A stretch of 64,000 nucleotides of DNA from Liolophura sinensis (Eukaryota; Mollusca; Polyplacophora; Chitonida; Chitonidae), in contig NC_088304.1 of the NCBI RefSeq assembly GCF_032854445.1, positions 8,073,704-8,137,703 on the forward strand. The letters run 5' to 3'. Positions 1 through 64,000 of the stretch are shown in pieces; position 1 is the first letter of the stretch, and each line of letters opens with the position of its first letter. The notes under the pieces were generated by a model. It was not told the origin of the DNA and made no database searches. It was given only the letters and a program-made list of their open reading frames with translations. The position numbers and the translations under genes were made by a program.

Positions 1-978
1 TATATAGTCAGGATATTGTCTGCTTGTTCGTTTGTAAAATGTATCTGATATAATTTACTAAAGGTACTCTCCTTATATAGCTGTTGTATCGTTTATTTAT
101 CTGTTTGCATATCTATTTTTAAAAAAAAGGCCATTACCTTTTCAATTGGCTGAATTCATATGTTCATGATCATATACTACTATGTAAAGCCATTTATGCG
201 AGTCAGGAAATAATTCGCGTATTGTAAATTTTGTGTTGCTCTCGTCCTTCTTCATACCTGACGGGTTTTTTTATCCGAGAGTAATGCACCCCCCATTTCT
301 GTCAGCCTATACCATATGTACAATAATGAGTCCAGAAAAGGGAGTCGTCCCTCAGGAGAGACAAAGTACCTTCAAAGTATGCAGGCCCTTTTGAGTTGTG
401 AAGGTCAGGCACGCGACAATTCTTCTGACGGCGAAGGAGAAAATCGCCACGGTGTTTTATGCGTGAGACGTTTCTGCCTGAACATGCGTTCTAGAATAAA
501 AAAATAAAAACTATTACCTTCAAATACAGAATGTCACATAATTGTTTTGAACGCCGGTAGTATAGGTCTGCTCTGACAGAAGACAGTCGATCGAGTAGTG
601 GCCTGCATGGTGAGAAGCGATACTGGACCAGACAAAATGACCTATTCCGTAGCTATGCAAGACGTATATGGCCACACACGCTTTATTTGTTTCGATGTTA
701 CAAATATAATGTCGCAAAAGTAAAAGTGTGAAAATACGACAGAGCGGGGTCAATAATGATCATCGCGTTTTTACGTTTTTGGTGTTCCTTTTTCGTTACG
801 TTCCTTCGGATTTTCGGCTCGCATTTTTGGGGCTTCTCATTTTCGTGTTTTGACCCTTGCGGTTTCATGCTTGCGCTTCGCATTTTCACTCTTGAGCCTA
901 ATTGATCTTGCATTATCAACATCATATTAACCACGCACACACACACAAAAACGAATGTTCACTTCTGAATCCAACACA
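1..978. other. Upstream sequence without a recognised gene
   Basis: I see no convincing coding exon here. Open frames are short and lack family resemblance. A T-rich stretch at about 760-900 repeats short words such as cgcatttt, probably decayed simple repeat. Confidence 0.5.
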
Positions 979-2091
979 GTGACTTGAATGCCGCTGATAA
1001 AAGACAGTCGTTTGTGTAGTCATCTACCATGTCTAAGTGATGATGGCATATCCCATAACAGACATGTCGCTGATAGAACACAGTCGTTTGTATGGTCATC
1101 TACCATGTCTAAGTGATGATGGCATATCCCATAACAGACATGTTGCTGATAGAAGACAGTCGTTTGTGTGGTCATCTACCATGTCTAAGTGATGATGGCA
1201 TATCCCATAACAGACATGTCGCTGACAGAAGACAGCCGTTTGTGTGGTCATCTACCATGTCTAAGTGATGATGGCCTATCCCATAACAGACATGTCGCTG
1301 ACAGAACACAGTCGTTTGTGTGGTCATCTACCATGTCTAAGTGATGATGGCCTATCCCATAACAGACATGTCGCTGATAGAAGACAGTCGTTTGTGTGGT
1401 CATCTACCATGTCTAAGTGATGATGGCCTATCCCATAACAGACATGTCGCTGATAGAAGACAGCCGTTTGTGTGGTCATCTACCATGTCTAAGTCATGAT
1501 GGCCTATCCCATAACAGACATGTCGCTGATAGAACACAGTCATTTGTATGGTCATCTACCATGTCTAAGTGATGATGGCATATCCCATAACAGACATGTT
1601 GCTGATAGAAGACAGCCGTTTGTGTGGTCATCTACCATGTCTAAGTGATGATGGCATATCCCATAACAGACATGTCGCTGATAGAAGACAGCCGTTTGTG
1701 TGGTCATCTACCATGTCTAAGTGATGATGGCATATCCCATAACAGACATGTCGCTGATAAAAGACAGCCGTTTGTGTGGTCATCTACCATGTCTAAGTGA
1801 TGATGGCATATCCCATAACAGACATGTCGCTGATAGAAGACAGTCGTTTGTATGGTCATCTACCATGTCTAAGTGATGATGGCATATCCCATAACAGACA
1901 TGTCGCTGATAGAAGACAGTCGTTTGTGTGGTCATCTACCATGTCTATGTGATGATGGCCTATCCCATAACAGACATGTCGCTGATAGAAGACAGCCGTT
2001 TGTGTGGTCATCTACCATGTCTATGTGATGATGGCCTATCCCACAACAGACATGTCGCTGATAGAAAACAGTCGTGTGTGTGGTCATGTAA
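979..2091. repeat. 76-bp minisatellite, about 14.5 copies
   Basis: The unit contains gtcatctaccatgtctaagt and cccataacagacatgtcgct. Successive catctaccat words start at 1021, 1097 and 1173, giving a 76-bp period. Units differ by a few substitutions. The array lies upstream of the predicted promoter of the glucan-binding gene. The short open frames inside it are repeat translations. Confidence 0.95.
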
Positions 2092-2210
2092 AATGATAGT
2101 GAGCCTGAAACCACAGCTTAGTCAACCAGTGTTATCTCTTCTTCCCCCGGGGTCAACACGCCAAATTACTTCATGTGAGAAATGTACAGAAGTTTTATGA
2201 ATGTTTCAAA

Positions 2211-2552
2211 CAGTATAATGACATCAAACATCACCGTTCGAAAAACTTTGAGCCGAATTTGTGTGATGGCTCCTCTAACAGTATAATGACATCAAACATC
2301 ATCATGGGTAAAACTTTGAGCAGAACTTGTGTGATGGCTCCTCTAACAGTATAATGACATCAAACATCACCGTTGGAAAAACTTTGAGCAGAACTTGTGT
2401 GATGGCTCCTCTAACAGTATAATGACATCAAACATCACCGTTGGAAAAACTTTAAGCAGAACTTGTGTGGTGGCTCCTCTAACAGTATTATCACATCAAA
2501 AATCATCAAACAAACACCATGTGAAAAACTTTAAGCAGAAGTTGTCTGATGA
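2211..2552. repeat. 68-bp tandem repeat, about 5 copies
   Basis: The unit includes cagtataatgacatcaaaca and ctttgagcagaacttgtg. The word acatcaaaca recurs at 2221, 2289, 2357 and 2425, a 68-bp period. The last copy is degenerate. No relation to the preceding 76-bp array is visible. Confidence 0.9.
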
Positions 2553-4150
2553 CTATTGGAGATGGCTAGTTAGGTCAAACAAAATTGAGAATAAAACTTT
2601 GAGGGCAGATGTACCCTTGGTAGTGCTATTCCAGAATCGAAAAACCTTACCTAATTACTTGGGAGTTTTAAAAACAAAACGTTTGACAAGGTAGGTTAGC
2701 AGCAAGAGCAATGTGAGATAGTTATTTGGTGAAACATAACCGTTTAATTGTTTGATTAATTAACTGAATGGTTGATTCACAAGAAGAATGAACAAAAAAC
2801 TAGAGAGGTTAGTACATGGTTAGTGCATAGAGTGTCAAGCCGGGAAGTAACCATCGGGAGGGTGTAATGCGCACAAGACAGGTCTATGCCGACCAAAGTT
2901 TAGTGTGTCATGGTTACTCGTAAACAGGGACAATCAGTCGGAGGGGCATGCTTGAGGATAGATAATTGTCAAAACAGACATACAGTCGGGATGGATTTCT
3001 GATCCACGCGTGTATAACCTCATGATGTGACGTAAACACGTCTCCTTAGCTGGTTCACGTTAGGTGAACTATATTTAAGCCATTCTTGTCTCACAGCAAC
3101 GTCTACTAGGAAACGCGTGCTGGAGTATTTCCAGTCTAAAAGTCCAGTGACTTCGCGTTTTTAACTGATAAGAGTTCAGTCTCAACAGGGAATCTCCGAG
3201 GAGACTCACAAAAATTCACTGCATAGTACCTCTGCTGGAAATGGAAGCCATGATTTTATATTCCAAGGTACACAATTTTCACAAGCGCAGTGACATCTTT
3301 ACCACGTCCTTTTCAATTGTCACGAGCGCAATATTTTAGCTACATGTATATCGTGGCGAATGTAAATTTGTAAATTTTAGGTCTGAAAGTTGTATCATCA
3401 AGAGTAAACCTAAGATTGTGTCCCATAATAATTGCTCAGTTGCTGTAAAACATATGCTAAAATATCCCATACTGTATGTGTTGACGTATTGCTACATAGG
3501 TAATAGCAGGTGGGGCCTGTGTCACTACATTTTATCCTTAAGGAATAGATGTAGGAAAAAGGAAAAAAACATGATCAAAACCTGACAATCTTTTCACAGG
3601 CAACTGTCTGCATGACATATTTCATCTGCTGACAGTTTGTCGATCAAACTTTAAACTTAATCTAAATTCTGATGAAATCTATGGGCCACTGTTATCCGAT
3701 CACTCTATTTTTCCATAAATATTTACGCTTTTTATTTTAATAAACAGGTACAATTTTCAGGCACATTGTGTACAGTTTTTACACAATTATGTACAGGTCA
3801 ATCACAAATGTGTGCAATTCTGTCCAAAAGTAGGTACAGTGTTCACACAAATCGACAAAAACTGCAGATTTTTTAAACAAAAAGGCACAATTAAAAACAA
3901 ATACATACGATATTCAAACAAATGTCTCCGATATACGAGAAGTCACTGATACCTCAGTACATACCGGTACTTTTTTTTTTATCTTAATGCGTCTTCATTA
4001 TTTGCTTAAACTGCGACTTAGCTTTAATTTAATGTGTGGAACATTGATAATTGTTGTAGTATTAGTTGACTTTTGGTGTGTTTTTACTGAAGTTTACGGC
4101 TCTGTGTTTGGTTAGTCCCACCCGCCGGGTATGTTAATGAGCGTTTCTAT
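2553..4150. other. Unique upstream sequence, possible promoter region
   Basis: No exon with splice signals and a recognisable product is visible. The stretch is AT-rich with short homopolymers (for example poly-T near 3970). It lies directly upstream of the TATA-like box at 4156, so it may hold promoter or enhancer sequence, but no specific factor site is supported. Confidence 0.4.
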
Positions 4151-4155
4151 CAACA

Positions 4156-4163
4156 TATATAAA
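4156..4163 (+). promoter_or_regulatory. TATA box (tatataaa)
   Basis: A good TATA match lies about 30 bases upstream of a short segment that ends in a perfect cag/gtaagt donor. This fits a promoter for the downstream glucan-binding gene. The assignment rests on spacing and consensus only. Confidence 0.45.
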
Positions 4164-4186
4164 GGGTTAGTCTGCAGAAGACATTG

Positions 4187-4277
4187 CTCTGTGTCCCGGA
4201 AACTCGACGAGTTTGCTCAAAGGTACAGGTGTCTGCAGCGGGGCCTATATATCTGCAGTTTACAGGTAATGCGCCAG
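4187..4277 (+). other. Probable 5'UTR exon of the glucan-binding gene
   Basis: The segment starts about 30 bases after the TATA box and ends at gccag/gtaagt (donor 4278). It would splice to the acceptor ctccag at 6480-6481, nine bases before the start codon at 6491. The resulting 2.2-kb UTR intron (4278-6481) holds the 24-bp array and a SINE. The transcription start is a guess; the donor is the strongest part of the evidence. Confidence 0.4.
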
Positions 4278-4479
4278 GTAAGTAAATTTAAACTGTTTTT
4301 AACTTACACGTTCTTTCTGAAATGACATACGGAACATGATGTTTTACAATTTCTAGTAGCAAATTAATCTCTATAAGTGTATATATCCTTCTTTTTATTT
4401 ATAAGGAGGTAAAGAAAAAACTACATTTCAAGTAACTATTATGTTCTATATAGGGTATTCATTTATGTAAAATGTGGTT

Positions 4480-6115
4480 CTTTTCAGTAGAATGTATTTG
4501 GTTCTGAAGAGTTTGCTCTTTTCTGTGAGTGTAGTTGGTTCTGCATAGCGTGCTCTGTTCTGTTCTGTAAAGTGATTGCCATTGCGTGTAATGTGTTCTG
4601 TTCTGTAGAATGTGTTTTGTGCTGTAGAGTGGGTTTGTGCTGAAGAGTGTTTTTTATGTTGTGCCGTAGAGTGTGTTTTGTGCTGTGCTGTAGATTGTTT
4701 TTTGCTTTGTAGAGTGGGTTTTGTGCTGTGGAGTGCGTTTTGATTGATTGATTTATTTATTTGATTGGTGTTTTACGCCCTGCTCAAGAATATTTCACTT
4801 ATACGACGGCGGCCAGCATTGCGGTAGGAGGAACCCGGGCAGAGCCCGGGGGAAACCCAAGACCATCCGCAGGCTGCTGAAAGACTTTCCCACTTACGGC
4901 CGGAGAGGATGCCAGCATAAGCTGGCCTTGAACTCGATCGCATTTGTGAGAGACTCCTGGGTCATTAAGCTGAGCAAGCGCGCTAACCAACTGAGCTACG
5001 GAGGCCCCGAGTGCGTTTTGTATTGTAGAGTGTGTTTTGTTTTTGTTCTTTAGAATGTGTATTGTTCTGTGGAGTGTGTTTGTACTGTGTATTTTGTATT
5101 GTAAAATGCACTTTGTTATGTATTTTGTACTGTGCCGTAGAGTGTATTTTGCGCTGGGCTGTAGAGTTTGTTTTGTTTTGTACAGTGTGTTTTTTGGGTA
5201 CATTGTGTTTTCTTCTGTGATGTAGAGTGCGTTTTGTTCTGTAGAGTGTATCTTGTGCTGAAGAGCGTGTTTGTTCTGTAGAGTGTGTTTTATGCTGTGC
5301 TGTAGAGAGTGTTTTATGCTGTGCTGTAGAGTGTATTTTGTGATGTGTTGTAGAGTGTACTTTATGCTGTGCTGTAGAGTGTATTTTATGCTGTGCTGTA
5401 GAGTGTGTTTTTTGCTGTGTTGTAGAGTGTATTTTGTGCTGTGTTGTGGAGTGTATTTTGTGCTGTGTTGTGGAGTGTATTTTGTGATGTGCTGTAGAGT
5501 GTATTTTATGCTGTGCTGTAGAGTGTATTTTGTGCTGTGTTGTAGAGTGTATTTTGTGATGTGCTGTAGAGTGTATTTTATGCTGTGCTGTAGAGTGTAT
5601 TTTGTGCTGTGTTGTAGAGTGTATTTTGTGCTGTGTTGTAGAGTGTGTTTGTGCTGTGCTGTAGAATGTATTTTATGCTGTAGAGTGTGTTTTATGCTGT
5701 GCTGTAGAGAGTATTTTATGCTGTGCTGTAGAGTGTGTGCTGTGTTGTATAGTGTGTTCTGTTGTGTATAGTGTGTTTGTGCTGTGCTGTAGAGTGTGTT
5801 CTATTGTGTAAAGTGTATTTTATGCTGTGCTGTAGAGTGTATTTTATGCTGTAGATTGTGTTTTATGCTGTGCTGTATAGTGTGCTCTGTTGTGTAGAGT
5901 GTGTTCGTGCTGTGCTGTTGAGTGTGTTCTGTTGTGCAGAGTGTGTTTTGCACTGTACTGTAGAGTGTGTTTTGTCGTGTAGAGTGTGTTTGTTGGTGTT
6001 TAGTACTCTTTTTAGGGTGTGTATTGTGCTTTAGAGTTTGTTTTGTGCTATAGAGTGTGTTTTGTGCTGTACTGTGGAGTGTTTCGTTCTGTGAAGTATG
6101 TTCTATTCTGTAGGA
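4480..6115. repeat. 24-bp GT-rich minisatellite in the 5'UTR intron
   Basis: Variants of gctgtagagtgtattttatg recur. In the regular part the word tagagt occurs at 5351, 5375 and 5399, a 24-bp period; the flanks are less regular. A SINE (4743-5008) interrupts the array. Because 24 is a multiple of three, the array stays open in several frames and gives a spurious cysteine-rich 166-codon frame at 5271-5771. Confidence 0.9.
4743..5008 (-). mobile_element. SINE family 1, full-length, with target-site duplication
   Basis: On the minus strand a tRNA-like head (ggggcctccgtagctcagtt, A-box-like) is followed by a B-box-like gttcaag, a body, and a tail containing gagca-gggcgtaaaac then (aaat)n. It is flanked by a perfect 12-bp direct repeat gagtgcgttttg (4731-4742 and 5009-5020), which proves retroposition into the 24-bp array. 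Related copies lie at 7291, 23311, 25036, 25557, 26006, 26609, 35896, 54812 and 55680. Confidence 0.9.
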
Positions 6116-6490
6116 TATACTAGTGTCCTTACTTCAGCTGGTTTGTGAAGAGCCTTGTGAAAGTTGGTGGTTTCCTCTGTGCCTTACTGGATTTCTTCCC
6201 ATCATAAGTTTGATCATTGTCAAGCAATGCTGACAAGGGCGATGTAAAACATCAACCCAACAAATGCACCAAAAAATATTCTGCATTATTGGCAGGTGAA
6301 GTGGGTGCCACTTTGGCTTTGTTTGTTTAATCCTTTTATTATTTTCAGTCCCTATATCATACATTTTTAGAATCCAACTACAAAGTTTTATCTAAACAGT
6401 TGTGCAAATCTAACTAAGCGCGGACAGATGAACCACTGTGGCAGTTACACCCTTGTATAGCTGCCGGTTTTGAATCTCCAGGTTGACGCT

Positions 6491-6599
6491 ATGATTGGTC
6501 GGATCTTACTCCTCGTCTGCTGTGTGGGCGTGGCACATTGTGTAATCAGAACATCCATCAGCAGGTTACAGCCCAAGGGAATCCGCTTTTCAGTCCAAG
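6491..6599 (+). CDS. LGBP: LGBP coding exon 1: signal peptide
   Basis: Encodes MIGRILLLVCCVGVAHC, a classic hydrophobic signal sequence, then the start of the mature protein to VQ. An upstream in-frame ATG at 6470 lies before the acceptor at 6480-6481, so 6491 is the preferred start. Donor ccaag/gtacat at 6600. Ends in phase 1. Confidence 0.85.
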
Positions 6600-9500
6600 G
6601 TACATATAACGGTTTCAGAAATCAGCCTACTGCAATGTTATACGCCTGCCCTACCAAAAAGGGTTTACTCGAGTGTGCATACGATTTAGGCCAACTTCAT
6701 GTTCAGAAGTAAATGTCTCCTCGCCTATCTTCAGAACAATGTAAAATAAACAAAAGAGATGAAGAAACCGGTGCGGGTGGAAGACCTCATTGGTCACTCC
6801 GTTAGTGTCGCAAGTGGTCACACTTGCGACACTAACGGAGTTCAATTTTTGTGTTAAAATGTTCCCAGAAATAAACATTAGTGTTCGACCTGTGAGAAAC
6901 AGAGGAAAGTGTCTTTTGTAGTAAACTTTTGCATTATATTTATCATTCGTTTACAATTATTACTTTGTCATAATATCTGTCATATTTGCTGGTTGAAATT
7001 TTGCAATAAAGTAAATCTATTATAAATACTGTTTTGATTGTGGCCTAAAGTTATTTTGAGGTCGGTACACTATAAGCTGAAATGTCTACAATTGTCTGTC
7101 TACAATAATTCCTTCGTGTGTATTTTCTTCAGATGAGGCAGGTGTGTCTCTGGTCGGTGTGCACTACAGCATTAACAAGCCCATCCGGAATGTGGAAGCA
7201 GGGACATTCAACTATGACGTCAACTCAAAGACAGGTTCGTGCAGGAGTTATTCAATAACTGACAAACTATAACCACACGCTATCTACTTGTTTTTTTTTT
7301 TTTGTTTTTTTTTTATTGGTGTTTTACGCCGTACTCAAGAATATTTCACTTATACCACGGCGGCCAGCATTATGGTGGGTGGAAACCGGGCAGAGCCCGG
7401 GGGAAACCCACGACCATCCGCAGGTTACTGACAGACCTTCCCACGTACGGCCGGAGAGGAAGGCAGCATGAGCTGGTCTTGAACTCACAGCGCTAGCGCG
7501 CTAACCGACTGAGCCACGGAGGCCCCCTATCTACTTGTACCTGTACCTTTATATCTGAATGATATTTGCGTGTAACAGGGTGTTCATATAGAATTTCGTG
7601 GTCAACAGGAGATCTCAATCTCAATCCATAGGCTACCTAAAACTTTACAAGTTTGAATAAATAACATCAGTGCATAATTAATTTGAATCACATGCATGCA
7701 CGTGGCGTCGGTAACTGTGAAATCCGCCTCCACGAATGGATCCCAACCCTCTAATCTCTTCTAGCTAGCATGACTTCTCAGGTTCTTAGAAAGGAGCGGG
7801 CATTTTCCTCATGATATTCCTCTTTTCTCGGAGACTGTTAAATGAAGGCAGTACCTTTCAATATGGCGTAAACAAATTTTGGGGGTTTCCTAAAAGAAAT
7901 GTTATAACCAAAAGGAAATATCCGTCAAACGAGGTAATACAGAATGAAAGTTAAAAAAGATTAAGAGAAAATAATATCTTTGTAGAAAATACGCCAAAAT
8001 CAATAGGGCCTATCGTTATTTGTTATCTCTCAATTTTAACACCTCGTAAACTCAAAAGACCGATGGTTTTCCGGATGCAATTTTTCTGCAACAGATATTA
8101 TACATCCAAATGTACATCCTTATAGGAAAAATCCAAATGTACAGTCTTAAAGGATACATCAAAATGTACAGCCTTATAGGATACATCCAGCTGTACAGCC
8201 TTAAATGATACATGAAAAGCAACGCTAAAGCATAGTTTTAACGGATACATTCAACTGTACAATTTAAAGGATACACTTAAGGTACAACCTTAAAGGATGC
8301 ATGAAAAGGAACAACCTTAAGGGATGCATGAAAAGGAACAGCCTTAAAGGAAGCAAGAAAAGGAACAGACTTAAAGGATACATGAAAAGTGACCATAAAA
8401 CACAATCTTAAAGGATGGTTTAAAAGGTACCCTGTATCTCAGCCTTAAATGATACATGAAAATGAAACTCTGTAATGAAAATTTTGGTTTTCATAAAGGG
8501 AAATGAAGAAAGCTGTGCCAAAAACATGGACAGTTATTACCGTTGACGTCACGACTGCAGGCTACTTCAGTTCTAGACTAATCGCAGGAGCCTTGGGAAA
8601 TGTTGAGCGCCAAAAAGAAAGCTGAGAAAGTTTGCTGTACTTTTGAATCCTAGAACGCATTCTTACGTAGCTATTAGGATATATAAACCAAACGAAGTAC
8701 AAATAAAAAATCAGCATCAAACATCAATACAATTTTGATTTTGTCATTTTGTTTTCTTACATTTGACAGGAAGTTTCTGGGTTCATGAAAACCGTCAAGT
8801 TGTCCTGTCTCCAGGGGACAAAGTCTACTACTGGGTGTACTGGGTGAAGGAAGGGAGAGGTGAACAGTTGCTGAATCAGGTGTGGACAGGTGAGCTTATC
8901 TCTAGGGGACAAAATCTGGGTGTACAGGTGAAGGAGGGGAGAGGTGAACAGTTATTGGATCAGGTGTGGACAGATGAGCTTATCTCCAAGGGACTGTCTG
9001 AGTGTACGGGTGACGGAAGGGAGAGGTGAACAGTTACTAGACCAGGTGTGGACAAGAGCTTATCCCCATGGAACAAAGTCTTGTTGTACAGGATGAGGTT
9101 AGGATCGAAGAAAACAAATTTACTACAGAAGTGAAATGAAAATATTATTATGGACTTGGGTTTTTCTTTCAGCCTATTTTTACCTTAGGTAAAATCATTG
9201 TGCATATGAGAAAATTAGAATGTCATGTTGATAGGCTTTGTATGTAGAGAGCTGTGACATCTTTACAAGGTAAATCAAGCCGAGTTTTGTGAAGTTATTT
9301 GTTTGCAAACTTTCGTGTTTGGACAGTTCCTTCAAGGTATTTGTTTTCAACCTTATATAGGCCTATGTGTTCATTTCCTTGAAATCATTTGTTTGCAATC
9401 TCTGATATGTGTGCAGTTCATTGAAGTTATTTGTTTGCAAACTTTTTTATGTGCGCAGTTCCGTCAGATTAATTATTTGGAAACTTTTATATTTTCGTAG

Positions 9501-12500
9501 TTCCTTCGGAAGTCACCCAGAAACCAGTGACGTCATCGGGATCGGCATTTACCAAGAAGCCGGAAGTCGTGTCGGTACATGTTAACCAACCGATACCGGG
9601 TATGTCAAAGTAAATATACATGCTAAGCTGTAGGATCTCTTGAGGCGTAAAAATGCGTAATAAAACCCTATATCGATCTGTCACTGCAATTTATATATGT
9701 AGGCCTACACCCTCAGTTGGTGTAAAAAGCAGCATTGTTCATGTAGTGTATAGCTACGCTAGCCAGGCCTCTGCATGTCTTGGAGAACATTGGTTATAAT
9801 GGAGGACTCCCTGTATTTCATTAGATAGGACAAGTAGCTGTGGACATACATGTACCAACAATACATGTTGTTCGCGGAGCAGAGGTTCAATCCCAGCCTT
9901 GGTCAGGGAATCCTTGAGAATCCCCTTTCCTCTGCCTTGGCTGCCTTTGTGGCAGTACCCACAGGAAGGTCTCTGCATGGAGATCAAAGACCTTAAACTC
10001 TATCTACCAGTTAAAATCTGTATCTAAAACGTGGGAATGTCAGTCGGTTACATGCAAATGGCCGGTAGTTTACCACAGTACTGTATCCAACACCCATATG
10101 ACGTCTGCTTGCATATAACGGAAAAATCTTAAGCCTGGCTTTAAACCTCATTTAATTAAGCACAAAAAAGGAATAAATATTACCTGTGGTCACTTGTTTA
10201 ATTGTTTTCCTGGATTTGACCTGGAACTCATTCATGGACTTCGAATTTGAACTTCGATATGGAATTCATGCCTGGAATATCCACTGTCTGCCCGGCATCA
10301 TTGAAAACTGATAACCGTTTCTGTCTTGTGTGTTACCGGCTTTATTTCCTATTTGTATAATTTCTTACATACCTTTGTCTTTGGGAGCTAGTGTTAAACG
10401 TTGTTTTGGAAATGGATCTTGCAATTATTCGACTTGGAATGTCCTTTACGGACTACCAATGGTATATGAATGTCGGACTTGACGCTTATATTCAGACTTT
10501 TCTTTGACACTATTAACGTTCTGAAGTTATTAAGTTATTAAAGCTCTGCTGTATGATGTAAATCCCGTTTGCCGATGTCGCTGTGTTTTGTTTTCGTGTT
10601 GCTGTAGCCTTATATAGCGCCTCTGATTCTGATCCTGGTACAGTCGCGCACTGCTCCTCGTATCCCTGTGTCATCTTCCGGGACGACTTCGACAGCTTTG
10701 ACCTGGCCACCTGGCAACACGAGATCACTGCAGGAGGCGGCGGGGTAAGTTAGTGTGTATGCAATCTGAGATCACTGCGGGGGCCGGTTGGGCAAGCTAA
10801 GTGTAGACAACACAAGATCACTGTAGGAGGCAGCTGGGTAAGTTAAGTGTAGGCAACATGAGATCACTCCGGGATGCGGCGGGGTAAGTTAACTGTGGGC
10901 ATAATACGAACACTGCGCAAGGGGAGTGGGGTGGGGTGCAGCGGGATAAGTCAAGAGTAGGCAACATGAGAACACTGCAGGAGGTATCGGGGTAAGTTAG
11001 TGTTCGTACTTTGAGAACACTGCGAGAGTCAGCGGTATTAGTTAAATGTAGGCAACATGAGAACAGGCAGGGGTGTGATGCTGTGTTCCCACGAAATGCG
11101 ATTGCATTTGTTATTATTAATTTAATTTAATTTAATGCTTTATTTATTTATAGAGGATTGCCCACAGCCAGTGGCCACGAGGGGTTTTCCTCAACAAGAT
11201 TATTTACATTTAATTACAACATTTGAAAATGATATTTTGAATATAATATCTGCTAACTTACAATTATATAGTAATAAAATAGAATGAAGTGACATAAGCG
11301 CAAGAATTAAGCCTTACAGATATTCACAATAAAAAATTTGACCGTTTACAGATTAAACAGTTAAACCTTGGAATAAATTGGACGAAATAAAAAGTATTAT
11401 CTGCATAAATAAATGTACCTGTACATACATGCATACTAGCATATTGAGTAAAATACAATACCAATTGCGAACATCATTTGTATTAATGGCTGAATCCATC
11501 TTATTCGTCTGTCAACATAAAATCACTCAGGGGAAGGGGAGGAATGGTACCATATTATAGCATATCCGATGTTTATTTAAATTTTTTTTTAAATATGTTG
11601 CATTTTCATGAAAACTAAGTTACTTCGATGTTATCACATTTCTCACCGTGCATTATATATAGGCTACTTGTGTATTTTTTGTCTTCCGATCCATACCAGC
11701 CGACATGTCTGCTTTGTACCGCGTGTTTACATGTATAACTGGGAAATGTCTTCGGTTGTAGCACCACATGTGCCGTGTTGTCGCGAACACAAAAGACATT
11801 AGCATAGACAGTGCGAAGATTATCTAATGGTCACACGTCATCAATAAAGTCCGACCTCTTTTAAGTTTATCTCATTTAGGGTTTTATTCCGGCTGTTTGT
11901 GTAAATGTTTAAAAGATAGCAGATTGCAGGCCCCGGGTATTATTATTATAACTTTCAGCAATTGTTCCTTGTTTATTTTACAGAACTGGGAGTTCCAGTT
12001 TTACACCAACAACAGAAGTAACAGTTATGTTCGGGATGGAACTCTTTACATAAAACCTGTAAGCTTGGTTATCTACTCATTGAGTTTTGATTTATTTCCA
12101 GTCGTCACCAATTCATTTTGTCCTTCTTTAATACGGATAAGAGGTGTCCTGCTTATTGGAAAAACAGAAATCCTAGCAAGATAATATGTACATGTATTTT
12201 TAATTTATTTTCATTAATATTAATTTGATTTATTTTAAAATATTTGATTAGAGTTTTACTTATGCGCCGGTGGCAATTTTCATTAAAAATTATGTAAGTA
12301 AATATAAGATGGGCTTTCCACGCCCTGCATATCATTTGTAAAATGCTGAATGGCGATGGTTTACTTTGGTTCTTAACATCCTCCACCAATGAAAATGATG
12401 GAAGCCTTAGATAGATAAATAAATACTTATAAAATGTTGTTTCCTCAGACCTTGACGGCTGACAAGTATGGAGAAGCCTTCCTGTCTTCCGGGACGCTTG

Positions 12501-15500
12501 ACCTCTGGGGTAAGATTCACCTGGGGTCTTCTTCCTTTATAGTGTTTGTTGTACTGCAGTATAAATAGGATGGTGTTTACACTGCAAATGATTCCAAAAT
12601 ATTTTGAGTTTTGGGACTCAACGGTATGAATATCAGATTGTATATTCATATAGGCCAAACGGATAACTGATTCACATTAAAAAAGCGATGGATTTGAGGA
12701 AAAATACATTATTAAACTCTTTCAGCTGTGGACCAGTCTGGCGAATGTTCCACACTCTTAGTACACGCTTCATTCTCCTGTCACACGGCAGCTTCGCTCC
12801 AGTCTGTACAAAGACATGCCGTCATTTTAGAACACAGTCCCAAATTGTGGTAATACATTATTCAAATGATATATTACCCAGATTAGGTGCTTATGTCCTT
12901 TGTTTAACGAACACAACTATACAGAAACACTGACGTTCCATTAACAAAGTTTGACATATCACACATGAAGCCTGATGTATCACACTGAAGGTCTGACGTG
13001 TACCAAGCAGATAGCCTGATATATACCATACACAAAGTCGGACATATGACAGAGGAAGTCAGACGTGTAACATGTATAATACAGAAAGCTTGACGTATCA
13101 CACAGGGAGTCAGACGTTTTACACAGAAAGTCAGACGTATAAGACAGAAATTCTGACGTATCACACAGACAGTAAGTCTGGCGTATCACACAGAATGTCT
13201 GACGTACATGTGTATAACATGTATAACGCAGAAAGCCTGACGTTTGACAAGGAAGGCAGATATAACAGGCGAAGCCTGATAAATCACACTGAAGGCCTGA
13301 CGTATACCATACAGAAAGTCTGACATATGCAATACAGAATGCCTGATAGACACCATACACAAAGTCTGATGTATACGCTAGAGAAAGCCTGACATATGCC
13401 ACACAGAATGCCTGATATATGCCATAAACAAAGTCTGGTGTATACAGCACAGAAAGCCTGACATATACCACGCAGAATGCCTGATATACCATACACAAAG
13501 TCTGATATATCACACACAAAGCCTGCTGAAAGCCTGACGTATCACACAGAAAGTCAGACATATCACACAGAAAGTCTGACATATCACACAAAATGTCAGA
13601 TGTATCACACAGAAATCCTGACTTATCAGGATAGAAAGCCTCAGCACAATCCGACTACAGCCTGCACATCACGTATGTCTCTAAGGCAGGCACTTCTCTC
13701 TGGGATTGTCATTGTGTGTAACCGCCGTCAAAATTAGATGTGCATACAGAAATAAAAATGAAGGATGTTGATAAGAAGTTGAGAAAGGCAGTTGTTTCTT
13801 CTGGCAGATTTAAGTCAGCAAATTTGTCAGGACAGAGGCAGTTGTTTGTTCTGGCAGATTTAAGTCAGCAGTTTTGTCAGAAGAGAGGCAGTTGTTTGCT
13901 CTGGCAGATTTAAGTCAGCAGGTTTGTCAGAAGAGAGGCAGTTGTTTGTTCCGGCAGATTTAAGTCAACAGACTTGTCAGAAGAGAGGCAGTTGTTTGTT
14001 CTGGCAGATTTAAGTCAACAGATTTGTCAGAAGATAGGCAGTTGTTTGTTCAAGCAGATTTAAGTCAGCAGATTTGTCAGAAGAGAGGCTGTTGTTTGTT
14101 CTGACATATTTAAGTCAGTGGATTTGTCAAAAGAGAGGCAGTTGTTTGTTCTGGTAGCTTTAAGTCAGCAGGTTAGTCAGGAGAGAGGCAGTTGTTTGTT
14201 CTGGCAGATTTAAGTCAGCAGATTGTCAGGAGAGAGGCAGTTGTTTGTTCTGGTAGCTTTAAGTCAGCAGATTTGTCAGGTATATGGCGAGAGGCAGTTG
14301 TTTGTTCTGGCAGATTTAAGTCAGCAGAATTGTCAGGAGAGCGGCAGTTGTTTGTTCTGGTAGCTTTAAGTCAGCAAATTTGTCAGGAGAAAGGCAGTTG
14401 TTTGTTCTGGCAGATTTAAGTCAGCAGGTTTGTCAGGAGAGATGCAGTTGTTTGCTTTAAGTCCGCAAGTTTGTCAGAGGAGAGGCAGTTATTCTGGCAG
14501 ATTTAAGTCAGCAGGTTTGTCAGAAGAGAGACAGTTGTTTGTTCTGACAGCTTTAAGTCAAAATATTTTTCCACCTTTGGAGAGTCACTTGTTATTTGCT
14601 CCTTGATTCTTTCACCATTAAAACCTGACTGTTAAGAGAATAAGTCAATCGCTTACATGTAAAACAGCGTAGATTCAGAATGGATGTGGGACTGGTATAG
14701 AATACCCACTGTGTATAAGGGTCAGTACACACAAAGCGTATGATATCTAAAACCACTGACTGGATAATTCGGTAAATTATTCAACCAACAAATGATTGTT
14801 TTATAAAGGAGGCTGTACGAATAACCAGTGGTACGGGTGTGAACGACGCGGTACAGCGCAAAACTACATCAACCCCATACAGTCTGCGCGCCTGCGCACC
14901 AAAGACAGCTTCAGCTTCCGTTACGGCCGGCTAGAGGTCGAAGCCAAGATGCCGACTGGAGATTGGATATGGCCTGGTGAGTAGCTTTTGTAAAGATAAT
15001 ATCTCAGATTACAGATCGGGAATTGTATATAGCCTTGTGAGTGGTTGTTGTAAGTTTGACATCTCAGATTACAGACCGGGTATTGGATATGGCATAGTAT
15101 GTAGTTGTTGTGAAGATAATATCTCAGACCGGGAATTGTAAGTATGTAAGTATCATAAGTTGTAAGTATGATATCTCAGATTACAGACCGGGTATAGGAT
15201 ATGGCATAGTGTGTAGTTGTTGTGAAGATAATATCTCAAACCACAGACCGGGTATTGTATATGGCCAAGTGAGTGAGTGTTTTACTGATGATATCTCAGA
15301 TTACTGACTGGGGATTGGATATGTGGTGTTAAGCGGTTGTTACAAAGATGATATCTCAGATTACAGACCGGGTATTGTATATGTCCAAGTGAGTGACTGT
15401 TTTAATGATGATATCTCAGATAACTGACCGGGGATTGGATATGTCGTGTTGAGTGGTTGTTACAAAGATGATGTCTCAGATTACAGACCGGGTATTGTAT

Positions 15501-18500
15501 ATGGCCAAGTGAGTGATTGTTTTAATGATGATATCTCAGATTACTGACCGGGGATTGGATATGTCGTGTTGAGTGGTTGTTACAAAGATGATATCTCAGA
15601 TTACTGACCGGGTATTGTATATGGCCAAGTGAGTGATTGTTTTAATGATGATATCTCAGATTACTGACCGGGGATTGGATATGTCGTGTTGAGTGGTTGT
15701 TACAAAGATGATATCTCAGACTGCAGACCGGGTATTGTATATGGCCAAGTGAGTGATTGTTTTAATGATGATATCTCAGATTACTGACCAGGGATTGGAT
15801 ATTTCATGTTGAGTGATTGTTACAAAGATGATATCTCAGATTACAGACTGGGTATTGTATATGGCCAAGTGAGTGATTGTTTTAATGATGATATCTCAGA
15901 TTACTGACCGGGGATTGGATATGTCGCGTTGAGTGGTTGTTACAAAGATGATATCTCAGATTACTGACTGGGTATTGTATATGGCCAAGTGAGTGATTGT
16001 TTTAATGATGATATCTCAGATTACTGACCGGGGATTGGATATGTCGTGTTGAGTGGTTGTTACAAAGATGATATCTCAGATTACAGACCGGGTATTGTAT
16101 ATGTCCAAGTGAGTGACTGTTTTAATGATGATATCTCAGATTACTGACCGGGGATTGGATATGTCATTTTGAGTGGTTGTTATAAAGATGATATCTCAGA
16201 TTACAGACCGGGTATTGTATATGGCCAAGTGAGTGATTGTTTTAATGATGATATCTCAGATTACTGACCGGGGATTGGATATGTCGTTTTGAGTGGTTGT
16301 TATAAAGATGATATCTCAGATTACAGACCGGGTATTGTATATGGCCAAGTGAGTGATTGTTTTAATGATGATATCTCAGATTACTGACCAGGGATTGGAT
16401 ATTTCATGTTGAGTGATTGTTACAAAGATGATATCTCAGATTACAGACTGGGTATTGTATATGGCCAAGTGAGTGATTGTTTTAATGATGATATCTCAGA
16501 TTACTGACAGGGGATTGGATATGTCGCGTTGAGTGGTTGTTATAAAGATGATATCTCAGATTACTGACCGGGTATTGTATATGGCCAAGTGAGTGATTGT
16601 TTTAATGATGATATCTCAGATTACTGACCGGGGATTGGATGTTTCATGTTGAGTGATTGTTACAAAGATGATATCTCAGATTACAGACTGGGTATTGTAT
16701 ATGGCCAAGTGAGTGATTGTTTTAATGATGATATCTCAGATTACTGACCGGGGATTGGATATGTCGCATTGAGTGGTTGTTACAAAGATGATATCTCAGA
16801 TTACTGACCGGGTATTGTATATGGCCAAGTGAGTGATTGTTTTAATGATGATATCTCAGATTACTGACCGGGGATTGGATATGTCATTTTGAGTGGTTGT
16901 TATAAAGATGATATCTCAGATTACAGACCGGGTATTGTATATGGCCAAGTGAGTGATTGTTTTAATGATGATATCTCAGATTACTGACCGGGGATTGGAT
17001 ATGTCGTGTTGAGTGGTTGTTACAAAGATGATATCTCAGATTACTGACCGGGTATTGTATATGGCCAAGTGAGTGACTGTTTTAATGATGATATCTCAGA
17101 TTACTGACCGGGGATTGGATATGTCATTTTGAGTGGTTGTTACAAAGATGATATCTCAGATTACAGACCGGGTATTGTATATGGCCAAGTGAGTGATTGT
17201 TTTAATGATGATATCTCAGATTACTGACCGGGGATTGGATATGTCGTGTTGAGTGGTTGTTACAAAGATGATATCTCAGATTACAGACCGGGTATTGTAT
17301 ATGGCCAAGTGAGTGATTGTTTTAATGATGATATCTCAGATTACTGACCAGGGATTGGATATTTCATGTTGAGTGATTGTTACAAAGATGATATCTCAGA
17401 TTACAGACTGGGTATTGTATATGGCCAAGTGAGTGATTGTTTTAATGATGATATCTCAGATTACTGACCGGGGATTGGATGTGTCGCGTTGAGTGGTTGT
17501 TACAAAGATGATATCTCAGATTACTGACTGGGTATTGTATATGGCCAAGTGAGTGATTGTTTTAATGATGATATCTCAGATTACTGACCGGGGATTGGAT
17601 GTTTCATGTTGAGTGATTGTTACAAAGATGATATCTCAGATTACAGACTGGGTATTGTATATGGCCAAGTGAGTGATTGTTTTAATGATGATATCTCAGA
17701 TTACTGACCGGGGATTGGATATGTCGCGTTGAGTGATTGTTACAAAGATGATATCTCAGATTACAGACTGGGTATTGTATATGGCCAAGTGAGTGATTGT
17801 TTTAATGATGATATCTCAGATTACTGACCGGGGATTGGATATGTCGCGTTGAGTGGTTGTTACAAAGATGATATCTCAGATTACTGACTGGGTATTGTAT
17901 ATGGCCAAGTGAGTGATTGTTTTAATGATGATATCTCAGATTACTGACCGGGGATTGGATGTTTCATGTTGAGTGATTGTTACAAAGATGATATCTCAGA
18001 TTACAGACTGGGTATTGTATATGGCCAAGTGAGTGATTGTTTTAATGATGATATCTCAGATTACTGACCGGGGATTGGATATGTCGCGTTGAGTGGTTGT
18101 TACAAAGATGATATCTCAGATTACTGACCGGGTATTGTATATGGCCAAGTGAGTGATTGTTTTAATGATGATATCTCAGATAACTGACCGGGGATTGGAT
18201 ATGTCGTGTTGAGTGGTTGTTACAAAGATGATGTCTCAGATTACAGACCGGGTATTGTATATGGCCAAGTGAGTGATTGTTTTAATGATGATATCTCAGA
18301 TTACTGACCGGGGATTGGATATGTCGTGTTGAGTGGTTGTTACAAAGATGATATCTCAGATTACTGACCGGGTATTGTATATGGCCAAGTGAGTGATTGT
18401 TTTAATGATGATATCTCAGATTACTGACCGGGGATTGGATATGTCGTGTTGAGTGGTTGTTACAAAGATGATATCTCAGACTGCAGACCGGGTATTGTAT

Positions 18501-21500
18501 ATGGCCAAGTGAGTGATTGTTTTAATGATGATATCTCAGATTACTGACCAGGGATTGGATATTTCATGTTGAGTGATTGTTACAAAGATGATATCTCAGA
18601 TTACAGACTGGGTATTGTATATGGCCAAGTGAGTGATTGTTTTAATGATGATATCTCAGATTACTGACCGGGGATTGGATATGTCGCGTTGAGTGGTTGT
18701 TACAAAGATGATATCTCAGATTACTGACTGGGTATTGTATATGGCCAAGTGAGTGATTGTTTTAATGATGATATCTCAGATTACTGACCGGGGATTGGAT
18801 ATGTCGTGTTGAGTGGTTGTTACAAAGATGATATCTCAGATTACAGACCGGGTATTGTATATGTCCAAGTGAGTGACTGTTTTAATGATGATATCTCAGA
18901 TTACTGACCGGGGATTGGATATGTCATTTTGAGTGGTTGTTATAAAGATGATATCTCAGATTACAGACCGGGTATTGTATATGGCCAAGTGAGTGATTGT
19001 TTTAATGATGATATCTCAGATTACTGACCGGGGATTGGATATGTCGTTTTGAGTGGTTGTTATAAAGATGATATCTCAGATTACAGACCGGGTATTGTAT
19101 ATGGCCAAGTGAGTGATTGTTTTAATGATGATATCTCAGATTACTGACCAGGGATTGGATATTTCATGTTGAGTGATTGTTACAAAGATGATATCTCAGA
19201 TTACAGACTGGGTATTGTATATGGCCAAGTGAGTGATTGTTTTAATGATGATATCTCAGATTACTGACAGGGGATTGGATATGTCGCGTTGAGTGGTTGT
19301 TATAAAGATGATATCTCAGATTACTGACCGGGTATTGTATATGGCCAAGTGAGTGATTGTTTTAATGATGATATCTCAGATTACTGACCGGGGATTGGAT
19401 GTTTCATGTTGAGTGATTGTTACAAAGATGATATCTCAGATTACAGACTGGGTATTGTATATGGCCAAGTGAGTGATTGTTTTAATGATGATATCTCAGA
19501 TTACTGACCGGGGATTGGATATGTCGCATTGAGTGGTTGTTACAAAGATGATATCTCAGATTACTGACCGGGTATTGTATATGGCCAAGTGAGTGATTGT
19601 TTTAATGATGATATCTCAGATTACTGACCGGGGATTGGATATGTCATTTTGAGTGGTTGTTATAAAGATGATATCTCAGATTACAGACCGGGTATTGTAT
19701 ATGGCCAAGTGAGTGATTGTTTTAATGATGATATCTCAGATTACTGACCGGGGATTGGATATGTCGTGTTGAGTGGTTGTTACAAAGATGATATCTCAGA
19801 TTACTGACCGGGTATTGTATATGGCCAAGTGAGTGACTGTTTTAATGATGATATCTCAGATTACTGACCGGGGATTGGATATGTCATTTTGAGTGGTTGT
19901 TACAAAGATGATATCTCAGATTACAGACCGGGTATTGTATATGGCCAAGTGAGTGATTGTTTTAATGATGATATCTCAGATTACTGACCGGGGATTGGAT
20001 ATGTCGTGTTGAGTGGTTGTTACAAAGATGATATCTCAGATTACAGACCGGGTATTGTATATGGCCAAGTGAGTGATTGTTTTAATGATGATATCTCAGA
20101 TTACTGACCAGGGATTGGATATTTCATGTTGAGTGATTGTTACAAAGATGATATCTCAGATTACAGACTGGGTATTGTATATGGCCAAGTGAGTGATTGT
20201 TTTAATGATGATATCTCAGATTACTGACCGGGGATTGGATATGTCGCGTTGAGTGGTTGTTACAAAGATGATATCTCAGATTACTGACTGGGTATTGTAT
20301 ATGGCCAAGTGAGTGATTGTTTTAATGATGATATCTCAGATTACTGACCGGGGATTGGATGTTTCATGTTGAGTGATTGTTACAAAGATGATATCTCAGA
20401 TTACAGACTGGGTATTGTATATGGCCAAGTGAGTGATTGTTTTAATGATGATATCTCAGATTACTGACCGGGGATTGGATATGTCGCGTTGAGTGGTTGT
20501 TACAAAGATGATATCTCAGATTACTGACTGGGTATTGTATATGGCCAAGTGAGTGATTGTTTTAATGATGATATCTCAGATTACTGACCGGGGATTGGAT
20601 ATGTCATTTTGAGTGGTTGTTATAAAGATGATATCTCAGATTACAGACCGGGTATTGTATATGGCCAAGTGAGTGATTGTTTTAATGATGATATCTCAGA
20701 TTACTGACCAGGGATTGGATATGTCGTGTTGAGTGGTTGTTACAAAGATGATATCTCAGATTACAGACCGGGTATTGTATATGGCCAAGTGAGTGATTGT
20801 TTTAATGATGATATCTCAGATTACTGACCAGGGATTGGATATTTCATGTTGAGTGATTGTTACAAAGATGATATCTCAGATTACAGACTGGGTATTGTAT
20901 ATGGCCAAGTGAGTGATTGTTTTAATGATGATATCTCAGATTACTGACAGGGGATTGGATATGTCGTGTTGAGTGGTTGTTACAAAGATGATATCTCAGA
21001 TTACTGACCGGGTATTGTATATGGCCAAGTGAGTGATTGTTTTAATGATGATATCTCAGATTACTGACCGGGGATTGGATGTTTCATGTTGAGTGATTGT
21101 TACAAAGATGATATCTCAGATTACAGACTGGGTATTGTATATGGCCAAGTGAGTGATTGTTTTAATGATGATATCTCAGATTACTGACCGGGGATTGGAT
21201 ATGTCGTGTTGAGTGGTTGTTACAAAGATGATATCTCAGATTACTGACCGGGGATTGGATATGTCGTGTTGAGTGGTTGTTACAAAGATGATATCTCAGA
21301 TTACTGACCGGGGATTGGATATGTCGTTTTGAGTGGTTGTTATAAAGATGATATCTCAGATTACAGACTGGGTATTGTATATGGTCAAGTGAGTGATTGT
21401 TTTAATGATGATATCTCAGATTACTGACCGGGGATTGGATATGTCGTGTTGAGTGTTACAAAGATGATATCTCAGATTACTGACCGGGGATTGGATATGG

Positions 21501-24500
21501 CCAGATGAGTGGTTATTGTAAAGTTGATATCTCAGATTACTGACAGGGGATTGGATATGGCCAGATGAGTGGTTATTGTAAAGATGATATCTCAGATTAC
21601 TGACCGGGGAATGGATATGGCCAGATGAGTAGTTGTTATGAAGATGATATCTCAGATTATTGACCGAAGGGATTGGATATGGCCAGATGAGTGGTTGTTA
21701 CAAAGATGATATCTCAGATTACAGACTGGGTATTGTATATGGCCAAGTGAGTGATTGTTTTAATGATGATATCTCAGATTACTGACCAGGGATTGGATAT
21801 TTCATGTTGAGTGATTGTTACAAAGATGATATCTCAGATTACTGACCGGGGATTGGATATGTCGTGTTGAGTGGTTGTTACAAAGATGATATCTCAGATT
21901 ACTGACCGGGGATTGGATATGTCGTTTTGAGTGGTTGTTATAAAGATGATATCTCAGATTACAGACTGGGTATTGTATATGGTCAAGTGAGTGATTGTTT
22001 TAATGATGATATCTCAGATTACTGACCGGGGATTGGATATGTCGTGTTGAGTGTTACAAAGATGATATCTCAGATTACTGACCGGGGATTGGATATGGCC
22101 AGATGAGTGGTTATTGTAAAGTTGATATCTCAGATTACTGACAGGGGATTGGATATGGCCAGATGAGTGGTTATTGTAAAGATGATATCTCAGATTACTG
22201 ACCGGGGAATGGATATGGCCAGATGAGTAGTTGTTATGAAGATGATATCTCAGATTATTGACCGAAGGGATTGGATATGGCCAGATGAGTGGTTGTTGTA
22301 AAGATGATATCTCAGATTATTGACCGGAGGGATTGGATATGGCTTGGGGAGTGGTTGTTCTAAAGATGATAAACAATCACTCACCTGGTCATATTACTTA
22401 CTGGGTATTGGCTTTGTCCTGGTGAGTCGTTGTTGTAAAGATGATATCATAGACCGAGAATTCAATATGGCCAGGTGAGTGATTGTTTTAATGATGATAT
22501 CTCAGATCATTGACCGGGGATTGGATATGTCGTGCTGAGTGGTTTTACAAAGATGATATCTCAGATTACTGACCGGAGGGATTGGATATGGCTTGGTGAG
22601 TGATCGTTGTAAAGATGTTGTAACATATACTTGCATGTTAAATTAAGTAAGCCGAGTCTCGCAAGTTCTCGCAGGTTTAGGTGAAATGAGGTGTCGGCTC
22701 TTGCAGACTAATAGCGTTAAAAACATGTTATTAGGGTACCTACTAATTGAACCATTGAGCCGACAGACTCGTCTGTGCAAGATGTATGTATTCAATTTAT
22801 CAACTACAATAATATGACGCCTTTTAGCCGTGGTAGTGCGCGAGAGCCCCCATAATGCCTTGTCTAGTCCTGCGTCATCTCGTGAGAATACTGATTCTGC
22901 TTATTGCTGATCAGAGGTTGGGGATAACCTGGTCAATCTTAAATTTTCAAATGGACTGAAACGACTAAGTGAGAATTAAACAATACTGAAAATAAATTTA
23001 GTTTCAACGGTTTTTGAGGTTATGCACGGTGTTAGGTGTACCGTTGTGTAACTCATTCCTGTCAATGTTATGATTATTCCCATCATATATATATATATAT
23101 ATATGTCTGTAAACTCTGAATACGTTTATCTGAATCAATAATACTGTGTTAGGTTATAATACAGGCAACAACTTCTCCCGGTATAGCTGTGCGGAGTAGT
23201 GGTTATGATCGTTGTATTTGTCATGGCCATCCGAACTAAAAGTATGCATCAAGGGGGGCCATATTCCCAAGGTTTGGCCATATTACCCACCCAGTCATCC
23301 GCCTTATTCTGGGGGCCTCCGTGGCTCATTTGGTTAGCGCGCTTGCGCAGCGTAATGACCTGTGAGTCTCTCACCAATGCGGTCGCTGTGAATTCAAGTC
23401 CAGCTCAGCTCATCCTCTCCGGCCGTATGTGGGAATGTCTGTCAGCAACCTGCGGATGGTCGTGGGTTTCCCCCAGGCTGTGCCTGGTTTCCACCCACCA
23501 TAATGCTGGCTGACGTCATATAAGTGAAATATTCTTGAGTACGGCGTAAAACAGCAATCAAATAAATAAATAATTCCGACTTATTGTCATTGTTTATGTC
23601 AGTCATTGATGAAACGACCTTTCCATGCCGGGAGTTGTCTTCTTCATCCTAGATGCATGCATGGAGAAATAAAGTGTCTCCAGATATAGGCCTATAGTGA
23701 TTTAAGGCATTATACTGTGTATATAAGTCTTTATCAGGATTTGAACTTGGATCTTCGCATCCGAAATTCAGCACTTTATCCATGCTGAGGTCCACACTTG
23801 GAAACTGTTTGGCCACGACCCATCACATGATGGAAATCTTATTCCCTCTGTTTTAACATTTGCTGAATTTAAAGGTGTTCCTTTTTAGCAATTATTACAG
23901 TATACTTTTTCATTTGGGAATGAACATTTCATAGAATGTTTCCAACTGAGTAAAATCCTTTTAAAACATAGAATTCGGATGATCTGTTGGGACCCAGAGG
24001 GTATCAATAATCTGATGTGACGTCAATGGTCCCAACATGGTCAGAAAATTCCACAGAAGAATTCGAAGTTTCAAACTGAATGTAATTTACCAGGTTGAAA
24101 AAAGTTGTGAAATAAATGAATAAATAAATAAAACTACTTTCTTTCGACAGTGTTTAAAGCTCTTTCATTTGGCATATCCTTCAAGTTAATGTTTTCTTGG
24201 CCTTTTACTCATTGGAGTTGAGATATAACCCTGGATGTGGCTGTGGTGAACATGTTATCACAAATTTCTGACCAGGATTGGATATGACAAAGTGATTGAT
24301 TGTGGTAAATTCTTCAACTCAAATAGCAGAAAGTGTCGCTGTGGTCAAAGGCAAGGAAAACCTTTCATCAATCGGCTCTTCTATGTTTTTCAGCCATCTG
24401 GATGTTGCCGACAGATAATGCTTACGGTGACTGGCCTGCCTCTGGAGAAATAGATTTGGTGGAAAGTAGAGGTAAGATTTTTTGTCATGTCCTCATAGCC

Positions 24501-27500
24501 AAGTGTTAATTGCCCATTTACGATGGAATATGTCATACAGTTTCTGGAAGGGAAGGGAAATTAAAAAGACTACACCGGAGATTATTGGCAAGAATTAGGT
24601 CAACGCAAATCCAATCAAGTTTTTGCTGTTTATTTTTGAAAAGCCCAAAAAATTACCCTTCATAAAATATCGTCCTCATCTGTGTGCTTCTTACCATTCA
24701 GAATCAGTAATTCAGTGTCTAATATTCATAACGCAGCTCACATTGTAGCTTTCTCAAGCTTTTGAGCTATTTTCACACGTTAAATTGTATAGGAAGGAGT
24801 CCTAGATTTTCTCAAGGGGAATAAGGAGACTATAGTCTATAACTTTACCTAAACTTTGAAAAGCAACGAAAGATTGACCAAGGTCTTAATGAGATTATTA
24901 CAAAATGGAGAATTTGACAAATTACAAGGGTTAAATCAAAATGAGGTACACCTACATTTACTTCCCATAATTGACACTAAAACATTTGGAATATCATCTC
25001 GTCAAACCAATCACCAAACCCACTACAAGTATTTACATGTATTTATTTATTTATTTGATTATTTGTTTCACGCCGCATTCATGAATATTTCACGTATACG
25101 ACGGCGACTAGCATTATGGTCAAGAGGAAACTGGACAGAGCCCGGGGGAAACCCACAATCATAGTTGCTGACAGACCTCACCACGTATGGCCGGAGAGGA
25201 AGCCAGCATGAGCTGGACTCGAACTCATGCCGCCGCGCTGGCATACTGACCTCCTCTATTTTGAAGTTATACGTTACAAACTGAACCTCTAACTTCTATC
25301 TTTTAACTAAAGGTCTCTAATATACAATGCATGAACGCACAGTGTATGGGGGTGGGAGTGGGGGGTCGGGGAGGGGGTGGAATGGGATCACCTTGTCTTT
25401 TAGTTTTCATTTCTGAAAACTATTTTACTGTATAATCTAATAATCCCCATGTTAATTTGACTTCTGTAACATTATGTGCGCGCTGTTCTGATGAGTGGCT
25501 ATTTGTTTACCATCACTATCAAGTTTCAAGCAGATTAGTCTACTTTTTATTCACTCTGATTTGTGTTTTAAGCCGTGGTAAAGAATATTTCACCTATACT
25601 ACGGCGGCCGGCATTATGATGGGAGGAAACCGTGCATAGTCCGGCTGAAATCCACGACCATCCGCAGGTTGTTGAAAGACCTTCCCACGTACAACCAGCC
25701 TACTACAATGTCCGTCAACTATTTGTATCGGGACTTGACAGGTGAAGTCACAATATCACCAGTACAGGTCCACCTGGGGCAATTGTAACCACAAATGTTT
25801 CTGATATACAAGTACTTGTAGGGACAGACCATGTAGTTAGACCCCACCATCATACTATAACGGTGTTTGTCTGTTTTGACCTACAGGTAACGTCCAGCTA
25901 AGAGCTCCCGGGGGTCATTCTATTGGTGTGGACACGATGGCCTCCACCCTTCACTTCGGTCCCTTCTGGCCTAACGACCCCTACACCAAGGCCCACGTGG
26001 AAAAGTTTGTTCATTTATTTGTTTATTATTTGAGTGCAGGGCAGGGCATGGGGGAAACCCACGACCATCTGCAGGTTGCTGACAGACTAACAGCGATCGC
26101 ATTCGTCACGTGCTCCTGGGCTGATTCTACAAAACCATTTCTATCTTACGTCAAAACTTAAATACTGGTTTAGGGCTTTTTTGTGGGCGGTAGAAATTAA
26201 AATTTGGACCACCTTATCACTGTCTCCTGAAGGCAAATGTTTCAAATTCTGAACTTTCAGTGCCAAAAACTAACCTTCAGAAAGAGCTGTATCATTGTGG
26301 AGTCCTGTTTGTGGCAGAAACACAGCACAACTGCCGCTACCCCTGGCGCTCTGGCTTCCTGTTCTGAATCGAGTACCTAACACACATGTAATAACCATTC
26401 GGCGACAAAGTTATACTAGAAACAGCACCTCGGACACCAGGTCATTAACGTTGTAGGCTCAAATCCAGTTTTCGTCAATTCGACTGATGCTTTAATTAGG
26501 TCAGGATGTTTTCATGTACACATAATGCAGGCCAGTCGACTACTTCGGGAGTTTCCATTTCCTTCTTCCACCCATAAACCTGTCTGCTATTCTAATAAAT
26601 GAAAATTCCTCTCCTGCCATACGTGAGAAGGTATGGCAGCAACCTGCTGATGATCCTGGGCTTCCCCTGGGCTCTGCCCGGTTTCCTCCCACCATAATGC
26701 TGACCGCTGTCGTATAAGTGAAATATTCTTGAGTACGGCGTAAAAACACTTATCAAATAAATAAATGAATAAATAAATAATTGAACAAATAAATGAAAAC
26801 CTTACTGCAGTGAGAAACGCGAATCAATAAATCAAAAAAATACATAAATAAAATTGCCATAGTTAGCAACTCGTTACATTTTGTCTACTTGTAGAGAAAA
26901 GAACTGTAAGTATTGATAGTTAAATCTAAAACTGTACTTACAATAAACTATTCACCTCGTACAACGTAGACACAAACCCTATGATAGAAAGCCTTCGGTA
27001 GGCGCTGTCTGCATGAGGAAAGGGTCATACGAAATGGAAATATTTCGATCAATGACCAAAAAAGAGGTATTGCTTTTTAATAGGTCAGAAATCAGCTCGG
27101 TTGATAATATTTGTTTTGCCTGTCCGTCTTGCGGAGAGTATTGTCAACATCACGTGCATGAAAACGGTGTTAGAATTTATTCGCGCAGGCCTACTACCAT
27201 GAGCCAGACTCCCGAATCTCTGCATATGAACATCCAAGTATTGTGAGCATGTACTACGCTGAAACTGATCTAGTCATGTCATTATGTTTTAATGGTGTTT
27301 GAATCTTCATTATTAGAACGTTACAAAGTGGAACGTTTGGCAGCAGCTTCCATAAGTACGCCGTGGAATGGGACGAGAACTCTATACGGTAACATCTCTC
27401 TTTGTGCTACACAAAGTTAAGAAATCAGCACCAAATAAGCTTCATCAATATTACACCTGGGCCGATTTTTATCGAAAATCTTAAGACGCAAGTCAGAATT

Positions 27501-29985
27501 TCCAACACATGCATGCAGCTACATTTAAAATGTGTTGCCCTAGGAGGTTTTATAAAATTTTTACACTGATTCTTTACTGGAGAACAACGTACCAACCACA
27601 GTTTGATTTCTTTCCTGTTCTGAGTTTGACTTTTTATGCGCTTGCAATTTTTAATCAAGTATTAAGTTGCTTAATAAATACTAGTCCTGGGCCCATACTG
27701 GCTCATCTAAAGCGATATGTTAGCGCTACAGGCGATCCTACCCTGACCAAGTGCTATCCTAAGGCCCTGACCAAGTGCCATCCCAATCTCCTGACCACGT
27801 GCCATCCCGAGCTCCTGGCCAAGTTCCATCCCAAGCTCCTTACCAAGTCTCATCCCAAGACCCTCACAAAATCCCATCCCAAGCTCCTGACCAAATCTCA
27901 TCTCAGGCTCCTGACGAAGTCTCATCCCAACCTCCTGACCAGATCCCATCCCGGACCCCAGACCATGTCCCATCCCAAACGCCATCCAAAGCTCCTGACA
28001 AAGTTCCATCCTAAGACCCTAACCAAGTCGCATCCCAGACTCCTGACCAAGTCCTATCCCAGGCTCCTCACCAAGTCCCATCCCAAGCACCTCAGTCCCA
28101 TCCCAAGCTCTGACCAAGTCTTATCTCAGGTTCCTGACCAAGTCCCATCCAAAAACCCTGACCAAGTCCCATCCCAAGCACCTGACAGTCCCATCCCAAG
28201 CTCTGACCAAGTCTTATCCCAGGCTCCTCCCCAAGTCCCATCCCAAACCCTGACCAGGTCCCATCCCAGGCTCCTGACAGTCCCATCCCAAGCTCCTGAC
28301 CAAATCCCATCCCAGGCTCCTGACCAAATCCCATACCAAGACCCCGACCAGGATCCTGACCAAGTCCCATTCCAAGACCCATCCCAAGCTCCTGACAAAG
28401 TCCATTCTAAAGACCCTGACCAGGTCCCATATACCCTCCCAAGTTATCCCTGTAACGTATATATTATTGTTGATGGCTGCTGTACGAATGTTTGTTTTGA
28501 CGCCTAGATTCTAAATAGTCTAAAACTGTTGCACCACCCAGATTGAATTTCTGCCTGGCCGCCCGGTTTGACTCAAGATAGAAACACTTTACCATTTTGT
28601 TTGACCTAAAACAAACTAATAATACTCACAAATTCATTTCTGCCCTTCTGAACAACATTTTATTGTTCTATACAATTCAGGTTCTACCTGGACAACCAAC
28701 TGATCAAGACTGTAGATCCTGGGGCGCACGGGTTCTGGGGCCTGGGCGGGTTCCCTAATGTTGACAATCCGTGGAAGGGAAGAGGCAAAATGGCGCCTTT
28801 CGACCAAAAGGTTTGTGTGAATGTTGTTGCATCCTGATCAGTAAAAGACTACAGCGTGGAGAATAAATCCACAGGAGCGACGACAGTGTAAAATCGTCAC
28901 TTATGTATAACCGGTGAGATTTTGCCACTTTCGGTCTACATCAAAATGTTCTATTCTAACTGCTCACGTAAAGGATTAAGTAACGGTTTAAGGACCCCCG
29001 AGGGCCATGGCTAAATCTGATTAGGTAAAAGACTGAAGTGATGTATTAGATTTCAGTGGTCTAGAATTACTCAAAGTGGTGTTACATTAAGTACACGTTT
29101 ACATCAGAACAATGCAAAGTGACCAGGCATCGGGATTGCTTTAATAGCCAACGACAGGTTCCTGACTTGCGCAGTCCGGGGCAAGAGTCTTATTGGCACA
29201 AAGGCTGACACATCATACAACCTTTTGCGTTTGGCACTCAGCTATTGATTTACCTGAAACATTCCAGTTCTGACCAATCGGTCATGAGCCACTGACCTCA
29301 GTAGATGCTCCCTGAATTTGCCAAACCTGAAGTTTGATCGTGTTTATGGCACTTACTCAGGAGTATGTGTTGGGATTGTAAATAATCGCCTTTTTTATAG
29401 ATACTAAATTTTATAAGGATAGTTCTTACGAGCTTTTTCATTTCATTTAATATTACACTATCGCGATCAAATCTCGAAAGTAGATAATAACTAACTCTGA
29501 ACCGCAAACACACAAGGTTTTGCTTCGATTCGGTCCTTGGGTCGAGTGTCTCTGAAGTCCCCTTGTTTTCTTTGGGCATAAGTGATAATTAGTTATCGAG
29601 AGCACCCGTGGGACCGTTAATGCTGTCTTATAGTTCGTTGAAGACCACTTGTCCTGGCAACGCATATAAAACTGACTGGCATTTGTATAAGTGAAAATTC
29701 CAGAGTATGGCATTATACAACAATCAAATAGCTACGGCCTATTTTCGACAGTTCCACATTGTCATGAACGTAGCGGTGGGAGGTAACAATGGGTACTTCC
29801 CGGACAATGCCCAGAACGCCGGCTACCCTAAACCCTGGACCGATACCTCCAGTACGGCCATGAGGGATTTCTGGAACGCAAAGAGCCGCTGGTACCCCAC
29901 ATGGAAACCCCACGTGAACAACGGTGAGAACGCCGCCATGCAGATCAAGTACGTCCAAGTGAGCAAACTGAAGGCAGATCCTTAA
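6491..29985 (+). CDS. LGBP: Secreted beta-1,3-glucan-binding protein / GH16 endo-1,3-beta-glucanase (GNBP/LGBP family)
   Basis: Thirteen coding exons join in phase to 500 codons plus stop: 6491-6599, 7133-7234, 8770-8889, 9501-9599, 10608-10744, 11984-12058, 12449-12509, 14809-14976, 24394-24471, 25887-26004, 27317-27388, 28681-28810, 29752-29985. Residues 1-17 form a signal peptide. About 24-115 match CBM39, the N-terminal glucan-binding domain of invertebrate pattern-recognition proteins. About 111-150 are a Ser/Thr/Pro-rich linker. About 155-500 form a GH16 beta-sandwich with WPASGEIDLVESRG. Known for the family: recognition of beta-1,3-glucan in haemolymph, upstream of prophenoloxidase, or laminarin digestion. 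E309, D311 and E314 of the GH16 E-I-D-x-x-E signature are all present, so hydrolase activity is plausible, unlike arthropod GNBPs that lost them. All internal introns use GT-AG. Length matches the family (about 480-500). Whether it serves immunity or digestion cannot be told. Confidence 0.95.
6796..6841. repeat. Perfect 21-bp inverted repeat (hairpin) in intron 1
   Basis: Arms 6796-6816 and 6821-6841 are exact reverse complements around a 4-base loop (gtca). The arm core is ctccgttagtgtcgcaagtg. It would form a stable stem in pre-mRNA or DNA. It is not tied to any recognised mobile element. Confidence 0.95.
7133..7234 (+). CDS. LGBP: LGBP coding exon 2: CBM39, first half
   Basis: Encodes DEAGVSLVGVHYSINKPI, NVEAGTFNYDV and following residues, the first beta-strands of CBM39. 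Acceptor cttcag at 7131-7132, donor acag/gttcgt at 7235; phase 1 to phase 1. Confidence 0.92.
7291..7526 (-). mobile_element. SINE family 1 copy in intron 2
   Basis: Tail-first orientation: T-rich tail, ttttacgccgtactcaagaa, body, then the tRNA-like head ending gccacggaggcccc. A perfect 11-bp target-site duplication ctatctacttg flanks it (7280-7290 and 7527-7537). Confidence 0.9.
8090..8470. repeat. Degenerate short tandem repeat in intron 2
   Basis: Variants of agccttaaaggatacatgaa recur about every 28-40 bases with indels. The rest of intron 2 (7538-8089 and 8471-8769) shows nothing recognisable. Confidence 0.75.
8770..8889 (+). CDS. LGBP: LGBP coding exon 3: CBM39, second half
   Basis: Encodes GSFWVHENRQVVLSPGDK and VYYWVYWVKEGRGEQLLNQ. 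The aromatic Y-W-V-Y core is typical of CBM39. Acceptor tgacag at 8768-8769, donor acag/gtgagc at 8890; phase 1 to phase 1. Its 3' end and donor are repeated downstream. Confidence 0.92.
8823..9062. repeat. Three tandem copies of the exon 3 3' end plus donor (about 81 bp)
   Basis: The first copy is the real exon end. Two degenerate copies follow in intron 3, each with aggtgaacagtt, a version of caggtgtggacag and gagcttatc. The word ggtgaacagtt starts near 8863, 8944 and 9025. The second copy has gatgag and the third aagag instead of ggtgag, so their donors are damaged. Confidence 0.9.
9260..9514. repeat. Tandem copies of the exon 4 acceptor junction (about 43-57 bp unit)
   Basis: Upstream of exon 4, versions of the acceptor and exon start (tag/ttccttcggaagt) recur: cagttccttcaaggta, a copy with gtgttcatttccttgaaat, gtgcagttcattgaagt and gcgcagttccgtcagatt. 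They are joined by tatttgtttgcaaactttt-like sequence. The last unit ends in the real exon. Confidence 0.85.
9501..9599 (+). CDS. LGBP: LGBP coding exon 4: inter-domain linker
   Basis: Encodes a Ser/Thr/Pro/Val-rich linker (VPSEVTQKPVTSSGS, KKPEVVSVHVNQPIPG). Such linkers separate CBM39 from the GH16 domain and are poorly conserved. Acceptor gtag at 9499-9500, donor accgg/gtatgt at 9600; phase 1 to phase 1. Confidence 0.8.
9602..10607. other. Intron 4, mostly unique
   Basis: No mobile element, RNA gene or strong repeat is recognised in this intron. Confidence 0.5.
10608..10744 (+). CDS. LGBP: LGBP coding exon 5: start of the GH16 domain
   Basis: Encodes a paired-cysteine segment (HCSSYPCVIFRDDFDSFDL) then ATWQHEITAGGGG, the conserved entry to the GH16 fold in GNBP proteins. 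Acceptor ctgtag at 10606-10607, donor ggcggg/gtaagt at 10745; phase 1 to phase 0. Confidence 0.93.
10716..11070. repeat. Tandem copies of the exon 5 donor junction (about 47 bp, 7-8 copies)
   Basis: The exon end gagatcactgcaggaggcgg plus gggtaagtta is repeated with divergence. Copies near 10837, 10883 and 10990 keep an intact gggtaagtta donor. Others carry gcaagcta or gataagtc. Confidence 0.9.
11071..11983. other. Remainder of intron 5
   Basis: AT-rich unique sequence. A (ttaat)n run near 11115 and a short GC-containing piece at 11150-11205 could be a degraded retroelement end, but I cannot classify it. Confidence 0.35.
11984..12058 (+). CDS. LGBP: LGBP coding exon 6: GH16
   Basis: Encodes NWEFQFYTNNRSNSYVRDG and TLYIKP, a hallmark block of GNBP/GH16 proteins. 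NRS is a potential N-glycosylation site. Acceptor acag at 11982-11983, donor cct/gtaagc at 12059; phase 0 to 0. Confidence 0.95.
12449..12509 (+). CDS. LGBP: LGBP coding exon 7: GH16
   Basis: Encodes TLTADKYGEAFLSSGTLDLW. Acceptor ctcag at 12447-12448, donor ctggg/gtaaga at 12510; phase 0 to 1. Confidence 0.92.
12935..13645. repeat. Degenerate 20-40-bp tandem array in intron 7
   Basis: Variants of agcctgacgtatcacacaga recur throughout, alternating with versions carrying ataccata. The long minus frame (12980-13591) is only the repeat read through. Confidence 0.85.
13788..14555. repeat. 50-bp minisatellite in intron 7, about 15 copies
   Basis: The unit includes gaggcagttgtttgttctgg and cagatttaagtcagcag. 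The word taagtcagca or taagtcaaca recurs at 13861, 13911 and 13961, a 50-bp period. It ends about 250 bases before exon 8. No exon sequence is visible in this unit. Confidence 0.93.
14809..14976 (+). CDS. LGBP: LGBP coding exon 8: GH16
   Basis: Encodes GGCTNNQWYGCERRGTAQN, INPIQSARLRTKDSFSFRYG and RLEVEAKMPTGDWIWP, the block directly before the catalytic strand. Acceptor aaag at 14807-14808, donor ggcctg/gtgagt at 14977; phase 1 to 1. Its last 24 bases seed the giant downstream array. Confidence 0.95.
14953..22615. repeat. Giant 60-bp minisatellite derived from the exon 8 donor junction, about 128 units
   Basis: The first unit is the exon end and intron start (gactggagattggatatggc / ctg-gtgagt, then gatatctcagatta). 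Later units follow two alternating types. Type A (gggtattgtatatggccaag tgagtgattg) keeps an intact gtgagt. Type B (gggattggatatgtcgtgtt gagtggttg) has ttgagt in its place. The period is 60 bp, with A/B pairs forming 120 bp. Units near 21460-22370 are a third variant with ggccagatgagt. Nothing coding is present; almost all intron 8 growth is due to this array. Confidence 0.97.
23311..23573 (+). mobile_element. SINE family 1, full-length, plus orientation
   Basis: tRNA-like head gggggcctccgtggctcatt with ggttagcgcgc, a B-box-like gaattcaagtcc, body, then attcttgagtacggcgtaaa and an (aaat)n tail. The flanks ccgccttattct and ccgacttattgt (23299-23310, 23576-23587) look like a slightly diverged target-site duplication. 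Confidence 0.88.
24268..24309. repeat. Isolated unit of the 60-bp array next to exon 9
   Basis: ctgaccaggattggatatga followed by caaagtgattgattgtggtaaa matches a type B unit, yet it lies 1.6 kb beyond the array and 85 bases before exon 9. Confidence 0.75.
24394..24471 (+). CDS. LGBP: LGBP coding exon 9: GH16 catalytic strand
   Basis: Encodes AIWMLPTDNAYGDWPASGE followed by IDLVESR. E309 (nucleophile), D311 and E314 (acid/base) complete the GH16 signature. Acceptor ttcag at 24392-24393, donor gagg/gtaaga at 24472; phase 1 to 1. Confidence 0.96.
25036..25256 (-). mobile_element. SINE family 1, partial (head missing)
   Basis: (attt)n tail, cacgccgcattcatgaatat, then the body with gagcccgggggaaaccca and ggccggagaggaagccagca, ending before the complete tRNA-like head. 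Confidence 0.8.
25557..25700 (-). mobile_element. SINE family 1 fragment, degenerate
   Basis: Body piece with aagaatatttcacctatact, acggcggccggcattatga and accatccgcaggttgttgaa. Both ends are lost. Confidence 0.75.
25887..26004 (+). CDS. LGBP: LGBP coding exon 10: GH16
   Basis: Encodes NVQLRAPGGHSIGVDTMAS and TLHFGPFWPNDPYTKAHVE after a split Gly. Acceptor ctacag at 25885-25886; the donor gaaaa/gtttgt at 26005 is weak but is the only one that keeps frame with exon 11. Phase 1 to 2. Confidence 0.9.
26006..26120 (-). mobile_element. SINE family 1 fragment abutting the exon 10 donor
   Basis: Immediately after the exon comes an (attt)n-like tail (ttgttcatttatttgtttat), then gcatgggggaaacccacgac and gcgatcgcattcgtcac. 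The fragment starts within a few bases of the splice site. Confidence 0.7.
26609..26790 (+). mobile_element. SINE family 1, partial (head missing), plus orientation
   Basis: Body with gcagcaacctgctgatgatc and ctctgcccggtttcctccca, then attcttgagtacggcgtaaa and an (aaat)n tail in intron 10. Confidence 0.85.
26791..27316. other. Rest of intron 10
   Basis: Unique sequence. The 77-codon open frame at 27013-27246 has no recognisable family and no splice context. Confidence 0.4.
27317..27388 (+). CDS. LGBP: LGBP coding exon 11: GH16
   Basis: Encodes TLQSGTFGSSFHKYAVEWDE then NSI and the first two bases of Arg. Acceptor attag at 27315-27316, donor acg/gtaaca at 27389; phase 2 to 2. Confidence 0.93.
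27735..28430. repeat. 24-bp minisatellite in intron 11, about 29 copies
   Basis: The unit is close to ctcctgaccaagtcccatcc caag, a 24-bp period with local 21- and 18-bp variants. Because 24 is a multiple of three, all frames stay open, which explains overlapping open frames on both strands, including a 332-codon one at 27509-28507. It is inside an intron and shows no protein signature. Confidence 0.93.
28681..28810 (+). CDS. LGBP: LGBP coding exon 12: GH16
   Basis: Encodes FYLDNQLIKTVDPGAHGFWG, LGGFPNVDNPWKGRGKMAP and FDQK, a block highly conserved in LGBP proteins. Acceptor ttcag at 28679-28680, donor aaaag/gtttgt at 28811; phase 2 to 0. Confidence 0.95.
28811..29751. other. Intron 12
   Basis: Unique sequence, no coding signal. 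Its last 65 bases include a decayed SINE tail (29687-29731). Confidence 0.5.
29687..29731 (+). mobile_element. Decayed SINE family 1 tail beside the exon 13 acceptor
   Basis: tataagtgaaaattccagag, tatggcattatacaacaatcaaata aligns with the SINE 3' end (tataagtgaaatattcttga, gtacggcgtaaaacaccaatcaaata). It ends 20 bases before exon 13. Confidence 0.7.
29752..29985 (+). CDS. LGBP: LGBP coding exon 13: GH16 C-terminus and stop
   Basis: Encodes FHIVMNVAVGGNNGYFPDNA, several intermediate residues, DFWNAKSRWYPTWKP and AAMQIKYVQVSKLKADP, then taa. The VAVGG and MQIKYVQV blocks close the GH16 fold. Acceptor gacag at 29750-29751. Confidence 0.96.
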   Translation, partial: FHIVMNVAVGGNNGYFPDNAQNAGYPKPWTDTSSTAMRDFWNAKSRWYPTWKPHVNNGENAAMQIKYVQVSKLKADP

Positions 29986-30052
29986 CCAGGTCAAAAAGCA
30001 ATGTTTAGCAAGAAATAATGTGTAACTAAAACAACCTGCAATGTTCGGGCGT

Positions 30053-30058
30053 AATAAA
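30053..30058 (+). terminator. LGBP: Polyadenylation signal aataaa of LGBP
   Basis: A canonical aataaa lies 68 bases after the stop codon. A t/g-rich stretch (gagcttgtttgtactcagtc) follows at about 30078, typical of a downstream element. Confidence 0.75.
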
Positions 30059-31563
30059 GACCTATTTACTTCTAGCAATGAGCTTGTTTGTACTCAGTCT
30101 CTTTACAAGATGTTATTTTGATAAATTTCTATATGGAATTTGCTTTACCATTTTCTCACCTGGCACCGATATGAGGGCCTTTGACAACTGCCACAATGTC
30201 GTTGCTCTAGTGGTTTTTACCTTTTAAGTGGGTGAATTTTATATTACATTAATATCTGATCATTAAGATCTGCAGCTCAACGATGTTTCCCTCAAATTAT
30301 CCAATAAATTAACAACCTAACAATGAGTACTGGCAGGTTACAAATGGTTGAGACTCGCAAATAATGATGGGTTTCAGCGTCAAGGATTGGCGGGCGTTCA
30401 ATACTAGAGTCAACTGCATTTCAATTATAAATGAGATGCCACACTCATGGATGGAGAAAAATGGAGAGACTGACAAGGTTTTTCTGCATAAAGTTTTTGA
30501 AGGCTTTGCTCCACACTCTGATATCACCTTGCCAAGTGCTTGGAACAAAGCCTTAATAACACTTAAGGAAGGACATTTTGAAAATTGACTTGATTTGATT
30601 GTTGCTGAACCCCATATTCAGGACAGAGTAGAGGATGAATTAAACCAATACTTTGAATGATAGTAAGACAGCCACCTGCACCCTGCGACCTTGACCTCAC
30701 CCTTTACATTGACCAGTAAGATGGAGAACAGAGGTGAAATTCTGAGGTTATAGAAAACAATTTAATGTAGCACAGTCTTTGATACAATACATACATTATA
30801 CATACATACGTACATATACATGTGTACATAATTCACTGGCAAGGTTTTGACCTAGAACCCATTTTTGGTGCTCTTCTCTAGTTGAATAGGCTATTGTTCC
30901 AGAATGTAGTGGGAAAATCAGATTAGCTTGTGGGGGTGGATGGTGGGAGTTTGAGGGGGGGGGGGGGGAGGAGTGACTTATGACTATCCACAATGTACCT
31001 AAACTAACTTCCTGCATAACGCAGTCTAATGTCAGAAATCCATGAATTCCTTATTGCTGCGTTCTCTTTGTTTCTTGATTGGTCAAAGATTAAAAGGTTT
31101 TGGCAAACAATGATTAGCCTAAATAGCTAGTTACCTTTATAACTCCTGTTAAAGCTCAGCGTTATCTCATGTACAGACCCCTGAGCAGAGATGACCACAA
31201 GCAACAGATACTTTACTTCTAAAGCCCCTTAAAACAGCGTTCACACCACAATATATTTCCCTCCCAATTGTATGTAAAGTTTAAATACGCAAGCCTTACT
31301 ATTTGGCACACAAGGGCTCGCTGACCAGTTCTCCCCCCCTGATCACAGATGGCGCTGTATGAGATGGGAAACACCCAACTACCATCAACATTCTCACTCA
31401 TGATATCTTCTGAATTTCACTGACACACAGACAACAGAGATATATCCCCACAACAGTTTACAGCAGGATGTGCCTGATTTGCTGACTGCATGATGGAATA
31501 TCCGGAACTCCTGATGACGACAGTACATGATACTGATTCAAACCAACCACAGTTCTCAACTGA
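30059..31563. other. Convergent intergenic region and probable RMND1 3'UTR
   Basis: Lies between the LGBP polyadenylation site and the RMND1 stop codon. It includes a decayed open frame (30364-30660) and a poly-G/C-rich tract near 30945-30970. No clear minus-strand aataaa was found close to the RMND1 stop, so the end of its 3'UTR is unknown. Confidence 0.5.
30364..30660 (+). pseudogene. Unidentified decayed open frame with one internal stop
   Basis: A 74-codon frame (MMGFSVKDWRAFNTRVNCIS and on, ending LKEGHFEN) stops at 30586-30588, but the same frame continues as LDLIVAEPHIQDRVEDELNQ to a second stop at 30658-30660. The composition looks protein-like rather than repeat-derived. I do not recognise the family; a transposon-derived fragment is one possibility. 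Confidence 0.3.
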
Positions 31564-31656
31564 TCACCTTTCTGTGCTATTTGCAGTCTGTGATGTCACA
31601 GAGAACTCCTCCTGAACAGTGTACTTCTCCACGTAGTGAACAATCTCGAAGAAAAC
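31564..31656 (-). CDS. RMND1: RMND1 coding exon 10 and stop
   Basis: Encodes [20 protein letters not shown] then [10 protein letters not shown] and tga (31566-31564). It continues the C-terminal hydrophobic anchor. Acceptor ttcag. It has no counterpart in the second copy. Confidence 0.88.
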   Translation of the reverse strand, partial: VFFEIVHYVEKYTVQEEFSVTSQTANSTER

Positions 31657-34600
31657 CTGAACAAAACACATATGTAGTCTATTTAAGATTTATAGAATGC
31701 CTTATATTCCTTCGTATATGCAAAAGCGGTACTGTTTGAGAACAGAGGAAATCTGGCAGAGCTCTGGGGAACACTGCAGTTTGTTGGTCGAGGCAACCTG
31801 GCAGAGCTCTGGGGAACAATACCATTTGTACGTAGAGGAACCCTGACAGGGCTGTAGGGAACACTGCTGTTTGTGAATAGAGGAAATCTGGCAGAGCTCT
31901 GGGGAAAATGCAGTTTGTGAACAGAGCAAATCTGGAACAGCTTAGGGGAACACTGCAGCATGTGAATAGAGGAAATTTGGCAGAGTTCTGGGGAACACAG
32001 CAGTTTGTGGGTAGAGTAAACCTAACAGAGATGTAGGGAACACCGCTGTTTGTGGGTAGAGTAAACCTAATAGAGACGTGGGGAACACCGCTGTTTGTGG
32101 GTAAAGGAAACATGACAGAACTCTGAGGAGCACTGCAGTTTGTGGGCAGAGGAAAGCTAACAAAGCTCTGAGGAACACCGCGGTTTGTGGGTAGAGGAAA
32201 GCTGACAGAGCTCTGGGGAACACTGCTGTTTGAGGGTAGAGGAAGCCTGACAGAGCTCTGGGGAACACTGTTGTTTGTGGGTAGAGAAAACCTGACAGAG
32301 CTCTGAGGAACACTACTGTTTGTGGGTAGAGGAGACATGACAGAGCTCTGAGGAACAATGCTGTTTGAGGGTAAAGGAAACCTTACAGAGCTCTGGGGAA
32401 CACTGTTGTTTGAGGGTAGAGAAAACCTGACAGAGGTCTGAGGAACACTGCTATTTGTGGGTAGAGGAAACATGACACAGCTCTGGGGGAACACTACTCT
32501 TTGTGGTTAGAAGGAACCTGACAGAGCTCTGGGGAGCATTACAGTTTGTGGGTAGAAGAAAGCTGACACAGCTCTGACGAACACTGCAGTTTGTGGGTTG
32601 AGGAAACCTGACACAGCTCTGGGGAGCATTGCAGTTTGTAGGTAGAGGAAACTTGACAGAGCTCTGGGAAACACTGCTGTTTGTGGGTAGAGGAAAATTC
32701 ACACAGATCTGAGAAGTAGCTACTGCTGTTTGGCAGGCAGTTTCTCTTACCTCAACCATGATCAGCAGTATGATCATCCACTCCAGTCTGATGTGATGAT
32801 TGTCATTCAGGTGGGAGATCAGTAGTTCTGTCAGTTCACAACAATGGTTTAACTTTTCGTTCATCACCTGTAACAAAAGCACTCAGTAGAAATCAACAGT
32901 TCTGTCAGTTCACAGCAATGGTTTAACTTTTCGTTCATCACCTGTAACAGAAGCACTCAGTAGAGATCAACAGTTCTGTCAGTTCACAGCCATGGTTTAA
33001 CTTCTCGTTCATCACCTGTAACAAAAACACTCAGTAGGAATCAACAGTTCTGTCAGTTCACAGCCATGGTTTAACTTCTCATTCATCACCTGTAACAGAA
33101 GCACCCAGCAGAGATCAACAGTTCTGTCAGTTCACAGCAATGGTATAACTTTTCATTCATCACCTGTAACAGAAGCACTCAGCAGAGATCAACAGTTCTG
33201 TCAGTTCACAGCAATGGTATAACTTTTCATTCATCACCTGTAACAGAAGCACTCAGTAGAGATCAACAGTTCTGTCAGTCCACAGCAATGGTATAACTTT
33301 TCATTCATCACCTGTTACAGAAACACTCAGCAGAGATCAACAGTTCTGTCAGTTCACAGCAATGGTACAACTTCTAATTCATCAACTGAATAACAAATGA
33401 AGATGTTCTATATTTTTGCCACTAGTACTTGATTGGATAATGAACTTGATACAAATATACATGAGTTATTGAGTCAGGTGGTTTTGCTATTTCTGTCTGT
33501 TGGATTGAGCCATGTGTCCATAAAGCTACCTGTATAATATGAGACCTGTCTGACTTCAAGATTTTTCAAGAGAAACTTGTAAAATGACATAACAGTGGGC
33601 AATTTTTTCCATTATCAAACTCTGAAGAGGCAAAATTTGGTTGAGAATGTGACAGGTTGGATAAAAATTAAGCTGTATTAGTAAATTGTTCAGGATGTCA
33701 ATAAATTTTGATTGCCTTTTGAAGCCCAACTTCCACTCTACCTTTGCAATCTTGTATATATACCACATACACCTGATGATAGAAGTCTCTAATGGAAGCT
33801 TTTCTGTGTTTTTTGTTGTTTTGTTCATCACTATAAACACTGAGTACATGTTAACAACTCCTCACCTTTGTCCTCTTGGGAATGTTCAGGTAGACAAAAG
33901 CCTGTTGGTACAATGTCTCCAGTTGTTCTCTGTCCCAGTAAAAGTCTGGAGGGTCCAGCAAATCTGAGCTCAAGTTGATCAAATGTCTGCAGAAAACGAG
34001 CACTGAACTGAGTATATATTAAGGATAAACAATCTACATTTTAATAATATTTCCAAAAGACCAATAAAAAACAAATAAAGTTTATAAAATCTTGCCAAGG
34101 AAAGATCACAATAAATTCTGATTTCCCCAATCACGAGTCTGTCAACGTATACAGATATAAGAGAACCTGTTGAACATGAGCGGAACACTAACCTCAAAGT
34201 GAACAGCTCTCCAGTTTTCTGAAGCACCTCTTGTTTTGTCATTTTGATTCTCCTGCCAACCTTCATATCCTGAATGAGGAAACGTAAAGAAATCATTCCA
34301 CAAAGCTTTCTAACTATAAATACAAGTAAGCGCAATATTATAGGCAACATTTCCTCTGGTACCTGATGACAAAGGGGTATAAGGGAGACTTAAAGGAGGA
34401 GACATTTGTTCAGGTACCTGATGACAAAGGGGTATAAGGGTTACCTAAAGGAAGAGACATTTGTTCTGGTACCTGATGACAAAGGGGTATAAGGGTGAAC
34501 TGAAGGAGGAGAAATTTATTCTGGTACCTGATGGCAAAGGGGTATAGGGGTGAACAGAAGGAATAGACATTTGTTCTGGTACCTGATGACAAAGGGGTAT

Positions 34601-37600
34601 GAGGGTGACCTGAAGGTAGGAGACATTTGTTCTGGTACCTGATGACAAAGGGGTATAAGGGTGACCTGAAGAAGGAGACATTTGTTCTGCTACCTGATGG
34701 CAAAGGGGTATGAGGGTGACCTGAAGGAGGAGACATTTTTTCTGGTACCTGATGACAAAGGGTTACAAGTGTGAACTGAAGGAGAAGACACTTGTTCTGC
34801 TACCTGATGGCAAAGGGGTATGAGGGTGACCTGAAGGAGGAAACATTTGTTCTGGTACCTGATGACAAAGGGGTATAAGGGTGACCTGAAGGAGGAGACA
34901 TTTGTTCTGGTACCTGATGACAAAGGGGTATGAGGGTGACCTGAAGGAGGAGACATTTGTTCTGGTACCTGATGACAAAAGGGTATAAGAGTCACCTGAA
35001 GAAGGCAACACTTGCACACACACTGATGTCATAGAGGTAAAGGGGAAAATGCAAGTTCTAAGTTCCCTGTTTATAAATGTGTGGTTCAAAATACATCATT
35101 TTAACACTTAAACTAACCGCAAAATCCAATTTATTGCACGGATATATTTAAGAAACGACACTGACCATCGGAAGCTAATAGGCTTTTGCATGACAACCAA
35201 TTATCATGTGACGCTTTGAGCGCTAGTGATTGGCCAAGTTCATAAGGGCTGCTACACCTTGGCTGTTTGGAGTGAATTGTCCATCAGTGCCATATCTCCA
35301 ATGCTTCAACTTCATCTTCTCGGCTTTCAAAACTTTGGAGAATTTTTTTACATATTTTTCTCTGATAACTTTGTCATATATCATTTTTTCTATGTGGATA
35401 TAGTGGTACACTTTGTGTTCACTTTAAAGTCCAAAGCAACAACCACATCTTGCTATATAAATATATGTATATATATATATACACGTATACATACATGTAC
35501 AGAAAAATGACTGACTGACATGTACATATATAAACCCGTCATTCTAATGTGTTTTACAATGTATATGCAGCTCTATGACTTATTATTATGAAATCACCTC
35601 CAGAACAGGTTCTATGGACTCCACAAATTTATCCAAGGAAGCCTCCCAAATGCCCAGCTTGACAGACAGCGAGAGAGCGTTGGAGAATGCATATTTGACG
35701 AGGGTGGTCTGAGCAGAGCTCTCTTCTGTATCAACATCCTGACGCTCCTGAATGTGAATAGTGCCAGATGTGAGACTGGGAGCCTTTCTGAAAACACAAG
35801 CACTTTCTCAAAAACAAACACAAGGACTCTATGAAAACAAACAGCGGCTACCTAGCCAGCACAGCACTAGAATTCAGGAGCCTATTATTATTTGTGGTCG
35901 GTGAGAGTTCTAGTCCAGCTCATAAGTGGAAGGTCTGTCAGCAGCCTGCAGATGGTCATGGGTTTCCCCCCGGGCTCTGTCAGGTTTTTCCCCCACCATA
36001 ATGGTGGCCACCGTCGTGTAAGTGAAATATTCTTGACAATGGCGTAAAGACCCAAATAAATAAATAAATATATAAATAAGTACACCAATTCTTCAACCTC
36101 TTGGCATATGAAAGAGCAACTTTCAGTGCAATTTATGCATGTTTATAATTACATTTTGGAGAGAAAATGACATTGGCTGGATTGGCCAATTTCAGGGCTT
36201 CACAAAAAGTATGATTTTATCAGTCTCCACAGAATAATCCCCCCCCCCACCACACACAGAATAAGCTTGAACAATCACCCTGCAAATCACCCTAGGCAAG
36301 CACTTTCTCAAACCAAATACAAGCACTTTCTCGAAACAATCACGAGCACTTTCTGAGATGAACAAATGATACGTGGAAATATACATTAGTTGCACAATTT
36401 TGTTATCCTTAAATCATTTTCAACCTTCATCAAAGGTATCTTCAAACTCACATGAAACATATAAAAACAATGGATTTATGGCACCTTTATAGCTGCAGTA
36501 TTTTAACAATACTGTGTTGACACTATAAAGACATATAGGTGTCGGCACTAACTACAGCACTAATTAATGACTTTCCAATCATGTTCTTGGGTGAAAGCTG
36601 AATAAAAAATAGTAATGCTACTATGTATAGACATCATGATTGGTAATGCTACTATGTATAGACATGACGACTGGTAATGCTACTATGTATAGACATGATG
36701 ACTGGTAATGTTACTATGTATAGACATCATGATTGGTAATGCTACTATGTATAGACATGACGACTGGTAATGCTACTGTGCATAGACATCAAAACTGCTA
36801 GTGTTACTCGCTGTATAAACATCATGACTGGTAATGTTACTATCTGTGTACCATGACCGGTAATGTTAATGTATAGATATCATCAATAAATGTTACTCAC
36901 TGTGTAAACATCATAACTAACAACGTTAGTAACTGTATCACAGTTGGTAACGTTACTAAATGTGTATCATGACTGATAATGTTACTGTATAATGTTACTC
37001 AATGTATAGACATCATGACAGGTAGTGTTACAAACTGTATAGACATCATGACAGGTAATGTTACACACTGTATAGACATCATGACTGGTAATGTTACACA
37101 CTGTATAGGCATCATGACTGGTAGTGTTACAAACTGTATAGACATCATGACAGGTAATGTTACACACTGTACAGACATCATGACTGGTAATGTTACACAC
37201 TGTATAGACATCATGACTGGTAGTGTTACAAATTGTATAGACATCATGACAGGTAGTGTTACAAACTGTATAGACATCAAGACAGGTAATGTTTCTCAGG
37301 CATCATGACTGATAATGTTACTCACTGTGTATAGACAAAGTCCATCTTCTCCAATTCATGCTCTATCAGACTTACACTATACACATTCTCTGAGAACTTC
37401 TCAACAAATTTCAGCACTTCAGCTCTCTGTTAAAAGAAAAGACCATTTTAGTTTTATACCAAAAAACACACATAAATAGTTTTCCATATCGCTTTACTGG
37501 ACTTCACCTCAAACAACATGCATCTTGAAGGTGTCCATGCATATAGTTTACAAATTAGAACAGCATATTCACACAAAGAATTTCTTTGAATAAAAAAGAC

Positions 37601-40600
37601 TGTCACATGGACATGTATAATTGTTAAACCTAACTAAATTTAGAGAGCAATTCCCAAGATTCTAATAACTTATCATATTCAAAAAGACAAGTAGCATAAA
37701 TAGATCTTTGACAAAACAGATAAAAAAACGGAGAGAAGAATTCTTCACTCCTACGATAGAGACAAGTTCAAGTTTATGGATAAAGGAAACCTTTATTAAC
37801 AGAGCCTGAAGCAAACCATTGTTATTCTCCAGGCTCATGTCTCTGACAAACCTCCTGACTTCACCCGTCACCTCAATGGTCAGGGGACCGGCCCGGATAG
37901 CACAGTTGGTAGAGCGTCCGCTTCGGGACCGGTAGATCCAGGATCAATCCTTGGTCGAGTCACACCTAAGACTTTAAAAGAGGAAGTTGTAACTTCCTCG
38001 TTTGGCGTTCAGCATGAAGGGGATAGTGCAACGACTGGTTGACCCGTTTCAGTATAATGGCTCGGGCGGGGCGGCTTACTTGCCTTCGGTAAGTCGTCTC
38101 AGTGATGCAGCACTAAATAAAAGAGCGGTGAAAATCCGTCCTGCAACAAGGAGGCACATTACACGTGCATGCACCCTAATGATTCCTTCGTCGTCATATG
38201 ACTGAAAAATTGTTGAGTACGACGTTAAACCCCAAGCACTCACTCACTCACTCAATGGTCAGGGGCTGAGATCAGCCAGTGACTCCATTAGTATGGGGCC
38301 GAGATCAGCCAGTGACCCCATTGGTCAGGGGCCGAGATCAGCCAGTGACTCCACAGGTATGGGGCCCGAGATCAGCCATCAAACCCACTTATCTGGGGCA
38401 GAGTTCAGCCACTGACCCCATTGGGCCACAGAAGAACAATTCAGCTGTGTGAACCAGCAATACCTCTATAACATTATAAGACCCAACATCTGATAATATC
38501 AAAGTAATGTATCAACAAACTCCTACTTCTGTCTCTGGCATGTTCCAAAACACTGCACAGCCCTCCCTGAAACAAAGTGGGAAAGATTATGGTGAGAAAG
38601 ATTAGAAAAACAAACACCATGGCCTATGGATATTTACAGGTGTTTGGTTCAAACTTTATTACTCAAAACTGGGGCAACCATGATACAAAGAAAATGCTCT
38701 GGCGGGGTTAACTTACCTGTCCATCTAGTTGAGTCACTTACTAGATTTACCTTCAATGTAGGAAGAGTGATGGTCAGGTTTTTACATGTAAAACCAAATG
38801 TAGGAATACAAGAAAGTCTGGATTGATGTTTAATGGGTATAGTTTTAAGATATACTTACTGATCTCATTGGTGTTTTATTCTGTGCACAAGAAACCACTA
38901 TCTTGTGGCTTTATTAAGACTCAAACTCATTATCTACACAGACATATATGACCTATCTAGTACCAGGTACATAATTTTGTGTTTGAAACAGTCAGTGCTT
39001 CCAAAGCAACTTTATCCTTTCATGAAGTGTTTTGTTTATATTCGCTGTGATAACACTACATTTACCTGAAGAAGAAGACTTCACGCTGTGTTTCATCCAC
39101 CTTGTATTTGGCACACACATACAGGGCATTCTCCACATCTGAAGATAAAAACACCTTTCTGTTCAATATTATTTCTTTTTACAGCAATAACTGGATATGC
39201 AATATGTGCATTATAATTTTTACATCATAATCCAGACTTTTCTGCTGCAAAACAACAGTAAGATTTATTAATGAAGGTACCCTAATTACTCACATTATGC
39301 ATGTTTTTAAAATCATACAGGAGACAAAACTACATCGGTTGAACTGGCTGATTTCAGGGCTTCACAAAAAGTACAACTTTATCAGTCTACACAAAGTAAT
39401 GCCCCCAGAATTTGCTTGAATAAACACCTTCGAAACATGTAAAAAGTTTGAAGGTAATAAAGGTAACAATGAAATTAGGCTTGGGCACGCAAAAATGATC
39501 TTTAACTACTATGGCAGCACAAGTTAAAAACATAATCTGAAACGACTGCTCTGAGGAAGAGACCGCTGGACGAATCTGAATTACGTGCCAAACATTGCTG
39601 GGACCAAGATGGTGAGACACAAATACGTGAGTTAATTGATCAAGGCCTGGTTTCTGTTTACTATGAACATATTTTATTGTGCTGAACAAAGGGATTGGGA
39701 AAAGGTCTGGCTTGGGATGTAATACCCAGCAATTCCCATCAAACCCACAGCTGTCATGGTCAAGTTGATGGACATTCACAGGAAAGGTTAAATATGTATG
39801 TACATGTACATGTAACCGTATGCTTGGGATTTCATATCATACTTAAACAATTTTTCAGTTATATGGTCACGAGGTTTTTGTACATATAGGCTGTGCCCTC
39901 TGGTGACAGGACAAGTCCATGTGCTGCTACCACTGATATATCCTGCCAAAGACACCAGACACCCTACCCAGTCACATTATACTAACACCCGGCCAACCAC
40001 TCCTGTTTCCTTGCTCTAAACTCTCAGTGCTGAGTTCCAAGTGAATTTCTACATCTTTATATCCCAACTGAAATTGGAGGAATCATTTGTATTACATACA
40101 TTTGTATTAAAACACTAGAGAGAATCTGTCAACACCTAACCTTCAGGCAGACTTAAGGGGAGACAGAGGCCCTAACGTTCTAAAACACTGTAGGGAAAGT
40201 GTTAACACCTAACTGTCAAACAGATTTGAGACAAAATAAAGGCCCTGCTGTTCTAAAATACTGTAGAGAAGGTGTTTACACCTAACCTTCAGTCAGGCTT
40301 GAGCCAAAACAGTTGGGCGGCTGTTCTAAAACACTACAGAGAAAGTGTTAATGTCTAACCTTCGGGCAGACTTGAGATGAGATAGAGGTCCTGTTGTTCT
40401 AAAACACTGTAGAACAAGTGTTAACACTTAACCTTCAGGCACACTTGAGATGAGATAGAGGCCCTACTGTTTTAAAAAACTGTAGAAAAAGTGTTACCAC
40501 CTAACCTTCGGGCAGAATTGAGACGAAATAGAGGTCCTGCTGTTCTAAAACACTGTAGAACAAGTGTTACCACCTAACCTTCGGGTAGACTTGAGACGAG

Positions 40601-42512
40601 ATAGAGGCCCTGCTGTTCTAAAACACTGTAGAAAAAGTATTACCACCTAGCCTTCGGGCAGACTTGAGACGAGATAGAGGTCCTGCTGTTCTAAATCACT
40701 GTAGAAAAAGTGTTAACACCTAACCTTCCGGCACACTTGAGATGAGACAGAGGAACTGCTGTTCTAAAAAACTGTAGAAAAAGTGTTAACACCTAACCTT
40801 CGGACAGATTTGAGACGAGATAGAGTGAGTGCTTGGGGTTTAACGTCGTACTCAACAACTGAGACGAGATAGAGGCCCTACTGTTTTAAAAAACTGTAGA
40901 AAAAGTGTTAACACCTAACCTTCGGGCAGGCTTGAGACGAGATAGAGGTCCTGCTGTTCTAAAACACTGTAGAAAAAGTGTTACCACCTAACCTTCGGGC
41001 AGACTTGAGACGAGATAGAGGCCCTCCTGTTCTAAAACACTGTAGAAAAAGTGTTAACACCTAACCTTTGGGCAGACTTGAGACGAGATAGAGGTCCTGC
41101 TGTTCAAAAACACTGTAGAAAAAGTGTTAACACCTAACCTTCGGGCAGACTTGAGACGAGATAGAGGTCCTCCTGTTCTAAAACACTGTAGAAAAAGTGT
41201 TAACACCTAACCTTCGGGCAGACTTGAGACGAGACAGAGGCCCGCCTGTTCTAAAACACTGTAGAAAAAGTGTTAACACCTAACCTTCGGGCAGACTTGA
41301 GATGAGATAGAGGCCCTCCTGTTCTAAAACACTGTAGAAAAAGTGTTACCACCTAACCTTCGGGCAAACTTGAGATGAGATAGAGGCCCTGCTGTTCTAA
41401 ATCACTGTAGAAAAAGTGTTAACACCTAACCTTCGGGCAGACTTGAGACGAGATAGAGGCCCTGCTGTTCTAATGCTGTGCTCAAATCTTCCAGGTGATA
41501 CTCCTCTGATGTGGCATAAGCTGTCACCTCATACACTTGGTCCTGACAAAACAAACAGAATTCAGGACTTTTGTCAAGACACAGTTTATTCAACTGGTAC
41601 ACTTCTGATGAACTCCTTGGCAACCCCCAAATGAACAACAGGCATTTTCACCTAAAGTTTGGTATATAAAAATGCATTTTTTGCAGCACACAAAGGTCTT
41701 AAAATGATAATTTTGACATCAGCACTTAAGTTTTGCTGATAAGAAATTAACCTAACTTTACAAAAAAAATATTAAGCAGCCATGTAATGAATCAATTAGA
41801 ATCAGGCAAAATGGTTAACTTGAAAAATCTTAAACTTTAGGTGAAAATAAAGTAATAGGTCTACATGATAATTGTCAACACACACACAAAATGCATAAAA
41901 CCAGCCTCACTATCTAGAGATTTTAAATGCCATATTACTCAGATTAATAAACTGTTTATAAATATTTTTCACACTCACCTTAACAGTATATACAGGGGTA
42001 GTTAATTATGTATATATAATAAATCTAGATACTAATCTTTTAGCAATAATTAATCCTCATTTAACTCTACAGAATCTCTTAGTGCCACTGACATACATGG
42101 TTAACACCTAGAGCTCACAGTTAAAATGTGCAATAAATAAGAGTGACTTGTGGCAGCGCTTCACTGACTTCTACAGACAAAACCTAACAACAAATACCTT
42201 GTCCCTAGATCTTGACACAGCCACTTTCTTCTTAGCGGGTCTCTTTGCTATCACAGCTTGTACATTTTTCTGTATGCTGTTTGCTATGGGAGGGGCGAAT
42301 AACTCTGTTGTGGAGTTGAAAAGCCTTACACACCCAACAGAAATCCGAGTCTGTAGAAATGGTTCCGAAGCTCTCAGTAAACCGTTTCCAGCATTTTCAG
42401 TCCGTGTATAACAAGACCCAAACCGACATATATTTGTATATAATGGTGGACGATATATGCAGGCTTTTAGCCATAGCCTTGCTGGCTTTATCAACGTCTG
42501 AAGCGGCTTCAT
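31564..42512 (-). CDS. RMND1: RMND1, mitochondrial DUF155 protein (complete copy)
   Basis: Ten coding exons join in phase to 412 codons plus stop: 42198-42512, 41431-41542, 39066-39138, 38527-38566, 37326-37426, 35598-35787, 34193-34269, 33866-33986, 32751-32867, 31564-31656 (read downward). The N-terminus is basic, as expected of a mitochondrial presequence. DUF155 spans about residues 107-390 with [12 protein letters not shown] (164-175), [20 protein letters not shown] (246-265), PPDFYWDRE and, at 370-392, a hydrophobic [18 protein letters not shown] anchor. Known: RMND1 sits in the inner mitochondrial membrane and supports mitochondrial translation; human length is about 449. The start at 42512 is the only ATG opening this frame in its exon. 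A second copy lies at 48583-61383. The gene is convergent with LGBP. Confidence 0.95.
31735..32700. repeat. 45-bp minisatellite in RMND1 intron 9, about 21 copies
   Basis: The unit includes agagctctggggaacactg and tttgtgggtagagg. The word gctctg or gctgta recurs at 31761, 31806 and 31851, a 45-bp period. As a multiple of three it yields spurious long minus frames (31679-32494 and others). Confidence 0.93.
32751..32867 (-). CDS. RMND1: RMND1 coding exon 9
   Basis: Encodes [20 protein letters not shown] and [19 protein letters not shown]. Acceptor gttacag, donor gag/gtaaga; phase 0 to 0. Its 5' half and acceptor are repeated in intron 8. Confidence 0.94.
32825..33385. repeat. 74-bp array made from the RMND1 exon 9 acceptor junction, about 8 copies
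   Basis: On the minus strand each unit reads ctgttacag/gtgatgaacg, then aaaagttaaaccattg, tgaactgacagaactg, that is about 44 bases of exon 9 plus its acceptor. The word gttctgtcag recurs at 32825, 32899 and 32973, a 74-bp period. The exon itself is the first unit. Confidence 0.95.
33866..33986 (-). CDS. RMND1: RMND1 coding exon 8
   Basis: Encodes [20 protein letters not shown], then [20 protein letters not shown]. Acceptor ctgcag, donor aaag/gtgagg; phase 2 to 0. Confidence 0.95.
34193..34269 (-). CDS. RMND1: RMND1 coding exon 7
   Basis: Encodes [18 protein letters not shown] then TGELFTL and the first two bases of Arg. Acceptor attcag, donor gag/gttagt; 77 bases, phase 0 to 2. The second copy has 74 bases here. 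Confidence 0.94.
34360..35005. repeat. 55-bp minisatellite in RMND1 intron 6, about 12 copies
   Basis: The unit includes acctgatgacaaaggggtat, aagggtgacctgaaggagg and agacatttgttctggt. It contains no exon sequence that I can see. The second gene copy has about 64 units at the same place (50410-53925). Confidence 0.95.
35598..35787 (-). CDS. RMND1: RMND1 coding exon 6
   Basis: Encodes [40 protein letters not shown] and [20 protein letters not shown]. The [20 protein letters not shown] block is diagnostic of RMND1. Acceptor tttcag, donor gag/gtgatt; phase 2 to 0. An overlapping 69-codon frame is a shadow. Confidence 0.96.
35896..36075 (+). mobile_element. SINE family 1, partial, in RMND1 intron 5
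   Basis: Body from gttctagtccagctcataag through gatggtcatgggtttcccc to a tail aatattcttgacaatggcgt aaag and (aaat)n. The second copy (54812-54958) has the same element with an internal deletion. Confidence 0.85.
36600..37325. repeat. 33-bp array derived from the RMND1 exon 5 donor junction
   Basis: On the minus strand the unit reads gtctatacagtgtgtaacat then taccagtcatgat. The real junction reads gtctatacaca/gtgagtaaca then ttatcagtcatgat. The period is 33 bp (tatagacatc at 37038 and 37071). The 36600-36980 part is degenerate. As a multiple of three, it gives spurious frames. Confidence 0.9.
37326..37426 (-). CDS. RMND1: RMND1 coding exon 5
   Basis: Encodes [33 protein letters not shown] and two bases of Gln. 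Acceptor taacag, donor acaca/gtgagt; phase 0 to 2. Spliced directly after exon 4, its length matches vertebrate RMND1. Confidence 0.93.
37791..37871 (-). other. Candidate cassette exon between RMND1 exons 4 and 5
   Basis: An 81-base open segment (27 codons: [27 protein letters not shown]) is bounded by attgag/gtgacg and aag/gtttcc, phase 0 to 0, so it could be included without a frameshift. Its first half resembles exon 5 ([14 protein letters not shown] versus [13 protein letters not shown]). Vertebrate RMND1 as I recall it has no such insert. It may be a duplicated alternative exon or a relic; the second copy keeps it open (56655-56735). Confidence 0.35.
37887..38250 (+). mobile_element. SINE family 2, full-length, with target-site duplication
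   Basis: 364 bases. tRNA-like head cggatagcacagttggtaga then gcgtccgcttcgggac and a B-box-like gatccaggatcaatcc. An unrelated body follows, then ttgttgagtacgacgttaaa, ccccaagca and (ctca)n. A perfect 15-bp duplication ctcaatggtcagggg flanks it (37872-37886, 38251-38265). The second gene copy has the empty site at about 56734-56750. The 67-codon frame inside is not a gene. Confidence 0.95.
38256..38425. repeat. 38-bp tandem repeat in RMND1 intron 4
   Basis: Variants of ggggccgagatcagccagtg acyccattggt recur about four times; the counterpart at 56740-56945 has one more unit. Confidence 0.85.
38527..38566 (-). CDS. RMND1: RMND1 coding exon 4
   Basis: A 40-base exon encoding [13 protein letters not shown] after a split Arg, completing the FFFREGxAVFWN motif. 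Acceptor tttcag, donor gaa/gtagga; phase 2 to 0. Confidence 0.93.
39066..39138 (-). CDS. RMND1: RMND1 coding exon 3
   Basis: Encodes [20 protein letters not shown] then FFF, with split codons at both ends (Asp, Arg). Acceptor cttcag, donor ttcag/gtaaat; phase 1 to 2. Confidence 0.94.
40105..41480. repeat. 73-bp array made from the RMND1 exon 2 donor junction, about 18 copies
   Basis: On the minus strand each unit carries about 47 bases of exon 2 (agaacagcagggcctctatc, tcgtctcaagtctgcccgaag), the donor gttaggtg and 26 bases of intron ending ctttttctacag. So each unit has both a donor and an acceptor-like end. The period is 73 bp (40921, 40994, 41067). A piece of SINE family 2 tail (about 40823-40857) interrupts it. 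Confidence 0.95.
41431..41542 (-). CDS. RMND1: RMND1 coding exon 2
   Basis: Encodes [20 protein letters not shown] then [17 protein letters not shown]. It matches the EYHL...L region that opens DUF155. Acceptor tgtcag, donor cgaag/gttagg; phase 0 to 1. Confidence 0.94.
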
Positions 42513-42582
42513 CTCTGGGTTCCTGCTTAACCTCTGTGTTATAACAGACGATCTCCTTCACGACTGGACATTTTACTCTTAT
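42198..42582 (-). CDS. RMND1: RMND1 coding exon 1 (start codon at 42512) with 70 bases of 5'UTR
   Basis: Codes for 105 residues from [20 protein letters not shown] to VAVSRSRDK. It is rich in Arg/Lys and poor in acidic residues early on, as in a mitochondrial presequence. Acceptor ttccag before 42582, donor gacaag/gtattt at 42197. The plus-strand frame at 42148-42411 is a shadow. Confidence 0.85.
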
Positions 42583-42995
42583 CTGGAAAAGAAAAATGGT
42601 TAAATAAGCTTATAAATTCATCTTTTCAACAATGAAAATGTCTACAATTGTACATCTAGTATTATTTGCATAGTCTAATCACAATCTACATCCAAGTCAT
42701 TTATCCTTTATATATTATACTTACACACCACACATATACATGTATGCCATAACTCACACAGCCAAATCTCATACGTGATAAGTTAAATAATTTTATTTTT
42801 ATGCATTTATGCATTTAAACAGATTTAAATTAAGAAACATATGCCACACTCAGCACTGTTTTCAAAAATATTTCACACATACATGATATACCACAGCATT
42901 TGGTGTCACAGGTGGAGGAAACTACATCAAAGTCTAACGAATCTTCCCCACGTGTAATGAACACATATTGATGATGGGATCAATCAATCAGCCAT

Positions 42996-43022
42996 AGCAA
43001 GGCTATGGCTAAAAGCCTGCAT
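42996..43022 (+). repeat. 27-bp inverted copy of RMND1 exon 1 sequence in the 5' intron
   Basis: The plus-strand agcaaggctatggctaaaag cctgcat is identical to minus-strand coding sequence of exon 1 at 42457-42483, so the transcript contains complementary arms about 510 bases apart. The same arrangement exists in the second copy (near 61864). Confidence 0.9.
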
Positions 43023-44457
43023 CAAAAACACAACCTGATGAGTTGTGATCACATGCAGCTACAGTAACTACATCAAAAACTGCAGTGGTAAAGGACAAAA
43101 GTCTGGTAATGGCCGTAATTTTACATTAAAAATCATGCTGAAGTAGCAGACTGACGCTCAAGTTAGTGTGTTAGGTAAGGTTATGATCCATTATGAGTAC
43201 AGCTAACAAGACATGTAGGCTGTACACTGTGTCTCAGTGCAAGACTCCTAAAAACTGCATGAGTGAGGGTCATAATATGCAAATAATCTTATGCATCTTG
43301 TTTTACTAAACTACAACTCTTCTGCACAGAAAAGGGGCAAAATATCGCACAACACATTCGATTACGTTTCACATTATATCTGGGCCGCTCAAATCAGAGC
43401 TACACATACTGGCAAATAGACAGGGAAAGACTCAGTGTTATAATACAGTGTTATGTCCGAATTTTAAAATAGCACATCAACTGTTTTGAAACCGTATTCT
43501 ACAGTGAAGTAAAAGTATGAAGTGCCTGATGCTTTTTGACTAACAAGGAACTGTCACAAAAAAAAATGTCTCCATCATGACAGCTGCTAGTAGAGCACAA
43601 AAGCAAGATATCATGGAATTACCACTTGTATACGCCATGGAATGAGATAAAAAAAAATCCAGAAGAATAGTTGCAAAACTGTTGGCGAATGTAATTTGAC
43701 AGGTAAGTTTTGGCTAATATTTCAGTTCGCTCACAGAAATTTTAGTATGGATGTCTGCTCGGCTGTGAACTAGACCTTAACCAATATTAAAAGTTCACAG
43801 CTGATTTCCTGGCTAAGTAAACATTACTGAAAATTTGTTCTTGAATGTAGTTTCTTCAACATCAGTTTACTGGTCCCTCATTTCACCGTTCAGGACAAAT
43901 CAGATACAATGTAAATATAAATGCAGTGCTTGGAGGCTTCTTGGGAATCGTCTCAGATTCTCACATCAGACTTGTTCTGAATTAAATTTGTCTGATGTAA
44001 CGCTAGGTATCTTAGTGGTTGGAGTTGGAATTTATCCAGTTTCCACTAGTTTCATGCTTGTGTGGATTTCTAAGTGATGACACAAAGGAACACCTACCTG
44101 GAATTGATAGCTGAGACGACTGTGACTTCGGATAGACAAATTATTTGGTGCCAAGCAGTGGTATACTGAAGCCAGCAAGGGAAGTACGGAGGTGTTCAAG
44201 GTAAGCTTATGTAACAAGACAGGGCTGTGACAGTATGCGTATCACAGCCCTACAGAGCTACAGGTATCTACGCTTTTGTTAGCAGAGAAGCAGACGACGA
44301 AAAATCTGTCTGAGATTAGACATTACCAGGTGAATAAACATGACCAGTGAGGTGACATCCCGGCAGTCGTACACAAAATACTTCCCGTGTTTAAGATTTG
44401 TCAAGTGTTTAGTTTTCTGCAGAGAGGGTGACAAATAATGACCAAACAAACACATTT
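43023..44457. other. RMND1 5' intron
   Basis: No further exon is accepted. A segment ending in caattccag/gtaggt (minus, about 44099-44170) is open but does not connect in frame. A short inverted repeat with arms agggctgtga/tcacagccct lies at 44221-44251. Confidence 0.4.
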
Positions 44458-44459
44458 AC

Positions 44460-44510
44460 CGCACATCTTTCTGCTTTGTGGGGGCTGACATCTTGGCTAC
44501 AACGCATACG
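44460..44510 (-). other. RMND1: Probable RMND1 5'UTR exon with an 11-codon upstream ORF
   Basis: Minus strand: an ATG at 44491 opens MSAPTKQKDV, the exon ends at cg/gtaaat (44460), and splicing to 42582 gives Arg then an immediate taa. The upstream ORF would end before the main start codon. The second copy has the same structure with a stronger gtaagt donor (63310). The upstream boundary is unknown. Confidence 0.4.
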
Positions 44511-45015
44511 CGACAGGTTACCTTTCTGATTGGATAAAATACATGACGATCAAGGGGGATAACCTTTACGCTGTGTGGCTCAAGGGGAAATACTCATGAT
44601 TGAGCCGGAGAAACCCACGATTTCTCATCAAGTGAAATCCAGTTGTAACAACATCTATTTATAAAATGCTGACGCATAGGACATATTTGTGAATTTTGCC
44701 AGGCTGGAGTGCATAAAGCTATAAAAGGCTCTTGAAAATGCAAACGGACAGAACTAGAACGGAAATGTGACTGTGTAGACAGTAAAAATAGAATTTTGAC
44801 ATGAAAAATGAACCCATCATTTTTTAAGCTTAAGAAAACCTAGTTTAGCTGAGTGAATACATGTGTTAAACTCATGAAAAAGGCCAGTGGAAGCATTCTC
44901 AACTTCCTGTAGTTGCCTGACAAACCCGAAGAACAGCTACTAACCAACATGAACATGTAGATTGAGGTCTTCACTAAGAGAAATATCCACAACCAGTGAT
45001 CCAGGACAGGCCTGG

Positions 45016-45237
45016 CCCTGGGATCACGAAGAGATCTCAGACTTATGTCAAAATTTCAGTCATTAAACTTGGTATGTTCCTTTCAGTTATTTTAGCTGAA
45101 ATTTGTTTTAGCGTAACATACCCCGAATTTATGCTGTCAAGCAATATTTTGACGTGAGAAATAACAATTTTAAAGTGATTTGAAATTTTTTACTTGAGTG
45201 ATCCAAGATCACTTCCTGATCCCAGGGCTTGGTACTC
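45016..45237. mobile_element. Candidate MITE with imperfect terminal inverted repeats
   Basis: The left end ccctgggatcacgaagagat ct and the reverse complement of the right end ccctgggatcaggaagtgat ct match over about 22 bases with few differences. The 222-base interior is AT-rich and non-coding. No clear target-site duplication is seen. A second copy begins at 63879 and is cut by the window end. Confidence 0.6.
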
Positions 45238-45917
45238 ATCATGGCAAAAGTCAAGTCAAAGTGATCACAGAATGTTGGTGGATGGTGAGAAATGGTTGGG
45301 TGGAGTGTGGTGAGTGGAGAGTGGTTACTGCTTATACTCAAGCATATGTTTTATTTATGTGATGGTTATACTGGCTTGCTCTCTGGTCGTACATGAAACC
45401 TGTGGATGGTTGTGGGTTTCCTCAGACTCTGCCTCGGTTTCCTTCTATCATAATGCTGATAGTCATCGCAGAAGTGAAATAAATTGATATGATTTTAGGC
45501 ACTGGGCCAAACAGGAATGAAACCATTGCTGTTTTTGCCAGCCATCTGATGAACCTCTTGATAAAAGGCCAGGTAGCAATTCCAATTTCTGACCAACTCC
45601 TGACTAAATTCGAAGTCGTCCAAGATTGCTCTGACTTTAGGTTGGCAAAAACCAGTGTCAAAGGGCGCTCCATTCGAAAACCTGATGCATTTGCTGTTGC
45701 AGTATGTCACGGCGTTTGAGACAAAAATTGCCTGTCAAGTATATCTCCACGACCTTAAGTTTGCAGTCACACATTTTCCCCATCTTTCTTTCTGAGGATT
45801 ATTGCAAGCACATCAATCGGTTATTTTCCATTCTGCATCAAGGTTCTTTGGTAATGCTCACTGTAGGCTTCTGTCAGCCTTGACATATGTGACATGGGCA
45901 TGTTCACTTACCATGCC
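45238..45917. other. Intergenic, with a decayed SINE at about 45400-45495
   Basis: A SINE family 1 body is recognisable from ggatggttgtgggtttcctc and cataatgctgatagtcatcg. Overlapping open frames at 45422-45719 on both strands are unrecognised. Confidence 0.5.
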
Positions 45918-46235
45918 TGCTAGATTGCAACTTGTTCATTAATACCATGCCTGCTGGATTGCAACTTGTTCATCAATACTATGCCTGCAGGATTGCAACT
46001 TGTTCATAAATACCATGCATGCTGGATTGCAACTTGTTCATTAATACCATGCCTGCTGGATTGCAACTTGTTCATTAATACCATGCCTGCTGGATTGCAA
46101 CTTGTTCGTCAATACTGTGCCTGCAGGATTGCAACTTATTCATTAATACTATGCCTGCTGGATTGCAACTTGTTCATTAATACCATACCTGCTGGATTGC
46201 AACTTGTTCATTAATACCATGCCTGCAGGATTGCT
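45918..46235. repeat. 34-bp tandem repeat, about 9 copies
   Basis: Variants of tgcctgctggattgcaactt gttcattaatacca recur; gcaact at 45961 and 45995 gives a 34-bp period. Confidence 0.93.
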
Positions 46236-46889
46236 TCTTGTTTGATAGACTGAGGGAGGCCAGAGTGACTCGTTTAAACCATCAACTCCCATATGTTTTG
46301 TTGATACTTTTAATTTGTTGTTTGAAACAAGTTTTAACTTAGATGATCATGGTCAGAAACTGGAGTAATTTAGCCCAGGGTAAACCACTGACATGACTGA
46401 TCTTTGGCAAGCAAGTGATAAAACTTTCCCAGAGATGTACTGATACATGTATATACCATAGTGGCAGAGGTCAGAGTGGTTTTCATTGACCGTTCAGACT
46501 GTGCAAATGGTCACATGACCACCATAGGCTTATTGTCACTAGCGATTCAAAGGCAACTGAGTCATGGCCCGCTCCTTTGTACAAACTTTAAGCCATATTT
46601 GTAATGGAAGACAAATCTTACATGTATTTTGAGAGGGGGGAGGTGTTGGGCCAGCATTTACCCCAGAAAGATGGAGTTAGAGAAAATGCTGTGGTACTGA
46701 GCCTCCCCCTGAATGTGTCCAAGTAAAGGAAATGAAACAAGGGTCCTATCCATGCAGCCACATATATGTATATATCGTGACTTCTGAGATATGGAAGTAT
46801 GACGTTAAACCCAAGCACTTACTCACTCACTCCGAGATATGGTGTCCAAATGCAGAACCTGATGCCCTCATGTTAAGGGATGTAAACAG
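46236..46889. other. Intergenic, including a SINE family 2 tail fragment
   Basis: At about 46798-46833 gtatgacgttaaacccaagc acttactcactcactc is the 3' end of SINE family 2. Positions 46611-46742 are nearly repeated at 47309-47445. Confidence 0.6.
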
Positions 46890-47310
46890 TGGGAAGAGGG
46901 GGTATACCAAGTGGGGAGAGGTAAATAACAAGTCTGAAGAGAGGTATACTACAATGGGAAGAGGGGTATAACAAGTAGAAAGAGGAATATAACAGATGCG
47001 AAAAAGGGATTACGACAGGTGGGAAGACAAGTATAACAAGTGGGAAGAGGGGTATAACAAGTGCGAAGACAGATGTATGTATAATGGGTGGGAAGAGAGG
47101 TGTGTGTATAATGGGTGGGAAGAGAGGTGTGTGTATAATGGGTGGGAAGAGAGGTGTGTGTATAATGGGTGGGAAGACAGGTGTGTGTATAATGGGTGGG
47201 AAGAGAGGTGTGTGTATAATGGGTGGGGAAGAGAGGTGTGTGTATAATGGGTGCGAAGAAAGATGTATGTATAATGGGTGGGAAGAGAGGTGTGTGTATA
47301 ATGGGTGGAA
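46890..47310. repeat. 27-bp minisatellite
   Basis: Variants of ataatgggtgggaagagagg tgtgtgt recur at 27-bp spacing, with degenerate copies at the left. Open frames on both strands are repeat translations. Confidence 0.92.
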
Positions 47311-47445
47311 GACAAATCTTACATGTATTTTGAGAGGGGGGAGGTGTTGGCCAGCATTTACCCCAGAAAGACGGAGTTAGAGAAAATGCTGTGGTACTGA
47401 GCCTCCACCCTGAATGTGTCCAAGTAAAGGAAATGAAACAAGGGT

Positions 47446-47645
47446 NNNNNNNNNNNNNNNNNNNNNNNNNNNNNNNNNNNNNNNNNNNNNNNNNNNNNNN
47501 NNNNNNNNNNNNNNNNNNNNNNNNNNNNNNNNNNNNNNNNNNNNNNNNNNNNNNNNNNNNNNNNNNNNNNNNNNNNNNNNNNNNNNNNNNNNNNNNNNNN
47601 NNNNNNNNNNNNNNNNNNNNNNNNNNNNNNNNNNNNNNNNNNNNN
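47446..47645. other. Assembly gap of 200 Ns
   Basis: Exactly 200 N bases, a typical fixed-size scaffolding gap of unknown true length. The right side begins inside the RMND1 intron 9 array of the second copy. Confidence 1.
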
Positions 47646-48560
47646 GGAACACTGCAGTTTGTGAATAGAGCAAATCTGGAATAGCTCGGGAAACACTGCA
47701 GCATGTGAATAGAGGAAATTTGGCAGAGCTCTGGGGAACACAGCAGTTTGTGGGTAGAGTAAACCTAACAGAGATGTAGGGAACACAGCAGTTGGGGTAG
47801 AGTAAACCTAATAGAGATGTAGGGAACACAGCAGTTTGTAGGTTGAGTAAACCTAATAGAGATGTAGGGAACACTGCTGTTTGTGGGTAAAGGAAACATG
47901 GAGAGAACTCTGAGGAACACTGCTGTTTGGGTGTAGAGGAAACCTAACAGAGCTGTAGGGAACACTGCTGTTTGTGGGTAGAGAGGAAACCTAACAGAGC
48001 TGTAGGGAGCACTGCTGTTTGTGGGTAGAGGAAACCTGACAGAGCTCTGGGGGACACAGCTGTTTTGTAGGTAGAGGGAACTTGACAGAGCTCTCGAGAG
48101 CACTGCAGTTTGTGGATAGAGGAAAGCTGACACAGCTCTGAGGAACACCGCTGTTTGTGAATAGAGCAAATGTGGAACAGCTCAGGGGAACAATGCAGCA
48201 TGTGAATAGAGGAAATTTGCAGAGCTCTGAGGAACATTGCTGTTTGGTTGTAAGAGGAAACCTAACAGAGCTATAGGGAACACCGCTGTTTGTGGGTAGA
48301 GGAAACCTGTCAGAGCTTTGGGAACACAGCTGTTTGTGTGTAAAGGAAACCTAAAAGAGCTGTGGGGAATACCGCTGTTTGTGGGTAGAGAAACCTGACA
48401 GAGCTCTGGGGGAACACTACTCTTTGTGGGTAGAGGAAACCTGACAGAGCTCTGGGGAACACCGCTGCCTGCGGGTAGAGGAAATCTGACAGAGCTCTGT
48501 GGAACACTGCTGTTTGTGGGTAGAGGAAAGCTGACACAGCTCTGAGGAGTAGCTACTGCT
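47646..48560. repeat. 45-bp array, second copy of RMND1 intron 9
   Basis: Same unit as at 31735-32700 (gagctctggggaacac, tttgtgggtagagg), about 20 copies, with more single-base length differences. Its left end is lost in the gap. Confidence 0.93.
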
Positions 48561-48582
48561 GTTTGGCAGGCAGTTCTCTTAC

Positions 48583-48700
48583 CTCAACCATGATCAGCAG
48601 TATGATCATCCACTCCAGTCTGATGTGGATGATTGTCATTCAGGTGGGAGATCAGTAGTTCTGTCAGTTCACAACAATGGTTTAACTTCTCGTTCATCAC
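48583..48700 (-). pseudogene. RMND1: RMND1 copy 2, exon 9 (one-base insertion)
   Basis: 118 bases against 117 in copy 1. The extra base lies in the His-His-Ile region (catcc instead of catc), shifting frame before the membrane anchor. Confidence 0.85.
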
Positions 48701-49430
48701 CTGTAACAAAAGCACTCAGTAGAATTATCAGTTCTGTCAGTTCACAACCATGGTTTAACTTCTCGTTAATCACCTGTAACAAAAACACTCCGCAGAGATT
48801 AACAGTTCTGTCAGTTCACAGCCATGGTTTAACTTCTTGTTCATCACCTGTAACAGAAGCACTCAGTAGAAATCAACAGTTCTGTCAGTTCACAACAATG
48901 GTTTAACTTTTCGTTCATCACCTGTAACAAAAACACTCAGTGAAAATCAACAGTTCTGTCAGTTCACAGCCATGGTTTGACTTCTCGTTCATCACCTGTA
49001 ACAGAAGCACTCAGTAGAGATCAACAGTTTCTGTCAGTCCACAGCAATTGGTATAACTTTTCATTCATCACCTGTAACAGAAGCACTCAGTAGAGATCAA
49101 AAGTTCTGTCAGTTCACAGCCATGGTTTAACTTCTCGTCATCACCTGTAACAAAAACACTCCATAGAGATCAACAGTTCTGTCAGTTCACAGCCGTTGTT
49201 TAACTTCTCATTCATCACCTGTAACAGAAACACTCAGCAGAGATCAACAGTTCTGTCAGTCCACAGCAATGGTATAACTTTTCATTCATCACCTGTAACA
49301 GAAGCACTCAGCAGAGATCAACAGTTCTGTCAGTCCACAGCAATGGTATAACTTTTCATTCATCACCTGTAACAGAAACACTCAGTAGAGATCAACAGTT
49401 CTGTCAGTTCACAGCAATGTATAACTTCTC
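48640..49430. repeat. 74-bp exon 9 acceptor array, second copy, about 11 units
   Basis: Same unit as at 32825-33385, with about three more copies. Each keeps ctgttacag/gtgatgaa on the minus strand. Confidence 0.93.
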
Positions 49431-49921
49431 ATTCATCAACTGAATAACAAATGAAGATGTTCTATATTTTTGCCACTAGTACTTGATTGGATAATGAACT
49501 TGATACAAATATACATGAGTTATTGAGTCAGGTGGTTTTGCTATTTTCTGTCTGTTGGATTGAGCCATGTGTCCATAAAGCTACCTGTATAATATGAGAC
49601 GTGTCTGACTTCAAGATTTTTCAAGAGAAACTTGTAAAATGACATCACAGTGGGCAATTTTTTCCATTATCAAACACTGAAGAGGCAAAATTTGGTTGAG
49701 AATGCGACAGGTTGGATAAAAATTAAGCTGTATTAGTAAATTGTTCAGGATGTCAATAAATTTGATTACCTTTTGAAGTCCAACCTTCCACTCAACCTTT
49801 GCAATCTTGTATATATACCACATACACCTGATGATAGAAGTCTCTAACGGAAGCTTTTCTGTGTTTTTTTGTTGTTTTGTTCATCACTATAAACACTGAG
49901 TACATGTTAACAACTCCTCAC

Positions 49922-50041
49922 CTATGTCCTCTTGGAATGTTCAGGTAGACAAAAGCCTGTTGGTACAATGTCTCCAGTTGTTCTCTGTCCCAGTAAAAGT
50001 CTGGAGGGTCCAGCAAATCTGAGCTCAAGTTGATCAAATGT
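49922..50041 (-). pseudogene. RMND1: RMND1 copy 2, exon 8 (one-base deletion)
   Basis: 120 bases against 121. ccc becomes cc in the Ile-Pro-Lys codons, shifting the last codons, and aaag becomes atag at the donor edge. Confidence 0.85.
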
Positions 50042-50250
50042 CTGCAGAAAATGAGCACTGAACTGAGTATATATTAAGGATAAACAATTTACATTTTAAT
50101 AATATTTCCAAAAGACTAATAAAAAAACAAATAAAGTTTATAAAATCTTGCCAAGGAAAGATCACAAAATAAATTCTGATTTTCCTCAATCACGAGTCTG
50201 TCAACGTATACAGATATAGAGAACCTGTTGAACATGAGCGGAACACTAAC

Positions 50251-50324
50251 CTCAAGTGACAGCTCTCCAGTTTCTGAAGCACCTCTTGTTTTGTCATTTT
50301 GATTCTCCTGCCAACCTTCATATC
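50251..50324 (-). pseudogene. RMND1: RMND1 copy 2, exon 7 (three one-base deletions)
   Basis: 74 bases against 77. aaaa to aaa, tt to t and ttt to tt replace TGELFTLR with LESCHLR while the overall frame is restored. Confidence 0.85.
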
Positions 50325-50409
50325 CTGAATGAGGAAATGTAAAGAAATCATTCCACAAAGCTTTCTAACTATAAATACATGCAGGCACAGTATTATAGGC
50401 AACAATTTC

Positions 50410-53400
50410 CTCTGGTACCTGATGACAAAGGGGTATAAGAGAGACTTGAAAGAAGAGGCATTTGTTTTGGTACCTGATGACAAAGTGGTATTAAAGGTGA
50501 CCTGAAGGAGGAGACATTTTGTTCTCGTACCTGATGACAAAGGGTATAAGGCCTTAGGGTGAACTGAAGGATGAGAAATTTGTTCTGCTACCTGATGGCA
50601 AAGGGGTATAAAGGTGAACTGAAGGAATAGACATTTGTTCTCGTACCTGATAACAAAGGGGTATGAGGGTGACCTGAAGGAGGACATATTTGTTCTCGTA
50701 CCTGATGACAAAGGGGTATGAGGGTGAACTGAAGGAGGACATATTTGTTCTGGTACCTGATGGCAAAGGGTGAACTGAAGCAACAGACATTTGTTCTGGT
50801 ACCTGATGACAAAGGGGTATAAGGGTGACCTGAAGGAGGACATATTTGTTCTGGTACCTGATGACAAAGGGGTATAAGGGTGACCTGAAGGAGGAGAAAT
50901 TTGTTCTGGTACCTGATGACAAAGGGGTATAAGGGTGAACTGAAGGATGAGAAATTTGTTCTGCTACCTGATGGCAAAGGGGTATGAGGGTGAACTGAAG
51001 GAATAGACATTTGTTCTGGTACCTGATGACAAAGGGGTATGAGAGTGAACTAAAGGAGGAGACATTTGTTCTGGTACCTGATGGCAAAGGGGTATAAGGG
51101 TGAACTGTAGGAGGACATATTTCTTCTCGTACCTGATGGCAAAGGGTATAAGGGTGAACTGAAGGAGGAGACATTTGTTCTCGTACCTGATGACAAAGGG
51201 TATAAGGGTGAACTGAAGAGGAGACATTTGTTCTGGTACCTGATGACAAAGGGGTATAAGGGTGACCTGAAGGAGGAGACATTTGTTCTGGTACCTGATG
51301 ACAAAGGGTATAAGGGTGACCTGAAGGAGGAGACATTTGTTCTGGTACCTGATGACAAAGAGGTATAAGGGTGACCTGAAGAGGAGACATTTGTTCTGGT
51401 ACCTGATGACAAAGGGGTATAAGGGTGAACTGAAGGAGGAGACATTTGTTCTCGTACCTGATGACAAAGGGGTATAAGGGTGAACTGAAGGAGGAGACAT
51501 TTGTTCTGGTACCTGATAACAAAGGGGTATAAGGGTGACCTGAAGGAGGAGAAATTTGTTCTCGTACCTGATGACAAAGGGGTACAAGGGTGACCTGAAG
51601 GAGGAAACATTTGTTCTCGTACCTGATGACAAAGGGGTATGAGGGTGACCTGAAGGAATAGACATTTGTTCTGGTACCTCATGCAAAGGGGTATAAAGGT
51701 GAACTGAAGGAGGAGAAATTTGTTCTCGTACCTGATGACAAAGGGGTACAAGGGTGACCTAAAGGAGGAGACATTTGTTCTGGTACCTGATAGCAAAGGG
51801 GTATGAGGGTGAACTAAAGGACGAGACATTTGTTCTGGCACCTGATGGCAAAGGGGTATGAGGGTGACCTGCAGGAGGAGACATTTGTTCTGGTACCTGA
51901 TGGCAAAGGGGTATAAGGGTGAACTGAAGGAATAGGCATTTGTTCTCGTACCTGATGACAAAGGGGTATGAGGGTGACCTGAAGGAGGAGACATTTGTTC
52001 TGGTACCTGATGACAAAGGGGTATAAGGGTGACCTGAAGGAGGAGACATTTGTTCTGGTACCTGATGACAAAGGGGTATAAGGGTGAACTGAAGGAGGAG
52101 ACATTTGTTCTGGTACCTGATGACAAAGGCGTATAAGGGTGACCTGAAGGAGGAGACATTTGTTCTGGTACCTGATGACAAAGAGGTATGAGGGTGACCT
52201 GAAGGAGACATTTGTCCTCGTACCTGATGACAAAGGGGTATAAGGGTGACCTGAAAGAGGAGACATTTGTTCTGGTACCTGATGACAAAGGGGTATAAGG
52301 GTGACCTGAAGGAGGAGACATTTGTTCTGGTACCTGATGACAAAGGGGTACAAGGGTGACCTGAAGGAGGAGACATTTGTTCTGGTACCTGATGACAAAG
52401 GGGTATAAGGGTGAACTGAAGGAGGAGACATTTGTTCTCGTACCTGATGACAAAGGGGTATGCGGGTGACCTGAAGGAGGAGAAATTTGTTCTGGTACCT
52501 GATGGCAAAGGGGTATGCGGGTGACCTGAAGGAGGAGACATTTGTACTCGTACCTGATGACAAAGGGGTATAAGGGTGACCTGAAGGAGGACATATTTGT
52601 TCTGGTACCTGATGACAAAGGGGTATAAGGGTGAACTGAAGGAGGAGACATTTGTTCTCGTACCTGATGACAAAGGGGTATAAGGCCTTAGGGTGAACTG
52701 AAGGATGAGAAATTTGTTCTGCTACCTGATGGCAAAGGGGTATAAGGGTGAACTGAAGGAATAGACATTTGTTCTCTTACCTGATGACAAAAGGGTATAA
52801 GGGTGACCTGAAGGAGGAGACATTTGTGCTGGTACCTGATGACAAAGGGGTATGAGGGTGACCTGAAGGAGGAGACATTTGTTCTCGTACCTGATGACAA
52901 AGGGGTATAAGGGTGAACTGAAGGAGGAAACATTTGACATTTGTTCTTGTACCTGATGACAAAGGGGTATGAGGGTGACCTGAAGGAATAGACATTTGTT
53001 CTGGTACCTCATGGCAAAGGGGTATAAAGGTGAACTGAAGGAGGAGAAATTTGTTCTCGTACCTGATGACAAAGGGGTATAAGGGTGACCTGAAGGAGGA
53101 GACATTTGTTCTCGTACCTGATGACAAAGGGGTATGAGGGTGACCTGAAGGAATAGACATTTGTTCTGGTACCTCATGGCAAAGGGGTATAAAGGTGAAC
53201 TGAAGGAGGAGAAATTTGTTCTGGTACCTGATGACAAAGGGGTATAAGGGTGACCTAAAGGAGGAGACATTTGTTCTGGTACCTGATGGCAAAGGGGTAT
53301 GAGGGTGAACTGAAGGACGAGACATTTGTTCTGGCACCTGATGACAAAGGGGTATGAGGGTGACCTGCAGGAGGAGACATTTGTTCTGGTACCTGATGGC

Positions 53401-53925
53401 AAAGGGGTATGAGGGTGAACTGAAGGAATAGGCATTTGTTCTGGTACCTGATGACAAAGGGGTATGAGGGTGACCTGAAGGAGGAGACATTTGTTCTGGT
53501 ACCTGATGACAAAGGGGCATAAGGGTGACCTGAAGGAGGAGACATTTGTTCTGGTACCTGATGACAAAGGGGTATAAGGATGACCTGAAGGAAGAGACAT
53601 TTGTTCTGGTACCTGATGACAAATGGGTATAAAGGTGACCTGAAGGAGGAGACATTTGTTCTGGTACCTGATGACAAAGGGGTATAAGGGTGACCTGAAG
53701 GAGGAGACATTTGTTCTGGTACCTGATGACAAAGGGGTATAAGGGTGACCTGAAGGGGGAGACATTTGTTCTGGTACCTGATGACAAAGGTGTATAAGGG
53801 TGAACTGAAGGAGACATTTGTTCTGGTACCTGATGGCAAAGGGGTATAAGGGTGACCTGAAGGAGGAGACATTTGTTCTTCTCGTACCTGATGACAAAGG
53901 GGTATAAGAGTCACCTGAAGAAGGC
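50410..53925. repeat. 55-bp minisatellite, second copy, about 64 units
   Basis: Same unit as at 34360-35005 but expanded more than fivefold. It produces many overlapping minus frames (up to 533 codons at 51050-52651) with monotonous repeats and no protein signature. Blocks near 52960-53280 are themselves repeated. Confidence 0.95.
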
Positions 53926-54513
53926 AACATTTGCACACACACTGATGTCATAGCGGTAAAGGGGAAAACACAAGTTCTAAGTTCCCTGTTTATAAATGTG
54001 TGGTTCAAAATACATCATTTTAACACTTAAACTAACCGCAAAATCCAATTTATTGCACGGATATATTTAAGAAACAACACTGACCATCGGGAGCTAATAG
54101 GCTTTTGCATGACAACCAATTATCATGTGACGCTTTGAGTGCTAGTGATTGGCCAAGTTCATAAGGGCTGCTACACCTTGGCTGTTTGGAGTGAATTGTC
54201 CGTCAGTGCCATATCTCCAATGCTAAACTTCGTCTTCTCGGCTTTCAAAACTTGGTATAATTTTTTTACATATTTTTCTGTGATAACTTTGTCATATATC
54301 ATTTTTTCTATGTGGATATAGTGGTACACTTTGTGTTCACTTTAAAGTCCAAAGCAACAACCACATCTTGCTATATAAATATATGTATATATATATACAC
54401 GTACACATACATGTACAGAAAATTGACTGACTTACATGTACATACATAAACCCGTGATTCTAATGTGTTGTACAATGTATATGCAGCTCTATGACTTATT
54501 ATTATAAAATCAC

Positions 54514-54703
54514 CTCCAGAACTGGTTCTATGGACTCCACAAATTTGTCCAAGGAAGCCTCCCAAATGCCCAGCTTGACAGACAGCGAGAGAGCGTTGGA
54601 GAATGCATATTTGACGAGGGTGGTCTGAGCAGAGCTCTCTTCTGTATCAACATCCTGACGCTCCTGAATGTGAATAGTGCCAGATGTGAGACTGGGAGTC
54701 TTT
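54514..54703 (-). CDS. RMND1: RMND1 copy 2, exon 6
   Basis: 190 bases, open, with the same splice sites. One visible amino-acid change (Ala to Thr at the second residue) and two synonymous changes against copy 1. Confidence 0.88.
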
Positions 54704-54811
54704 CTGAAAACACAAGCACTTTCTCAAAAACAAACACAAGGACTCTCTGAAAACAAACAGCGGCTGCCTAGCCAGCACAGCACTAGAATTCAGGAGCCTA
54801 TTATTATTTGT

Positions 54812-54958
54812 GGTCAGTGTGAGCCCGCAGATGGTCATGGGTTTACCCCCGGGCTCTGCCAGGTTTTTCCCCACACCATAATGGTGGCCACCGTCGTGTA
54901 AGTGAAACACTCTTGACAATGGCGTAAAGACCCAAATAAATAAATAAATAAATAAGTA
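54812..54958 (+). mobile_element. SINE family 1, shortened, copy 2
   Basis: Counterpart of 35896-36075 with the first part of the body deleted (cagtgtgagcccgcagatgg). Confidence 0.8.
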
Positions 54959-55559
54959 CCCCAATTCTTCAACCTCTTGGCATATGAATGAGCAATTTTC
55001 AGTGCAATTTATGCATGTTTATAATTACATTTTGGAGAGAAAATGACATTGGCTGGATTGGCCAATTTCAGGGCTTCACAAAAAGTATGATTTTATCAGT
55101 CTCCACACAATAATGCCCCCCCCCCCCCCACCCCCCGCCCAGAATAAGCTTGAACAATCACCCTGCAAACATGTGAATCGAACGAAGACTTAGAGTAAAT
55201 CAAAACAAACACATTAGGCAAGCACTTTCTCAAACCAAATACAAGCACTATCTCGAAACAATCACAAGCACTTTCTCAAACCAAACACAAGCACTTTCTC
55301 AGATGAACAAATGATACGTGGAAATATACATTAGTTGCACAATTTTGTTATCCTTAAATCATTTTCAACCGTCATCAAAGGTATCTTCAAACTCACATGA
55401 AACATATAAAAACAATGGATTATGGATTTATGGCACCTTTATAGCTGCAGTATTTTAACAATACTGTGTTGACACTATAAAGACATATAGGTTTCGGCAC
55501 TGACTACAGCACTAATTAATGACTTTCCAATCATGTTCTTGGGTGAAAGCTGAATAGAA

Positions 55560-56185
55560 AATGGTAATGCTACTATGTATAGACATCACGATTGGTAATG
55601 CTACTATGTATAGACATGATGACTGGTAATGCTACTATGTATAGACATCACGACTGGTAATGTTACTGTGTATAGTTTATTATTTATTTATTTGATTGGT
55701 GTTTTACGCCGTACTCAAGAATATTTTACTTATACGATGGCGGCCAGCATTATGGTGGGAGGAAACTGGCCAGAGCCCGGGGGGCTACTATGTATAGACA
55801 TGACGATTGGTAATGCTACTACGTACAGACATGATGTTTGGTAATGCTCCTATGTATAGACATGTCGATTGGTAATGCTACTATGTATAGACATCACGAC
55901 TGGTAATGTTACTGTGTATAGACGTCAAACCTGCTAGTGTTACTCGCTGTATAAACATCATGACTGGTAATGTTACTATCTGTGTACCATGACCGGTAAT
56001 GTTAATGTATAGACATCATCACTGCTAATGTTACTCACTGTGTAAAAATCATAACTAACAACGTTAGTAACTGTATCACAGTTGGTAATGTTATTAAATG
56101 TGCATCATGACTGATACTGTTACTGTATAGACATCATGACAGGTAGTGTTACAAACTGTATAGACATTAAGACAGGTAATGTTAC
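55560..56185. repeat. 33-bp exon 5 donor array, second copy
   Basis: Same unit as at 36600-37325, but the homogeneous part next to exon 5 is much shorter, and a SINE fragment (55680-55787) splits the degenerate part. Confidence 0.88.
55680..55787 (-). mobile_element. SINE family 1 fragment present only in copy 2
   Basis: attatttatttatttgattg, gtgttttacgccgtactcaa, then the body to agagcccggggggc, inside the 33-bp array. Copy 1 has no element at the same place. Confidence 0.85.
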
Positions 56186-56189
56186 TCAC

Positions 56190-56290
56190 TGTGTATAGAC
56201 AAAGTCCATCTTCTCCAATTCATGCTCTATCAGACTTACACTATACACATTCTCTGAGAACTTCTCAACAAATTTCAGCACTTCAGCTCT
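56190..56290 (-). CDS. RMND1: RMND1 copy 2, exon 5
   Basis: 101 bases, apparently identical in coding to copy 1, with the same acaca/gtgagt donor. Confidence 0.9.
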
Positions 56291-56739
56291 CTGTTAAAAG
56301 AAAAGACCATTTTAGTTTAATACCAAAAAACACACATAAATAGTTTTCCATATCGCTTTACTGGACTTCACCTCAAACAACATGCATCTTGAAGGTGTCC
56401 ATGCATATAGTTTACAAATTGTAACAGCATATTCACACAAAGAATTTCCTTGAATAAAAAAGACTGTCACATGGACATGTATAATTGTTAAACCTAACTA
56501 AATTTAGAAAGCAGTTCCCAAGATTCTAATAACTTATCATATTCAAAAAGACAAGTAGCATAAATAGATCTTTGACAAAACTGATAAAAAAACGGAGAGA
56601 AGAATTCTTCACTCCTATGATAGAGACAAGTTCAAGTTTATGGATAAAGGAAACCTTTACTAACAGAGCCTGAAGCAAACCATTGTTATTCTCCAGGTTC
56701 ATGTCCCTGACAAACCTCCTGACTTCACCCGTAACCTCA

Positions 56740-56945
56740 ATGGTCAGGGGCTGAGATCAGCCAGTGACTCCATTAGTATGGGGCCGAGGTCAGCCAGTGA
56801 CCCCATTGGTCAGGGGCCGAGATCAGTCAGCGACCCCATTGGTCAGGGGCCGAGATCAGCCAGTGACTCCACAGGTATGGGGCCCGAGATCAGCCATCAA
56901 ACCCACTTATCTGGGGCAGAGTTCAGCCACTGACCCCATTGGGCT
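56740..56945. repeat. 38-bp tandem repeat, copy 2 of RMND1 intron 4
   Basis: Same unit as at 38256-38425, about five copies. It directly follows the empty SINE family 2 site. Confidence 0.85.
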
Positions 56946-57044
56946 ACAGAAAAACAATTCAGCTGAGTGAACCAGCAATACCTCTATAACATTATACGAC
57001 CCAACATCTGATAATATCAAAGTAATGTATCAACAAACTCCTAC

Positions 57045-57084
57045 TTCTGTCTCTGGCATGTTCCAAAACACGGCACAGCCCTCC
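57045..57084 (-). CDS. RMND1: RMND1 copy 2, exon 4
   Basis: 40 bases, same [13 protein letters not shown] coding with one synonymous change (gca to gcc). Confidence 0.9.
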
Positions 57085-57598
57085 CTGAAACAAAGTGGGA
57101 AAGATTATGGTGGGAAAGATTATGGTGAGAAAGATTAGAAAAACAAACACCATGGCCTATGGATATTTACAGGTGTTTGGTTCAAACTTTATTACTCAAA
57201 ACTGGGGCAACCATGATACAAAGAAAATGCTTTGGCAGGGTTAACTTACCTGTCCATCTAGTTGAGTCACTTACTAGATTTACCTTCAATGTAGGAAGAG
57301 TGATGGTCAGGTTTTTACATGTAAAACCAAATGTAGGAATACAAGAAAGTCTGGATTGATGTTTAATGGGTATAGTTTGAAGATATACTTACTGATCTCA
57401 TTGGTATTTTATTCTGTGCACAAGAAACCACTATCTTGTGGCTTTATTAAGACTCAAACTCATTATCTACACAGACATATATGACCTATCTAGTACCAGG
57501 TACATAATTTTGTGTTTGAAACAGTCAGTGCTTCCAAAGCAATTTTATCCTTTCATGAAGTGTTTTGTTTATATTCGCTGTGATAACACTACATTTAC

Positions 57599-57671
57599 CT
57601 GAAGAAGAAGACTTCACGCTGTGTTTCATCCACCTTGTATTTGGCACACACATACAGGGCATTCTCCACAT
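57599..57671 (-). CDS. RMND1: RMND1 copy 2, exon 3
   Basis: 73 bases, identical to copy 1 in the bases compared. Confidence 0.9.
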
Positions 57672-58659
57672 CTGAAGATAAAAACACCTTTCTGTTCAAT
57701 ATTATTTCTTTTTACAGCAATAACTGGATATGCAATATGTGCATTACAATTTTTACATCATAATCCAGACTTTTCTGCTGCAAAACAACAGTAAGATTTA
57801 TTAATGAAGGTACCCTAATTACTTATATTATGCACGTTTTTAAAATCATATAGGAGACAAAACTACATCGGTTGAACTGGCTGATTTCAGGGCTTCACAA
57901 AAAGTACAACTTTATCAGTCTACACAAAGTAATGCCCCCAGAATTTGCTTGAATAAACACCTTCGAAACATGTGAAAAGTTTGAAGAATAAAGGTAACAA
58001 TGAAATTAGGCTTGGGCACGCAAAAATGATCTTTAACTACTATGGCAGCACAAGTTAAAAACATAATCTGAAACGACTGCTCTGAGGAAGAGACCGCTGG
58101 AAGAATCTGAATTACGTGCCAAACATTGCTGGGACCAAGATGAGGAGACACAAATGCGTGAGTTAATTGATCAAGGCCTGGTTTCTGTTTAATATGAACA
58201 TATTTTATTGTGCTGAACAAAGGGATTGGGAAAAGGTCTGGCTTGGGATGTAATACCCAGCAATTCCCATCAAACCCACAGCTGTCATGGTGAAGTTGAT
58301 GGACATTCACAGGAAAGGTTAAATATGTATGTACATGTACATGTAACTGTATGCTAGGGATTTCATATCATACTTAAACAATTTTTCAGTTATATGGTCA
58401 CGAGGTTTTTGTACATATAGGCTGTGCCCTCTGGTGACAGGACAAGTCCATGTGCTGCTACCACTGATATATCCTGCCCAAGACACCAGACACCCTACCC
58501 AGTCACATTATACTAACACCCGGCCAACCACTCCTGTTTCCTTGCTCTAAACTCTCAGTGCTGAGTTCCAAGTGAATTTCTACATCTTTATATCCCAACT
58601 AAAATTGGAGGAATCATTTGTATTACATACATTTGTATTAAAACACTAGAGAGAATCTG

Positions 58660-60350
58660 TCAACACCTAACCTTCAGGCAGACTTAAGGGGAGACAGAGG
58701 CCCTAACGTTCTAAAACACTGTAGGGAAAGTGTTAACACCTAACTGTCAAACAGATTTGAGACAAAATAAAGGCCTGCTGTTCTAAAATACTGTAGAGAA
58801 GGTGTTTACACCTAACCTTCAGTCAGGCTTGAGCCAAAACAGTTAGGCGGCTGTTCTAAAACACTACAGAGAAAGTGTTAATGTCTAACCTTCCGGCAGA
58901 CTTGAGATGAGACAGAGGTCCTGTTGTTCTAAAACACTGTAGAAAAAGTGTTACCACCTAACCTTCCGGCACACTTGAGATGAGATTGAGGCCCTCCTGT
59001 TCTAAAACACTGTAGAAAAAGTGTTACCACCTAACCTTCTGGCACACTTGAGACGAAATAGAGGTCCTGCTGTTCTAAAACACTGTAGAACAAGTGTGAC
59101 CACCTAACCTTCGGGCAGACTTGAGACGAGATAGAGGCCCTGTTGTTCTAAAACACTGTAGAAAAAGTGTTACCACCTAGCCTTCGGGCAGACTTGAGAC
59201 GAGATAGAGGTCCTCCTGTTCTAAATCACTGTAGAAAAAGTGTTAACACCTACCCTTCCGGCACACTTGAGACGAGACAGAGGCCCTGCTGTTCTAAAAA
59301 ACTGTAGAAAAAGTTTTAACACCTAACCTTCGGGCAGACTTGAGACGAGATAGAGTGAGTGCTTGGGGTTTAACGTCGTACTCAACAACTGAGACGAGAT
59401 AGAGGCCCTGCTGTTCTAAAACACTGTAGAAAAAGTGTTAACACCTAACCTTCGGGCAGGCTTGAGACGAGATAGAGGTCCTGCTGTTCTAAAACACTGT
59501 AGAAAAAGTGTTACCACCTAACCTTCGGGCAGACTTGAGACGAGATAGAGGCCCTCCTGTTCTAAAACACTGTAGAAAAAGTGTTAACACCTAACCTTCG
59601 GGCAGACTTGAGACGAGATAGAGTGAGTGCTTGGGGTTTAACGTCGTACTCAACAACTGAGACGAGATAGAGGCCCTGCTGTTCTAAAACACTGTAGAAA
59701 AAGTGTTAACACCTAACCTTCGGGCAGGCTTGAGACGAGATAGAGGTCCTGCTGTTCTAAAACACTGTAGAAAAAGTGTTACCACCTAACCTTCGGGCAG
59801 ACTTGAGACGAGATAGAGGCCCTCCTGTTCTAAAACACTGTAGAAAAAGTGTTAACACCTAACCTTCCGGCAGACTTGAGACGAGACAGAGGCCCTCCTC
59901 TTCTAAAACACTGTAGAAAAAGTGTTAACACCTAACCTTCGGGCAGACTTGAGATGAGATAGAGGCCCTCCTGTTCTAAAAAACTGTAGAAATAGTGTTA
60001 CCACCTAACCTTCAGGCAGACTTGAGACGAGACAGAGGTCCTGCTGTTCTAAAACACAGTAGAAGAAGTGTTACCATCTAACCTTCGGGCAGACTTGAGA
60101 CGAGATAGAGGCCCTGCTGTTCTAAAACACTGTAGAAAAAGTGTTACCACCTAACCTTCGGGCAGACTTGAGACGAGATAGAGGCCCTGCTGTTTTAAAT
60201 CACTGTAGAACAAGTGTTACCACCTAACCTTCGGGCAGACTTGAGATGAGATAGAGGCCCTCCTGTTCTAAAACACTGCAGAAAAAGTGTTAACCCCTAA
60301 CCTTTGGGCAGACTTGAGACGAGATAGAGGCCCTGCTGTTCTAATGCTGT
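58660..60350. repeat. 73-bp exon 2 donor array, second copy, about 23 units
   Basis: Same unit as at 40105-41480. The SINE family 2 tail fragment occurs twice here (about 59353 and 59621), because a block of about 268 bases was duplicated after the fragment arrived. Confidence 0.93.
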
Positions 60351-60413
60351 GCTCAAATCTTCCAGGTGATACTCCTCTGATGTGGCATAAGCTGTCACCT
60401 CATACACTTGGTC
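60302..60413 (-). CDS. RMND1: RMND1 copy 2, exon 2
   Basis: 112 bases, open. The last full codon is aaa (Lys) instead of gaa (Glu), next to the donor. Confidence 0.9.
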
Positions 60414-61068
60414 CTGACACAACAAACAGAATTCAGGACTTTTGTCAAGACACAGTTTATTCAACTGGTACACTTCTGATGAACTCCTTGGCAACCCCCA
60501 AATGAACAACAGGCATTTTCACCTAAAGTTTGGTATATAAAAATCCATTTTTTTTCAGCACATAAAGGCATTAAAATGATAATTTTGAGATCAATACTTA
60601 AATTTTGCTGATAAGAAATTAACCTAACTCTACAAAAAAATATTAAGCAGCCATGTAATGAATCAATTAGAATCAGGCAAAATGGTTAACTTGAAAAATT
60701 TTAAACTTCAGGTGAAAACAAAGTAATAGGTCTACATGATAATTGTCAACACACACACACAAAAAATGCATAAAACCAGCCTCATTATCTAGAGATTTTA
60801 AATGCCATATTACTCAGATTAATAAACTGTTTATAAATATTTTTCACACTTTAACAGTATATACAGGGGTGGTTAATTATGTATATATAATAAATATAGA
60901 TACTAATCTTTTAGCAATAATTAATCCTCATTTAACTCTACAGAATCTCTTAATGCCACTAATATACATGGTTAACACCTAGAGCTTACAGTTAAAATGT
61001 GCAACAAATAAGAGTGACTTGTGGCAGCGCTTCACTGACTTCTACAGACAAAACCTAACAACAAATAC

Positions 61069-61453
61069 CTTGTCCCTAGATCTTGACACAGCCACTTTCT
61101 TCTTAGCGGGTCTCTTTGCTATCACAGCTTGTACATTTTTCTGTATGCTGTTTGCTATGGGAGGGGCGAATAACTCTGTTGTGGAGTTGAAAAGCCTTAC
61201 ACACCCAACAGAAATCCGAGTCTGTAGAAATGGTTCCGAAGCTCTCAGTAAACCGTTTCCAGCATTTTCAGTCCGTGTATAACAAGACCCAAACCGACAT
61301 ATATTTGTATATAATGGTGGACGATATATGCAGGCTTTTAGCCATAGCCTTGCTGGCTTTATCAACGTCTGAAGCGGCTTCATCTCTGGGTTCCTGCTTA
61401 ACCTCTGTGTTATAACAGACGATCTCCTTCACGACTGGACATTTTACTCTTAT
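61069..61453 (-). CDS. RMND1: RMND1 copy 2, coding exon 1 (start codon at 61383)
   Basis: The 105-codon coding part is identical to that of copy 1; 70 bases of 5'UTR follow on the minus-strand upstream side to the acceptor before 61453. Confidence 0.85.
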
Positions 61454-63878
61454 CTGGAAAAGAATAATGGTTAAATAAGCTTACAAATTCATCTTTCCAA
61501 CAATGAAAATGTCTAGAATTGTACATCTAGTATTATTTGCATAGTCTAATCACAATCTACATCTAAGTCATTTATCCTTTATAAATTATACTTACATACC
61601 ACACATATACATGTATGCCATAACTCAAACAGCCAAATCTCATACGTGATAAGTGAAATAATCATTTATGCATTTAAACAGATTTAAATTAAGAAACATA
61701 TGCCACACTCAGCACTGTTTTCAAAAATATTTCACATATACATGATATACCACAGCAGTTGGTGTCACAGGTGGAGGAAACTACATCAAAGTCTAACGAA
61801 TCTTCCCCACGTGTAATGAACACATATTGATGATGGGATCAATCAATCAGCCATAGCAAGGCTATGGCTAAAAGCCTGCATCAAAAACACAACCTGATGA
61901 GTTGTGATCACATGCAGCTACAGTAACTACATCAAAAACTGCAGTGGTAAAGGACAAAAGTCTGGTAATGGCCGTAATTTTACATTAAAAATGACGCTGA
62001 AGCAGCAGACTGACGCTCAAGTTAGTGTGTTAGGTAAGGTCATGATCCATTATGAGTACAGCTAACAAGACATGTAGGCTGTACACTGTGTCTCAGTGCA
62101 AGACTCCTAAAAACTGCATGAGTGAGGGTCATAATATGCAAATAATCTTATGCATCTTGTTTTACTAAACTACAACTCTTCTGCACAGAAAAGGGGCAAA
62201 ATATCGCACAACACATTCGATTACATTTCACATTATATCTGGGCCGCTCAAATCAGAGCTACACATACTGGCGAATAGACAGGGAAAGACAGTGTTATAA
62301 TACTGTGTTATGTCTGAATTTTAAAATAGCACATCAATTGTTTTGAAACCGTATTCTACAGTGAAGTAAAAGTATGAAGTGCCTGATGCTTTTTGACTAA
62401 CAAGGAACTGTCACAAAAAAAATGTCTCCATCGTGACAGCTGCTAGTAGAGCACAAAAGCGAGATATCATGGAATTACCACTTGTATACGCCATGGTTGA
62501 GATAAAAAAAAATCCAGAAGAATAGTTGCAAAGCTGTTGGCGAATGTAATTTGACAGGTAAGTTTTGGCTCATATTTCAGTTCCCTCACAGAAATTTTAG
62601 TATGGATGTCTGCTCGGCTGCGAACTAGACCTTAACCAATATTAAAAGTTCACAGCTGATTTCCTGGCTAGGTAACATTACTGAATATTTGTTCTTGAAT
62701 GTAGTTTCTTCAACATCAGTTTATTGGTCCCTCATTTCACCGTTCAGGACAAAAATCAGATAGAGTGTAAATATAAATGCAGTGCTTGGAGGCTTCTTGG
62801 GAATCGTCTCAGATTCTCACATCAGACTTGTTCTGAATTAAATTTGGCTGATGTAACGCCAGGTATCTTAGTGGTTGGAGTTGGAATTTATCTAGTTTCC
62901 ACTATAGTTTCATGCTTGTTTGGACTTACTAGTGATGACACATGGGAACACCTACCTGGAATTGATAGCTGAGACGACTGTGACTACGGACAGACAAATT
63001 ATTTGGTGCCCAGCAGTGGTATACTGAAGCCAGGAAGGGAAGTACGGAGGTGTTCAAGGTAAGCTTATGTAACAAGACAGGGCTGTGATAGTATGCGTAT
63101 CACAGCCCTACAGAGCTACAGGTATCTACGCTTTTGTTAGCAGAGAAGCAGACGACGAAAAATCTGTCTGAGATTACCAGGTGAATAAACATGACCAGTG
63201 AGGTGACATCCCAGCAGTCGTACACAGAATACTTCCCCTGTTTAAGATTTGTCAAGTGTTTAGTTTTCTGCAGAGAGGGTGACAAATAATGACCAAACAA
63301 ACACACTTACCCCACATCTTTCTGCTTTGTGGGGGCTGGCATCTTGGCTAGAACGCATACGCAACAGGTTACCTTGCTGATTGGATGAAATGCATGACGA
63401 TCAAGGGGGATAACCTTTACGCCGTGTGGCTCAAGGGGAAATACTCATGATTGATCCGGAGAAACCCGCGATTTCTCATCAAGTGAAATCCAGTTGTAAC
63501 ATCTATTTATAAAATGCTGACGCATAGGACATATTTGTGAATTTTGCCAAGCTGGAGTGCATAAAGCTATAAAAGGCTCTTGAAAATGCAAATGGACAGA
63601 ACTAGAACGGAAATGTGACTGTGTGGACAATAAAAATAGAATTTTGACAAACCCATCATTTTTTAAGCTTAAGAAAACCTAGTTTAGCTGAGTGAATACT
63701 CATGAAAAGTGTTAAACTCATGAAAAAGGCCAGTGGAAGCATTCTCAACTTCCTGTAGTTGCCTGACAAAACCGAACAACAGCTGCTAACCAAAATACAG
63801 TAGGATTGTGGGCGAACATGTAGATTGAGGTCTTCACTAAGAGAGATATCCACAACCAGTGATCCAGGACAGGCCTGG
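61454..63878. other. Copy 2 of the RMND1 5' intron, 5'UTR exon and upstream region
   Basis: Collinear with 42583-45015 with small differences. The probable 5'UTR exon lies at about 63311-63350 (donor gtaagt at 63310). Nothing new relative to copy 1. Confidence 0.6.
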
Positions 63879-64000
63879 CCCTGGGATCACGAAGAGATCT
63901 CAGACTTATGTCAAAATTTCAGTCATTAAACTTGGTATGTTCCTTTCAGTTATTTTAACTGAAATTTGTTTTAGAGTAACATACCCCGAATTTATGCTGT
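63879..64000. mobile_element. Second copy of the candidate MITE, cut by the window end
   Basis: Starts with ccctgggatcacgaagagat ct exactly as at 45016. The right terminal repeat lies outside the window. Confidence 0.5.

Follow-up and report, generated by a model that had tools for sequence, protein, structure and literature searches.

The window analysed here is a stretch of 64,000 nucleotides from the genome of the chiton Liolophura sinensis (C10:8073704-8137703), whose assembly comprises 609,464,459 bases in 632 contigs. The paper describing the assembly used the name Liolophura japonica (PMC11068029), and a correction changed it to L. sinensis (PMC12441733). The window holds the gene LGBP and two copies of the gene RMND1. 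LGBP lies on the forward strand, with 13 coding exons at 6491-29985; all of its junctions are GT/AG, its exons join in one open frame, and its product carries CBM39 and GH16 domains (Pfam). The first RMND1 copy, RMND1-A, lies on the reverse strand, with 10 exons at 42512-31564, a complete reading frame and the domain PF02582 (Pfam). This 10-exon model replaced an early one in which an array copy had been read as the start of exon 9.

The second copy, RMND1-B, was found beyond RMND1-A at 47600-61400, with the gene itself at about 61.4-48.6 kb. Identity between the two copies was 97.1-98.6% across five unique stretches. RMND1-B carries single-base indels in exon 7 (three), exon 8 and exon 9, and no match to exon 10 was detected within the window. 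Two readings fit this copy: a tandem duplicate in decay, or a haplotype that was left uncollapsed and has errors in homopolymers.

Two further features were noted in introns. LGBP intron 1 contains a perfect inverted repeat at 6797-6840, with 20-base arms (6797-6816 and 6821-6840) and a 4-base loop. RMND1 intron 4 contains, at 37872-38265, an element of ~364 bp (37887-38250) that is flanked by two CTCAATGGTCAGGGG copies, adjoins a 33-bp array and resembles a SINE insertion with a target-site duplication.

Searches of the whole assembly gave some results that concern its content. A GH16 profile search of the chiton's own genome returned no match, despite the presence of LGBP in the window; thus, the absence of a family match in such an own-genome search is uninformative. 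The mitochondrial gene order matches the order in chitons and in other molluscs with the ancestral arrangement. With the bacterial genetic code, ARAGORN detected no tRNA in the mitochondrial contig. Contig C99 contained seven cox1 matches at a spacing of ~15.5 kb and probably represents tandem copies of the mitochondrial genome, that is, an assembly concatemer.

Tandem arrays across the splice junctions of LGBP and RMND1

We aligned the 40 terminal exon bases at each of the 42 junctions of LGBP and RMND1-A (21 introns) to the adjoining intron (at most 3 kb) and compared the scores with 120 shuffles per junction. Strong copies of the exon edge were detected for the RMND1-A exon 2 donor (39 of 40 bases identical, z 20.6), the RMND1-A exon 9 acceptor (39 of 40, z 20.0), the LGBP exon 3 donor (36 of 40, z 18.8) and the LGBP exon 5 donor (28 matches across 32 exon positions, z 13.1). 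A moderate case was the donor of LGBP exon 8 (17 matches across 18 positions, z 4.2), with an array that starts 23 bases into the exon. These five clear cases, four donors and one acceptor, were also the only ones among the 42 junctions where an array reported by TRF included at least six exon bases (23, 32, 43, 53 and 59 bases), and both types of boundary are therefore affected. Their units measured 46-120 bp.

In LGBP, on the forward strand, the last 59 bases of coding exon 3 (8770..8889) form the first unit of an 82-84 bp array (8831..9092). A 46 bp array (10713..10901) spans the donor of exon 5 (10608-10744), and a 60/120 bp array of ~7.7 kb (14954..22617) spans the donor of exon 8 (14809-14976). 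In RMND1-A, on the reverse strand, a 73 bp array (40108..41473; TRF blocks 40108-40825 and 40860-41473) spans the donor of exon 2 (41542-41431), and a 74 bp array (32815..33388) spans the acceptor of exon 9 (32867-32751), with 53 exon bases inside. In all five clear cases, the outermost unit was the junction demanded by the reading frame; the sequence-only reading had likewise placed the real junction in the first or last unit.

That reading had derived seven arrays from junctions. Five of them stand, their arrays taking in 23-59 exon bases; the other two, at LGBP exon 4 and RMND1 exon 5, are at chance level on exon sequence alone, with 7-10 exon bases. The 42 bp array (9364..9504, forward strand) that precedes the acceptor of LGBP exon 4 (exon from 9501) matched seven exon bases, which is not above the shuffle level (z -0.2), and the 31-33 bp array (36612..37324, reverse strand) after the RMND1-A exon 5 donor (37426-37326) matched ten, again not above that level (z 1.2). 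By eye, the last units of both arrays run in register across the splice site, and these arrays are perhaps old or shallow cases. Among the remaining 35 junctions of the window the top z was 2.7, in agreement with the earlier remark that its other arrays contain no recognisable exon sequence.

RMND1-B carries counterparts, on the reverse strand, of the arrays at the exon 2 donor (58639..60344), the exon 9 acceptor (48648..49442) and exon 5 (55562..56201, several TRF rows; the RMND1-B exon 5 end is at 56190). Array size differed between RMND1-A and RMND1-B, which may be haplotypes or paralogs, and it did so for junction arrays (17 versus 21 located copies at the exon 2 donor, seven versus 10 at the exon 9 acceptor) and for another array alike (12 versus 64 units of a 55-bp array, TRF).

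That the arrays are an artefact of assembly or a chance similarity is extremely improbable, and we disfavour this reading. The HiFi reads had a mean length of 8,347 bases at 14x coverage (PMC11068029), which makes the copy number of the 7.7 kb array uncertain, and RMND1-B could be a haplotype that was left uncollapsed. The opposing evidence consists of the z values of 13-21 relative to shuffles at four junctions, and of the independent examples on several contigs that are described below.

Splice-site copies within the arrays

The integrity of the splice-site copies varied between arrays. In RMND1-A intron 2, the donor GT was kept in 16 of the 17 located copies, 13 of which match the nine bases of the real site exactly; in intron 8, the acceptor AG was kept in all seven. 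The values for RMND1-B were 19 of 21 for the GT and 10 of 10 for the AG. In LGBP, the GT was kept in all three located copies of intron 5, in just 29 of 75 in intron 8, and was lost in the one copy located in intron 3. The nine bases alone therefore do not distinguish the real RMND1 donor from most of its copies.

Some units of RMND1 intron 2 have the make-up of a pseudo-exon, in which a TACAG that resembles an acceptor precedes 47 exon-like bases and a donor. Complete units of this kind numbered 11 in RMND1-A, 10 of which have an in-frame stop when read after exon 2, and 12 in RMND1-B, all with a stop. These units, and the GT or AG retained by most RMND1 decoys, are what would be expected if the arrays were regulatory, with intact decoys, some of them complete stop-bearing pseudo-exons, slowing or diverting splicing in the manner of a poison-exon array. 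The loss of the GT from the one located copy of LGBP intron 3 and from most located copies of LGBP intron 8, however, indicates that decoys are not generally kept, and the RMND1 decoys may owe their intact sites to recent homogenisation. A regulatory role is therefore very unlikely. The likeliest explanation for the tolerance of the RMND1 decoys is that exons are recognised as units.

The presence of many splice-like sites in tandem also recalls intron gain through tandem duplication of exon sequence containing AGGT, and the arrays could then mark recently gained introns. This mechanism has been demonstrated in vivo, as cited in a review (PMC3443670), and in the globins of amphioxus it has been proposed to arise from mirages, which are junction-spanning arrays described in that animal (PMC3087553). 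In intron gain as presented in that review, an exonic AGGT becomes both the donor and the acceptor of the new intron; the likeness to the chiton arrays lies in the multiplication of splice-like sites by tandem duplication, whereas the chiton copies sit in an existing intron and resemble one of its ends. For each of the five clear cases in the window, the junction at the other end of the intron carried no significant copy of its own exon edge, and the two intron ends gave no sign of descent from one duplicated exonic segment. We consider recent intron gain highly improbable as the source of these arrays.

Junction arrays in 35 kinesin and myosin loci

We estimated the incidence of junction arrays in genes not chosen for them. 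Genome profile searches yielded 81 exon matches for Myosin_head and 132 for Kinesin. The sample comprised 35 match clusters (22 kinesin, 13 myosin) with 227,834 bases and 145 of the 213 matches; the loci were picked for compactness before their repeats were viewed, which biases the sample to short introns. Splice models resolved 52 introns and failed for 18, and unresolved edges were taken as the ends of HMM matches, which may err by at least 10 bases (12 in L028, 24 in L008). Edges at the end of a Pfam domain were dropped from the counts, except for the L025 donor, which was added by hand since a GTAAGA donor follows. The resulting 277 edges are 278 minus one exon-like copy inside the L025 array, and five of them were corrected by hand.

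TRF reported 73 arrays with a period of at least 20, which together cover 18% of the sampled bases. The test on exon sequence alone, run without a splice model, gave z >15 at eight of 288 testable edges; two of these are L028 copies of one exon, two belong to a single array in L025, and the one in L024 was due to a match that extended into the intron. When the sequences were read, 12 of the 277 edges lay inside an array with the splice site in register, five of them with at least 20 exon bases. There were eight donors (L025, L032, L035, L026, L028, L024 and two in L038) and four acceptors (L030, L006, L021 and L031). The pattern thus extends beyond the window, to genes that were picked blind to their repeats.

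Unit lengths in the sample ranged from 31 to 140 bp, the L025 array being listed at 219 bp, a multiple of 73. The 73-bp unit of this kinesin gene holds 54 exon bases and the donor, and at least 22 of its 26 copies, read in place, keep the GT. The 95-bp unit of the myosin gene L030 holds 48 exon bases behind the acceptor, and just ~6 exon bases are in the array of L024. Several candidates were rejected. The L028 stretches 595-700 and 1691-1787 were excluded as two copies of one exon; L020 (z 7.9) and L037 (z 5.6) were not counted because TRF shows no array at those edges; and L008 and L034 were near misses with arrays that stop short of the exon.

Three observations were made on individual loci of the sample. 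The two L028 stretches encode the same myosin exon twice (query 118-152 and 121-152), in the manner of mutually exclusive exons. At L025:7600-7731, a kinesin exon copy of >100 bases lies inside the far end of the exon's own donor array, and its placement suggests an origin by gene conversion or by a further duplication. In the myosin paralogs L030 (acceptor 1053) and L032 (donor 500; both in transcript-strand coordinates), the intron positions at the homologous NPLLEAFG site differ by a single base, and each gene has a junction array there, at the acceptor and the donor, respectively; this is possibly a case of intron sliding through junction arrays.

The sequence-only reading had proposed that splice junctions may be preferred seeds of tandem duplication through a sequence, R-loop or repair property of the site; in such a model, nascent RNA, an R-loop, bound U1 or local breakage would make duplication start there. 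We compared the counts with the number of edges that randomly placed seeds, each as long as the unit of its array, would straddle, with arrays collapsed to one unit. Among arrays with at least 20 exon bases, the sample contained four (five after hand correction) versus 3.8-5.3 expected (P 0.33-0.61 for five), that is, no excess. Among those with at least six exon bases, it contained 11 (12 corrected) versus 5.2-6.7 expected (P 0.007-0.04 for 12), which leaves a mild excess possible. In the window, which was picked for the feature, five arrays at 42 junctions compare with 1.3-1.7 expected at the 20-base threshold (P 0.012-0.028) and with 1.9-2.3 at the six-base threshold (P 0.046-0.081). The window also differed from the sample at the 20-base threshold (5/42 versus 5/277, Fisher P 0.005) and, at the six-base threshold, gave 5/42 versus 12/277 (P 0.057).

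Array coverage in the sample was 14.4% at 300 bases into the intron, 11.5% at 100 bases and 5.5% at five bases (13/235); on the exon side, it was 4.5% at five bases (13/290) and 2.1% at 20 bases. The profile took all 290 match ends without edge corrections, and exonic coverage is thus, if anything, too high. Coverage falls toward junctions, and it is nearly unchanged across the splice site, which argues that splice sites are no barrier to arrays. No array with a period of at least 20 lay wholly within the sampled exons, versus 6.0-6.6 expected (P 0.0025 for 6.0). The absence of arrays within exons, combined with a near-random rate of junction-spanning ones, points to purifying selection inside exons and tolerance at their edges. 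The profile and the counts together indicate that arrays are removed inside exons, are thinner nearby and cross the splice site nearly freely.

The positions of array ends gave a mixed picture. Summed over the tabulated outer 120 exon bases, 12 ends were observed versus ~12 predicted from the intronic rate. Between seven and 20 bases into the exon, a range chosen post hoc, there were six versus 1.4 from the intronic rate (P 0.004), and eight of the 12 junction arrays of the sample end 6-21 bases into the exon. A preference for the last 20 exon bases is possibly real but small. Such ends could be pinned at 6-21 bases by a splice-site footprint, with spliceosome-bound nascent RNA or breakage setting the start of the duplication. 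We regard this as quite unlikely; if true, the footprint would make these arrays a transcription-linked class of mutation that recurs in distant animals.

A motif test was applied to the genome, in which three AGGTAAGT donors at a spacing of 23-53 bp were searched for, with the reversed motif as control; copies that have diverged, and donors of other types, escape this test. The triple AGGTAAGT matched 551 windows versus 395 for the reversed motif. Among the first 100 matches listed, all on C1, the numbers of distinct arrays, counted by hand, were 16 for AGGTAAGT (to 93.4 Mb) and 17 for the reversed motif (to 90.4 Mb), although AGGTAAGT was the commoner of the two in the gene-rich sequence examined (21 versus 4). 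We took this as no clear enrichment of AGGTAAGT arrays.

Preferred seeding thus finds some agreement in the counts at the six-base threshold, the cluster of array ends 7-20 bases into exons, the counts in the window and the matched windows of the motif test. The counts at the 20-base threshold, the sum of array ends over 120 exon bases, a junction coverage below that of deeper intron and the numbers of distinct motif arrays speak against it, and we consider it rather unlikely.

Origin of the arrays and their known counterparts

The reading that we prefer is that these arrays are junction-spanning minisatellites (mirages) with a near-random birth, which are tolerated at junctions since the outermost copy keeps the exon intact, and we hold it to be probably correct. 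A piece of ~30-140 bases would be duplicated in tandem at a nearly random place in a minisatellite-rich genome, by slippage, unequal exchange or repair synthesis. Where the piece straddled an exon edge, the outermost copy would retain the intact exon end and the splice site; the protein would then be unchanged, and the duplication could survive as if it were intronic. The array would subsequently grow and shrink like any other, leaving many copies of the splice site in the intron; the size differences between RMND1-A and RMND1-B, seen in junction arrays and in another array alike, fit this view. Splicing presumably takes place at the exon-proximal copy, as a real exon would be recognised whole, together with the acceptor and donor that flank it.

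Arrays of this kind are already described as mirages in amphioxus (PMC3087553, PMC3902484), although it is understandable that the sequence-only reading knew of no description. In these reports, mirages are tandem arrays across a 5' or 3' exon-intron boundary with exon bases included, and they occur in Adh3, the globins BflGb6 and BflGb9, troponin C, PGBD5 and other loci. Their units measure ~10-160 bp, regular splicing is unaffected, and their length is unstable between alleles or tissues. The chiton arrays likewise span the boundary with exon bases included (five of the seven window cases, 12 of the 277 sample edges), affect both boundary types (four donors and one acceptor in the window, eight and four in the sample) and have unit lengths within the amphioxus range. 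The differences are that the host is a mollusc, that incidence was estimated over 277 exon edges, and that the chiton arrays are known from DNA, whereas splicing in amphioxus was followed by RT-PCR.

Other systems are less similar. In human segmental duplications, variable internal tandem repeats occur at exon-intron boundaries (PMC2812944). They resemble the chiton arrays as minisatellites at such boundaries and can alter splicing structure; unlike the chiton arrays, they were studied for the way in which they change the structure of recently duplicated genes, and about half of them lie in coding sequence. Intronic minisatellites are reported from abalone TSSK1 (PMC6905558) and minisatellite-like intronic repeats from an earthworm metallothionein gene (PMC12783039), and the accessible portions of both reports describe no junction-spanning arrays. 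The C. elegans intronic minisatellites linked to alternative splicing (PMC4039745) are, in the accessible portion of that report, not junction-spanning units. Within the open-licence literature, which misses most subscription journals, we found no earlier report of mirages from a mollusc. What is new here is the occurrence of mirages in a mollusc together with an estimate of their incidence; the kind itself is known.

When genes with such arrays are annotated, it should be borne in mind that intronic units resembling an exon can be called as exons in error. Mirages also provide a natural experiment on how splicing picks one site among many near-identical ones. They had been thought to be possibly a general habit of cephalochordates (PMC3087553). 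Their presence at ~4% of the sampled chiton exon edges suggests that mirages follow minisatellite load rather than lineage.
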